A DNA stretch of 64,000 bases, taken from contig NC_071331.1 of NCBI RefSeq assembly GCF_010183535.1, positions 11,346,001 to 11,410,000 of the forward strand, given 5' to 3'. The stretch is from Caenorhabditis remanei. Taxonomy: Eukaryota; Nematoda; Chromadorea; Rhabditida; Rhabditidae. The translations under genes were made by a program, and so were the position numbers. The notes under the pieces are model-generated. The model did not search any database, was not told the DNA's origin, and saw nothing but the letters and a program-made list of their open reading frames with translations. This document shows, in pieces, positions 1 to 64,000 of this stretch (position 1 is the first letter of the stretch; every line of letters starts with the position of its first letter).

Positions 1-387
1 TTTGAAACAGAGAAAAAACAGCTAAATGGCATTGCAAAAGAGTGAATGAGTACTCTAGGAAGAAGTTTGAAGTTGAATTCCGAGGAAACAAGAAGAATAT
101 TGTATAGGATGGAGCTGATCAAAATATTTCTTATTTGGAAATCATGAGCAGCAGATTGTGTGTTCAACAAAATTACTGTTATCTGGATCAAATAAAGTAA
201 CATATTTGATTGTGTAACTGTTAATTTATCTCTTTGTGACAAGACAGTATTTTCTGAAATTTTGAACCCGGACAGTTCACAATCGGACCAGAATCATCAC
301 CATACGGTGATAGCTGCTTTCAGGTGTTCGAGCATAGAAATCTGTTTCAAGTACTTTATGTCTACTGAATGCTTGTTGCGATCATAA

Positions 388-408
388 TGTTTGCCTTGGA
401 GTTGTACT
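388..408 (+). ncRNA. Candidate 21U-RNA (type I piRNA)
   Basis: CTGTTTCA at 342-349 is the core upstream motif of C. elegans type I 21U-RNAs; transcription there starts two bases before the 5' U within YRNT, about 42-46 bases downstream. Here TAAT places the U 46 bases from the motif start. Expression is not visible from sequence. Confidence 0.4.
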
Positions 409-681
409 TAGATGTTCCAGGACAATCACTACAGTGACCTTACTGCTTCATATGCACGTATGTTCATAACTCAAAGCTGAACTGTGAAGCAGACTTATCG
501 AAGCATACTAGACGGGGGTGACGTCAGTGCACCCCTCTCACACCAATTGTTCTCTCCGTCATCTTCTCTTCTTAAACATCCACCGCACTTTTTGTTTATG
601 AATCCACGTCTCCAAGGTCCGTGTACTATTTCACTGGCGTTCCTTGGCAGAGTACATATAAATCTGGAAAGCAGTTAAGTA

Positions 682-702
682 CTGATATTTAAAGTTGGGA
701 AA
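682..702 (-). ncRNA. Candidate 21U-RNA
   Basis: Motif at 740-747 (-); start signal CAAT, offset 45. Confidence 0.4.
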
Positions 703-1117
703 TTGGGGGATGAAGAAAAATGATAACAAATTGAGCCGGTGAAACAGGAGAATATGTCTCTCTCGACATGCTATTTGAATGGGTATCGTAAACAAATTTC
801 AATACCAATGTGATTTGTACATTCAGAAAAACTCAGTCTGGTGAAACTGAAAAATAAGGAAACTAGATGGTAAAAACAGTTGGTTCCGCTTTTGGGAACG
901 AAGTGATACTACAAAAATTACTGTATCAAGATAGACATGAAGGGAGTTTAAGGAACAGGAAATATTGATCTCATCATAGTTCTTCCTGAAATACGAATTC
1001 GATTGCTTTTTAGGAGTTTGGATCAGTGCTTCGTGTTCTAGTTTCACGGTAAGAGCATGATTCCGTAGAATATTATTGGAAAGGTTATAACTAGTAGGCC
1101 AACTATTCTGTAGTGAA

Positions 1118-1138
1118 AAACAATCAGCCGAAGAAGAA
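1118..1138 (-). ncRNA. Candidate 21U-RNA
   Basis: Motif at 1176-1183 (-); start signal CAAT, offset 45. Confidence 0.4.
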
Positions 1139-1732
1139 TTGAAATTGAAAAGTGGAATCACGGTTAACCAAAACATGAAACAGAAGGAGCATATGTGTAT
1201 TCGAATGCTGATTAAAAAATGCTGAAAATATTTCAATAATTTATGTCAGAAGATTCATCTCAATACGATGAAAGAAGGACTCTCGTGGATTCTCGCATTC
1301 CCGAAGTCGGAAGGTTTTGAGTTTCAGAATTCATATACTACAGTACCCCAATAGCTTCCGTTTCTCAAATCTCTCAAAAAATTTCCCCCATGTGCTCAAT
1401 GTTTCTTATCTTCAAATATTCTAAATTGACTTCCAAGAAGAAAATAGAATGTACAATCGAGATGGCACAGACACTCCAGAAGATGTTGTGTACAGCACCC
1501 ACGGACCAACGGACTGGCAGCACCGTTCCCCTATCGATTTTTTCGTTTGCCGGTTATATTGGTGTTTTGGGCACTTTTATCGGTTTCAACTTGGTTTATG
1601 AGAGGTTTTCATATTCTGTATACGTCGGATTGACATTCAATTATTTCTGTTTGAACATCCTATCAAATTGTTTCTTTAAACTCTCATTAATTTGTTTTTA
1701 GCCCACTCAAAAACTTAAATTTCCAGCCAAAA

Positions 1733-2896
1733 ATGTCTCGACGTAGTGCTCGACTACACGAACAGGATGCATTCGCAAGAGAGACTGAAAGACAAAGAGA
1801 ACTGGATCAAGATGTTGCAAGACTCAGTCCATTCTTTCAGAGAATGCTTCCAGGTCCTGAAACAAGTACTCCGAGATCTCAAAGGAATCGAGATAGATTG
1901 ATGAGGGCTCCAAGATCTGAGCCATCACCGATAGAGAGGGAGAGAAATCAGTATATTCGTCATGTATTCAGAACTGAAACTCTGAGAAGATCACCGAGGA
2001 GACTGATGGTTCCGCCGGTGACTCCGGTTAGGAGGAGAGTGAGTTTTATTGTTTTTTCAAACAAAAATTTGCAGTTTCAAAAACTTAACTTATGTAGTGA
2101 CATATTAAATGTCATCGTTACTAGAGCTGAATCGCAAGTCTGAATCTACCGTAGAATAAATCCGAATTTCCAGAACTCAATGATCCAAACTCTCTACCCG
2201 ATGGACCCTCCATCTCCAACAGAATCTGAAGAGAACACTCCAACTCAATCCCGGCAAAACAGCCCGTCCCCTCCAAGATCCCCTGTCCCAGAACCCAGAG
2301 AAACCAATCTAATTCCTCCCCCTAATAGTCCAGAATCAGGAATTCCGAAGCGTTGGGAAAGACTTGCTGAGGATAACATAAATATGGGATTCGGATTTGC
2401 TCTTTCTTGGATTAACACTATCAAATTTTCAAGGCTTGAAGCGGAGGAAAGAATCATTCTGCCTAGAATTTATCGTCATGTTCCAAGGAAATCTCTCATG
2501 TGTCTTCTGGCGCACATGAATGTAGATGAGACTGTTTTTCATCATGTCGAAGTGAAAATGAAGTCAGAGGTAAGTGAAACAAAATCCTTGAAGTGGAACA
2601 AAATCCAAAGAAAAGTTTTTTTTCAGATGAATATGAGGAAAACCTTCGCAGAATTCGTCAAACTCCCAATCCCATTTCATCGACTCCGTCTCAAAGTTGA
2701 CAAATATGCAGAAGTTCCGATAAACCAAGGAATTGTCGATAAGTTCGAGCCTGTTGAGTATTTTCGATTGGATACAAAACTTCCGAATCTTTGGATTCTT
2801 CATCAAATCGTGAATCATGGCCCAAAAGTTGACGAATACAAAAAGCCGCGTCCACCAAACTTCGAGAAGGCCAAGAAGGGTCGGGAAGACTTTTAA
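1733..2896 (+). CDS. Unknown nematode protein related to the C-terminal part of FLYWCH factors
   Basis: Exons 1733-2038, 2174-2569 and 2627-2896, all phase 0, give 323 residues. The 57-bp last intron has GTAAGT and TTTTTTCAG ends but is open in frame, so retention would add 19 residues. The start was chosen because ATG follows a TTCCAG acceptor closely, which fits trans-splicing. An alternative first exon 1462-1604 joined to 1702-2038 keeps the frame and would add a hydrophobic N-terminus. The N-terminal half is rich in Arg, Ser and Pro and probably disordered. The last ~110 residues resemble the C-terminus of the FLYWCH gene just downstream: a basic helix, a KV segment, then FRLDTKLPNLW against FLVDTRIPSCW. 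No FLYWCH finger is visible. From memory, C. elegans flh-3 neighbours flh-1, so this may be a divergent relative. A polyadenylation signal AATAAA lies at 2933-2938. Confidence 0.75.
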
Positions 2897-2938
2897 TGGC
2901 AGTAGTTTTTTGTATATTTCTATTTTTACTCCAATAAA

Positions 2939-4426
2939 GTTTGTTTTCAAATTGTATCTGTCAGTATTAAAAAGCTAGTTTACAGATCTCTCATCCAAAA
3001 TTGTTATTATTTATAGTGAATACCTATTATTTTTGATAAATTCCCGTTCATTTCTAAAGAGAACAACAACAACAAGCGTTTTCTTCAATTCCAGGTAGAA
3101 TTCGATTAAAATTTTAGACATCTTAGGAATTTCAGTTTTCAAGTGCTCATTTTAAAGAAAAAACCAGATGTGGTACAAGATTTTCCGATTGAATGCGAAC
3201 GAAAAGTTTGAAGAATCCAATGATTTCAAATTAAAAAAATCCTGAAATATGTGCATTCTTACGTGACGGTGTTTGCACAGAAAGAGAACTACCGTAGCGC
3301 ATGAAAAACGATGTGAATTATTTTGTTTCGCTTCCGCTCATTTTGCTCTGTTCTGCTAATTTTTCAGTATTTTACCGAATTTATCCAGCTGAAAGTGAAT
3401 TTTAAACGTTTAATGTCAAGTTTACAACAAAAACCACCTGTCTCTAACATGATTCAGCTTTAAAATAAACAAAACAACAATGTACTCAATAAGTCGCAGT
3501 CGTTTCGTGAAAAAAAACTTGATTTCTGTCTCAAAAAGTCTAAAAACTCTAAAGAAAATTTATATTTTGACCGCTCTCTGCATTTTACTTTTACTCAAAA
3601 CAACAACAAGCGTTCTCTTTTTCGGGTTTTCCTATATTCATTATTTTTCTTTCTCACACATACAAAAACTGTTATTTTAACTAGATCGTTCAATATTGTG
3701 GTTGAAAATACAGCTTGCCATAATTTTAAACAAATTTAATTTCAGCTCGATTCCCCTGAATAAGCACTAACCATGACAACGGAAATGGAACAATCACTGG
3801 AATTCTGGAAAACTGTTTTCAGGTTCGGCAGTGATCGATCGATTAACAAAAAGAAAATGATAGAATCCCCCAGTGTTACTCCAAAGAGTGACCTCGCCGC
3901 GCTTGAAATAAGAGCTCTTTTGTTTTTTTATAAGCCACGCCCCGTGCCCGTCGGCTCTCATTACCCCTCCCATAGAGAGTCAAACCAATTGTTCGGCTCC
4001 CCCCGTTCAACCATAAAATTGATCTCTGCCCTAATATGCTGGCCCTCAACGAGTACAGTAATCCTCACCATCTGCCCTTTATTCCTCGCATCGCTCACGT
4101 TGCTCCCACTCACAAACGCTCACAAAACACACAGGGGTCCCCTCCCGGGAAGGGACCACCCGAACAGTGTAAATAAACGAACGGCCCCAAGACGTTGGTC
4201 CCGTCGCGATGCGGCCTGCGAGCGGATTGGCAACGTCACTCGGGCAGAGATAGTGTGGGAGACATAGAGACGCAGTGAAACGGACCCTGTCCGCGTTCCC
4301 GCCCACCCCCCGCGCACTCCTTCGATGGTCCGCCACCCCTCTCCGACTCGTCAGTCGACCTTTGCATTCCCCTCCCTATCTATACCTCTCATATTGATTC
4401 TTTCCCTCAATATTTCCCTTTTCAGA
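2939..4426. promoter_or_regulatory. Intergenic region and presumptive promoter of the FLYWCH gene
   Basis: About 1.5 kb without a convincing gene. 3880-4330 is clearly GC-richer than its surroundings, and a 164-codon frame there (3773-4267) lacks domain similarity. It ends at the TTTTCAG acceptor just before the FLYWCH start codon, so 5' untranslated exons may lie within it. Confidence 0.4.
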
Positions 4427-6678
4427 ATGAGTACCGATTGCTCATCTCCATCACCACCAGCAACATCAGGACTCCAAGCACCAACTCTTCCAGAAGCCCC
4501 TGAAATCCAAATGGAAGTTGAGGAGACGTCACCGGGAGCGTCGGAAGCGTCGCCAGAGGCACCAACGGCTCCCGCCACTCCAGAATCTCCGGATTCTTCA
4601 CCAGGATCTCCCGACGAGGGAATGGATGTTACAGAAGGGGAACCATCGACTTCTGATGCCACAGCAGTCGTCCCTCACCCAGGAAATATCGATATGGCTG
4701 AGGTTTTCAGAGTACGTTTTTTAGAGCCAATTTAAACTATACTTGCAAACCGGACCGGCGCATAACTCACTTCAAACTGAGTTTTGTGAGCTGAAAAATA
4801 TACCAAAATGTAGATCTCGGCGAGTTATGTGTCCTTGACTTACGACGGACCGGGAAAAAGTGCCAAAAAAACGCGAAAATGGCCAAAAAATCCATTCTAG
4901 CCATCCGGCCCGTAGTATGTCAAGGACATTGAACTTGTCGAGATCTACATTTTGGTATATTTTTCAGCTCATAATATTGAGTTTGACGCGAGTTACGAGC
5001 CCGCAAACAGAAACTAATTTCAATATTTCAGAACAATCAACTAGCCCTCCAAGCGCTTATCGCCGGCGGAACTCTCAGCGATAATCCAACTCTTGCCATA
5101 TCCAAACTCTTCAGCGCTGTCGGTCTCCTTCCACAAGTGAAAACAGAACCAGGAGCACCGGAGCCAAAGAAAGCGAGACTGAAGGTCTTTTCCAACGGGT
5201 TCTTCATGACATTCGACAAAATTTCTTCGTGTAAAATGAAGCATTTCTGGAGATGCGAGTACAAGAACACTTGCAAAGCTCGTATGCATACAGATATTGA
5301 GAGCGAGAAGATTGTGACCTATATCCACGATCACAATCATACTCCACCAACTCCCGAAGAAGTGAGACTCTATGGAATTGATCCGACGTCAGTCGAGAGA
5401 AATCGTGTCTATATCGTTGGCAATGTAGCTGATACAAACGCCCGTAGAAAGATTCGCAAGCAAGTGGCAGACAGAGAAGCGGCAGCGAAACGTCTTGAAG
5501 AGCAAAAGAAGGCGGAACTGCAAAAGCAACAAAACGAGGCGACGATTAAGGCGGCTCAAGAGGCGTACGCACGGGCCATCTCCAGTGGAGCCATCTCTGG
5601 CGGAGCCATTTCTCAGCGCTCGCCAATGGCCGCGGCCGCTTCACTTCTTCAGTCGGCCTCGACGGCCACTGCTCCAATTAACCCTCATGCATTGCTCTTG
5701 GCGCAGCTGCCCTATTTGAATCAAGGAATGGCGAGAAATGAGATACCCGGAATGCCCAATCCAGCGTTTATGGCATCGAATATGGTAGGTTTTGTTTGAT
5801 TTTTTAATCGTGTTTTGTGAATTTTCCAACTAATAAGTGTAATTTCGAAAAGATTTTCGAGTTCCTAGACTCAAATTTTTAACAGAATCAGCAAAATTAA
5901 TTTCTGCCAGAAATAGCTGTGGTAGATCAAAATGTGAGTTACCGCTGGCGGTAAAATGTTTGTTTTGCAAAATTTGTCTGCAAAAATTTCAAAAAATTGC
6001 GTTTCTTTTTTTCTAGAGGGAAGTGGAAATTTTGTAATGTTTCGACATTTTCCTGGAAAAAATCACTTTTTTTTCATTTTTTCACCTGCAAACCCCAATG
6101 TACACATAACAATTCCAAAACAGTTTCAGTCAATGCCATCCAGTTCTCCTCCAGTCCCACCGCCAAATGTCTACTCCTCTCCACTCGTCATCCAATCGGA
6201 GGTTGCCGACGCTCCGGCCGCTGCGCCAGTCCCTAATCAACCATCCACCAGCAACAGACCACTGGATCCGATGATGCCAGATCCAGATATGTTGGCTCAT
6301 CCACTATTCGAACCAACATTCCAAATCGCTCGTCAACTTCGAAAAATGTGGAGTGGAGTTCCAAAAAGGTATCCGAGACCAGCGGATACACCAACTGATC
6401 ACTTTGATTTCTACGTTGCCAAATACGATGGAGGATTGGAGCATTTGTACAATTTGATTCGTCTCGAAAGACGCGACGAGGCACATATGAAGAATGCTCT
6501 CGAACGGTTCTTCAATGAAGAATTCATCGGACCGCTCCTTTTCAAAGTGTCGCCAAAGATCTGTATTGCGTTCAACAAGCCAATGTTGGACACCTGGGAA
6601 AACAATCAATTCTTCCTCGTCGACACCAGAATTCCAAGCTGCTGGAAGATGATGTACGTCGATGATCAGTGCGACTAA
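4427..6678 (+). CDS. flh-1: FLYWCH zinc-finger transcription factor
   Basis: Exons 4427-4711, 5032-5784 and 6130-6678, all phase 0, give 528 residues. The N-terminus (about 1-95) is acidic and rich in Pro, Ser and Glu. Around residues 140-200 is one FLYWCH finger: a hydrophobic strand, FWRCEY, a second Cys in NTCKAR, and the closing HDHNH zinc ligands. A Lys/Glu/Ala-rich helix follows (about 225-270), then an Ala/Ser-rich linker and a conserved C-terminal domain ending WKMMYVDDQCD. The family binds DNA; C. elegans FLH-1 and FLH-2 repress microRNA genes in embryos and PEB-1 acts in the pharynx. The symbol rests on my recollection that flh-1, rab-28 and a cuticle collagen are near neighbours in C. 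elegans; flh-2 is the alternative. Intron 1 contains a palindromic element. The start ATG is one base after a TTTTCAG acceptor. Confidence 0.85.
4743..5009. mobile_element. Palindromic MITE in intron 1 of the FLYWCH gene
   Basis: Two imperfect inverted arms of about 100 bp face each other. Left-arm landmarks are GTAGATCTCG and GTCCTTGAC; the right arm carries their complements GTCAAGGAC and CGAGATCTAC. The arm ends near 4743 and 5009 also match. There is no coding capacity. The right arm contains a TTTTTCAG that could act as a cryptic acceptor. Confidence 0.65.
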
Positions 6679-7046
6679 TATGAAAACTGGATAATAATTG
6701 TATTTACTTTTTTACAAACTGTCTATGTTATCATTTGTATCATGTTTTATCTCTATCTCTATCCCTCTCTACTCCCCCGCCTCTTCCGTGATATCTCACT
6801 GAAACGGGTTCCACTCAACCGCCATTGTAAACCTTAAGCCTTCCCCAATGTTTTTCCAGACATTTTTTATGCAAAATCACTCGTTTACCCCCTTCATTGT
6901 AATATCGCTTCACACTGTCCATACTTTTTCCAAAGTTTTTTGTGTTCACCTCTAAATTATCCGTATCGGATCGTAATAAAGCAGTAAAGTGATAAGAGGA
7001 AATGACATAAAAGGGCTTTATTGGGTGATGAGGTGATTAGAAGGAG
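6679..7046. promoter_or_regulatory. Intergenic region upstream of the collagen gene
   Basis: A 368-bp spacer holding the 3' flank of the FLYWCH gene and the presumptive collagen promoter. The 6740-6800 part is rich in CTCT. I see no gene or clear repeat. Confidence 0.4.
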
Positions 7047-8108
7047 ATGGATATCAAGAAGAAATTGGTGGATTCTGAAGAAGATGAGCTCCGGAAAGTG
7101 GCGTTCGTCGCCATTGTTGTCAGGTAAAATTCTTTTAAAAAAATAGTTTTTTTTGTAATTTTTTTTCTCGAATTTTCGAATTTCAGCGCTGCCGCTGGAA
7201 TAATGTGCATCATTTTGATTCCCGGACTCTACACATATCTTCAATATATTCAGAGTTCCGTTCAGAGTGATGTAAGTTTTCTTTTTGAAAATTTTGAAAA
7301 TTTCGAAAAATTAAAAAAAAATCGAATTGTTCAGGTCGGATTCTGTGTTGATGGCGCAAAAAATCTCGAAAATATGTATCAATCGACGAAAGATTCCGAC
7401 TCAAAACTTGTAAAAAGACAGTCCGGATATGGCTCCGCCCCTAATCGGTCTTCTGGAAGCCGTCCGGCTCCATCTCCTTACGACGCCGCTGCCACGTCAT
7501 CTTCCTCGTCTTCTGATTCTTGTTGCAGCTGTGGAATCGGGTTGGCTGGACCACAAGGATTCCCGGGAAGTCCTGGAAGAGACGGACAAGATGGACCAGC
7601 CGGAAGACCTGGACAAGACGGAAGAGATTTGGATGGAGGCGCTTCGGATGGCTCTGAATTCGAGATTGATTGCCCTGCTGGACCACCGGGAGCTCCTGGA
7701 AACCAGGGACCACCAGGAAGTGCGGGAAGACCTGGAATGGATGGAGTTCCAGGAAGAAATGGAAGATGTGGACGGCCAGGAGAGCAAGGAGAACGTGGAC
7801 CGAACGGAGAAGATGGGCGGCCTGGAAGACGTGGAGACGATGGACAACCTGGAGAAGTCAGAGACGTTCCGGCTCCTGCTGGACCACCGGGACTTCGTGG
7901 AGCACCGGGAGGACCGGGACCAATGGGACCACGTGGAAATGATGGAAGACCTGGAAATAAGGGACCAGCAGGACCTCCAGGAGATCAAGGATTCGATGGA
8001 GCACCAGGAGGACCTGGAGCCGATGGAGAGCCTGGAGCACAAGGACCACTCGGTGCTGCTGGTGGATGCTCGCACTGTCCACCACCCAGAACTGCTCCAG
8101 GATATTAA
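7047..8108 (+). CDS. Cuticle collagen
   Basis: Exons 7047-7123, 7187-7271 and 7335-8108 encode 311 residues, a typical size for nematode cuticle collagens. Order: a short cytoplasmic N-terminus, a signal-anchor helix (about residues 20-40), the Col_cuticle_N region, and a basic LVKR at the start of exon 3's second part that fits cleavage by a BLI-4-type subtilisin protease. Then comes a CCSC cysteine cluster and interrupted Gly-X-Y blocks starting at [10 protein letters not shown]. Interruptions with Cys (EIDCP, NGRCG) and a C-terminal GGCSHC fit disulphide or tyrosine cross-linking between trimers. Secreted by hypodermis into the cuticle. Position beside the FLYWCH gene suggests the col-120 equivalent, from memory only. 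A polyadenylation signal AATAAA lies at 8159-8164. Long antisense frames over the Gly-X-Y region are shadows of the repeat. Confidence 0.93.
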
Positions 8109-9044
8109 TAGAATCTCTATTTTACTTTTTCTTAGTTTTAAAATCTAAATTTCTGTACAATAAAATCTCAGAAAACTCGGTTTGTAATTCAGACGGAACA
8201 AAGTTTGGGGACCGAGAGAGTGTGCAGAAAAGGGAGACGCAGAGAAAATAAGCAACGACACTCCGCTGTTTCGCTTGAAAAAATGATTTATTTTCAAGAT
8301 TTTTCAGCCATTTTTCCGTTTTTTCTCCCGTTTTTGAGAAGTTTTCGGCAATTATTTCGATTTCTAATAACTTACAACTGTTCTCAATTTATTCGAGCAC
8401 CCTTACAGCTCGAATAAGACATGTTTTCATAACGAAAACCTTCTTCAAAGCTTAATTATTGCATCACTGCCCATAAAAGCTTGTCAACCTCAGAAAATCG
8501 TCTAATTAGCAGATTATCTCGTAGAAACAAGATATAATTTTCGATAACAACTATGTTTAGATCCCAAATAGCAAGAAGTCTCTCGAATTCTGTATTTTTT
8601 GTTGTTTTTCGATCCTTAGCAGTTCACATAACCTTTTCAGGCTTATGTTCAGTGCATTCACATCTTTATTCATTGAATTTGATACCTCTACTGTTGAAAT
8701 CCGCTAAAAATCTGTTTTCTAATAAGATTGTTTCAAGAAGCCATGCGATTCAATTAAAAAATTTTTTTAAAACTGCGATTATCTCTCAATCTTTCCAAAA
8801 ACTACATGTTCTTTTGATGCCTGAAACTCGAAAGAACAAGAAACAAGTACCCGACAATAGTCACGTAGCAGACAGCGAGATAAAGTGTAAACATCACTGA
8901 ATTGTCATCATTTTTCTGATCGCCTCGGGTCCTTTTTCTTCTCCTTCAAAGTATCCTTCACTCATTTACTAAAGTCCGTTTCGTTCGAAAATTTTCGATT
9001 TATACTTTATTTGCATTCAACTATTTTCCAATTTCAGCTCAAAA
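8109..9044. other. Intergenic, no gene seen
   Basis: AT-rich spacer between the collagen and a small gene. A 115-codon frame at 8553-8900 has neither splice structure nor recognisable features. One near-match to the 21U motif (CTGTTTCG, 8266-8273) is present. Confidence 0.4.
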
Positions 9045-9656
9045 ATGGTCACCAAGAAGACAGTCACCGAACTCAGCCTGTTCGCCGGTCTCATCGTGTG
9101 TAAGCGATGGTTGTTTTCCGACCGTTCTCAAGTTTAAATTGTCAATTTTCTTTCAGCGATGCACGTCGCCTACTACACCATCCAGAATAACCCGTCGCTC
9201 GTGGCACCGCATCAGGTAAGATTTTTTTGAGCGGAAAAACGAAGGAAAGTTAACTTTTCACGAAAAGGTTATGCGGAGTTCAAAAAATTGCATCGGACTG
9301 CAAAAAAAAACCTATCCAGTTGCCATCATAAATCCAGTTGCCAATTTTTGCGATCGTTTAATTTGGTTTCCAGTTACAGAAGGGCTAGAAATTTGAGTCC
9401 GAGGCTAATAGATTCACTGACTCAGCCATTTTCGATAAATATCGTACAAAGAAGCACTATTCTGATGAAATAGCCTCCCCAACACTGATTTTTAGTTAAT
9501 TTTTCTAAATTTCACACTGAAAATATCGAAATTCTCTCTCTAAATTATCTTTTATTCCAGAGACAAGAGCTCTTCTACGTGAGATGGCTGAAAGAGAAGA
9601 TTCCAGCATTGCGACCATACGGAGTGACCGATGAGCCACCGAAAGCTGACCACTGA
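9045..9656 (+). CDS. Small single-pass membrane protein, unknown function
   Basis: Exons 9045-9099, 9157-9215 and 9561-9656, split in phases 1 and 0, give 69 residues. The ATG follows an ATTTCAG acceptor by seven bases, as in trans-spliced worm genes. The order is a short Lys/Thr start, a hydrophobic helix (about residues 9-26), then a charged, aromatic segment with RQELFYVRWLKEKIP and an acidic/His tail. Size and layout resemble small accessory subunits of mitochondrial membrane complexes, but I do not recognise the family and assign no function. Good splice sites, consistent phase and worm-like codons argue it is real. Confidence 0.7.
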
Positions 9657-10334
9657 TTGATCGATTGATAATTTTCTCCCCTTCCATTTCTTGTAATTAT
9701 CATTTCCAATCCCCATTTTCATCTTCTGTTTTCCCCATAACTAATTAGTCGTTTAGCAGTTTCTCTTCTGTCTCAAAATGTAGTAGATAAACCTGACCTC
9801 AACCCCCACTTCACCGGATACATCTTTTGTCCGAAAGTTTGCGTGTAAAACCGGTTTCTAGCTCCTCTCCACCCACCCGCGCGTAAGGATTTCAATAACA
9901 GTTTGGCGGCTAATCGGCCACAGAAAGGGCATCTCCTCCCGAAAACGATTTTCGCTTTTAGAGGGGAGGGCTTCACGATGCGAAAGGGAAGCAAGTTGAA
10001 GACAAGAGACGAGAAGAAGAAGCGAATGCCAATCGGAGGATGATTCGGAAGACAGAAGACGAGTTTTGAAGGAGGGGAGGGATAAGATGAGAAAAGAAGA
10101 AGAAGCTGGGATCGCGGAAGATTCTTCTCTTCGATATATCCACACAAGTCGTTTTACTTTCAAGGATTTGAAACACCATCATTTCGGTTTTTTTCGAAAA
10201 AGAAGAAAGCATCACTGTAATCGAAAATCTGTTCGATTTCGTGTTTTGGTGTACGCAATTCTTTCGTTGAGGGGGAATAGGAAACTACTGTTTCAAATCA
10301 TTCTTGAATTTTAGTGAGGTTATTCAACGAGTAA

Positions 10335-10355
10335 TGAGATTAGATTAGTCTTTGC
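10335..10355 (+). ncRNA. Candidate 21U-RNA
   Basis: Motif at 10288-10295 in TACTGTTTCAAA context; start signal TAAT, offset 47. Confidence 0.4.
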
Positions 10356-10951
10356 TCTTGAAGCTTTCTTCGTATTATAATTAATTATATTATCTCTCTG
10401 ATTTTCTTAATATTCCAGTCACTTTTTGTGTTCTTCAGTAGAGCAAACTTGCCAGAAGCTTGTCATCGTGAAATAGAAAAACCTGCAGCAAACTGACTCT
10501 GAATCCTTTATATTTTGATAACCGGTTACCCAGAAATCACCGGTTTCAGAACATTGTGATGAGAAAATAGCACTTTTCTGTATCAATATTGTTAAGCCAT
10601 AAGTTTTCACATTTTAATATTTCTAATCTAAAGAAAATGTATCGGGTTATCAGTTGCATTTTTATGACCTATATGAAACTGTATCATTCAATTATTTGAA
10701 ATTTTAATTCAAGATTTCTGATTCATAGAACTCATAAGAAATACTATAAATATGTAGCTGGAATAGTCAGATGCTATATGTAATCTATCAATTGCACAAC
10801 ATCAATACTTTGGAGCTTTCGATGTATTCATCATTCACTTTCTCAAAAGGGATTCCATCAAATTTATTTCGTTTCTCTGAAAGAATGAACCGTTCAACTG
10901 ATCGTTACTGTTTCAGAGTATCCTCAATTACTAAGCCACCTTTATGAATGG

Positions 10952-10972
10952 TTCTTTCTAAACTGTGTAAAC
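10952..10972 (+). ncRNA. Candidate 21U-RNA
   Basis: Motif at 10908-10915 in GTTACTGTTTCAGAG context; start signal TGGT, offset 44. Confidence 0.38.
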
Positions 10973-12456
10973 CTAACACGCTCTATCAAGTACAGAACTT
11001 CATTAGTTTCGTCTTCATGAGTTTTACGAAACTGTAATTTTTTCCATTTAATTCCATTTCTGATTTAAGGATCCAATATAGGGAAAAATTGGTTGGAATC
11101 ACGGAAGCTTTCCGTGATAGACCGGTGGATTTCCGTTTCAGTTTTATCCTGAAAGACTGTACTTGCTTCCTATTTTTACTACACGTCTCTTGTCATCAAT
11201 ATCAATCTTTGAGATCGTTGTATGTGACCTTTGATAATAATATATCTATCCACTGACAGAACTTGAGAGAAGTATCATGAAACTGGAAAAAAACCGAACA
11301 TTCTGAAGTCTGGGCAGAGAATAGTTGTTTTCCAATTTCATCGTACTCGATCTCCCTGATGTCAAATTCTGCCAACTACACATGTATCACTTTTTTTTCT
11401 CTTTAAAACTGATTCATATTGTGTTGCTGAAACGTTAAAATACTGTCTCAAGTGAAATCTATCACGAGAGCAATACACATTTTCTGTACTTGACACTACG
11501 TGTTCTTTCTTGAAGTTGTTCCATCGAACGTACATTAGCAATTCCGAAATGCTGTGGAAAGGGAAATTCGGAAAATCTCTGTTTCTCGATCGAAGTTTCC
11601 ATTGACATTGTTAGAAAAGGTGTTGCACCACTGGTTGAACGTGATTACTGTATCGAAGCAAATACAATGCTCGATCATCAAAAATAAGTAGTAAAGGAGA
11701 GTCCTTAATCAGTTTTCGGAAACAGTATTATCCACTATTCTCTCGTTCGTGCTTGTCAGTAATCCTGATAAAAATGTATGAGTTTTCTTGGTTTCTTAGT
11801 CATTCATCTCATTCTGAAAGCCAGTGTCGAAGTAGATGAGTCAGAGCCGCGAGGATAAAATCTTCAAAAATAAATTACAAAAATAGTGGTTTCTGCCGAA
11901 CAGCGTTTGCGAAACATTTTTCCTTCCAACATCTCATCTTACTTTTTAGGGAAGTTTCTGAAGAGAAGCTTCATGAACAACGTGTAACTGATAACTGACA
12001 TGTCGCGACAAAATGTTTTGTTAGTGTTATCAAGATGAAATGATTGGAACTTTCTTTTTTTTTGAGCTTTTTGATAGCAAAAACTTTTAGGAAAATGTTA
12101 GAATTTTCGGTTTCAAACTGCTATTGTAAGTTCGGATCGTGATGCTACGAGAATTGTAGCGCTGTTTTGCATAGCTAGATTTCATATTCAGATAGCTTTC
12201 CCTACCTTTCTTTTTTATAATAATATTGTCTATTATGTCTAACGCAAAGAACAAAAAACGTATAATAGTACCCAACAAAGCTATACTAATTTCTGTAAAT
12301 ATTACGGAGTGAATATTTTTTGAATCCGTTTAAAAATTACTGTTTCTCATTACTTTAATTACTTTTCGTTTTCGTTACTTGTTATTAACATAATTTACCA
12401 AATTTACCACTCCACTCTTTCAACCTAGGCAAATGTTAAATTTCTATTGTCGCAAC

Positions 12457-12568
12457 AAAAAAGTTCCGACATTTTTTCCCCCTCGGTGTTTGCGGACTCA
12501 AGCCAAAATTTGATAATTTTGGCTTGAGTCCGCAAACACCGACGAGGAAAAAATGTCGGAACTTTTTT
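12457..12568. mobile_element. Near-perfect palindromic MITE
   Basis: Two 54-bp arms (12457-12510 and 12515-12568) are almost exact complements around a 4-bp loop. The outer ends are A6GTTCCGACA and its complement. There is no coding content. Near-identity of the arms suggests a recent insertion or an extrudable hairpin. Confidence 0.8.
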
Positions 12569-12720
12569 ATTTCGATAATAATTGTTTTCAATTTCGTAAA
12601 CTAGCTTCTTGGATTTCAGGAATCTTATTGATCTGAACATCTGTTTCTCACGTCCAAATATTTTCTGAAACATTACTGTTTCAAATACTCATTTTGATAG
12701 GCTACAAATTTCTTTTTTAA

Positions 12721-12741
12721 TTAACAATGTGAAGTTTAGTT
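12721..12741 (+). ncRNA. Candidate 21U-RNA
   Basis: Motif at 12676-12683 in ATTACTGTTTCAAAT context; start signal TAAT, offset 45. A one-base variant CTGTTTCT lies 35 bp upstream. Confidence 0.42.
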
Positions 12742-13241
12742 TTCCCTTTGATCAGGTCATTACTCGCTATATCCAAAAACTCTCAAAGTTTCGATTCTTG
12801 AAAACTGACAGATGATCTTACTGTAACAGAGCTTCTGATGCGTGGCCTTTTCTTGAATTAATTAGTGCTGTGCTCATGGTCCAGATACATCTGACACGAT
12901 TGCTGCAGTAGTTCACGTATACACTAATTCAAAAAATTAATCATGAAATTTTTAATAGAACTAGAAGTGTCACTGACACATAAACACAGTTTCCAAAGTG
13001 TCATGAAAGATGAGCTTTTAATAATTATCCAATACCATCACTCTAATCGTAAGGATAATAATACTATTTAAACTTAAATTTTGGAATTTTTCATCAGTTA
13101 TTCCATCTTTTGGTTTATGCGAAAATATCATGTTTCACTGAAACTGTTTAAAAAATGAGACTGCATGCATAGGACTTCTTCGTCTAAATGCGGAATTTCA
13201 ATTTAGAATCGAACTATAACACTCTGATGAATTGTTTAAAT

Positions 13242-13583
13242 CATACTTGTCAAATGACGGGCCGGCCCGGCCCGTAAAAAGCCCGGGCCGGGCCGGGCAT
13301 GAAAAGCTTCGGCCCGGGCCCGGCCCGTCAGGCCCGTCTTGTCAGGGATATGGGATTTTTGAGAAAAATTTTCAATTTCTTTTCCAATTTTCAATTTTTC
13401 ATGCGGAAAAATTGACAAAAAGACACTCATATTATTCTATGAGAAAAGTCTGAGTTCATCTCAGTACACCTATCAAATTTGAAAAAAAAATTGAAAAAAA
13501 ATTGAAAAAAAAATTCCCTCCAAAAAGACGGGCCTGACGTTTTGAAAAAAAAGCCCGGCCCGGCCCGGCCCTTGACAAGTATG
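13242..13583. mobile_element. GGGCC-rich hAT-like MITE, copy 1
   Basis: Termini CATACTTGTC and GACAAGTATG are inverted repeats. The sequence inside each end is a run of GGGCC/GGCCC units, and the centre is AT-rich. It is flanked by a perfect 8-bp duplication GTTTAAAT (13234-13241 and 13584-13591), which fits the hAT target consensus nTnnnnAn. No transposase is encoded. Confidence 0.85.
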
Positions 13584-14812
13584 GTTTAAATCAGTCAAAA
13601 ATATGTAAAAAGCATAGAAAACAGAAGAGATCGGGGAATGATCTTTTCGTCTCTCCAAAGTCTATCTGAAATTTTTTTTTATATTTGAGCGCGCTTGTCA
13701 AGTACTTAGAAAGTGCATTACGGATGTGAAATTTACTGAGAAATGTGGACTCCTAGGACATTTCACAACCAGTTATTCTTAAACCAAAAACAACTTGGAA
13801 CCACCTTTTGAGACCGGGCAGACGTGAAAAGTGTAACCACATTGTTAACTTTGTACACGGTGAAAATAAACCAAAAAAGTCTCGACTATTGCCAATAGTC
13901 TATTGGTTTCCTTTTTCACGGTTTCAAGTTCTTTCGATATCGTAGGGTCTCGGCTCTTATCAGAGCCAACACTTTTACCGTTTCAATTCTACCATGTGAT
14001 CATACATATTTTCAGAAATTCAGTTAATACTGTATGATAGTTGGGGACAGTTACTAACCACCGAGGTCCTATAAATCCTGCATATCTGGATAATCTGACC
14101 ATTGTTTCATTTTCTTCTTCTGCTTCTCCACCAGCATCAGAAGAATCAGATGAGACAGATGTTTTGTGGCTGTCTCCTTTCACACCATAAACATCTTTCA
14201 AGCATCTTCATTCTTCTTCTTCTTTTTTTCTTCTTCATCTTATTTCTTCAGAAGACTGATGCCAATCCCTCCCCATCCAAATCCACAGAATCCAGTTCCC
14301 CCTCCCACTCCTTTTCTTCTCATTCCATTCGATTTCTCTCTCTCATTTTCTCCCTTTTAGAGTTTCTTATCTCTCCGTCTCTCCAGTCTATCATACTCTC
14401 TCTTCAATCCTCAATGGATTGATACAATTGATGGAGTGTGAAGTTAGAGAGAAGGGGGGCATTGAATGAAGAGAAACCGAGATGATCTGTCCTTTTTCCA
14501 CGGATTGACCTATTCTTCATTGCACTCTTTTTCTTCCCCCTCCTCATTCTTTTTTGAGTGTTGATACCCATGTGTACTGTTGTTTGAGTTTAACAATTCC
14601 ACTATCCAAGACGATTTTAATTACATAGTTTCTGAAACTGATTTTTTAAATCCTAAACTTTGATTATTATTTGAATTACTGTTTCCCGTTTCTTTAAAAC
14701 ATTATATTTTTCTCGTTTTCCTGCAATATGATAGTCTCTTAATTTCCTTGAACTCATTCTAAAAGTTTAGTTTTATATTCTTGTTTATCTGAAATACTGC
14801 AATTATGGCGGA

Positions 14813-14838
14813 GCGAGCCGTTAGGCTCGGGACGCTAG
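14813..14838 (+). mobile_element. Helitron-like 3' terminus
   Basis: A hairpin GAGCC-GTTA-GGCTC (14815-14828) is followed 10 bases later by CTAG and then T, the layout of Helitron 3' ends (hairpin, then CTRR, inserted before T). A 14-bp direct repeat TTCTTGTTTATCTG lies on both sides (14778-14791 and 14839-14852). Only the end is recognisable. Confidence 0.4.
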
Positions 14839-15308
14839 TTCTTGTTTATCTGCAATGCTGCTATAATTCTGAGTTTGCAACACAACGAAAAAAACTCTCA
14901 CAGCAAAATTCTGCGAATCAATTGAAGTAGTAAGAGCTTTTTCTGAAACTGAATACTTTTCTAGTAGTTTCCAAAGATTTCACAATTCATCCAAACAACG
15001 TTTCAGAAGAAAAAATATTCCAGCACCACCTTTCTACTTTTTTCCCGTTACAATACCACAATGAATATCTTTCCGTTGGTCTTGTAAGTTAATTCCTCTT
15101 CCTTTTTTTCATGTCTGATGGAAAAGTTCTTTTCCGTACCTCTTTGAACTATTTTATCAAACTTTATTGTTTACACTACGATTACTGAGCATAATGAATA
15201 TGATGTTTACCTTACAAGTAGAAAGTTCATAGTTTTTTCGTAATCTTAGAATAGACATATTTGTCAAGATCTGAATTTTCAAATCAATGCTCATTTAACA
15301 TTTTTCTT

Positions 15309-15316
15309 CTGTTTCA
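15309..15316 (+). promoter_or_regulatory. 21U-type motif without a clear start signal
   Basis: Exact CTGTTTCA, but no YRNT at offsets 44-47. It also looks like a splice acceptor (TTTCAG). Confidence 0.25.
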
Positions 15317-15431
15317 GCTATAAGGTAAATCAACCAAACTCCAGAAGGAAGAATTCTTTGGGTTTCATTTTCATGGTCAGCTCAATATTTCCTGAATATC
15401 ATAGGAAATGTTAACTTTAAAAAAAGTTATC

Positions 15432-16890
15432 TTTACTAATAATATTCAGCAGATCCGTTTGTCTGTCCGTATGTCGCCGACTCTAGCGCCCTCTGTACTG
15501 AACCGTTTTTAATGAAACTTACACTGATCGTTTGGAAATTTTCCCCGGATGATGCCCGTCTATTTTTTTAGTTAAAATAGTTCTAAATTAGGTCACTATG
15601 TGAGAAAAGGTGGTTTTCAAGCCTTTCAGTGGCTGTCATTTCCAAAATAGGGAAATAGGAGTTCACGGGAAAAATAGTTATAGAACTTTTCCATTCTTCA
15701 AATGAATTCATTTCTTCACATTTTCGTATGGTTTTGGAAAGTTGTTCTACGAATCTTGGGTCAGATCTATTCTGCAAACTGTTTTTGAACAACCAGATGT
15801 GGACGAGACGAGTCAGATGTTGAAGTGTAGGTTAGATAATATTCAACTGATTTGTTAGCAAGGAATCTAACTTGCCGAAGGTGATTTTCATCCTTTCGAA
15901 ATTCCGAGAAAATTCTAGAAACTTCTTGACACAGATGAAGTCTGTGAGGATCAGAAGTAAATAATTTCTGATTGGTTAGTAATATTAGAAGATGATAGTG
16001 GATTGGCTCTTGCATCTTGAACAGAGTTGACCGGAATTCCGACTTCCGCTTTCCGCCACTTTCTTCATTCCGTTCAACTCTGATCGTGAAGGACGAAATT
16101 CTAATTGATCTGTCTATCCGAGTTGAGCGGAATGCGGTTTTTGAAATGGCGGAAGGCAGAAGGCGGAAAGCGGAGTAAACATTTTTTGGGCGGAAAACGG
16201 CAAACAGAAGGCGGAATTTTTAAAAAATCGGCGGAAAGCGGAAAGCGAAAGGCGGAAGAAACTATTTTGGCGGAAGGCGGAAAGCGAAGTAAACATTTTT
16301 TGGGCGGAAAGCGGCAAGCGGAAGGCGGAATTTTAAAAAATTGGCGGAAAGCGGAAAGCGGAAGGCGGAAGAAACATTTTTGCCGGAAGGCGAAAGGCGA
16401 AAGCGGAATGAAAATTTTTTTATAAATTTTTCAAGCTGATATCCTCTAGGCGCAAGGCGGAAAAGCTCTTGAAATAGCGGAAGGCGGAAGGCGGAAGGCG
16501 GAAAGCGGAATAAAAACATTTCGACGGAAAGCGGAAAGCGGAATGAAAAAAGTGGCGGAAGGCGGAATTCCGCTCAACTCTGCTGTCTATGTTTCCTTAA
16601 GAATATTTGTGAAGAAAAAATCGCTTCATATTCCACAGGAAAGATAAGTCATTGGGAAAGTTTGTCGAAATCTTATCAGTAAAGCAGAGGTGCTTTAATT
16701 GGTTTCTATCATAACGGGCTGCTTAGCCTACAAAAACTAATAACAAGTGAAAAATTTATACGATCCAGGAGTAGGAAAAATTATAAAACCTCGATAGTCT
16801 GAACCATTTGAGAAGCGCCGCAGGCGCTGAAACACCCAGAAGGGTGGAGTAGAAAAGGAGGTTTAGCAGCCGTTAGGCTGCGTTAACCGA
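15432..16890 (+). mobile_element. Possible non-autonomous Helitron
   Basis: The left part begins TCTTTACTAATAAT and continues with a GTCTGTCCGT segment, like 5' ends of nematode Helitrons as I recall them. The right part (16815-16890) has two hairpins, AGCGCCGCAGGCGCT and GCAGCC-GTTA-GGCTGC; the second shares GCCGTTAGGC with the terminus at 14815. A clear CTRR end was not found, so the boundaries are uncertain. There is no Rep/helicase reading frame. Confidence 0.3.
16022..16582. mobile_element. TIR element with a GGCGGAA-repeat body
   Basis: It starts with CAGAGTTGACCGGAATTCC and ends with the near-complement GGAATTCCGCTCAACTCTG. The interior is a degenerate array of GGCGGAA/GGCGGAAA units with short AT islands. 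The ends resemble those of the 90-bp element at 32163-32252. No clear target duplication was seen. The long frames here are products of the repeat. Confidence 0.7.
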
Positions 16891-16901
16891 CTGGTTTACT
16901 G

Positions 16902-16909
16902 CTGTTTCA
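16902..16909 (+). promoter_or_regulatory. 21U-type motif, start signal displaced
   Basis: Exact CTGTTTCA beside the Helitron-like region; the nearest YRNT (TGCT) is at offset 53. Confidence 0.25.
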
Positions 16910-17345
16910 AAGAGCAAAAAAAGAGCTAGAAAAATATAAGTTCTCTGAAACTGCTATTCATGAGCCATCTCCAAAAAAAGATCAAACTGAGCTGTTTCTG
17001 CAAGAGAATGTGTTCGGTTTCAAGTTTGGAATAAATTAAATTTTTTATTGTATAATTATAATGTCGCTTTTATTCCATTTCCCAATTTTCGAAAAGTAAT
17101 ATTTTCACCGGTTATACATATCAGTACCATCTTTCCTTCTCACGTTTATTTCTGCAGTATTTTATATTGAAAAATTAGAACTTCTATTGGCCTTCTAACT
17201 GCCTTCTAACTAAGTAAATAGTTGAACTTGTGAAACAACAAAATTTCTTCTCTGATTTATTTCTGGTTCTGATGCCCTGAATCCAAAACTTTATCAGATG
17301 ACTAGCTTTTACAGTAGACACTTTTCTCTATCCAATGATCAAATT

Positions 17346-17353
17346 CTGTTTCA
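17346..17353 (+). promoter_or_regulatory. 21U-type motif
   Basis: Exact CTGTTTCA; TGAT puts a possible 5' U at 17395, offset 49, slightly beyond the usual spacing. Confidence 0.3.
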
Positions 17354-17536
17354 TTGACACTATTTGTGCTGAATATGCAATCCTTTGTTTTTGATGTCAT
17401 AAAATCCGCAACGAATCTTTTTTGTTATCTTCAAAAGGACTCTTGAGTTCTATACAGTATATCGATACACTGATAATCGATTCAGTTTTTTAGCCGTTTC
17501 CTTCACACTTCCTTTTCTCAAGTTTTGATAACACAT

Positions 17537-17544
17537 CTGTTTCA
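17537..17544 (+). promoter_or_regulatory. 21U-type motif without a clear start signal
   Basis: Exact CTGTTTCA; A-rich sequence at the expected start offers no YRNT. Confidence 0.22.
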
Positions 17545-18210
17545 ATACGTTTTCCACATTTCGCTCTGAAAAAGATGAAAAAATTTCGCTCTGAAAAAGA
17601 TGGAAACTGCCTTTCCTGATTCAACCCACTGAACTTTTTTTGAAAAATAAAAACTCAATGTTTCAAACTTGATAATTTTTGTTCTTCCCAGCTTTCCGAT
17701 TTTCCATAATTTGTAAACTCCAATAATTGATTCCTATCTGATATTTTCCCCTTCCACCCAAAAAATTGTTGATAGGCCCAGTTGATCACAGCTTGATTAT
17801 TTCTTCATTGTAGCCAAGGAAACTGGATTGGGATTCATCATAAAATGTACGAAATCTCTTTCTTGCAACAACGTCGTCATCAACTTCTTCCCCCATTTCC
17901 TTTTTTCATATCATTCAATTTCTTTTTCAAATACTTTCTTTCTAGTTTTATCTTGTGAATGTATCTACATAGACGTTCCCTTTTCTTGTTCTTTTGAAGA
18001 GAAAAGTTGAATAAGAAAGTGACGAAACAGATCTTATCGAGAACTTTACGATTTTTTCTTCTTCTTATTCAATTTTCACTTTGAGGGAAAATCTTTTGGT
18101 TTATAACATATTTTGATGACGTTGATATGGGTCCAACCTGACAGAATCTTTCCACTCTTTTTTGAATGCATCATATTGAGGGTTGAATTATACATAAATG
18201 TTATTCAGTA

Positions 18211-18231
18211 AATGGAATCACCAGCCCTGCA
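18211..18231 (-). ncRNA. Candidate 21U-RNA
   Basis: Motif at 18271-18278 (-); start signal TGTT, offset 47. Confidence 0.38.
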
Positions 18232-19092
18232 ACAGTTTAAATCCAAAAGATTAAACAAAAGAAAACAAGTTGAAACAGAAAAAGAGATCAGATGCTACAA
18301 GGTCTTCTCATATTCTTCTATTAGTCATCTCAAAAACTTTTTAATGTTGAAATCTAATAAAGTTCCATTGAGAAGACCAAAAGTTCACAGCTAATGAACT
18401 GTTTGCGAAACTGTGATTAGATTTTGGGTTGTAATAGAATTACAGTTTCATAATGTTTTCAAGGTTATCGTTTTCCTACTTCATTTAATTCTTGTCTTTA
18501 AGGAGTTAAAACCATTTATAATATTGCTTTTGAGTTTCGAGAAAACATGGATGCTTCTAATCGGCCCCTCTTCTTATCTGTGAATAATGAAATGCTATTT
18601 TTAAACTGGAAACTGAAACTGCAAATTTTATAAACACAGTATCACACCCACATATCACACCCAGTTATAAGAGAACATAAGGATTTATGAAACGTTATTC
18701 AATGTGTATTTTTCATTTCAAAAACAAAATCAGAAACCATGTTTCACACAATAAATAATATATCAATACTAGAAGCCACATTACTCTATTATTGTCAATA
18801 GAAGTTTAATGAAATTTTACTAATATTTTCCCTCATTTCTTTTCGTTTCCACCTCCTGAAAAAACTTTTTTGAATAGCCCAATAAAACACTATCCTTGTT
18901 CTTCTTTTACGTTTTTAATTCAAAAAATATGTTTCAAGTATATCATTTTTGCCAGAACCTATAAAACCATCACTTCATTTTCCTTAGTTAGTCAATTCCT
19001 TATCAAGCTCCTATATGTATCTTTTGTCGATTCCTTCACTATCGCTCATCTCTGTAAATACTCAATACTTCAGCCTTCTTCTACAAATTAGG

Positions 19093-21972
19093 ATGTCTTC
19101 TCCGACGTCAACCGTCGAGAAGGGTATCCGTAGGAGGTTACCACCGCCTCTCAATCGGATGGGACTATTCGAACCATATATTAAAGATGGAAAGAAGATT
19201 ACGGAAATTGTGAGGTGAGTTGTAGAGGAATACAGTAAATACTGCTTCATAGTGTCCTGAAGTTAGTAATAACGATGGTCAAGGTAATCAAAACATACTG
19301 TGGGTCAAAAATTAACATTTCTAAAACACCATGAAACTTTGTTTAGAAAATTTACTTGAATTACATCTGGATAAATAGAAAACAAACTAATTTCAAGATA
19401 ATTACTGTGTCATCATCTTCCACTCTCATAAATAAAATCCAATTCAGATTGAACCCAGTCGAAGTCTTCCTCGCCGGCTTCATCCCACCAATGTTTGGAT
19501 CTGTTTCTGCAATTGCTATCGCCTTGATTTTCCATAATGATGAAATCAGTAATTATAATTGGCAGTGTGGGGTGAGCCTTTTTCTTAAATTTTAAATCGT
19601 TAGAAAAAGAACTGAAAACATGTTTGAAGTGAGAGAATATGTGGAGTTGTTGAAACTGAAAAATACTGTTCAAGTCACCCGGCAACAGAACTAGAGACGC
19701 ATAGAAACCAAAAAAAAAAGAAAAAACGTGCATTGAAAAAAATTACGGAAAAGTTTCTCAGCATAAGCAGATCAATTTTTATGTTTGTAGTAATGACGTC
19801 ATCTGAACTATGGTGTCAAACGTCGAATTAAAAATATAATTTCATCTGAACCAGACAAAAGGCAATTTGATACATAACATCTTACATGTGATTCCCAAAT
19901 ACTTATCTAGATAAAACTATTTCACTGAAGATCAGGCAATAATAATAGTTAAGAGAAAAATTAAAAAATTGGGATGAATTTTTATTGAAGCAATTACTTT
20001 CTAATTTTTTACGCTGAAACATGTTATACAGCTCCAATAATTCCATGTTATACATACTTTAAGAGACCAGATATGAAGTCTGAAGAATTGAAAAACACAA
20101 TTTCAACAACTTATTTCAATTCACTGAAACATGAAAATCTTCCTTACCAAGTCCAATAAATTTGCAGCGTGCCCGTCTCCCATCCCTCTCCAGAATCATC
20201 AATCTCCCAGTGGAACGTACCTTCTGGCAACTGTTTCTTCTCTTCCATGTGCCTATTCGAGTGGTCGAACTTATTACTGGATGTTAGTTTTTTTTTCTTT
20301 TTAAAGAATTTTTCAGTTTCAATCAAAAATTAAAAGTGTTACTAAAATTTTTTGAACATTCCCAATTCTTCTTTTAAGCCCAATTTAAATTTCAGTCTCC
20401 CGATACAAACGAATGAGAAATGTGAACTACAAACGTGTCTGGTTGTATGAGCTGAGTCGATACTTGTATTTCGTAGTTGGTCTTCTGGAATTGATATTCT
20501 TATCTGGACTATCGATTATTGGAGAAAGAGAGAATATCCGTGAGTTTCACCAGAACTGCTTTTAAATTCCAATAAAATGAGATTTCAGAAGTGCACGTCA
20601 TCTTCTTCTACGTCTTCGGAATATGTGGAATCGTTCATATGATCGCCAATATATTCTGTCATGCTCACTCGTTGTACTATCTGAATCCATATGTGAGTTT
20701 TGTTAGCTTACTTTATTTGGTTAAAATTGACGCAATAAAAAGGGAACTTAATAGATTTACGTTCTGAAACAGTAACTGAATTATTTGAAAAAGTGCATGC
20801 AGTTCCTGATGGATTGATAATATTACACCATTAAAAATAAACTAATAGGTTATACTTGATATTGTAAAACTTGTACTTTCACACTTATTGTAATGAGGAA
20901 TGAAAGATATTCTTTTCCAGTTGGTTTATTGATTTTGACAATAATTTTTTTCCAGTTTTATAAACTATTCTTGTTCAAATCCCTTTTTTAAAATTTAATA
21001 ATGAATATCCAATAATTTCAGGGTCGTCTATCCTACTATCTGAAGATTCTATTCACTTCACTCTACGTCCTCTCCACTCCAATTCTTGTCGCTTCATTCC
21101 TTCTCTACTGGAGGAAATGCATCACTTGGGGTGAGTGAAATTTTATGAAAAATACTGTATCAATGAAAACGTAAAACCGTCTCTGATTGTGAGAGGACAC
21201 TGATAAGATCTCTTAATCTCAAAATACACAAAATTTCTGTTCTAACACGTTTTCATATTTTATAAACCATCTCGGGAAACTGTTTCTTTACTGTTTAATT
21301 TCAGCATACGATGTGTTCGCCCTGTGTGAGTACAGTGGAGTGTTCCTGAATATTTGTTTCCATGGATGTGCATTCTTTGATATTCGATACAAAGTCACTT
21401 TCAGGTCAGTTGAATCGTTGATAATATCACATTATCACTAATCAAGGCCAGTAAAGTATAATGAAAAATAAATTAAGACTTTGAAACTGAGAACTTTCGA
21501 AACATGAAACTCTGGCAAGTGCGCTCTACCGAGTCTCAAAAATGTATCTGATAAACAAAACAAATCAACGTGGAGCACGTTCAGCACTATGCCGAAAAAA
21601 GTTATTTCTGAACTTCGCATTTCGAAACAGTTTTAAAAAAAACTTTTGAAGGTCCACATGTTTATATGCTCTGGTTTGCTGGAGCTGAACTTCTATTTTA
21701 GAAAATTTAAATTCAGAAAAACCAAAATAGAGTTGATGAGAGTGGGATTTGAACCCACGCCCCCGGAGGGACTGGTGCCTAAAACCAGCGCCTTAGACCA
21801 CTCGGCCATCTCACCGCATCCAACTTTCGACGATGATTTCACTTCGTTCCTAATCTTACTCTTATTCAAGTTCATATAAATCTGCTATTCCAGTGTCCGA
21901 AAAATCGAAGACGCCATTCAAAACGAGCCAACGAAACAGCAGCAAGTCGAGGCGATCCCGGAGAAACACTAA
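19093..21972 (+). CDS. PGAP2-like (Frag1/DRAM/Sfk1 family) GPI-anchor remodelling protein
   Basis: Exons 19093-19214, 19448-19571, 20168-20282, 20396-20539, 20589-20692, 21022-21130, 21305-21404 and 21894-21972 give 298 residues. A basic, Pro-rich N-terminus is followed by about six hydrophobic segments: LAGFIPPMFGSVSAIAIAL; a FWQLFLLFHVP stretch; LYFVVGLLELIFLSGLSII; VHVIFFYVFGICGIVHMIA; LYVLSTPILVASFLLYW; and a final one around EYSGVFLNICFHGCAFFDI. The LPSLSR and His-Pro-containing motifs between helices are typical of the family. In animals PGAP2 acts in the Golgi in fatty-acid remodelling of GPI-anchored proteins. The tail is short and charged and lacks an obvious retrieval signal. A tRNA gene lies antisense in the last intron, and introns hold a 21U-type motif. 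Polyadenylation signal AATAAA at 22150-22155. Confidence 0.88.
20706..20726 (-). ncRNA. Candidate 21U-RNA in PGAP2-like intron
   Basis: Motif at 20765-20772 (-), antisense in intron 5; start signal CAAT, offset 46. Confidence 0.4.
21734..21815 (-). tRNA. tRNA-Leu (anticodon UAG)
   Basis: The 82-nt minus-strand sequence folds as a class II tRNA. Acceptor GGTGAGA pairs with TCTCATC (one G-U) plus discriminator A. The D arm is GCCGAGTGGTCTAAGGC, the anticodon stem CTGGT/ACCAG has loop TTTAGGC with anticodon TAG, then a long variable arm, and the T arm is GTGGG-TTCAAAT-CCCAC. The A and B boxes are intact, so it is probably transcribed by RNA polymerase III. It has no intron. It lies antisense inside the last intron of the PGAP2-like gene. 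Confidence 0.96.
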
Positions 21973-22572
21973 TGATATCAAAACAAAAAAAAACCAATGC
22001 AGATGATTTTTATGTGAAGAAAATAAGTGCGAGTGCAATTCAATTCCAGTCTTTCCGATTCAATCAATATTTGTACATTATTGTGAGTAGCCATTGATTA
22101 CTATTTATTTATTTATTTTAATGTTTCATCTTTGAATTTTTAAAAATTGAATAAAAATCTCAAATGTTTTTTTTTTCAATTTTTCTACTAACCGACATAT
22201 TCGCGTTTACACCGTCTAGAAAGTTTCTAGGTTGTGGGGAACTGCGCTCTATTGATAACGAAAAAAGATTAATGGAGCGCGTTAATCACTTTTTATAAAT
22301 GTTTCAACTAATTCCTAAAGCGAAACCCACATTGCCATGTTTTAATAACTCATTCAGTTTTGATAGCCAATGGAATTCTCAATAGGGCGCACTTGCATCA
22401 TGAAGAATTTTGAAAAAAGTGACATTCACGCTAAAATTTTGAACTTTGAACGCTTCCACTTTTTTCAAAAAAAGTTTCGACCGACCCACGTGACCTCCCC
22501 TTTTTAAACTCAAATTTCCACACTTCCCTGTTCAAAAAATCTCCTTGAATCGATTATTTGTGACTTCCCAAA
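21973..22572. other. Intergenic spacer
   Basis: Six hundred bases between the PGAP2-like and MSP-domain genes. It contains fragments resembling the GCGCTCC-type MITE family (around 22240-22290) and presumably the promoter of the next gene. No gene is seen. Confidence 0.4.
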
Positions 22573-24506
22573 ATGTCGGTGGTCTTTGCGTTCATTTTTC
22601 TTCTCGTCAACACCGTCGTCCTATCGACGATTCTGTTTCAATGCGCGACGGCGAAGAGATCAAATCAGCACAAGAACAAGTCGAAAAAGGTGAGTGGACA
22701 TCTGGATGAACAGACACACCAACAGACGTTTTCAGTCCACTCGATCCCGTAAATCGAGTCGCAGTGGAAAGTCGAGCAGATCGAGGAAAAGTAGTCGAAG
22801 TGGAAGATCCACGGCGTCGTCAAAGTCTGGAAAATCGTCTAGATCTGGAAGATCCTCCAAGTCCGGAAAGTCTTCGAAATCCAAATCTGTCAAGTCGTAC
22901 AAGTTGAAACCGAATCCAAAGGGACAGAGCAATGTAAGTGGGAGAGAAGAGAGAGAGAGTGCAGAGAAGTTAGATTGTCTCGTTTCTCTGTGCACTCTTT
23001 CTTTTTTCTTTTGAGTTTCATCTCGACATTCATCTTTGTTCAATATTTTTATAACGTTTCAATAGTTTCTGAAACATTAGACAATTTGAATTAAGTGTTA
23101 CCATTCTGCTAATTTTCATTTCCAGAAAAAAGTGCAAGCGGCCATTCTAGCTGACCAAAAAGCAGCCAAAGATGCCATCAACCCATCTCTGAAAGAAGTT
23201 CACGACTTGTCGACTTCTGAAAAACAGATGAATCAATTGGTTACCAAAAAAGAAGGAAACTCCAAAGTGTCTTACACCAATATCCGTGTCATCCCCCATG
23301 AAATCAGCTTCCCACAAATCGGAGGACTCAAACATGTTCGGATCAAGAACTCGTCTGGAAAACGGATAGTTTATATGGTGAAATGTTCGGATAACATGAT
23401 GTATAGTATCAATCCAGTCTATGGAATTATCGAGAATGACAAGGATGCTCAAATCAATATTTTGAGAGAAAATGGAGAGGCCAAGTACGATAAATTGGTT
23501 ATTATTACTGCTGTGGTAAGTTTTCTTACGTTTTAGAGACATTCGGTTCTAACGATTGAGAAATAGGGAAGGCTCAAAACTTTTATGGAAGTTTTGAAAC
23601 ACGTTAGTATTATTTTCAGAGTGTTGTACTAGTTATCTATATCATATAGTTTTATGCATACTAGACGAAGTACAGTACCGTTCAAAAGGTTGTAAACTTT
23701 GGCCTTTTCAGTTGAAATTGTTCAACTTTGAGAGTGTGTTGTGGTATCACTGATTATCCCACTAACTAGGGAAGGTCACCGTGTCAGGGTGGAGATATGG
23801 GTCGTGACCTATATCATTGGAAAGCTGAGAAAACGCTGATTCCAAATAGAAGGCTTGTCGTTAAGGTAATGACTTATTAGGGCTCGAAACTTTGACCTCG
23901 TTTTTCTCGAATAACAGGCCTCGAGGGCAAAAACTGAATATATATTTGGAATCAGCGTTTTCTCAGCTTTCCAATGATATAAGTCACGACCCATATCTCC
24001 ACACTGACTCGGTGACCTTCCCTAGTAAGTAATTTTTTATGGATGCTACAGATCAAGAGTAGAGCTCCATTTTTGTAATTGAAAACTTTTAGTACTGAAA
24101 CTTCCTAGAGAATTACGTATCGACAAAGTAATTTCTCCCTCAAATTGGTCAATTTCAGTGCAAAATAGTGCGATTTTTGAGCTGTGCAAATGAAGATCTA
24201 CTTTTGATCTGTATGATCCATTTAAAATCGATTTGATCGGACAATCAGTATTACCATGACACACTTTCAAAGTTGGACAATTTCAACTGAAAACGGCAAA
24301 AGTTTACAACCTTTTGATCAATACTGTAAATCATGTTGAATTCTTATTTATACCAAAATGCAACCACATGTACCTTCTGAAACATTAACCTCTAAAACTT
24401 GCAGCACACGGACAAGAACAAGACTGCCGAGCAGACATTCGCCAGTCTCAATGACAACAACTCTCATAACTACAATATCAATGTGGTTCCTCTTCTAATT
24501 CAGTAG
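22573..24506 (+). CDS. Membrane-anchored MSP-domain protein with Ser/Arg/Lys repeats
   Basis: Exons 22573-22689, 22736-22933, 23126-23515 and 24405-24506, all phase 0, give 268 residues. The first ~22 residues are a hydrophobic signal-anchor (VVFAFIFLLVNTVVLSTILF) followed by a basic stretch. Exon 2 is a low-complexity block of Ser-Arg-Lys-Ser-Gly repeats (about 40-95). The C-terminal ~130 residues match the major sperm protein fold: strand NIRVIPHEISFPQIGG, HVRIKNSSGKRIVYMVKCSD, a YSINPVYGII segment, and a final strand after HTDKNKTAE. MSP-domain proteins of this layout in worms are often germline- or sperm-expressed. The closest use of the fold could be cytoskeletal or VAP-like; no FFAT-binding signature was verified. 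It converges tail-to-tail with the CHK-like gene, 175 bp between stops. Its 889-bp last intron is nested transposon. Confidence 0.85.
23673..24326. mobile_element. Mariner/Tc-like MITE with TA target, carrying a nested palindrome
   Basis: The ends are CAGTACCGTTCAAAAGGTTG and the complement of CAGTATTGATCAAAAGGTTG, flanked by TA at 23671-23672 and 24327-24328. Subterminal sequence includes GTTGAAATTGTTCAACTTT and its counterpart. A second element (23765-24026) sits inside. There is no coding content. Related ends occur at 59446-59913 and 61426. It lies in the last intron of the MSP-domain gene. Confidence 0.75.
23765..24026. mobile_element. Nested palindromic MITE (ACTAGGGAAGGTCACCG ends)
   Basis: Terminal ACTAGGGAAGGTCACCG faces CGGTGACCTTCCCTAGT. 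Inner arms share CAGCGTTTTCTCAGCTTTCC and its complement. A related copy starts near 32876 (TAGGGAAAGTCACGG) and is interrupted by hAT-like copy 4. Inserted within the TA-flanked MITE around it. Confidence 0.7.
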
Positions 24507-24681
24507 AAATCTACTCGTCTGTCTAACTGACTGATAATGAATATTTTTGTGAAGTGTTCTGTAGTCTCTGAAGAAAGTGTCGTAATTGTCAAAATTTGTA
24601 AGATTTATTGAGAATGATAATAATCAGGGAAAGACATAATATGAGAGGAACTGAAAATAATATTAACATCTGAAATCCATG

Positions 24682-27600
24682 TTATTCATTGAGTCTCTCC
24701 ATTGCATAAACTTGTTGAATGAGACTCTTTGCCCTCTCAATCAGTGGTTCCTTCTCTGTTTTATTCTTCACACTCATCACTTTTCCACACAATGAAACCA
24801 TGGCGAACGGGACGAATAGCTCGTAACAACGTTGGATTATATCAACTGTGAATGGGCAGTCGCCATCGTAGTATCTGGAAAAGATTAGACATGAGTATGG
24901 GGGGAGGTTATATCAATGATCTCAAATTGCAAAAGAGAAAACTATCAGATTAATAGAACACTCTTGAATCATGTTTGGTTGGATCAAAGTTAATCATTGC
25001 TAGAAAAAAAGGAAGAAAAGGATAAGGAATTTGGCGGAGAAAGTTCAATTGTTTTTTACTAATCTGAATATCTACTAAAGACCGAAAGAATTGACCATCA
25101 ATTGTGAAAGATGTGAAACAGTTTCTTTTGATTCAATGAACTAAACTAACGTGGCTTGAAGATATCCAAACGTCGGTTTCTCCAAAATATTTCTGTTTCA
25201 GAGCGATTTCAGACTAATTGTTTTTAAATTAAAGTATTTGTAATTTCCTCTAACTATCACTTTTTCTACGAAAACTAAAGTTTTACTGTTTCTTTTAGTG
25301 GATGCTCTATCCCCAATCAAAATAAATTCTAAGTCTCTGCCTCGCCCGATCAGAAGTTTCAGGTTGAGAGAATAAACGCATAAATTAAATATACGAATTC
25401 TGTTTCGTTTTTATTATTTAAATATTCTACTTTTTTTTAAAATTTAGTACTTGGACTATGTAGACGGCACATACTCACAAAACTGTAAAACTTTCACTGT
25501 TTCAAAACTATAATTTACAGTTTTAACTCTGATTGAAAACATTGACAAACCTTCGTCAAAAATTAGTATTTTTCCTTTCCGTCAGTGTTCATTATGTTAC
25601 AAGAATTGAAAAACAACTACTATCATTGAATACTCAATGTTTCACTATTATCATAAGTTAGTCATTTTCATAGTTCCAGATTCCTGCCCTGATATCGGAT
25701 TTATTTGTTTCTATACTAACCTTGCCAAATGAAAGTGATATCCTTCTAGTAGTGAAGCTGTATTATCCACTCGTTCCTTTGCATTCAAATTCCAACAAAT
25801 GATTTTGGCAACATCTTCTGCGAAACAGCCAGAGTGTCCTTCTGAAATTCATCTACTGTTTCCAAATAGTGATAAGCGAACAGGGTGTTATTCTTTAACT
25901 TGATTTTTGAAGAAGGCTTCAGTGAAGTTGACGAACTCCGATGAGATCAAAATATTAGAAATGTTATTAGCTGGGCACAGTTCTCACAACTGCGCTCCAC
26001 CGAAATCCTCTTGTCTCTTTTTCTCTCAGTCTCTCAATTTCGCCCAACAATTTTCTTCCTTTTCGGTAGAGCGCGGTTGTAAGACACGTGCCGTGCTAGT
26101 AACTTTAGAAAAATTATCACTGTTTCCACACACTTTTAAAATGCTCAACATTCAATCTCTGTGATTATATGAACAATTCAAACTATAGTTCTCATTTAAA
26201 AAATCAGGCCGGTTCAAAGGTTAGAAACGACCTTAACAATTCACACAAAATAATATCTGACCTGTCCAATCAATCAACGATAAAATCCGTTGCTCTTTTC
26301 CCTCCATTTTCGTGAAAACGTTACTCGCATACGGTTCTCCGTGTACTAATACTTTTGGAATCTCCAACAATTCCGTTGTTTCAGTGGCAGTTGAGTGGAG
26401 GTATTCATCAGAGAAGTACTTGCCGATGTGCTAAGAAACGGAATGAGATAAGAAGAATAAGTACACAATAAACTAATTCGGCGAAACAGTCGAAACTCAC
26501 CACAAATCTCGAATGATCAACATCTGATCTTTCGAAGAAAGTCATGGTTTCATCGAAATTTCCGATTGTATGAGCATAATAAGAAGGCGGTAGATCAGCG
26601 ACAAGAGTACTCCATGAGGTGTGTTTCAGAGAAACTGAATGGAGATAGGCGATTTGTTTGAGGAGATCACGGACCACTTCGAGCTGCAAATTTTAGAATC
26701 TACAGTGCTCCACATAATGATACGATCAGCACTCAAAAGTTCGAGAACATCAAATTTTTCGAAATTTTCAAAAATCGTGAAATGTACAAATACCATATCC
26801 AGTAAGTCCATAAAAGTAAGGGGTATCAAAATTTTGAGAAGTTGGAGCCATACGAGAAAAATCGAATTTTGTGAAAATCGCTGTTTTTCAATTCCACATA
26901 ATGATACGATCAGCTGACAGAAGTTGACTGAAACCGTCCAAAATTATGTAAAAAAAATCTTTCAGTCGATTTTCAGATCAAACAAGCATTCTAAAACTCA
27001 AATTCTGTGAAAATTTCAAGCACGTCCATTTTTTAATGAGCAGGTGTCAAACTCGGATTTGTGATGCATTAAATGACAGAATTGACAGTTTTGAGCTCAT
27101 GAAAATGATTTTTTTCCTAAAACACTTAGAAATTTAGATAGACAGTGAATTTTTACACATCTGACATCAAGTTTCTACTTCTCTCGCGTTTTTAAAGAAA
27201 GTGAGAACTGATTTCAGGATGACAAGTTAACACCAGTGAGGGGAAGAAGGTGACGTTTGGGTTCGTGTGGGCTTTTAACTTGAATTTTATGTTTGACCTC
27301 TCTATGAAACTGACCAAGAATGAAACTTTAATCATTTATTTACAAGTAATTCAATTCGGGAAGACTAGAGATTTCACCCAAACGATTAGGACAAATTTGA
27401 AATTTATCCGGGCACTACGAGATTTTGTTTCGAGTGATTATTGAAATTTCAAAAGAAAACTAGGCGTTTCTAAAAGTTTTTTGACTGTTAAAAGTTTGTT
27501 TAAAAAATGGAAAGTTGTCCTCTAACTGTCCTGCCTCATAAACAGTCAATCATCCAGGGATTCTTCGGACGTTATTTTAATTAAGTGTGTGAATGAATGA

Positions 27601-30600
27601 ATGTTCAATTACCTGTTCCCCAAACATTCCACTCCCCTTTTATCCCTAAATAAATAATTAAAGTTTCATTATTGGTCAGTTTCATAGAGAGGTCAAACAT
27701 AAAATTTAAGTTAAAAGCCCACACGAACCCAAACGTCACCTTCTTCCCCTCACTGGTGTTAACTTGTCATCCTGAAATCAGTTCTCACTTTCTTTAAAAA
27801 CGCAAGAGAAGTAGAAACTTGATGTCAGATGTGTAAAAATTCACTGTCTATCTAAATTTCTAAGTGTTTTAGGAAAAAAATCATTTTCATGAGCTCAAAA
27901 CTGTCAATTCTGTCATTTAATGCATCACAAATCCGAGTTTGACACCTGCTCATTAAAAAATGGACGTGCTTGAAATTTTCACAGAATTTGAGTTTTAGAA
28001 TGCTTGTTTGATCTGAAAATCGACTGAAAGATTTTTTTTACATAAGTTTGGACGGTTTCAGTCAACTACTGTCAGCTGATCGTATCATTATGTGGAATTG
28101 AAAAACAGCGATTTTCACAAAATTCGATTTTTCTCGTATGGCTCCAACTTCTCAAAATTTTGATACCCCTTACTTTTATGGACTTACTGGATATGGTATT
28201 TGTACATTTCACGATTTTTGAAAATTTCGAAAAATTTGATGTTCTCGAACTTTTGAGTGCTGATCGTATCATTATGTGGAGCAGTGTATATGCTAAGTGC
28301 ACTGAAGACTGCTTCAATAGTAAAATTATAAATGCACTCTGTGAAACATAAATTTCAGTAAGAAATAGGAAGAAGTTATTGAAATCCTTAAAAAATGATA
28401 AAGTCATATCTGAAAGTAGCTCAATACAAAAAACCTGTTTCAGAAGGTTGCCAAAAACTTTAAAACGTTTCTTACTGACAATTACCAGGTTTTATTTATC
28501 GCTACATAGAAAACAAGTGAGAGAAAAGCTTCGGATATGGGCTCTAATGAGCATTTACCGTACACTCCTATCCTCCTGAAAAGCTGAAGTTTCAATGAAT
28601 AGAGCTTCTGATGATTTGATTAACTGGGATACGTAGCGTTCATTGAGACGCAATTTTTTACTGCTTCATGTTATGATTTTACAGAGATAACCAATTGGAA
28701 ATTTTATTCCTTGTTTTTGAGAATTGAGTTCATATTCAATATTTCGATAGCTCCTCAAAGCTAGGTATCACTTAATATTCCGTCTATGACTTCTGGCCTG
28801 ATACAATTCATGTTGAGATGTCAACACATCCTTCAAGAACTCATAGCTCCTACTCCAACTATTTTTGCCGTCTCCCACCTCAAAAGCACAACAAAATCTT
28901 TCTCTTCCAGCCTATTCTCATTCAAAAGTGATCACTGTTTCTTTACTTTCTTATCTTCCTTATTGTTTATTTCTAAATTGATTGGAATGAGCGAATTTCT
29001 CTTTTATTTCTTATTTCTATCATGAATGGCCCAGTTATACTTGAATTCAATAAACAATTAAGGTACATTCCTATCCTTCTGAAAATCAGAAATTTCAATG
29101 AATAGAGCTTCTAATAATTTGATTAATTGGAATACGTAGCGTTGCATGGGACACAATTTTCTACTGCTTTTTGTCATCATCTTACCGAAATTACCAACTG
29201 GAAATTTGATTCAATTTGATTTTGTCGATGAAAACGCTATTTATTATTCAATATTTCGATAGCTTCGTAAAGTTAGGTGACAATTAATATTCTGTCTATG
29301 ACTTCTGGTCTGATACAATTCATGTTGAGATGTCAACACATCCTTTCCAGAATTCATTGCTTCTACTCCAACTATTTTTGCCGTCTCCCACCTCAAAGCA
29401 CAACAAAATCTTTCTCTTCCAGCCTATTCCCATTCAAAAGTAATTATTGTTTCTTTACTTTCTTATCTTCCTTATTGATTATTTCTAAATTGATTTGAAA
29501 ATAGATAAGACGCACTCTCCGAGTCGATCGAGCATTGATCAACTGACCATAGTCACACGAAAAAAGTCGACCACCTCCGATTTTGTCCATCCTTTTGATC
29601 AAAGATAGTATCAAGTGTCCTCAGGAAATTGGGGTACGTTTTGGCCGGGTCCGTCACCTGGGTCAAAAAGTACCCCAATTTGCTGTGAACACTTGATACT
29701 ATCTTTGATCAAAAGGATGGACAATCGGAGGTGGTCGACTTTTTTCGTGTGACTATGGGTGATCGAACGAGTCAGAGAGTGCGTCATAATTGCTCCCCTT
29801 CATACTTGTCAAATCACGGGCCGGGCCGGGCCGGGCCGGGCCCTCTGAAAATTTCAGGGCCCGGGCCGGCCCGCGGGCCCGCAGCAAGCTTTTTTTTCAA
29901 TATTTTGACGGGCCGGGCCGGGCCGGGCCGGGCCGGGCCAGCCCGGGCCGGGCCGGGCCGGGCCGGAAGATTTTTTAGCGGGCCCGGCCCGGCCCGGCCC
30001 GGCCCGTGACAAGTATGCTCCCCTTGAGTTGTCACGCATCTGTATCTCTTGTCTACATTAACTTATTTCTGCCATGAATTACCCAGTTAGTCCTGAATTC
30101 AACAAACAATTAACGTATTCATATCCTTCTGAAAATCTAAATAGCTGAAATATCAATAAGTAGCGTTGTCTCACCCAACTTTCTACTGCTTCATATCATC
30201 ATTTAACCAAAATGACCAACTGGAAATTTGATTCATTGGACAATTGATTCATGGAAAAACTATTTTTTCTTCAATATTTCGATAGGTTCTCAAAGTTAGG
30301 TGTCAGTTAATATTCTGTCTATCACTTCTTAGAATTCATGATGAGATGCCAACAGAACCTTTGGAAAAGCTCTTCTACTCAAACTATTTTTGCCGTCTCC
30401 CACCTCAAAACACAACAAAAACCTTCTCTTCCAGCCTATTCTCATTCAAAAGTTCATCCCCCACCCATCAACTTCCTCATCCACATTTTCCTTCCTACTC
30501 ACCGTCAACCCCTTCACTGGATCCTGTTCTTGCCCCTTCTCGGAAACATCTTCCATCACAACGACTCCACTTCCTTCTTTCGAATGCTTCTTGATGTGAA

Positions 30601-32765
30601 TGATGTTCGGTGCCACGAGTTTCGGAAACTTTTGAGTCCATTCGTACACGTTGCATTCTCTGGAAATTCGATGGATTTGAATCAGAGATGATACATTTTG
30701 GAAAAATTGGGAAAATTTTCAACAAATGGGATGGATGGAACAGAATTTTTTAAACAATTGGTTTTGGAGGAGTGGTTGTAACCAGACTTGCAAGATTCCG
30801 GGCCGGGCCGAGAAAGCTCCGGCCCGGCCCGGCCCGGTGGGCCCGGATTTGAATTTTTGAACTTTTTTCACTACAATTTTTTGTCCAAAAATTTATTTTC
30901 TGAAAATTTTTCATATTTTTCCTGAAGTATATTTTTCAAAAACCTTCGAAACCTACAAAAAATTGTTTTTAAGAAATATTTTTCAAAAAAATCTGGAAAT
31001 TTTCGAAAAAAAAAATTTGAATTTTTTTCAGTACTGAACTTCCGGGCCGACCGGGCCGGGCCGACCGGGCCGGGCCGGACCGGGCCGGGCCGGGCCGGGC
31101 CCTGGTAATTTTCATTCCGGCCCGGCCCGGCCCGGCCCGGCCCGTTGCAAGTCTGGTTGTAACAGCGTATTTGAGATACACAAATTAAAAATTTTATGTT
31201 GAGTAGCGTTTACCGGTGCCCATTATCAGTTTCAATGATATCATTAAAAAAGCAACAGATGAAACGGCACATTTCAAAGTTAGGATGTGTGCATTCCAAT
31301 CCAAGGATGTAGGAAATTGGAAAAAATGCGAGTTTTGAAAATTCTAACTTTTCACATGATCAAGGTACAGAAATTCGTAAATTCAATTTATGCCGTTTCT
31401 CAAATCTATCATCAGTTAAATATTGATATAAAACATCGGTATGCAGAAGCCACTGAAATACAAATGAATAGAAAATGTAGGCAGACAACATTTACAAATC
31501 AATACAATAAGTATATATAACCTAAATTATCTATTGAGTTAGAAACGGAAGAATAGTATAAAATCGGAAAGATACCGTTTCCAATATACGACTTGTTTGA
31601 TTCTCACAATTGTCAGTGGTTGGATTGTACTGCGTATTCGACAACCGTTCATTACTTTATTGCAAAAAAATTCTGAGTTGTCTCACAAAGTACAGAATTC
31701 ATTCGATTAGCACACTGTTTCACTACATTTATTTATTTTCACACATTCTTTCAATGTACTGCGATCGTATATTGATGAGGCTCACCACTGAAACAGTCTC
31801 TCAAGTTCGGGACCCACTGTTTCACAAAGTTTTCTAATCGACACTATCTCAAAGGTTGACGATTATTCTTTCTTTTTCTCATTACCATGCTCACCTCTTA
31901 AACATGATATAATGATATTTTCCCTCTTCATCATCTCTTTGATCTTTGGCAACTGGAGTCTTCAATACAACACTTCTCGGTAGATCATCATCATCCCATC
32001 CAAATGTTACTCTCACCACTGATGACGTGGCGTAGTCCACTGAAAGAAATGATAGCTGTTTCAATGAAAACATTCAAATAATCTGCTTAACTATTTTTGT
32101 TTGAACTGTAGTTCTGGAATTAATATGAGTTATATCTGAGTAAGTGAAGGAAGGGTACATAACATAGTTGTCCGGAATCCCTGGTTTTTTTGAATTCCGG
32201 TTCCGGATTCCGAGTTCCGGAAATCGGTAATTTTTCATTCCGTACAACTATGGTATAAGTGAGTCAAAAACTAGCAGTTATCAGAATAAAAATTGGGAGT
32301 GTACATCTTTTATCATAAAACTCCAAAACAGAGAAAGCAAGACTTACGATCCCAACTAGGTCGATTCAATCTCTCGATGATCCATTGCGGATCTTCTGGA
32401 ATTGGTTTCTTAAACTTGTCAGCTATCCGCTCGAGAAGCCATTGGAGTGTCACATCAGTAGCATACAGATAGTCCACATTCTCTTCTTGAGCATCCGATC
32501 GGTCACTGGAATGAACAAATGATTACTGTAACTGAATATTGTTTTATTGCTGGTATAAATATTGAGTCGTTCGTATGTTGTTCTTAACTTACCTCAACGC
32601 ATCGGAACTAACATCATCTCCGAATTCGTTTGGGATCTGTAGACTGATTATGGAGGGTCTATAGCTTGTTGGAATCTTGGGATCAGATGGAACATCAGAT
32701 GATGGGGATGGTTCGACGATTTCAGCTGGGGCGACTTCAGCAGCGGAGGAGGATCCGCAGCCCAT
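24682..32765 (-). CDS. CHK/DUF1679 kinase-like protein
   Basis: Eight exons, given in gene order: 32593-32765, 32348-32505, 31895-32039, 30503-30659, 26501-26683, 26262-26430, 25721-25841 and 24682-24874. All phases are consistent and the product is 432 residues, the usual size for this worm family of choline-kinase/aminoglycoside-phosphotransferase-like proteins. An RIADKFKKPIPEDPQWIIERL opening is typical. GSGVVVMEDVS fits the hinge region. LVHGEPYASNV is the catalytic loop (family HGDxxxxN) and SLIDWT is the metal-binding segment. The loop has Glu where Asp is usual, so catalysis may be altered. The N-terminus MGCGSSS fits N-myristoylation plus palmitoylation, hence membrane association. 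Substrate is unknown; insect and worm relatives are suspected small-molecule kinases. Intron 4 (3.8 kb) and intron 3 (1.2 kb) are loaded with transposons and duplications, yet the exons are intact. Confidence 0.88.
25054..25074 (-). ncRNA. Candidate 21U-RNA in CHK-like intron 7
   Basis: Motif at 25114-25121 (-), same strand as the host gene; start signal TAGT, offset 47. Confidence 0.38.
25238..25258 (+). ncRNA. Candidate 21U-RNA in CHK-like intron 7
   Basis: Motif at 25193-25200, antisense to the host gene; start signal TATT, offset 45. Confidence 0.4.
25543..25563 (+). ncRNA. Candidate 21U-RNA in CHK-like intron 7
   Basis: Motif at 25497-25504; start signal CATT, offset 46. It is the third motif within 400 bp. 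Confidence 0.42.
25976..26096. mobile_element. GCGCTCCACCGAAA-type MITE, copy 1
   Basis: The left arm CACAACTGCGCTCCACCGAA faces a right arm TTCGGTAGAGCGCGGTTGTA. The middle is rich in TCTC. It sits in intron 6 of the CHK-like gene. Related copies are at about 41250-41378 and 48075-48212. Confidence 0.55.
26703..28286. mobile_element. 1.58-kb foldback transposon with Tc1-like ends
   Basis: The termini CAGTGCTCC and (complement) CACTGCTCC are flanked by TA at 26701-26702 and 28287-28288. Arms of about 640 bp (26703-27340 and 27645-28286) are nearly exact complements around a loop of about 304 bp. No transposase frame is present. It lies in intron 4 of the CHK-like gene, ending 18 bp from the exon 5 acceptor. 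A second element of almost the same size and layout is at 61429-63014. Confidence 0.85.
28482..28502 (+). ncRNA. Candidate 21U-RNA in CHK-like intron 4
   Basis: Motif at 28435-28442; start signal CAAT, offset 47. Confidence 0.38.
29509..29785. mobile_element. Palindromic MITE (GACGCACTCTC ends)
   Basis: GACGCACTCTC at the left faces GAGAGTGCGTC at the right. Longer inner arms share GTCGACCACCTCCGAT and TTTTGATCAAAGATAGTATC with their complements. The centre carries GGCCGGGTCCGTC. No coding content. It lies 15 bp from hAT-like copy 2. Confidence 0.75.
29801..30017. mobile_element. GGGCC-rich hAT-like MITE, copy 2
   Basis: Ends CATACTTGTC and GACAAGTATG are flanked by perfect CTCCCCTT (29793-29800 and 30018-30025). 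Most of the body is GGGCC/GGCCC tandem units, which create artefactual Gly-Arg-Ala-Gly-Pro frames on both strands. Confidence 0.88.
30783..31155. mobile_element. GGGCC-rich hAT-like MITE, copy 3
   Basis: Ends CAGACTTGCAA and TTGCAAGTCTG are flanked by perfect GTTGTAAC (30775-30782 and 31156-31163). GC-rich arms enclose an AT-rich centre. It lies in intron 3 of the CHK-like gene. Confidence 0.88.
31733..31753 (-). ncRNA. Candidate 21U-RNA
   Basis: Motif at 31789-31796 (-); start signal CATT, offset 43. It faces the + strand locus at 31715, so the two predicted units overlap. Confidence 0.33.
31760..31780 (+). ncRNA. Candidate 21U-RNA
   Basis: Motif at 31715-31722; start signal TACT, offset 45. 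Confidence 0.42.
31863..31883 (+). ncRNA. Candidate 21U-RNA
   Basis: Motif at 31817-31824; start signal CGAT, offset 46, ending just outside CHK-like exon 3. Confidence 0.42.
32101..32121 (+). ncRNA. Candidate 21U-RNA in CHK-like intron 2
   Basis: Motif at 32056-32063; start signal TGTT, offset 45. Confidence 0.4.
32163..32252. mobile_element. 90-bp CCGGAAT-rich TIR element
   Basis: CATAGTTGTCCGGAAT faces ATTCCGTACAACTATG. The body is short CCGGA/TTCCG units. The termini resemble those of the GGCGGAA element at 16022-16582. Located in intron 2 of the CHK-like gene. No matching target duplication is clear. Confidence 0.6.
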
Positions 32766-34996
32766 GGTTGTAGGAGCTGGAAAAGATTAGGTGGGTTGAG
32801 AAGAAAAAATACTGTTACACCTTTGGGGTGTAAGTCAACATTTATGAACGTTTTTTTATTGTTACGCGAGTGATTTCAGAATAGGGAAAGTCACGGAGTC
32901 AGCCTGGGGATATGGAACGTGGCCATATCGTTGGAAAGCTGATAGTGAGAGAATGCTGATTGTTGGAAGTCGGTTATAAGCATACTTGCAACGGGCCGGG
33001 CCGGGCCGTGACGAAAATTTCCACGGCCCGGCTGAAAAATTTGAACTGAAATTTTGAAAGAAATTTTGATTTTTTTCCCAAAAATGTCGAATTTTTGACT
33101 TTACTTCGGAATTCAAGCAAAAGCTAATTATGCATCAAAAAATTGAAATTTTTAATTTCAAATTTCAAAAAATTCAAAAATTTGGTAAAAATAGGTACCT
33201 TTTTTTGAAGCCGGGCCTTCGGGCCTTGCTGGACCGGGCCGTAAATTTGCAAGTATGGTTATAAGTATCAGGACGGTTCTGACTGGAGGAAGCTCTAAAA
33301 AGCGGCTCTGGCTCAAAGGACTTTAACAATGTCCGTATTCTATCAGCATCACTCACTGACTAAACTGAATAGAAACATTATGGAAAGTGATGGCAAAGAT
33401 AATTTCAATATATAAAATTCCGAAATATTGAAACTTCTTGAATTTGTTTCAACCTTGTAAACATCTTGAAACGGAAAACTTTTTCAATAAATGTCCGATA
33501 CTGTTACACCTTCAGGATGTACATAAGTCAAAATTTATGAAAATTTGTGATCCGTTGTCTCAAATAAGAACTGACTCATATCGAACTTTCTGAGCTTTGT
33601 TTGGTCGGACATGAAAAACAAGCCGGTTCTAAGTATCAGGATGGTTCAGACGGGACGAAGATCGGAATGAAGGATTTTAGCAATGCCGATATTCTCTCAG
33701 CATCACTTACTAACTCATATGAATAGAAACATTATGGAAAGTGTTGGTAGGGATAATTTTTACATTCGAATTATGCCAGGTTTTTAAGAATTAGAATGAT
33801 AAAGTACATATGTACATAGATAGAGACAAATATCAAAACTTCTTAAAATTGTTTCAACATTGTAAACATCTTGAAACGGAAAAATGTTTCAATAAATGCC
33901 CGATACAAAATCCTTTCATAAATCGAAATGTTTCGTGATCTCTATTTCTCCCAAGACTGAAGGACATCTACCTAATTGTTTCTCAGAAGACCACATCAAC
34001 AAATGAAAACAATAACTTCCCCCTCTACACCCATCTATTTTCAGGTGACTCTCTTCTTTCCGCACGATTTCCGCGAAAATAAAAAAAGCAAAACTAGAGA
34101 AAAAACGACAAAAGAAGTCTTCTGGAAGCCATTAGAAACTGGTGTGCACAATAGGTTGAAGGGCACGTGAAAAGGCGAAAAAAGAAAGAAATGGAGAAAA
34201 ACGAAAAGTCGAGTTCTCCACCTTTTCTTCAATTCTCAACTCTCCGAACTCCTGACAAAACAAAAAAAGGCATTGGAATGACGACAACTCCCCCCCCCCC
34301 TTTTACGTTTTTCTATAGAATAAAGAAAAAAGAAAAAAGGGGCGTGGCCTAGAGTGGTTGACCTGGAAAAAAGTGAGTTTTTGATTTATGTAAAAAGGGA
34401 GAAATCACGGGACAAGGTCACTTGAAAGGGGCGATCCAGTGGTCTGGAAAATTAGCAGGTGGCCACTTTTATAGGTTTTTGACGTTTCCGTTTTCAATAA
34501 TAGCAGGGAGAGTGACTCGATGCACTTGAGTTGAAATTTACTACTTGTTTACCACAGGAATAAAATTTATTAAAAATAAGTCCGTCCCTGCTCGCTGAAA
34601 GTGTACTGAGTTCATTGCCACCACGAGGAAATCTTTATCGAGGGCGACGACAATGAGGAAGTGGTTCCCGAGACTCCCCAAGAGCTTCTCGACATCTTGA
34701 TCCAGGAGATGTTACCAATGTTTTCGATCTACGTTGATAATTTTCCGTGTGCAACATCTACCTCGGTAAGGAATACGATCCGAATGACCTATCAGCATTT
34801 CAAAAGCAGAACTAGAGTTCTATTTTGTAGCAGTTATACATATTTTGTCTGTTCTGTATTGTCATAGTTTTATCTTGTCACAGTTCTATTCAACGAGTTC
34901 TAAAGTGAAATACCCGCGTCACAGAAGCGCAACCACAAAATGAAGGTAAACGTCCGTTAGTCAAAGAGGAGGACAGTCTCAAAAAAAGCTGAAAGC
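32766..34996. other. Intergenic region with MITE and local duplication
   Basis: Upstream flank of the CHK-like gene. Direct repeats of GAAACATTATGGAAAGTG and ACATCTTGAAACGGAAAA occur near 33370-33490 and 33720-33890. An ACTAGGGAAGG-type MITE near 32876-33360 is split by hAT-like copy 4. A coding-like fragment without a start (34640-34770, ending at GTAAGG) may be a gene remnant. A run of ten C is at about 34291. Confidence 0.45.
32981..33257. mobile_element. GGGCC-rich hAT-like MITE, copy 4
   Basis: Ends CATACTTGCAA and TTGCAAGTATG are flanked by perfect GTTATAAG (32973-32980 and 33258-33265). Its GC-rich arms are shorter than in copies 2 and 3. It is inserted inside an older palindromic MITE. 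Confidence 0.88.
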
Positions 34997-35196
34997 ATGT
35001 ATGAGAAGCACAAACGGTACCTTCCCAGCACTGGAGTCGTAGTCCATGAATATGGCGCCTGCGACAAAACAACTATTTTCGTTCATGAAATTACAGGAAA
35101 CGTTGTCTGTAAGTTGGACAGTTGTTTTAATTACGATAAAATTGGTTATTTGCAGTCAAGGAGGCACCACTGTGGTGCAGTGTCAAAAATGGGTAA
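34997..35196 (+). CDS. Possible small two-exon gene or remnant
   Basis: Exons 34997-35108 and 35156-35196 around a 47-bp intron (GTAAGT...TTTGCAG) give 50 residues without internal stops. The intron size and splice sites are typical, but I recognise no domain and the frame is short. It may be the degraded 3' end of a gene whose upstream part is around 34640-34770. Confidence 0.25.
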
Positions 35197-35271
35197 CTGG
35201 GGAGAGCGAATCTGTGGTGTATACAGTTGATCCTTAGAAGAGGTAGAGTGCCTGAACACTGAGTTCTCACA

Positions 35272-35362
35272 ACTGTGGTGTGGTGCACTACACTACAGTA
35301 GTGCATTACACCACAGCAGTGGATTCCACCACAGCAGTGGATTCCACCACAGCAGTGGATTT
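35272..35362. repeat. Short inverted repeat plus 18-bp tandem repeat
   Basis: TGTGGTGTGGTGCACTACAC pairs imperfectly with downstream GTAGTGCATTACACCACA. It runs into three tandem 18-bp units built on ACCACAGCAGTGGATTCC. Confidence 0.65.
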
Positions 35363-35511
35363 TGCTGTAGAGCACGATATTTCGGCACGAAAATGATGTC
35401 ATTCGGAAACAGCTGAAACGAGTGCTACAGTAGTATTTTGTGGGAAACTTAAATAAATAAAACATTTCCCCTAATCTTCAAGCAGCTTTTTACAATTTTC
35501 AATGTTTTTTT

Positions 35512-35570
35512 CAGACTTGCAACGGGCCGGGCCGGAATTAAAATTTCTCCGGCCCGGCCCGGCCCGGAAG
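35512..35570. mobile_element. Truncated GGGCC hAT-like MITE, copy 6
   Basis: It has the left end CAGACTTGCAACGGGCC and GGCCC units but no right terminus. It stops directly before the RING gene start at 35579. The CAG of its end is preceded by seven T, forming a strong acceptor-like TTTTTTTCAG. Confidence 0.6.
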
Positions 35571-35578
35571 TTCAGTAA

Positions 35579-35818
35579 ATGTCAAAGGCGCAATGCCCAC
35601 TATGTCTGGAGCCGTATGTGGACAACAGAAACCTGGCTATTCTCCGACTTGCCTGCTCCCACCGAATGCACAAGAAGTGCCTCAAGGATTTCGTCCAAAG
35701 CGATGGGCCCACCAAGGACATCTGCCCAGAATGCAGGCAGCCGTATGCGATCATTCCGGATCCGGATGGACCATCAATCTCCCGACCAACTACAGGAAAC
35801 GACGACGCGCCGGGTTAG
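35579..35818 (+). CDS. Small RING-H2 finger protein
   Basis: This 79-residue frame begins at an ATG directly after an in-frame TAA and a GTTCAG that could be a trans-splice site. Residues 6-56 form a RING-H2 finger: CPLC, a spacer, then CSHRMHKKC, and the final pair CPEC. RING-H2 domains are typically E3 ubiquitin ligases that recruit an E2. The end is uncertain. A donor GTTAGT at 35814 could splice to an acceptor at 36063-36064, replacing the last residue with a ~22-residue hydrophobic tail that stops near 36133. The ~250-bp intron in that model consists of a palindromic MITE with hAT-like copy 5 inside it. The gene is squeezed between transposon pieces, so upstream exons may have been lost. 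Confidence 0.65.
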   Translation: MSKAQCPLCLEPYVDNRNLAILRLACSHRMHKKCLKDFVQSDGPTKDICPECRQPYAIIPDPDGPSISRPTTGNDDAPG

Positions 35819-35854
35819 TTGCTTCCATCGGTTCAAGAATCTCGGCGCCGGAGG

Positions 35855-36040
35855 ACCTAATTTATTGTAATATCCCTTTTTATCATTTTCATTTCTCCCC
35901 CGCCCAGGCGTGTCTCGTGGGCAGACTTGTCACGGCACGGGCCGGCCCGATTTTTGACAAGTCTGCTCATGGGCGAAGATCTGGTAGGAGCTCGGGGAAA
36001 AATGAAAATGATAAAAAGGGATATTAAAATAAATTAGGTA
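35855..36040. mobile_element. Palindromic MITE interrupted by a hAT-like element
   Basis: The left arm (CCTAATTTATT, AATATCCCTTTTTATC, ATTTTCATTT, CTCCCC) is complementary to the right arm (GGGG, AAATGAAAAT, GATAAAAAGGGATATT, AATAAATTAGG). Its centre is split by the 44-bp hAT-like copy 5. Confidence 0.75.
35922..35965. mobile_element. Minimal 44-bp hAT-like MITE, copy 5
   Basis: Ends CAGACTTGTCA and TGACAAGTCTG with only about 20 bp between them, including GGGCCGGCCC. The flanks CTCGTGGG (35914-35921) and CTCATGGG (35966-35973) are an 8-bp duplication with one mismatch. Confidence 0.75.
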
Positions 36041-36516
36041 CTTATATTCTTCTCAATTTTCCAGCTCATCCTTTCTTTGATCATCTTTTTTTAAATTTTA
36101 CTTATCCTTATTGTCAAAATAAAATTTGTTAAACTCAGTCGTATACTTAAGCCCAATGATGAAGACTTGAGTGATGGAGAGCGGGGAAGATTCGTTGAGA
36201 AGGTGCATTCTCAAAAAGAACAATTGATTGTGAATTATTTACACAGTATGACAACATATAATGATCATGCACACTATGCTTAAAAAAAAGAATGCGTTAT
36301 ACAAAATAAGATCAAATGATATCGAGAAAGAGATAAAACTGGGACGGAGTGAGATTCAAACGGGGCTATAAAATTTAGATTCAGAAAAAATACTTTCAAA
36401 ATTATTACTCAAAAAAACAGGAATGAATCGATGAGATTGCAGTAAAGTTGGGTTTGAGAGATTCGATGAATGGTGAGATGTGATTATTGTTGCTTGAAGT
36501 GTTGCTCTTCGTCGGT

Positions 36517-37851
36517 TCACTTTGATTTTCTCGGTATTTTGTACGGCTTGACGAGGCCAAATGGAGCAGGTGGAGAGCTAATCGAAGCAGACGTGGACGC
36601 TCCCTGGTTTGGTACGTCATCGGCTGAAAAATCGAATTTAATTGGTTTTCTTCTCATCGTTTTGTCGTTTTCATAGCTGCTTTCACATCAGGCGATATTC
36701 TTAAATTTGGTTAAAAAACTTGAAAATTTCTACAAAATTTCTCATTCAAAATGTGTGAAATTGCGTCATTGAATGCATAGAAAAGAAACGGGTCATTGTT
36801 TGCTGATAAAAACTGAAAATTTCCAGTCGGGACTGTTTTAAAGGCGGAAATGTTTACTTTTACAAGACAATTGAATGAAAAAGTCCGAATATTCGTAACG
36901 TGAAGTCAAAAACATCACACTTGTCGAAAATCGGGCCGGCCTGGTTTCAAAAATGGGTATTCATTTTTAAACAATTTGAAATTTGTTAAATATTCAGAGT
37001 AAAAGTGTTGAAATTATCTTAAATATCCACCTTTTGAGTTTTATGTTTTTAGTCGAAAACTACACTTCTTTCAAAAATGTTCAAATTCAAATTTTGGTTC
37101 AAACACAGCCGGGCCGGGCCGAAAATAATTTCGATTTCTGCCCGAAGCGGCCCGTGACAAGTCTGCGGAAACAGTTATCTTTGGATTTTCCTAAATCACT
37201 AGTCAGATGATGAAATAGTGGAAAGAGAATACAGCTGACCGTTTTTTAAAAGAATTTTTTGTTGTTTTTTCTCTAAAATTCAGATATTTCTGCGCTTTTC
37301 TCTTTGAATTTCCAGCAATCCTCAAACCTGAAAAATACAATTACCTGGGCGCTTTCTGTCGTCCTTTTTCTCATCATTTTTCTTCTTCTCCACTTCAATC
37401 TTTTCCTCTTTTTCTTTTTTCTTCGCTTCTTTCTCTTTGAGCATACGATCGTTCTCATCCCACTGATTTCTATCCATAATTTGAGCGCAAGCCTTTCCAG
37501 AATATCGAGAACTCAACAAGAAGTTCATGATTTCTTCATCTGTCATATGAACTTCGACCTTTGGATTGATAAGGTTTTCAAGATTTCGATTCAATTTAAG
37601 ATCTTCTTCAGTCAATCCCTCCTTCAGAGAATCCATTACAGATGCCATTGGATCATCGATTTCTTTGCTGCTGAGATTCTTCAGAAATCCCAGATTCTGC
37701 GCAATTATCGGATCACCTCCTGAACGATAAAAATGCATGTTATTAATGAGAAAATTATCGAAGAATACTTACGGAGCACCAAACCTCGGATGATTTCATC
37801 GGTGTCGATTTTCTCTGTTTGACGCTTCGAAGCTCTTCTCGGAGTTGGCAT
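36517..37851 (-). CDS. Charged coiled-coil-like protein, unknown
   Basis: Exons 37773-37851, 37345-37719 and 36517-36623, in gene order, give 186 residues. Phases fit at both junctions. The middle carries DDPMASVMDSLKEGLTEED and a conserved-looking MTDEEIMNFLLSSRYSGKACAQIMDRNQWDE, which suggests a small alpha-helical module. A strongly charged Lys/Glu helix follows (about 130-155), then a Ser/Pro-rich linker and a basic end (PYKIPRKSK). Basic ends at both termini suggest a nuclear protein, but no known domain is recognised. The second intron (721 bp) holds a decayed hAT-like copy. Position between a RING gene and a repeat-rich region gives no functional hint. Confidence 0.8.
36916..37165. mobile_element. 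Decayed GGGCC hAT-like MITE, copy 7
   Basis: Left end CACACTTGTCG and right end GACAAGTCTG, with GGGCCGGCC and GCCGGGCCGGGCC inside. No 8-bp duplication remains. It lies in the last intron of the charged protein gene. Confidence 0.6.
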
Positions 37852-39660
37852 TTTGAGTGAGCTCTGAAAAAGTTTTTCATTATTTTTAAGTTTTCAATTT
37901 GAAGAAATGGAGGAAAAGCTTGAGAATTGAACTTGAATAAGTGAATTTGTAAAATAAAAAATTGGCGGCGGTACGCAACTTTCCATCGTCGGTGTTCACA
38001 CCAGATACACCGTACCCCACGCGCAAAACTTTTGTGGAAATTTTGAGCATTTTCAGATTTATTTCGTCATTCAAACATGTTATTAAAGCTAATTTTCCAT
38101 ACTTTTATCGAACAAATATTTAAGATTGCTTTGAAAAATAATAGTACTGTTTCCGGTTAGCTGGAAATTTGAGAAATCAATTTAAAGTTAATCGTTCTTC
38201 AATTGTCTTAAAAGTACTGTTTCTCAGCATTCAAAAAATAGATTTTGGTTAGGAAAACTGTTGAAAATCGTCCAAAAATTTTGAATTCGCGAAGTAACTT
38301 CATTCGTTTCAACAAAACTTTCGTCCGTTTAAAATATTTCTTTTTCCTTTTTTCTAGTAATGTCTAGAAAACTTATTTCATCACTATGTGACTTGAATCA
38401 TGAATAAATATATTCAATAGACAGCTGCGTTCTTAGAATTTGTCCATCCAAAAATTCTCCGAGACAGCTGTCGATTCCAAAACTAATTTTCAAATCTGTT
38501 CGATTCGATAGTCGGCACATTCTGCACAGGGGTGCGTGGCGCAAGGTTCACAACGAAAATATTCGAAATTTTTTCGCGTCGCGTCGCGTGCGCGGTGCAG
38601 TATATCATATTGAAAGAAACGACATTTTAACGTTAAAATTGAATTTGGCACCGTGCCAACAATTTTTTCTTCTGAAATTATGCTTGACTCATATAGTGAG
38701 AAGAGTTGAAAAGGGAAAAAGGAGAAAGTTGGTAATTTGTAACTAACAGATTACTTTCAAAGTCTCTAAAAGCTCCCCTAAAGACGACGTTTCTCTTTTT
38801 TGCATATGCACAAAGAGGACAATGCTCGGAGTAATGAGAAGCAAAAAGAGAAGAATAGGGAGAAAAAGGGAGATATTGAAAAACAAAATGGACATCGACG
38901 AGGGTCGAGAGAACAGAAATGAAAAATGGGTTGTCAGCCGGCAGAAGAACTGGAGAGAAATAGACGTGGAGAGGGTGACAAAAAAGTGAGAATAGCTGGC
39001 TTTGATAGGGAAACGTGGCAGGATAGAAGCAGAGTTTTCAAGGCAGATGGTGCAGGTATTGGGCACGAAGAATAGATTTGGAAAAGGAGAGAGAGAAGAG
39101 GCAGAAAAGAAATAGAGAAAGAGTGAAAGAGTCGATGTATGAATTGGGTAATTGAAAGAAATTGATGTTATTCAATTGGTGTCGGATGGAGCCTTGAATC
39201 AGTTTTGGTACAAGAAAATATCAAGATTCAGAAACAGTTGAAAAGTTCAAAGTAGATATAAGCAAAGACATACATTCGATTTCAAACTCTATACGACATG
39301 AGCAAAGTACATTTTGTGGACTTCAATAATATGTATTGTAGGGTAGAATTAAGGGAGAGAGACGGATGGTTCAAAGGCCACGAAATGAGACGTGCTGTGT
39401 ATTCAGTTTCAAAAATAAAATGTTTCGATAGCAGTTCTTAGTCAAGATTAGCCACTGGCTCACTATTATGTGATTTTTAAAATATTTAATAATGAAAAAA
39501 TGGAGTGAAGGATCAAGAGACATCCACAAAACAGCCATTCACGATAAAACTGGTTTCAGATCTTCTCGAAATCATTTTTTTTATAATTTGAGTGTTTGTT
39601 GGATCATTCACTTCGCAAATGAACTGTGTTGAATAGAGAACCGAGAGAAAAATCCGCTGT

Positions 39661-39681
39661 CCATCAGTAAAACAAATGAAA
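39661..39681 (-). ncRNA. Candidate 21U-RNA
   Basis: Motif at 39720-39727 (-); start signal CACT, offset 46. Confidence 0.42.
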
Positions 39682-40135
39682 GTGCACTGACTAGCATACA
39701 GTTCACTTCAAATTAGGTTTGAAACAGGAAAAAATACGAAATTGGTGGGACTGATTCCAGATATCGATTTGGGTTTTCATAGAAAATTTACGGCCAGGTG
39801 CTTTACAATAGTATAGTGACACAATATGAATAGTTTTAAGTTTTACAGATTCATACTTACAGATACTTCAACAAAATGAAAATAGAAGTATTACTAATAG
39901 TAAGAAAGTTTGTTCCTATGAATCACATCTATGAAACATTACTTTTTTGCGATGTTCATCCAAAACTTTTAAACGAATTTTTTGTTTGATTTTTACATCT
40001 AACAGGATTTTCTTACAGGACAGTTCATTTTCCTTCTGTAGTAAAGATATAGTTTACAAGAATGGATAAATAAGATTAGATAATGTTTCGTGATTGCTTT
40101 ACGCTTATACTTATTACCACTCATAGTAATGCTGA

Positions 40136-40156
40136 AACAAAGAAACAGTGCAAAAA
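40136..40156 (-). ncRNA. Candidate 21U-RNA
   Basis: Motif at 40197-40204 (-); start signal CGTT, offset 48. Confidence 0.35.
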
Positions 40157-40756
40157 ACGTCTAAGCTTCAAAAACAAATAGACAAATCATTCACGATGAA
40201 ACAGGTTCCAGGTTTTTTTCAGACTCAAATAGGATGTTCACTTAACACATGTATCCTAAAAAATACAAGATCGAAACGATCATCTCAAAATCGGGAAAGC
40301 TGAAAGTCATATCGTTTAGGTAATAGAATCTGGAGCTACTGTTATTGGAGAAAATACGGTCAGCTGATTTTACATTAACTGTGAAACATGACACAATTAC
40401 ACAATATATATATAGTACATCATTCTGGAAACATAATTGTTTTTCCTGTTCTGGACAACCTATATTCTATTTTCCTCGGAATCCATCAAACCCAAATGAT
40501 CTCCAATTAACTTGATAACGTTGATCTTCTGAAGCATTCAGCCAAACATCCGTACATTTAAAAAAACTCATTTATCCACTTCATTTCTCTCTCTCTCTCT
40601 TTATTCCTTTAATTATCCCCCCGATTCCCGAGAAGAGAATCTTGTTCGTCTCCCTCCTCCTGATCAATTACGCAATTCTAATGTCCACTCGGTGAAATCC
40701 GTTATCCATTCCACTCCATCTTTCGACTTCGTATTCCTTTTCGAGAGAAGAACACG

Positions 40757-43055
40757 ATGTACCTTTTTCTCTTCTTATTCTCTTTTCCATTCCTCGCGAA
40801 TTATGTAAAATCTGATGACAATATCTTGATGCCATTCGAAAGATTTCAATATGATTTGGAGAGATTCTTGCCAGTTGTGGAGCAGGAGGTGGAGTTCGCT
40901 GAGTTGTCGAGTTTGACTGATGATGTAGGTGATAATATGGGGAGTGAGAAACACATTGATTGATGTTTTCAGCAAGCTTACGAGCAGATCAAAACTTTCT
41001 TCCCGACGCTGCAATTGAGGATTCAACAGTTGAGAAATGTAAGGGAAATTGGATTTGGAAAAAAACTAATCGATTTGGGAGAGGAGTCGAATAGTTGAGA
41101 AGAAACTGATACAGGACAATAATTGAGGAATTATAGCACTGTCGGCTTATAACTGACTCCTTGTGAGACTCGATCTGCTGACTTCAGTATAGACTACGCC
41201 ATACTATTTAGGCGAGATCTCGCTATAACCGAGGCAAGCAGTATTAGCACGGCACGCTTCTTACAACCGCGCTCTATCGAAACCAAAGAAAACTGTGTGC
41301 GAAATCGAGAGACACAGAGAAAAGTACATTTTTCAAGGGCATTTCGGTGGAGCACGGTTGGAAGAACTGTGATCAATTAATAATATGAAAAGTTAAGCGT
41401 TCCAACGATACACATATTACTATTGACATGTTCAAAACTTTTCATGAGAACTTTCGGAATCAGTGGACGTTAGAAAGAAGAAAATGGTAGTTAAATCAGC
41501 TGCTGTGCATTTGTTAAAAATGAGGAAAATGTCGCACCAATCAACAATTTTCCATAAGTATTATTTTCACAATTACTCGAAACATGAAAAAAATCATTTA
41601 ACAAATGTTTTTGTCATTGTTGAAATTGAAACGGTCCGAGTAAGAAATTCATGCACCTGCATTTATAGGTTAAATTTTAAAGCCCGGAATGTTTTCACTA
41701 TTGGATTTCCTGTATTGCACACAAATCTTACCAGAAATAATTAAGTGATCTGTTCCACTTCATTTTTATGAGGATTGATCACTTCATTTAAATTTTCACC
41801 CGATCTAACATTACTCAGGTATTTTTGGGCAAGGGTGGGGCAACGAAACTTTCAATTGGGCCATGTGGCCCGTGAATAGGGCACAGTGCCTACAAAAAGG
41901 GCCACATGGCCCAGTGGGCCACAGGTTGGGCGCAGGTTGGGCCACAGGTTGAGAGTTAGGAAATACTTGGTGGATGTGGGCACAGGTTGGGCGCTTGGTG
42001 AGGATGAATGGGCGCAGCCTGGGCACGGAGTGGGCACAAGTTGAGAAATCACGCTCTACTGCGCACTCTGATTTTTCGCCACGATTTTTCTTATTTATTT
42101 CGTTTCTTTTTCAAGTTTATCGTCCTTTTATATAATTCTACTTATTTCGCACAGAAAATGAAACAAATCTAAACTCGACTTAACAGGTAAGACAGTATTT
42201 TTTATTTGTTTTTGTTTACTTTTGGTGAAATTTCAGCTGAACAAAAAATGATTTCAACAACACAAGAATCATCACCAACTACGCTCTCCAGCTGCTCATT
42301 TTCTTCTATCTTTAATTTTTTGCATTTACTCTGAATTTTTTGTTGTAATTTGTATATTTGTAGTTTTCACGAAAAATTATTTCTTTTTCCTGTATCCCTA
42401 TGTTCCATATTCTAGTTTGACCAATTTCAGCTTATATTATCCTATTACTTTCCATAATTATTGAAATAATTGTTTTGTGTTTGAATTTGACAAATAAATA
42501 GTAGAAAAGTACAAAAATGTGTAATCTTGTTAATTATTGTGATTAATGGGAAAGAAAAAAGGGAGCTGAATGCTGCGCGTTGAACCGAATTTCGGCACTT
42601 TGCCCACGAAATGGGCCATGTGGCCCAGAATATGGGCATGATGGCCCGCGTAGGGCGGGCCATACTGCCCGTTTGGTGGGCCACATGGCCCATTTCGTGG
42701 GCAAAGTGGCCCAAAAATACCTGAGTAATCAGAAACAGTATTTTTTTTATTTGCAGACCGGAATAATTGCCGACACGAACCGAATCAAGCACAAAGAGGG
42801 TGCAACTCAAATGTGTGGTCAGGGACATAACTTCGCCTATCTTTTAGTAGATCACAAGTTAAGAAATATCAATATAGTGCTCAACAGAAAGAGAATCTCT
42901 GCAGAGGTATGTCCTTTTTCTCCTCTTTTTCACCTACTATTCTTTCTTTTCAGAACAACTTGAAAATGCTAAGAGAAATCCGAGATGCTTTGATCAAGTG
43001 GGGACAATCATCGAAGTTCCCATGCCAGAGAGCTCATGCTTACAAGAAGGGATAG
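40757..43055 (+). CDS. Secreted or luminal protein, unknown family
   Basis: Exons 40757-40924, 40973-41038, 42757-42906 and 42954-43055, all phase 0, give 161 residues. The first 19 residues are a strong signal peptide (YLFLFLFSFPFLANY). The mature part is helical and charged, with KTFFPTLQLRIQQLRN before the long intron. Only two cysteines (QMCGQGHNF and FPCQRAH) remain in the last two exons and could form one disulphide. No known domain is recognised. Intron 3 is 1.7 kb and carries a MITE copy and a 0.9-kb TIR element ending 31 bp before the acceptor. The polyadenylation signal AATAAA is at 43116-43121. Confidence 0.8.
41250..41378. mobile_element. GCGCTCCACCGAAA-type MITE, copy 2
   Basis: The left arm CTTACAACCGCGCTCTATCG faces a right arm with TTCGGTGGAGCACGGTTGGA. 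AGAGAC and TCTC-type sequence lies between. It is in intron 3 of the secreted-protein gene. Confidence 0.55.
41814..42725. mobile_element. 912-bp TIR element with GGGCCACATGGCCC-type repeats
   Basis: CTCAGGTATTTTTGGGC at the left faces its complement GCCCAAAAATACCTGAG at the right. Both are flanked by TA (41812-41813 and 42726-42727). Next to each end is 130-230 bp of GGCCCA/TGGGCC-type short repeats, and the centre is AT-rich. No transposase is present. It is inserted close to the acceptor of the secreted-protein gene. Confidence 0.8.
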
Positions 43056-43067
43056 AAACTAGCTCTT

Positions 43068-43075
43068 TGAAACAG
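43068..43075 (-). promoter_or_regulatory. 21U-type motif reading into a coding exon
   Basis: Exact motif just past a stop codon; the expected start falls in the last exon of the secreted-protein gene and has no YRNT. Confidence 0.2.
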
Positions 43076-44205
43076 TTGGATAATAATTATTTTGTATACT
43101 TTTCTCAAGACGGTAAATAAAATTGGGTGATTGGGGAAAAACCGAATTCATGAATAAAATGAAACATAAATCTTAACGTTGTGACATTTGGATACATAAA
43201 AACGGAGACGATATACGAGAACTATTTTTTGATAGTTCATGCCTTTAGTCCCTAACAGCAGGAAGAAAAAGGGAAAAACACTCTTGAGATTTTTAAATTA
43301 CTCAGCAACCAGATACTTTTCCCTGCCGGAAAGAAATTTTCGATGTGGAAATATTCTTTAAAAAACATAAAATGCTTATGAGGTGATAGAGGAAGATTGA
43401 ACGGCAATTCAAACAATGGTTAGCTTGAAATGTTTTCACTGTTACAGTATTTTCTTAGAATTTGTTTCTTTATAACTCAAGTGATGCGCTGCACAACTTC
43501 ATTTCCGCACTGAGCACCTAAGAATTGGGTTCGTCTTAATTATGACGTGGTCCGTTACAAAATCCGCAAAATGACCACAGCTTAAACTAAGAATTCCATT
43601 TGCAGTTTTAAAAAAGTTATTTTTTAAACTTAAGGTGTTACAAAATGCACAAACTGTTGTTCTACACTTACAATTCATTTTTTTGAAGACCATGAAACAT
43701 GCTTTCTTTCAAACTCACATTCCAAAAAGTTTCAGTTTCATCTTTGCCATTTGCCTTTAGCTATTCTTCATTTCGTTAGTATCTGTTGTTCGTAGCCCAG
43801 GTGTCCCACATTTTGATGCATAAAAACGGACACGATAATCGGGAACTATGCTTCTAACAGCAGGAAGAAAAGGGAAAACCACACTTGAGATCGTTTAATA
43901 ACTCAGAAACAAGCTAATTTTCCATGAAACCATGGTAGTCGAAGTATTCTTGACTAAACATAAAATTCTAATGAGGTGAACATTGAACGGCAATTCGAAC
44001 AATGAAACCCAATTGGTGGCTTGAAATATTTTCACTGTTACAGTATGTTTTCAACATTTGTTACTTTATAACTCAAGTGATGAAAGGCATAACTTCATTT
44101 CAGTACTGAGCAACAAATAGTTTTGTTCGTCTAAATTATGACGTGGTCAAAGCGGGTAAAAATGATCTTTATTTAAACTATGTATGCCATTGGTAGCTTA
44201 AAAAA

Positions 44206-44226
44206 TTTATTGTGAATGTTAATTGA
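44206..44226 (-). ncRNA. Candidate 21U-RNA
   Basis: Motif at 44265-44272 (-); start signal CAGT, offset 46. Confidence 0.42.
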
Positions 44227-45137
44227 CTGTTGTTCTACTCTTACAATTCATTTTTTGAAGAACATGAAACAGGATTTTTCTAAAACTGAAATTTCAAAAA
44301 AGTTCAGTTTCATCTTCGCCATTTGCTTCTAGCTATTCTTCTTTTCGTTAGTATTTCTTGTGAAGTGAAATAGCATGGCCTAGCCTAGTGAACGTCCACC
44401 TTGAGGTCACACGTTTTGAAGAGCATGGAACAGGCTTTCTTTCAAACTCAAATTTCAAAAAAGTTCAGTTTCATCTTTGTCTTTTCCCTCTAGCTATTCT
44501 TCATTTCGTTACTATTTCTTTCTTCATAAACCCAGGTGTTATCCCATAAACACTCTCGACTGATTACTTTTCTCCTTCTCTTCCTTTGTTTCACACTCCT
44601 CTTTCTCTTCTTCCTCCCCCTCATCTCGACCTGCTCATTACTAATTTTCCGTTTTCGATTGAGCAGCCGAGTACGGCAGCAGAAACGAGAGAGCACGGGG
44701 AGCCAAAGAGACGCAGAGTGCTCGTTTCCATGACAATGTCTCTCGTTTTCTCGTGATTCTTCTCTCACTCGTCCGCCCGTTTCATATTGCTTCTCCTCTT
44801 TTTCCAATATCTCATTTATTTCTTTTGATGACTATACCAATTGTTGTTGAGGAGTTTGGTTTAGAATGGCACATCATATTCTTAAAATTTTTCTGTTTCT
44901 CACTATCAATTTGAAAATTAAAAATTATTTTGAGAAAAATTTTTCAGAAATCCTAAAAAAAACATTCCAGAACTTCGAATTTCAGACTACATCAAAATTG
45001 GATTGTCCACTGCAATTGTCCATTTTAACAAAAACTACGAAACTGCAAATTTTTCTTTTTCTGATACTTACGATAACATTCTACTCCGGTTTCACTACCT
45101 AATCACCAATTCCCTATTCCAGCAAACATCTTCAAAA

Positions 45138-48100
45138 ATGGCCACAATGGGTGAGGACGATGCTCCAGAACTGCCGAAGAAGTCGCCGGTTCCCGGACAA
45201 ATAGACGATTCGGATGGGGAGGATGATATCGAGGATAAGGTTATCAAGGTTAGTAGTCGTATGGAAAGAAAACGGAGTGAGCTGAAATTTTCCTGTTTCC
45301 AAGTGCCCTTATGATACGTATCTATAGTTTTTGAATTATTGAATTCTGCCGAATCTTTGGTATCCTTACTGCTCCGAACATTCTCAATAAACAAAAAGTT
45401 TTGTTTCCAATGTTTTCTTGTTGATTAAAATTGAAATCACTCATCCGTCTTTTCCAAATTCTCCACTCTTCTAAACCACCGAAAAAACACCTGCACTATT
45501 AACGGATCAATTTACGCTTCGCTAATGACATGTTTCCCAAAAACCGCAGATGAAAACTGAAAACCTTGCAGAATACGTCGCGTGGATTTACGGCTTCTTC
45601 ATGAGCTTTCAGTGACGGAGTACTGATAGAAGTCTTTTACGTTGAAATTGACGAGACGAAAGTGCGACTGTGATAACTTTATAGACTTATCGGATGCTTG
45701 AAACTTTAAATTTTTTGATTTTGACGAGTCGGACTGAGAAAAGTAACTTGAGCTGCCAAGTGGATAAGAAATGTTTTATCCTAAATTTTTAGTATGAAGC
45801 TGGAAATGAAATCAATGAAGTTCTAAAATCTTCATCACAAAAATTCTACTGTTACAGTATACTTCCAAGAACATTTGGGTAACCAAGTAACCTTACTATG
45901 CCTACGTTTAAGGGTTGTGAATAAATAATAAATCATAATAATAATTATACAAAATAATGCTCTTTTTCTTGAAATCAATTTCTGATTTAATTAAATGGAA
46001 GAAAAGTAGAGAAACAGGATGGCATTTAGATCATTGCAGTAATAAAGGGAATTAAAGATTCTGATTACTGGTTTCTGAGATATATCTAAAAATGCTGTTT
46101 CATTCAGGTATCATCTTTGAATAGCTGAGACTCAAGTAATGTATTTTTAAAACACGGTTCATTTGCACCTCAAATTTTTCATTGTACGAAAACTACAAAA
46201 ACCACGTGTAATCTATTATCGGAGGCTTGCAACTTCTATTTTTTAATTTTTTTTATAATGAGACTTTTGATGCGTTTAAGAAAAGTAACTTGAGCTGCCA
46301 AATGAATTAGAAACGTTGTATCCCAATCATTAGTAAGAACCTAATCTCTAAAATCTTCATCACAAAAATTCTACTGTTACAGTATACTCTCAAGAACATT
46401 TGGGTAACCAAGTAACCCTACTATGCCTACGTTACAAGGTTGTGAATAAATAATAATTCATAACATTGCTCTCTTTATTTTTTGAAATATTTTAGAAAAG
46501 TAGAAACCGTTTCTAAGAAACGCAATCAAGTTATGAGAAGCAGTAGGGTAGATCACTGCAGTAATAAAGGCAAATTACTGAAACTCTAAAATGTTCATCA
46601 CAAAAATTCTACTGTTACAGTATACTTTCAACAAGATTCGGTTCACCCTGCTACCAATCTTTTTGTTGAAATCTTTTTTCCAATACAAAAAATACTTATT
46701 CAATTAATTGGAAGAAAAGTAGAAACGCAAAAAAGTGGTAGATCATTTTAGTAATAGAGGAAATTAAAGATTCTGATAACTGATTTCGGGGATAAATCTG
46801 AAAATGCTGTTTCAACTCTCGCGTTTGAGTAGCTGAGACTCATTTTTATTGATCGAAATCTATAAAAATCAGGTGTTATCAATTTCCAGATCGTCGTCGT
46901 CGGTGATGGTGCTAGTGGAAAGACGTCAATCTGCCAGAGATTCGCCAAAGAATCATTCGATAAATCTTATCATCAGGTGAATATCATTAAATGTCACACA
47001 AACTAATTGTATAATGCTATAGACACTCGGTTTGGACTTTTTCTCTCGTCGAATCATGCTTCCACAAGAAATGCAGGTGTTAGTTCAGGTGAGAATTGAG
47101 CGTCACAAAAACGTGAAACTGAAAATTGAAAAATACTGTTTCTAATCAGGGATTTCTGAAACATGATAAGTGGGAAAATAGTTATTAAATATATTTTCAC
47201 GCAGGTCTGGGACATCGGAGGTCAAAGTATTGCTGGAGAAATGATTGACAAGTACCTCACCGGAGCCAATATCGTATTCTTCGTCTATGACGTCACCAAC
47301 TCGAAATCATTCGAAAACGTTGGCGACTGGCTTTCCGTGGTCAAGAAAAATCTGAAAGGAAGTGAAAATGTTTGTTCTTTTAATCACTAGATGACAAAAA
47401 TAATGATAGAATATTTGCAGGACGTGAAACTGGTTCTAATGGGAAACAAAACGGATTTGGAGGAGAGACGAGTGGTTCCAGTCGACTCTCACAGAAACTT
47501 CTCGAATAGTAACAACATGATGCCAACCTACGTTTCAGCGAAAACTGGTGATACTGTCTACATGATATTCAGGTATTCTGAAACAACGAGAAACTGAAAA
47601 CAACTTTTGTTTTAAGACAAGCAGTGGCGGACTGTCTGAAAATCGGATTGTCGAGGGCGGAAATCGAATCGGATATCGATATTGTGCAGGGATCGGTTAT
47701 TGAGGCAACGAAGGTTGGTGGGAAGGTGGCAGTAGGAGATACTAGAAAAGTGCACTTTGTTGAGGATGTGGGTTTTATGTACATTTGAGCGCATTTGTTA
47801 AGATATTATTGCAAGGCAACATTCTCGCAGTTTATCAAAGAGTAGGCCAAAAATGAAGCTAAAATATTTAACTGAAACCGAAAAAATTAGAAAAAATTGT
47901 ATGCTTCAGATATCTCATAAAAACAAGTGTCCCTGAGCACTTTACTGCTATGGATGTGAATACGGAATAAAAATTCAAAAGCTTCTACACTCTGTAGATG
48001 TACCGCTAAAAGTGCCTTTCATGAGGGCTCATTTTGAAAAAGATGGGTAAATCCAAGAGAAGAACTTCTCTATTAGCTCGACACAGTGCTTTGCACTGTG

Positions 48101-48447
48101 CTCCACCGAAATGTCCTTGAGAAATGTCTATTTTTCTCTGATTGTGAGCCTCTCTGTTTCTCACACAATTTTGATCGGTTTTGGATTAGCGCGGTTGCAA
48201 AAAGCTTACTGTGTTAATACAATGAGACAATTTTGAAGCATGCAGTTCACCCATGTTAAGCGTTTGATGTGTCTTGGCAACTTCTTATACAATTCTTTCA
48301 GCCTTTTTCTGAGCCCATTTTAAAATTAAACTATTTAACTGAAACAGAAGAAAAACGTATAATTTTACTCTTTATTTTCAGAAAGACACAACGCAAGTCC
48401 AACGATCGGATCAAAGTCGGAACACTTCCGTCTGCTCCATTTCTTAA
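45138..48447 (+). CDS. rab-28: RAB-28 small GTPase
   Basis: Exons 45138-45248, 46890-46976, 47023-47088, 47205-47369, 47421-47572, 47617-47713 and 48382-48447 give 247 residues. After an acidic N-terminus come the P-loop GDGASGKTS, switch II as WDIGGQS (Gly where most Rabs have Ala), NKTD and the SAK guanine motif. The protein ends CSIS, a CaaX box, matching RAB28's farnesylation and unlike most double-cysteine Rabs. In C. elegans RAB-28 is BBSome-dependent, moves with intraflagellar transport in ciliated neurons and is linked to extracellular vesicles; human RAB28 loss causes cone-rod dystrophy. If the last intron is retained, translation stops at 47788 and the CaaX box is lost. Intron 1 (1.6 kb) holds repeats and 21U-type motifs; the last intron holds a MITE. 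Confidence 0.95.
45700..46650. repeat. Direct repeats in rab-28 intron 1
   Basis: AGAAAAGTAACTTGAGCTGC, TTCATCACAAAAATTCTACT, GTTACAGTATAC and AAGAACATTTGGGTAACCAA occur in order near 45735-45930 and again near 46275-46470. A partial third copy is at about 46590-46640. The function is unknown; it is a local tandem duplication inside one intron. Confidence 0.7.
46140..46160 (+). ncRNA. Candidate 21U-RNA in rab-28 intron 1
   Basis: Motif at 46095-46102 in AATGCTGTTTCATT context; start signal TAAT, offset 45. A paralogous unit lies at 46807. Confidence 0.42.
46853..46873 (+). ncRNA. Candidate 21U-RNA in rab-28 intron 1
   Basis: Motif at 46807-46814; start signal TGAT, offset 46. The surrounding 60 bp resemble the 46095 locus (AAAATGCTGTTTCA, AGCTGAGACTCA), so it is a duplicated candidate with a different predicted 21U. 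Confidence 0.42.
48075..48212. mobile_element. GCGCTCCACCGAAA-type MITE, copy 3
   Basis: The left arm TGCACTGTGCTCCACCGAAA faces a right arm with GATTAGCGCGGTTGCAA. The right arm is more decayed than in copies 1 and 2. It is in the last intron of rab-28. Confidence 0.5.
48340..48347 (-). promoter_or_regulatory. 21U-type motif without a clear start signal
   Basis: Exact motif (-) in the last intron of rab-28; no YRNT near the expected offset. Confidence 0.22.
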
Positions 48448-48687
48448 TTTCTCTTCTTTTTCCCCCCTACCATTCTCTCTGTCCTTATTCATATTTGTCC
48501 CCTTTCTCTGTTCTAAAATGCCAATTAAGACTTTCTTTCAAAAAGTTTTATGGTTTATTTTTTATTCTTCCGTGAAGTTTGTGTGATTAGCAGAAACCCG
48601 AGAAACATACAAAAGAGAGAAGAGAAAACATATAAATTCAAGAGAAAAGAGATCTGAGAATCTTTAGTTTGAAGCATCTGAATACAA

Positions 48688-51600
48688 TCAGATCTTGTCA
48701 GCAAGTTGGGCTTGAGATGGATGGGCGACTGAATGTTTCTGACGGTCAGCCGTGGTTCGACGGGCGACAATCACGAATCCAGTGGTACCAATGAAGAGGA
48801 ATACGGTGAGGACGCACAGCCAGATGTAGATTGTCATGTATGGAGTGAGGAGAAGGACGATCACAGATGAACCACTCTGAAAATAAATTATTAAGGATGG
48901 ATGGGAGGGAATTTTACTTTTTGAGTAGATAAAGTTGTTTGAACAGGAATATGTTACAATTCTCTCTGCTAATATTCTGCTAATACTATCTCTGCTAATA
49001 TTTTTTAGCAACGTCTGCTTGTTGAAACGGTAAATTTTCAAACTGTACTCATTATAGTTTCCCATGAACTTCACGGTTAACTAGCTTTGATGATTCTGAA
49101 CTTTTATTCAGTATCAATTTCTTTCAATGACAGATTATTCCTGTTTCAAACAAAACTTAAAAATTTAACGATCTTCATGATATTGTTTTAATTTTGCCTC
49201 TATTCATTAAAATTGTACGGTTGGCACCGTGTGCTCTTCTAAAACATTTCTTTAAAGTCACTTGAGTTTCTAGACTCACTCCGTATGTCACTGTGTGCCG
49301 CGTTTGACCTCCGGGCGCGCGCGCATTTCTCGCAGCTATATTGTCAATTTCGCTTTCAAAATGGAGAATTTCGGCACTCTTGGGCGCTGGCGGAGGCACG
49401 TTAGGTGCTCCGTTATTCTCGTTAGTGATTTTACCTTATTTCTTGGGTTTTTAGACCATTTTTATAGTTTTCTTGTGATTTTAGTGCATTTTAGCCAGTT
49501 GGGCTCAAAAAGTTGCGTTTTGGGTGTTTCTTGCGCGTTTCAGATTGAATTTATATCAAAACTTGGTTTTGATATAAATTGTATTGAGTTCTCGCGTGAA
49601 TCCGTCGTTTTCTCTTGCTTGTGTGTGTTTTCTCATAGTTTTAGCTAATAAGTTTTGCAAGTTCGCTCGTGAATTTGTATTTCTTATTTACTAAATCACC
49701 AACCTGATACAACTTTGACAATGAGAAGACCTGCATGCGACAGTCTGGAACAGCAACTTGACAAATGACGGCACGCGCCATTGTGACACAGAAATCAGAG
49801 AATCCGATGAGAAAACCGATGATGAATACGAGAAGGCGACTGAAAAACGTGAGAGGATTGGAGAGTTGTGGGGAGTTTGGTAAGAGAAAAAGAAGATTTC
49901 TGTTTCTGGATCTTGTTTTCTTGCTTTGAAATGTTTATGCCAATGCTAAGATAGTAAATGAGACATTCCAGAGCCAATTTAAGCTATTTTATGTAGATAA
50001 GTTCCAGAACTAACCACGCTCATATTGATCATCGCAAATATTTTTTTGACGAACTTTTCAAACTTATTTGAAAAAAGCATCATCATAACCAGAACTGAAA
50101 AGACAAATACCACCGTACTAAAAAACCCTGATGAAACCGAAAAAGGTTTCAATAAGTTACAGTTTCAAAAAGTTGAGAAAACAATAATTGATTTTTCGAC
50201 TAGATGCTTTGGTCCATTATTTTTTGTGGTAACTTTCTTTTAAAATACAATGTTTCCTATTCAATATTTCTTAAAATTTTTCTTTGTTAAATACTAATGA
50301 CAGAAAATCTTCTAACAACTACTCTGTTATCATATTAACCCAAAATCATCCCAAATTTTTCATCACCCCTTCATAGTACTACAGACTCCACCACAATTCC
50401 ATAGTACAAGCATGTGATCTACACGATATCTTTGTCTTTTTTCCATCCTTTTTTCTTATCAAAACGACGCCAGAATACTGATAAAATATCGCCGTGAAAT
50501 CACAATTCACGTCAGTTCAAATTACGATTATCCATGGTCATCAATCGAATTAGAACACGAAGAAACATACCTTGGAGTCAAAAAAAGTGGTGCAGAATTG
50601 GTTGGACCAAAGGTTGCAAGATTTGGAATTGAGAGAACAGCCAAGATGATAATGATGGAGTAGGAGAGGAAGTTGGTAGCAGCAATCACATAGAGACCAT
50701 AGTCACCGGCACGTTTCAGAAGGGGGCGGAGGAATATTCCACCTGGAAAATTAGTAAATATATAATTGAACACTTAAATGAAAACTATCAATATCATCCA
50801 TTTCTCTGGATTTTTTCATGAATTATTTGAAACTGAAATTTTTTTCGTGCTCCAACAGCTTTGACAAGGGTAAGCCTCTGTTTTGAATCAATTCAAACTA
50901 TTTTTTATCATATCAAAACAAAAACTCACCTTAAATGTTTTGTTTGAAACTGTTCCAAACCATGATTAATGTGATAAGTCGACTAATCGAGATTGATAAG
51001 AGAAACATTCAATTTCAATTTCAAGAGTACCCGATGTCTTTCATCTTTTTTTCTTGCCGCACAGAACAAAAAACGAATTGAAAACATGTGGAATTCATGT
51101 GTATTCGGTTAAGAGTTCAAGGAAACACAAATAGGGGGTACGGTTTCAAATTTCAGTTCTGGAGATTTTTTTTTCTAAATCTGCGTAGTCCGCGAAAACT
51201 AGGAAACTTGGAAATTTCCCTGTTTCCAAAACTTAATTTTTGAACAGAAATCTGTTTCTTTTTAATCTTTCCATATGTTACACTCACCAATAGCCTCGGC
51301 GATTCCCATAGAAACTGAATAGATTCCAATAATATAAATATCAGTTTTGAATGCATATGTGAAAGAGAGTGTTGTTGGGTAAACAGTCATCAGAAATGAT
51401 ACTGCGAATCCTTGGAAGAAGAAGAATGGCATCAGAATCAACAGATTCTTCGATTGGAATGCTTTGAGAAATTGTTCTGAAAAAGGGAAATGGCTTTCAA
51501 AATAAACATGTTTCAAAAACTATAAAATTTAAAAAGTTTTCAAATTTAAAAAATATCTGTTTCTCCCAGCTTTCAACTGTGTTGCAAAGTTAGTCAAATG

Positions 51601-53327
51601 ATAAAGGAGGCAGAATGTTTAGATTCCCGAAAACTTACTAATTTGATTGGCAAGTGATGGGACCACAGTTGAAGACTTCGAAGCGATTGAATCATACTGT
51701 TTTGTAGGGAGGAAAGCGAAGACTACGACAGAAAACACATTCAGAATGAACATTGTTCCGTAGATGAATCTGAAAATAGAGTATGTTTCAGACTCAACAT
51801 TTCTATAGATTTGAACGAATTCGGTGTTTCTTCTTACAAAAGATTACAATTATGCCTGAACCAACCTGATTTGCAAATCCGAGTACTCGATACCATTTCC
51901 ACCTTCAGTATGAAGAAGAAAACACAAAACGATGAGTGCAATTCCTCCGAAAAACATGCTCGCATGTCCGACAGCTGTCTCAATTCCAGTGTTCGATTCG
52001 ATTGTTCGACGAGAAGAGTGCTCTGATAGATACTGTCCTTCACCGTTGTTGTAGACTGAAATGAGGAATTGGAAGCACAGATTTTAGTTTTGTCGTTCAA
52101 TATGAACTGTTGAAACCGGAAAGTTTTTGACCTGGATACCCGACTCACAAACCTTAAAATCGAAAAACTAAAATCTTAAAAAACATGCTTCGTGTTTTTA
52201 GCGTATAGTTTAATCGCCATGCTCCTTATTATAGATGTTTCATATTTTAAAAAAAATTTCCCAGACTCACATGAATATCCGATACCCATGAGGGCTTGTG
52301 TCAGGTAGAAATAGTACTTGTTCAAATGGAAAAATCCAAGATAATAGACTGCAAAAAGTGCAGAAGCCAGTGTCAGGAACCATTTACTCGGAACGAAATG
52401 TTGAAGGGATGGGGTGACAAGGGTACAGAGGGCGAAGGCCGACAGGTGGAATGCCGCTCTGAAAATTAGAGAAATTGTATTGATCAACGGTCTCAAACAA
52501 AACATTAGTTCTTATACAAACCGATAGAAGCAGTTAATCAGTAATAGTATGTATTACCCGAATTTTAAATCCACTTACCCATAATAACCGGCGTACGCTG
52601 AGATAGTGTCTGGTGATTTCTCATGGATCGAGTGGATGACTGACTCTCCAATGAATTGTTGAAGGGAGTATCCAGTGTAGAGAAAGAGTGTTCCGATTCC
52701 GAGAAGGTATGTACAAAGTAGTTCATGACGTCTGGGGGTTAGTTCCATCCAAAACCTGTAAATATTGAATAATTCGAAGTGCGATAGTATACCTAACGAT
52801 GAAAGCGATAGAGCTATATTTGAAATGTGGATACTGAAACAGAAAACTGATTTTTGAAAAAATCATGTAGGCTATATACGGTAAAAACAGCAACAAAGTT
52901 CTACCAAAGTTCCCGTTTCTCAAAAGTTACAGATATAACAGTGAGCTATTTTAAATGGTTCCTTTCGTAGAGTTTGTGGCCTACTTTTCTTGAGAATTCG
53001 CTTTTGGAATATGATTTTTAGACGTCTTTCTCGAAGATTGTAAGATTTTGAAAATATATGAAAATCACCGGAATTTGATCTAGTAATTTGATAGATTCTG
53101 ACCAAAATCTCGTAGTATGGAAAGTTGTGTTCATCTACATACTGTAGTACTTAACAAAACAATCAGATACTTCACATCAACCTTTTGAAACTGTAAAATA
53201 TACCCTACCAATCGAACTCAAGGAACAAACTGAAATCAGTAATCACTCCAATCGAAAACAGTAAAAAATACCTTTTCGGTTTGGCGGAATTCTCCTCAAG
53301 TACATAGGGAATATTCGATGATTCCAT
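48688..53327 (-). CDS. UNC-93-like major facilitator protein
   Basis: Nine exons in gene order: 53272-53327, 52579-52755, 52271-52458, 51866-52055, 51639-51769, 51288-51476, 50571-50742, 49704-49839 and 48688-48876. Phases are consistent and the product is 475 residues. After a short N-terminus, the region LLGIGTLFLYTGYSLQQFIGESVIHSIHE, then AYAGYYG, is typical of the UNC-93 family. About eleven to twelve hydrophobic helices follow, including FFFFQGFAVSFLMTVYPTTL and IYIWLCVLTVFLFIGTTGFV. A soluble loop with Asn-Asn-Gly and NRT-like sites lies between helices. Worm UNC-93 modulates the SUP-9 potassium channel; the role of this paralogue is not known. The tail is charged and ends QLADKI. Introns hold several exact or near 21U motifs. 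Confidence 0.9.
49187..49207 (+). ncRNA. Candidate 21U-RNA in UNC-93-like intron 8
   Basis: Motif at 49141-49148; start signal TGTT, offset 46. Confidence 0.42.
52775..52795 (-). ncRNA. Candidate 21U-RNA in UNC-93-like intron 1
   Basis: Motif at 52835-52842 (-); start signal CGTT, offset 47. Confidence 0.38.
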
Positions 53328-53712
53328 AGTAAACCCAGTCACTACTACACACACAATCTGACAATTCAGAATTCAGAATCAGATTGATAAAATAGGCGGT
53401 GGGAGGAGTGTACTTGACCCCAGAATACTCTCCGCCTTCCCCCTCGAAGGCCTTGAAACATTCGACGACAAAAAACAGAAAGATCGACGAAACGAGGGCT
53501 GCCGCTATGATATGAAAGATCGCACATCTCTGCAAGGGTTCATCTTTTTTTTCTTTTTGTGATTGATGATGATAAATTGTGTCTAGCAGTATACTGTAGA
53601 AGATTAGAACTAATTGGAAAGTTAGTGGTAAGGAAACCTCGAATATTATCAAAGTTAAACTTCGACCTCCATTCACCAATGAACATAACCAAGCAGGGGG
53701 TAAAAAGAACAT
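53296..53712 (-). CDS. Hypothetical two-helix membrane protein frame
   Basis: An unspliced ATG-started frame of 138 codons, overlapping the first exon of the UNC-93-like gene in another frame. Two hydrophobic stretches are visible: LTLIIFEVSLPLTFQLVLIFYS and IIAAALVSSIFLFFVVECF. The part from 53346 to 53530 has C/G-ending worm-like codons and a CTTGCAG acceptor at its start, so it may be an exon of an upstream gene rather than a separate protein. No family is recognised, and the overlap with a solid start exon lowers confidence. Confidence 0.3.
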   Translation of the reverse strand: MFFLPPAWLCSLVNGGRSLTLIIFEVSLPLTFQLVLIFYSILLDTIYHHQSQKEKKDEPLQRCAIFHIIAAALVSSIFLFFVVECFKAFEGEGGEYSGVKYTPPTAYFINLILNSELSDCVCSSDWVYYGIIEYSLCT

Positions 53713-55526
53713 GCTGGAACGGGGGTGACAAAAACGTCATTCCCGGTTTTTTCATAACTATTATCTTTGTCATTTTGTCCACTGATCTGTGGGTTCTCTA
53801 GACGGTACAAGGAGGAGTAAGTGATCAATAAAAATTGATCAGTGGAAAAAGATTCTGAATGAATATGGAATATAACAAACGCGGTTTCAGGGAGAATGTA
53901 TGTTCTGAGATGGGGATGGCATTTCAATACCTATATTATCTCAATCGACTGAACTTCGCATCGACAATCAAAATGTTTTCTACTTTTCAGAGTTTGGATT
54001 TCTTATTATTGATGAATTTAGAATCTTTTTTAGAGTGATTAGCTCGGTACTGATCGACCTTATATATTCAAATGAAGATTGAGCTTTTAGAGTTTCTGTA
54101 ATTCCGAATTCTTATCGAAGGCAAAAATAAAACAACATTTTCTGTTTCTACTCAGTTATAAGGGGGGGGATAGACTTCCATGCTTGGTTGGTTTTACAAA
54201 AATGACGGGTTTCTACGATAAGAATTTCAATTATACAATCATGTAGCGAGTAAGTTTTATGGTAAATTATTGTTTTAAGGTTTAGTTTTGTTTATAGAGA
54301 GAATCGGGTTACGGTAACAGTTCTAGAATATTTACGACTGTTGAGCTCCAAAAATCAAATACAACAATAGAAGGTGGACCTTAAAGGTCAGAAAAGTATA
54401 ATATTACTCATAATAATCTATGAGCTTAACATAATTCTGAGAAATATATTTACAAGGTTATTTAAACTTGGAACTAACCCATACATACAATAAGTAATAA
54501 TAAAACTCAATCTGAAATTTATATGTTCAGATTGTTTCAGTAAAATTTTGGTACTACTCTAGCTCGAAATATCGTTGAAAAGTCTTAGTCATCAAAAAAT
54601 ACAGCAGATCCATTGAAAAATCTTCAAACGTAACGGTATATCTAATTGAAATGAAACATGAGTCAATTGCATGCGTAATCTCAAGAAATCTCTCCTCTCT
54701 CTACCCCTCTTTCATCAGATTTCATTTCCGATGACATCAGATTATTAAACTTATTCTATTCGGTCAATCTATGAGAAAAAGGACAAAAGACAAAAAAGCG
54801 GTACACAATCTGCACTCTAAGATTGAATGTACCTAGAATGAGAGGGACCGTATGTGAGGGGGCGGAGTCACCTCTGTGTAGATGAGTGGTCCATTGTTTT
54901 GCTATTGGGGTCAATTATCTTATCGAGAAAGTTCTGCTATGACAAAGAACATATTCCTTGTTTTCCTGGACAAGTTGGGTACTTTCGGAGATAAGAGTTC
55001 ATTTGGAATATTATATTCTCTGGGTGTTTGCTAATGAAGGACAATTGGGTGCATGGCTGATGGCAGGCGGTTGTCAGTTATTGTTGGTATGGATGCACAA
55101 GGACATATTTTTACTTTTTCAGTGCGATTTCAAGTTATTCGGAAACTTTTTATGGATAATTAGACAATCAGAAGGTATGCATATTATGCTTGAAGACAAA
55201 GACATCGACTTAAAATTATATAGAAATTTCAGAATCGTCCTCAATCCTTCGTACTGGAACGACTAGAACTTTAGAAACAATTCCCGTTTTTAATAATGCT
55301 CTTATTGAAACAACAGCCGCTTGATTATTGCCTCTTTTAACGTCATTTTCGAGACAGTCTATAACCTTTCTACGTTGATGAATATCTGCTTCAGATATTC
55401 ATCACTGTTCTAATAATAATAACTACGCAGAACCCCTGTAAACAAACGCTCCATTTCGAAGATGCGACCTCAAGATTCTGAATTCTACGTATTACGTCTA
55501 GAGGAATCTAAAACTTTTCTGAATTA

Positions 55527-55547
55527 TTAGACCAATTTTTGAATGGA
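55527..55547 (-). ncRNA. Candidate 21U-RNA
   Basis: Motif at 55587-55594 (-); start signal TGAT, offset 47. Confidence 0.38.
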
Positions 55548-55865
55548 TCAAATATATTTTCTCCTATTTGCAGGTTCAAAGTTAATTGAAACAGGAATCC
55601 AAAGAAATGTTCTAGAAGTTTCATTGAATTCAGAATAGGTAAAGCTTTTTGTTCGGACTCAGTTTCAGATATTCCATGACTCCATAATCTTGGCCTAACA
55701 AAATAACTAGAATAGTGATGTTGCTAGCTACAAACATGGCTGAATGTTTTCTCAAAACACGATCTTCTTCGAAAGACTGAGAAATAGCTACACAACAATG
55801 GAGGTTTATAAGTATGTACATCCGATTCAAATCCTTCCATTTATGGAATAGTCGAAACAGTTGTA

Positions 55866-55886
55866 GATTGAAACACCAGAAAGGAA
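55866..55886 (-). ncRNA. Candidate 21U-RNA
   Basis: Motif at 55924-55931 (-); start signal CATT, offset 45. Confidence 0.42.
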
Positions 55887-56724
55887 ATGTTTAGAACATC
55901 TGCAACTGGAGAAATGGAACTTCTGAAACAGTTATCAACAAAACTTTAATGATTCTTGAATTCTGATATTAATTAGTTATGAATACGGTTTTAATAGTTT
56001 TGTAAAGTACTACATTTTTTGATGACGGATTCAACGATGACCGGATGATTATCAGATAACACAGCAAACAATAAAGAATAATTGCAAAAATACAAAATGT
56101 CTGAAACTGAAAATTTTTTCATCATAGTCCCGACAAAGTTCATAGAAATTAGTACGCAAGCAACAGTGAAAAATGAAGGAGGTCCGTAACTGGAAGCTTT
56201 GTCACGCTTCTATATAATAGGTGCCTTGAAACTGTTGATTTCCCTCTGAGCTCGTTATGATCAAAAACTAGAAAATTACAGTTTCAACTCATATTCAAAA
56301 CTACAGTTCCAGATGTTGATGCTACTACTCCTCTACTAGATTCATTTCACACATCATTAATAATCGGTTCTCAATTTTAGACATACCTGTTAAAACTTGC
56401 CACCGTCATCTCGTCCTTCTAATGTCTTCCTTTACAAAAAAAAACGTCTGTATCCAACTGGGCAGGTCATTTTCCACTCTCTCCTCCCCTTTACTTTTCT
56501 TAATTTGACACCGTAATCCTAAACCATCCAATCAAGACACAAAAAGGAATCGGAACTTCATCAAAGAACAAGAAACAAAAAAACGTTCGTTGAGCCTTTA
56601 GAATTAGGTGTGGAAATAGGAACAAGTGATAATTAGTGTACTGTAATTATACACTTTTGCTTGGGTCACTCTATTGTTTTATTGTGTTTACAATGGGCAG
56701 ACACTTTGCTGCTAGACACTTGTC

Positions 56725-57054
56725 TTATTGCAAATCGAACACTTTTTGCAATTCTCCTTCTCCGATGATCGTGCCGAATTTCGTCGGTGTCAGATCAACA
56801 GAAGTTGATAAAAACTGATAAAAAGTGATAAGGAATTCGCTGTCATCGTGAATTTGCATCAAACTGTCTGATTCTCTCAATTTGTAATGCTCTTTTGTCA
56901 AGGAGTGGAACGATCTCGATGGACACGAATCTTCTGACGATTCGAGAAGGTACCGAACAGACGATTCGAGTATTCTCTTGGAAAGGAGAGAACGTTCATG
57001 ATATTGGATTGGATCATGTGCTTGGCAGGTGTCTTTCGGTTCTCTATGTGCCAT
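56725..57054 (-). CDS. Hypothetical 109-codon frame
   Basis: Reading starts at an ATG in AAAATGG context and ends at TAA. Codon choice is worm-like, with Ser- and Glu-rich sequence and a final GTIIGEGELQKVFDLQ. A frame on the opposite strand (56895-57146) overlaps it and is almost as plausible, so which strand is coding, if either, is undecided. No domain is recognised and no introns are visible. Confidence 0.25.
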   Translation of the reverse strand: MAHREPKDTCQAHDPIQYHERSLLSKRILESSVRYLLESSEDSCPSRSFHSLTKEHYKLRESDSLMQIHDDSEFLITFYQFLSTSVDLTPTKFGTIIGEGELQKVFDLQ

Positions 57055-57108
57055 TTTGTAGATTACTTGGGGAAATTGATTGGGAGGGGAACGTTTTGAA
57101 GTTAGCAA

Positions 57109-58581
57109 ATGATCAAATTAGAAAAATGTTCAGTTTTGCAAGTTAGAATAGGGTTCCAACAGTCGAATGGTTTTTCAAATCAGAAAACTGGGAAAGTTGG
57201 TTCCCCGAAACAGAAAAACTGAATGAAAGACAGATCTGATCAGGAGCATATTTTTCTTTCATAGAAAGCTGCTGGAAATATATGGAAAGTAATTTATCAC
57301 TATAATCCTGATTTAATTGTGAAGTTTTTCAGTTATGTTTGAAACTTGATTTCTGAAATCGATTTATATTTATTAATAGTCAATTAGCGCAACAGGGTAG
57401 TCACAACTGCTCTTCAACAAAATCATTCAGAAAAACTCACTCTTCTCTGTCTCTCTCCATTTTCCACGTTAAATTTTTCAGCTTCAGTAGGATACGGTTC
57501 TATAATACAATCCTTGTTTTTTTTAAATTGAATATCGATATTGGTTTTTTTAATATAAAAACGAATGCCAACAATATATCTCAGATTCTGAACTCTACTT
57601 ATCTATAACGAACTTTCGAACTTTTAGTTAACTTGAGATTGTTTCGAAAGAACTTTTGTTTTATATAACTCTACTCCTCGTTAACTGAAATTTATTTTGA
57701 AAGCATAACTAATTAACAGCACGATTCAGACGAACTAACTCCACACAATTCACAACAATGCAGAGTACTAAAAGCAAATTAAGTTGATCTTTTGATATAC
57801 CTTTCATTAAAAAATGGGATTTTTTCCGCCATTTTCAACTTGGTTTGTTTTATATTAGATGCGTAAGTCAATTGATAATCGATTTCACAGATATGAAAGT
57901 AAACTTGGAGAAACAGAAAAAAATTTTAAAAGGTGGGAATATTCTGGCACTACAATAATCGTGAATACCGAGTAAAGTGTTGTTATAGAAACCGAAGATT
58001 GAAAATTTGTTGTGGGAATATACATAGCAGTTTTCATTGTGTCATTAAGAAAAGAGAGTATGTCTATTGAGACGAAAAGTATAAAATGAAAATTGAATCT
58101 TTTATGCTTCTTAAGACCATTGCACACATTGCTTTTCAGTTTTATAATATTTAATTTGATTTTTTGAACTCCGAATATTAGACAAGATCTCCAATAAGCT
58201 TCAAACTATCAACTTTACCTGGTTTGAACTAGACACGGTTACATTAGTTATCATGATATCTAGTGATAAATAGAAATGGATTCATGGAAACAGGAATTGT
58301 TTGCTGAAAACATTTAGGATTTTCTATTGGATTCATTTTCCCCAGTAAGGAAACATATAATTTTATTTATTTATTTACTGAGTCCAATCACGCTGCTACG
58401 ATCAATAATGTAACTGTGAACCTCGCAAAACGTTTCATCGAAACAGAAATTTTTTACCGCATCGGAAATCTGAAAACTGCGATTTGTTTAGGTTTCGAAG
58501 GAAGCGTAATGGAAGACATTATAGAAAGAATAACATAATTGATAGCATGATTCACAGAAAATATTATAGATGTAACAGCAT
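57109..58581. other. Intergenic, AT-rich, no gene seen
   Basis: Spacer downstream of the F-box gene. It contains a fragment like the GCGCTCC MITE family near 57390-57480 and one-base variants of the 21U motif at 57206, 57909, 58285 and 58439. No supported coding region. Confidence 0.4.
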
Positions 58582-60375
58582 TTAATCCCATACAAAAAAC
58601 ATTATTTTGTCATTGATTATCTGGATAGAGGCCCATTTTTCTCCGCCATTTTGTTGGATATCGAACCAGTCGGAGCAATCGATTGACTTCGATCGATAAC
58701 TGGGTATTCTGGAAATTGATTATGGGTATGGTCACTTTCTGGCAAGTATAGATGTCTTCAATACAGACATTTTTACAAACTAACCTCGGATCAAACATGA
58801 AGTTTCTTGGTCTTCTTAATCCATCCCATGGAAATGCATTGCTTTCAAACAGCAACTCTCCAAAATCAAACTCTTGGAAGACGTTCCCGGGGATTCGTGT
58901 GACTACTGCATGCAACTTGTGGTACGCTGTCTTGTTCTTCCATTTTTCGATCAATGTTATCCAGGCAGAGGAGGTCAAGTTTGCATTGAAGAGGAGCAGA
59001 CAACGGCCAGAGAAATTATCCATGTACTTGGAGGTCATGGAGCCAGATTCATGAATAGCCAATCCTGGGACTTTGAACAGTTTTGAGATTCTTTTCAGCG
59101 GACGACCAGTGAGATCCGAATGGATTTCAACACTCTTCTGGTTGGGACGAACGGTTAGGAAGTGCTTGATTTCAGCTGTCTCTAACTCATCGAGCGAGAA
59201 GATTGTGTCTGTCACGTTGTCAATGATTTCCGAGGATTGGAGTGAGTTGGTTGACTCGATTTTTAGTTGTGAAGGTGGCTGATTGGCAAACAAAGATTCA
59301 AGATGTGTTTGAAGGAACTCAAGAACATTGTCATCTTCTTTCTCGAGATATTCCAAAACGTGAGTCCATATCTGTGTTGGAGGTTTTTTGGTACATCTGC
59401 AAGCTGATTGATTGTAAATATCACTTTTTCTGATATTCCTGAGTACAGTATCGTGCAGTAAGGTATACAATTTGTCATTTTTCAGTTGAAATTGAACAAC
59501 TTTGAGAGATTGTTACGGTATAACTGATTGTCACACAAAGCTAATTATATACATATAAACCATACAGAACAAAAGTAGAGCTTCATTTTTGTAGTTGACA
59601 ACTTTTTTGTACAAGCACTCCCTAGCAAATTACGAATCAACAAAGTAATTTCTTCCTCAAATTGACTCATTTCTGTATAAAATAAAGTGATTTTTGAGCT
59701 GTCGTCTTAAAATGACCATAACTCTCTAGGGAGAGTCTGTACAAAAAATTTGCCAACTACAAAAATAAAGCTCTACCTTTTTATGGGTTTTTTAAAAAAA
59801 TGTTTTTAATTAAATCTACTTTGTGGAGGCAATCAGTGGTACCGTAACACCTTCTCAAAGTTGGACATTTGAACTGAAAAAGACAAAATACTATATCTGA
59901 CTGCACGGTACTGTAGCAATCACATCTGAAAATCTCACCTGCATTTGACATTTCGACAATGGGTGAGTCGGTCTTTTTCTCTGGAACATCTGAAAATACG
60001 AACAGAGTTATGAGCTATTGAATAAAACCAAAGAACTATCATTGTCTCGTTTGTTTGCCCGTTCCAACCTCACCTGCTTTGAATTTTCACACCTCCCAAA
60101 TTCACTTGTTTTCTCTCTTTGACAGAAATCTGTGGGACATGTCTCATGTTTGCCATGTGGTGGAAATCCCTGTCGTCTCCTGTGAATCCAACCGACACTT
60201 GAATGCCATTGTCGCTGAGGGCATATTGTACTTTTTTCGGCTTCAGCTTGATGAATTGAATAAGATTTCTCATCTTTTCAGAAGTTAAACTCAGCAAGAA
60301 AATATCTTGAAATCCGAGTTGTCTCAATACTTCGATTTGAACCAACAATGGAAAACGGTTAAATGGGATAGTCAT
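58582..60375 (-). CDS. F-box/FBA-type protein
   Basis: Exons in gene order: 60074-60375, 59939-59989, 58785-59396 and 58582-58708, consistent in phase, giving 363 residues. The N-terminus FNRFPLLVQIEVLRQLGF followed by LSLTSEKMRNLI is an F-box, which binds SKP1 in SCF ubiquitin ligases. The large third exon (about residues 118-321) and the C-terminus ending FFVWD match the F-box-associated domain (FBA type 2) that picks substrates in the rapidly evolving Caenorhabditis F-box families. The ATG follows a TATTTTCAG acceptor by one base. The last exon was set by comparison with the second F-box gene: both end with a 127-bp exon beginning after DPR. Exon 3 starts at TGCAG, so an apparent longer start inside the adjacent MITE is not used. 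Intron 2 contains that MITE. Confidence 0.85.
59446..59913. mobile_element. 468-bp mariner/Tc-like MITE with TA target
   Basis: CAGTATCGTGCAGT faces ACTGCACGGTACTG and both are flanked by TA (59444-59445 and 59914-59915). Subterminal TTTTCAGTTGAAATTGAACA and its counterpart link it to the element at 23673-24326. It lies in intron 2 of the F-box gene. Confidence 0.75.
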
Positions 60376-61059
60376 TCTGAAAATAAAGAAAAGATTCAAG
60401 AACTGATTGAGATAAATTACGGAAGATTACGGTATTGGTTGGCATAGTCAACATAGACAAAAATAAGAAAAAATGAGATAATTAGCAGACACCCAATGCT
60501 GCATATTGCTTTTATGAATCAAATGAGAAAGGGCGGAGTCTGTTCTTATTGTGGATACTGTTCTTATTGCGAAATAGTGAATATTTTATTGTATTTGTAT
60601 TTATTCTATCGAAAATCATCAGTAAATGGGGCGAGAGGCTGAGAATGAGTCCCTCACGAGAATATTGCGAAATCGTTCGGGAGATTGGCAATGTGTACTC
60701 TCTGCGAGATCCGCCCCTCTTGTAATGAGGAAAAGGGATCACCAGTTGGTTTTGAGCGGTGATTTTCGGAGGTTTGGGTGAGTGACGTCACGGTTTTCTC
60801 CGTTCAAACTGTTAAGGGAAGTTGAAAAAACACGATAAGACAGTAGGTCAAAATATTCCATGGGGACTGATTATGGTAGGAAGTCAAGTGGTGGCAAGCA
60901 TTCAATACGGGAATCGAATTAAATACATCAGAAATATACAGTAATCTCTAATGAAAACTTTGAAAATCGCCAGATTCGCCGAGCCACTCTCTCAAGGCGA
61001 AACAGTACAAAATAGTAAACAACTAAAAAGTAAATGTATATTTTTTAAAGGAGTCAATG

Positions 61060-61426
61060 CCAAAAAAGTAAATTATGTATAAAACATACAGAAAAAAGGT
61101 AGAGCTTCATTTTTGTAGTTCACAACTTTTTTTGTACGGGCACTCCCTAGCAAGTTACATCTCGACAAAGTAATTTCTTCCTCAAATTGACTCATTTCTG
61201 TATAAAATAAAGTGATTTTTGAGCTGTCCTCTTAAAATGACCATAACTCTCTAAGGAGTGTCTGTACAAAAAAGTTGTCAACTGCAAAAATGCAGCTCTA
61301 CCTTTGTTCTGTATGGTTTATACATAATTTACTTTGTGGAACAATCAGTGATACCGTAACACCCTCTCAAAGTTGACCATTTTTAACTGAAAAAGGCCAA
61401 ATTGTATATCTTACTGCACGGTACTG
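61060..61426. mobile_element. Truncated mariner/Tc-like MITE
   Basis: It shares long stretches with 59446-59913, including GACTCATTTCTGTATAAAAT and the right terminus ACTGCACGGTACTG, but the left terminus is missing. Its right end abuts the TA at 61427-61428 that is also the target of the next element. Confidence 0.65.
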
Positions 61427-61428
61427 TA

Positions 61429-63014
61429 CAGTACCGGACAAAAAGATATCAAGTTTTGGTTTTTCGACCATAACTTGTTTCAAATTGGTCGGATTGACTT
61501 GAAACTTTGGGAAAACATTTATTGTAGAGTTATTGTTATATTTAGTTAACATTCTCGGTGAAAAATCATTTTTTACAAGTTTTTTGTAAAATTTTCGAAA
61601 ATCGTGAAAAATCAAAAATTGGATATTTTTATTTCCATGACCGGTGTATCAAAAATAGAGCGTATATTTAGTGTTTATAATTGTTTTCTAATACAAACAG
61701 TCCTGATGTTTATTTTTTGATCACTGGACCCCTACTTTTGACTTGTTACCCATATCTCCCGGGCTGTCAAAGATTGGTAGTACTAATATATGGAGTTGTA
61801 CACTTCAAACATCTGTAAAACTTGTATTTTTGCAGGAAACAATGTAAAAGTGTACCAAACTATTAAGAAGAATGTGGAAAATCTGAGTGTGACATTTTTA
61901 TCTTGATAGAACCCCTCAGCCAATTTTTAGAGACCTTCGATTATCAAATACTGCATATCTGATATCGATGTATGACCAGTTCCGGAGCGAAATTATACAT
62001 TTATTCGGTATCTTTGGTTATTTGAACGTATGAAACCTGTTATTTGAACAATTTTGGATATTCTGAACCAAAATTTGATGAATGATTAGTTGTTGAGGTA
62101 TTGTTACATTGAAAAGAAACTTCGTCGGGATCATATTTTGACAGCATCTTTTGGCTCTCTCATGAAAAGTTGAGAAAATGTGCGAGAGGACACTTCTAGC
62201 ATTTTAAAACTCATCTAGGTTCTTTTCTGACGTGAATGATCAAATATGCCATCAATACACTATGAATTTTCAGTAAAAACAAAAACACATAGTTTTGATA
62301 CTTTCAACCCAGTGAGAGTAACATTCCAGCGAGTGATTCAACATTATTAATACAAAATTGTGTACCGAAACTAGGCTCAGAATATTCACAATTGTTCAAA
62401 TAACAGGTTTCATACGTTCAAATAACCAAAGATACCGAATAAATGTATAATTTCGCTCCGGAACTGGTCATACATCGATATCAGATATGCAGTATTTGAT
62501 AATCGGAGGTCTCTAAAAATTGGTTGAGGGGTTCTATCAAGATAAAAATGTCACACTCAGGTTTTCCACATTCTTCTTAATAGTTTGGTACACTTTTACA
62601 TTGTTTCCTGCAAAAATACAAGTTTTACAGATGTTTGAAGTGTACAACTCCATATATTAGTACTACCAATCTTTGACAGCCCGGGAGATATGGGTAACAA
62701 GTCAAAAGTAGGGGTCCAGTGATCAAAAAATAAACATCAGGACTGTTTGTATTAGAAAACAATTATAAACACTAAATATACGCTCTATTTTTGATACACC
62801 GGTCATGGAAATAAAAATATCCAATTTTTGATTTTTCACGATTTTCGAAAATTTTACAAAAAACTTGTAAAAAATGATTTTTCACCCAGAATGTTAACTA
62901 AAATTAACAATAACTCTACAATAAATGTTTTCCCAAAGTTTCAAGTCAATCCGACCAATTTGAAACAAGTTATGGTCGAAAAACCAAAACTTGATATCTT
63001 TTTGTCCGGTACTG
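61429..63014. mobile_element. 1.59-kb foldback transposon with Tc1-like ends
   Basis: The termini CAGTACCGGACAAAAAGATA and its complement are flanked by TA (61427-61428 and 63015-63016). The end closely resembles Tc1 (CAGTGCTGGCCAAAAAGATA, from memory). Arms of about 640 bp (61429-62068, 62372-63014) are nearly exact complements around a loop of about 303 bp. No transposase is encoded. Confidence 0.88.
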
Positions 63015-63213
63015 TATGTATGTGAAACCGTAGGCGGTTCTAATTCATTCTGTATTGTATTCTGTATTGCGAAATTTCGATACTGCGAAATCGTTAGGTT
63101 GCATAGCTATGTGTGCTTGTTGCGATACCATCTATTCACTTGTAACTGCTCTCCAATTATAATAGTGGCAGATGCCAGCCATCCTATTGAGGGGTTTTGT
63201 ATATGATGAGATT

Positions 63214-63234
63214 AGAGATATAACCGACCTGTCA
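63214..63234 (-). ncRNA. Candidate 21U-RNA
   Basis: Motif at 63275-63282 (-); start signal TGAT, offset 48. Confidence 0.35.
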
Positions 63235-63471
63235 TCAGCTTTTGGTTTTTTCTGAATCGTTTAAAACAATTCATTGAAACAGTAGCAGTAGAAATGAATT
63301 TTTCATGGGTTTTTTTTAGTTCTTATTCAACTGATTGTGAACATTGAAGCTGAAACTATACGGTATTCATCTTCATTATTAGGACAAATCAATTATAAAA
63401 GAGCTTTATAAAACAGAAAAAGAAGTTGTAAACAAAGAGAGATACAAAGAGAGCATAGTTCTGAACAATTT

Positions 63472-64000
63472 TTAATCCCAGACCACAAAAGCAATTTGAT
63501 TCTTAGCTGCTATGATAGATCCCCACGTCCCTCCATCTTCCTGCTGGATGTCGTACGCATCGGAGAAGTCAATCATACTCTTTGAGTTGTTGATTATTCT
63601 GAAAGAAGTACACTCTCTTCACCTTTAGGCTAATATCAATTAAGAAAAAAACTTACCTTGGGTCATAGTTAAACATCTTTGGACGTCTGATTCCATCCCA
63701 ATCCAATACATTCAATTCATCTAACAACTCATCGATAAAATCATCGCTAGCAAATGTATGTATAACCACTGCATGCAAGTTGTGGAGTCCCTCTTTCTTC
63801 TGCCATTTTCGAATCATTTTAATCAGAGGTGAGTACATTATTTCCGCATTGTGAAGAATCAAACAACGACCAGAGAAATATTTCATAGCTCTAGAAGAGA
63901 TCAAACGGGAACCTCGCAATGCTAATCCCTCGATCTCCCAAATCTTTGAGTATTGCTTCAAATCTCGTTTAGTAAGATCCGAGAAAAATTCAAGACTGTG
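63472..64000 (-). CDS. F-box/FBA-type protein, 3' part only
   Basis: Two exons are visible: 63658-64000 (running off the window) is the penultimate exon, more precisely ending at its donor after 63657, and 63472-63598 is the last. The sequence includes YFSGRCLILHNAE, DWDGIRRPKMFNYDPR and the end FVVWD, each alignable with the first F-box gene (NFSGRCLLLFNAN, PWDGLRRPRNFMFDPR, FFVWD). This is the FBA region; the F-box itself lies outside. The intron between the two exons is 58 bp. A tandem duplicate of the gene 3 kb away, in the same orientation. Confidence 0.85.

Follow-up and report, generated by a model that had tools for sequence, protein, structure and literature searches.

piRNAs are small RNAs that guard germ cells. 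In the accessible portions of the published descriptions, the type I 21U-RNA clusters of Caenorhabditis elegans combine a CTGTTTCA core, AT-rich boxes on both sides and a YRNT element at the end of a spacer in the 35- to 42-nt range, in units that lie on both strands, among genes, on chromosome IV (PMC3597512, PMC11822377, PMC4015492, PMC4050365). All of these features are shared by a 64-kb stretch of Caenorhabditis remanei (PX506) DNA, chromosome IV, 11.346 to 11.410 Mb, which was analyzed over its whole length and is termed the window herein. The available text of PMC9683057 places the C. elegans clusters at 4.75 to 7.5 and 13.5 to 17.5 Mb of chromosome IV and those of C. briggsae at 0.02 to 7.1 and 13.0 to 15.0 Mb of IV and 9.8 to 12.0 Mb of I, the C. 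briggsae IV cluster taking in about 1 Mb outside the C. elegans clusters; a long IV cluster and AT-rich boxes are common to C. briggsae and C. remanei. As far as the excerpted account goes, Beltran et al. (2019, PMC6436959) describe C-type clusters-of-clusters in H3K27me3 chromatin, which resemble the window, compared here by sequence alone, in having dense stretches interrupted by a site-free gene-dense block. The same partial account describes dispersed intronic piRNAs of the Pristionchus type, to which the only likeness is that some window sites adjoin a rab-28 exon; unlike those, the C. remanei sites are not dispersed and are few in samples from other chromosomes.

We conclude that the window very probably (probability of about 0.94) belongs to a super-cluster of type I 21U-RNA (piRNA) genes on chromosome IV of C. 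remanei. The original prediction had read it as part of a piRNA cluster and placed it on chromosome IV; the placement proved correct, and the reading is now supported by the core, the YRNT spacing, the AT-rich boxes, the use of both strands, the avoidance of predicted coding sequence and a chromosome IV domain. The kind of cluster is already known, and what is new is its place and extent in C. remanei.

Exact CTGTTTCA/TGAAACAG sites number 34 in the window when both strands are searched, the same count as originally reported. None of 100 dinucleotide shuffles, a check put forward with that count, reached 34 (standard deviation, 2.07; largest, 9), and the enrichment over chance stands, with a shuffle mean of 3.99 in place of the two to three sites originally expected. 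The window holds 5.31 CTGTTTCA sites per 10 kb, compared to 1.46 genome-wide (9,483 + 9,517 sites in 130.47 Mb) and 0.80 in non-domain samples (150 kb); at a background of 0.8 per 10 kb, about 5 of the 34 would be expected. When the piRNA domain described below (window included) was compared with non-domain sequence, CTGTTTCA was the most enriched of 28,058 8-mers (P = 1.2e-16), and the one-base variants CTGTTTCT and CTGTTTCC, to which the original prediction had pointed, were enriched 4.0- and 5.4-fold over the non-domain samples.

A YRNT with its T 43 to 48 bases past the first base of the core (spacer, 35 to 40) was found at 27 of the 33 testable exact sites in the window (binomial P = 3e-7; baseline of 0.379 for a 6-wide stretch in the window) and was missing from that position at 6, the 34th site (3..10, minus strand) extending beyond the window end; the earlier tally of 26 of 32 is thus closely reproduced. 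The YRNT was likewise in place at 49 of 55 exact sites in nine other domain samples (P = 5e-15; baseline, 38%), and at 8 of 15 sites outside the domain (9 in chromosome IV deserts and 6 elsewhere). Among 280 sites with a YRNT, an upstream box (T at −3 and −2, z = 8.6 and 9.6; A at −9 to −6, z = 3.6 to 5.7) and a downstream box (T/A/T at +17 to +19, z = 8.3, 7.0 and 7.3) were apparent, and neither box attained a z of 3.3 in 95 domain sites without a YRNT or in 70 outside sites. GTTTC sites in the window had better flanks when a YRNT was present (P = 3e-11), a coupling that was absent from the outside samples (P = 0.40) and borderline for the exact window sites alone (P = 0.049; 27 with and 6 without a YRNT). 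Flank scores of −4 or lower were obtained for six exact sites, at 1176, 16902, 22633, 31789, 32056 and 40197.

The nematode 3′ splice acceptor is TTTCAG, and because CTGTTTCAG resembles it, the motif would be overrepresented in any intron-rich stretch if the sites were 3′ splice acceptors. Of the 87 exact domain sites whose context is complete, 19 are followed by a G; the remaining 68 are not, and YRNT spacing is better in these (61/68 versus 14/19). Acceptors should also be equally common elsewhere, whereas the other samples hold 0.8 per 10 kb, and they would leave the phased YRNT and the AT boxes unexplained. By the following base and the YRNT spacing, splice acceptors are ruled out as the main explanation, and we give this reading very little chance. 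According to the available part of PMC3597512, forkhead proteins bind a CTGTTTCA probe in vitro, and the sites might in principle serve a forkhead or other transcription factor controlling nearby genes; however, a plain factor site would lead one to expect neither an initiator at constant spacing nor a concentration of sites in megabases of a single chromosome, and the phased YRNT and the flank coupling make the probability of such a role close to negligible.

Scanning with a 34-nt matrix, trained without window sequence (score threshold, 12), gave 126 promoter-like sites in the window, 72 on the plus and 54 on the minus strand, and 174 sites at a score of at least 10. Of the matrix, the YRNT weights and the core forms used in the model, the matrix alone is independent of the window, the other two having been picked after results that included it. 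At a score of at least 12, controls held 0.95 sites per 10 kb in the rest of chromosome IV and 1.82 on other chromosomes, and the comparison with shuffled sequence that had been proposed as a check on the original prediction gave 19.7 per 10 kb in the window versus 1.25 in the shuffled window. The shuffles of both the exact core and the matrix rule out chance or composition alone as the main explanation. A score of 12 was reached by 24 of the 34 exact cores. A second frequent and correctly spaced core, CAGTTTCA, is absent from the variants originally listed, and core position 2 was A, G or C in 48 of the 126 window sites. Counts of exact 8-mers therefore miss many units, because the second base of the core is weakly constrained in C. 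remanei. The commonest spacer is 37 to 38 nt in C. remanei, compared to an abundance peak at 39 in C. elegans. No two of the 115 predicted 21-mers are identical.

Among the exact cores scoring at least 12, 22 of 24 are named individually here, together with 4 variants and an exonic site. On the plus strand, exact CTGTTTCA cores lie at 342..349 (predicted 21U start, the T of YRNT, at 388; score, 16.3), 10288..10295 (10335; 18.0), 10908..10915 (10952; 17.5), 12676..12683 (12721; 20.8), 17346..17353 (17395; 17.0), 25193..25200 (25238; 19.6), 25497..25504 (25543; 20.0), 28435..28442 (28482; 13.8), 31715..31722 (31760; 15.9), 31817..31824 (31863; 13.3), 46095..46102 (46140; 16.1) and 49141..49148 (49187; 19.0). 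Those on the minus strand are at 740..747 (702; 16.7), 18271..18278 (18231; 20.5), 20765..20772 (20726; 17.4), 25114..25121 (25074; 18.2), 39720..39727 (39681; 17.2), 44265..44272 (44226; 18.5), 52835..52842 (52795; 17.6), 55587..55594 (55547; 14.5), 55924..55931 (55886; 17.4) and 63275..63282 (63234; 16.8). The CAGTTTCA variants are at 842..849 (minus; 804; 17.9), 2072..2079 (plus; 2119; 20.1), 19651..19658 (minus; 19611; 23.1) and 56102..56109 (minus; 56063; 23.6, the top score in the window). These predicted 21U starts can be checked directly against small-RNA data.

Each unit would be a small transcription unit of its own, in which a Ruby core of the CTGTTTCA type is preceded by an AT-rich box and followed by a TYATAT-like box 14 to 19 bases past its first base. 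After a spacer comes the YRNT initiator; its T, in most cases 45 to 48 bases past the first base of the core, would become the 5′ U. By analogy with C. elegans, the germline complex USTC (SNPC-4, PRDE-1, TOFU-4 and TOFU-5), probably with ATTF-6 alongside it on the AT boxes, may recruit RNA polymerase II; transcription from the R of YRNT would yield a capped precursor roughly 28 nt long that is trimmed to the 21-nt RNA and then loaded on PRG-1. The units presumably sit between and within germline-silent genes.

Sites scoring at least 12 are missing from 2080..10287, a gene-dense, partly GC-rich block with FLYWCH and collagen genes that begins directly after the variant core at 2072. From site to site this gap measures 8,216 bases, compared to a largest gap of 6,899 in 10,000 random placements; as originally noted for the gene-dense 1.2 to 10.2 kb, exact sites are absent between 1183 and 10288. 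One weaker site (score, 10.9) occurs inside the gap, at 8768. The block contains an open frame with a FLYWCH zinc finger of the flh family (4987..5796, plus strand; PF04500, E = 6.5e-13), which bears out the family of the gene originally named flh-1, its identity as flh-1 being unsupported beyond that, and a collagen gene, probably for a cuticle collagen (7128..8105, plus strand; PF01391, E = 6.2e-21; Col_cuticle_N barely below the cutoff). We propose by analogy that this 8-kb block may be an active-chromatin interruption of the cluster; a site-free gap over a gene-dense block is only consistent with the germline-silent H3K27me3 type of cluster.

None of the 126 sites scoring at least 12 falls in predicted coding sequence (11.5 expected by a crude, conservative codon-usage segmentation that called 9.1% of the window coding). 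The claim that all but one of the exact sites are noncoding agrees with 0 of 34 in predicted coding sequence (3.1 expected; P = 0.04), with the reservation that this segmentation overlooked at least one exon, 22573-22689, in which the remaining one lies. That 8-mer (22633..22640, plus strand) is judged not to be a piRNA promoter: it has no YRNT, and its flank score of −13.7 is, together with that of 31789, the lowest among the exact sites. The reading frame around it, read by eye, opens with an ATG at 22573 and stays coherent up to the GTGAGT splice donor at 22690, and its original label as exonic is therefore right. The presence of rab-28, also predicted, is supported by an open frame containing an exon of the Rab-28 gene (47160..47387, plus strand; best match Rab-28 2hxs, E = 1.4e-17; next best, 5.1e-9). 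Promoter-like sites surround this exon. Rfam at gathering scores found a tRNA-Leu alone, and Pfam at an E value of 0.01 gave no match for 13 of 20 open frames chosen among those listed.

Upstream of the rab-28 exon, duplicated units with copies about 0.2 to 0.7 kb apart occupy 43184..46814 and carry CAGTTTCA, CTGTTACA and CTGTTTCA cores. Further local duplicates occur at 28.5 to 30.4 and 33.4 to 33.9 kb, and five CTGTTACA sites fall inside local duplicates. These duplicates, and the likeness among sites near 20.5 Mb of the chromosome, are what a dispersed or tandem repeat family spreading through the region would produce; but a second copy of at least 60 nt was found in the sequence examined for just 13 of the 126 high-scoring sites, fewer than at random noncoding window positions (158 of 630; places within 250 nt not counted), and the predicted 21-mers do not recur. 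By copy count, repeat spread is ruled out as the main explanation for the whole window and keeps only a very slim chance, and duplication is rejected as the main source of its units because second copies are so rare among the sites. Nine duplicate pairs, hand-picked, not independent and without a control, had a mean identity of 0.89 in the spacer and 0.87 in the motif, compared to 0.76 upstream of it, 0.74 in the predicted 21U body and 0.61 downstream, figures that are suggestive.

The domain was mapped from 24 samples of chromosome IV plus 11 spread over five other chromosomes. Window-like site densities were sampled from about 2.3-3.0 to 13.0 Mb of chromosome IV, with 10 to 38 sites per 10 kb in the other domain samples, a range that includes the 19.7 of the window, and sites were nearly absent from five samples between 14.25 and 19.25 Mb. 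On chromosomes I, II, III, V and X, 10 sites scoring at least 12 were found in 55 kb, a small sample whose density of 1.82 per 10 kb (shuffled window, 1.25) does not amount to the autosome-wide spread of the Pristionchus type. For a cluster on chromosome I, as in C. briggsae, three samples from the middle of C. remanei chromosome I (7.0, 10.7 and 12.0 Mb) showed no sign, with 0 exact sites in 15 kb. Judged from these sequences, the window appears to be a small part of a piRNA domain of roughly 10 Mb, and the samples point to one such domain (2.3-3.0 to 13.0 Mb) rather than the two of C. elegans. This is the first sequence-based outline of where the type I piRNA genes of C. remanei lie.

We take the C. 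elegans rab-28 and flh-1 to map near 9.2 Mb of chromosome IV, between the two large clusters of that species. If this place of rab-28 is right, the C. remanei cluster fills sequence that has no large cluster in C. elegans, which, together with C. briggsae, opens the question of how clusters grow, merge or split. The same gene positions could be expected of a decaying cluster that has lost its expression and kept its motifs as leftovers, and piRNA clusters vary between species in the available text of PMC9683057; the strong spacing and flank signals and a site density inside the range of other domain samples speak against decay, which we consider very unlikely. More tentatively, and with considerable doubt, we suggest that a single continuous type I piRNA domain may cover about 40% of C. 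remanei chromosome IV, including (again if rab-28 is placed correctly) the stretch that parts the two C. elegans clusters, and may use a promoter with a relaxed second core base (CAGTTTCA beside CTGTTTCA).

In a second, patchy region near 20.1 to 20.5 Mb, whose standing as a piRNA region is uncertain, exact sites numbered 7 and 0 in two 5-kb samples and 7 in 10 kb. At 20.5 Mb, a YRNT was found at 7 of 7 sites at a control distance (55 to 60) versus 6 of 7 at the true distance. The sites there are similar to one another and repeat-like. The second core base was mostly T both at the left edge of the main domain (2.3 Mb; 7 of 8 sites) and in the 20.1- to 20.5-Mb samples, where the CTGTTTCA:CAGTTTCA ratio was 14:2 (20 kb), compared to 89:79 for the main domain as sampled (P = 0.008). 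The two core forms could label piRNA classes that differ in expression in the male-female species C. remanei.

The window is best read, from its sequence, as part of a type I 21U-RNA (piRNA) super-cluster. As the original prediction had guessed, it lies on C. remanei chromosome IV (positions 11346001–11410000), 44% of the way along it, and the count by eye of 34 exact copies of CTGTTTCA, the core 8-mer of the Ruby motif, was confirmed (both strands, 5.31 per 10 kb; none of 100 shuffles contained more than 9). Genome-wide (130,466,896 bases in 186 contigs), the core occurs at 9483 + 9517 sites (1.46 per 10 kb), and the same pattern read backwards at 3454 + 3327 sites. Nine 10-kb samples of chromosome IV between 3.0 and 13.0 Mb contained 55 cores (6.11 per 10 kb), and a control set of 20 samples (150 kb) from the rest of this chromosome and the five others contained 12 (0.80 per 10 kb). 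Tallied separately from the control set were a 10-kb sample at 20.5 Mb (7 cores) and 5-kb samples added afterwards from chromosome IV, at 2.3 Mb (2), 13.6 Mb (0), 20.1 Mb (7), and 20.3 Mb (0), and from chromosome I at 10.7 Mb (0). A prior-free 8-mer search comparing 154 kb of domain sequence (the window and the nine samples together) with 160 kb of non-domain sequence ranked CTGTTTCA first of 28,058 words for domain enrichment (89 vs 12, p 1.2e-16), followed by words overlapping it and by CAGTTTCA.

A YRNT start signal with its T 43 to 48 bases downstream of the first base of the core accompanied 27 of the 33 testable window sites (baseline, 0.379), compared with 14, 12, and 16 of 33 in equally wide stretches at three control distances, bearing out the spacing noted earlier for 26/32 sites. 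The nine other domain samples gave 49/55, with 21, 23, and 24 at the control distances. Outside the domain, YRNT was found at this spacing in 5/9 desert sites and 3/6 sites on other chromosomes; at 20.5 Mb it was in place in 6/7 sites, yet one control distance gave 7/7. A profile of 400 sites (nine core forms, from the main domain and the 20.1- and 20.5-Mb samples) showed YRNT counts of 82, 89, 60, and 53 at distances 45 to 48 and about 30 elsewhere, with smaller peaks (about 50) at distances 14, 17, and 18, the place of the downstream box. An unexplained minor peak lay 39 bases past the first base of the core (52 vs about 30), 6 to 7 bases ahead of the main one. Distances of 45 and 46 correspond to spacers of 37 and 38 nt, the commonest among these sites, whereas the C. 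elegans abundance peak is at 39 within a range of 35 to 42 (PMC3597512).

The variant CAGTTTCA reached densities per 10 kb of 4.84 (window), 5.33 (nine domain samples), and 1.60 (outside). Within the domain, YRNT stood at 44 to 48 in 56 of 79 contexts of this variant (mean at seven other distances, 27.3). Enrichment and correct spacing also coincided in CGGTTTCA, CCGTTTCA, ATGTTTCA, CTGTTTCG/C/T, and CTGTTACA; changes within GTTTC mostly lacked this combination. GTTTC itself was present 374 times in the window, a density of 58.4 per 10 kb as against 31.2 outside, with YRNT at 56% of the window copies and at 35% of those outside; its flanks were better where YRNT was present in the window (p 3e-11), and outside there was no such link (p 0.40). 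At YRNT-bearing sites, three elements were fixed relative to the core: TT at -3/-2, an A run from -9 to -6, and, from +14 to +19, a box resembling TYATAT. These flank boxes had played no part in site selection. They remained below z 3.3 in 95 domain sites lacking YRNT and in 70 outside sites (five core forms, versus nine in the domain set), sets that are smaller and have less power. The boxes agree with the AT-rich ones described in C. elegans, in which altering the downstream box lowered 21ur-4606 >21-fold (PMC11822377).

Our promoter model combines a YRNT term with a 34-nt weight matrix trained on the nine domain samples, the window being excluded; the choice of YRNT weights and initial core forms came after results that included the window, and only the matrix is window-independent. 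The position-weight scan that had been proposed as a check gave 19.7 score-12 sites per 10 kb in the window versus 1.25 in shuffled window sequence, 0.95 in the rest of chromosome IV, and 1.82 on other chromosomes. In the window, 174 sites reached score 10 and 126 (72 on the plus strand) reached score 12; about 6 to 12 of these 126 would be due to chance, judging from the control rates. YRNT was found in 115 of the 126, yielding 115 distinct predicted 21-mers. Core position 1 was C or A (109 and 17 sites), and position 2 was T, A, C, or G (78, 28, 11, and 9 sites); in C. elegans, the cores of male 21U-RNAs begin with C far more often than those of female ones (PMC3597512). The model recovered 24 of the 34 exact sites at score 12 and 28 at score 10, with one unscorable at the window edge. 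Site 22633, originally called exonic, does lie within an exon, encoding Leu-Phe-Gln in a frame that closes at a GTGAGT donor; it is the sole exact site shown to be exonic, has neither flank boxes nor YRNT, and is discriminated by the model from promoter-like sites.

The anatomy of the sites and its statistics are direct observations; by analogy with C. elegans work, USTC would bring in RNA polymerase II, transcription would begin at the R of YRNT, and a capped precursor of ~28 nt would be trimmed to the 21U-RNA and loaded on PRG-1. Type I clusters have already been described in both C. elegans and C. briggsae, and C. remanei 21U-RNAs have been sequenced, numbering 2 to 3 times those of C. elegans according to a review (PMC6468775). 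Our literature search, which covered mostly open-access papers and their main texts, found no chromosome-scale C. remanei piRNA map, so one may exist elsewhere. In the main texts, "remanei" is absent from PMC6436959 and PMC9683057 and "piRNA" from PMC10461856.

Score-12 sites per 10 kb along chromosome IV were 0 at 0.5 Mb, 0 at 1.75, 16 at 2.3, 38 at 3.0, 36 at 4.25, 32 at 5.5, 24 at 6.75, 21 at 8.0, 23 at 9.25, 14 at 10.5, 19.7 in the window, 28 at 11.75, 10 at 13.0, 4 at 13.6, 0 at 14.25, 1 at 15.5, 0 at 16.75, 1 at 18.0, 2 at 19.25, 22 at 20.1, 0 at 20.3, 8 at 20.5, 1 at 21.75, 2 at 23.0, and 1 at 24.25 Mb. Training drew on the samples between 3.0 and 13.0 Mb, the window and remaining samples being independent of it, and the 5-kb samples at 2.3, 13.6, 20.1, and 20.3 Mb rest on raw counts of 8, 2, 11, and 0. 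The domain therefore spans from ~2.3–3.0 to 13.0–14 Mb, and we infer that it is continuous between sampled points. A second, patchy promoter-like region lies near 20 Mb. At 20.50 Mb, several CTGTTTCA sites have common flanks (TTTCACTGTTTCATCGAAATTT-like, judged by eye), and the piRNA-like units there look as though spread by a repeat. Table 1 of PMC10461856 lists PX506 chromosomes I, II, III, IV, V, and X at 17,247,545, 19,935,723, 17,877,849, 25,790,997, 22,502,457, and 21,501,900 bases and places the chromosome IV arm-centre border at 8.64 Mb, which the domain (~3–13 Mb) spans. Among the autosome arms tabulated there, the left arm of chromosome IV recombines least (1.447 cM/Mb), at less than half the rate of its right counterpart (3.615).

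Inside the window, score-12 sites are missing from 2080–10287, a site-to-site gap of 8216 bases compared with a largest gap of 6899 in 10,000 random placements. One FLYWCH and one collagen gene lie in this block, whose GC content is 46.7% over 4001–8000. Its lack of sites fits the situation described in C. elegans, where H3K27me3 stretches rich in piRNAs are interrupted by active blocks (PMC6436959). Lesser gaps lie at 58.4–63.3 kb and 33.9–38.1 kb, and promoter-like sites flank the Rab-28 exon (47160–47387) on both sides. Two fold-back elements (26693–28296 and 61427–63016), with arms of 650 and 643 nt that are 99% complementary, share the same layout with an inter-arm stretch of 304 nt and are probably DNA-transposon-like. 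Three diverged copies ~0.5 and 1 kb apart occupy 28546–30453, some with promoter-like sites. GC-rich (CGGGC)n/(CCGGG)n arrays stand in AT-rich surroundings at 29817–30006, 31042–31144, and 13258–13328. A GGCGGAAAGC-rich tandem array (unit length up to 113 nt) lies at 16155–16419 and a tRNA-Leu gene on the minus strand at 21734–21815. The most frequent 8-mer of the window is CCGGCCCG (54 copies), which is commoner in domain than in non-domain samples (78 vs 27), largely through the window copies.
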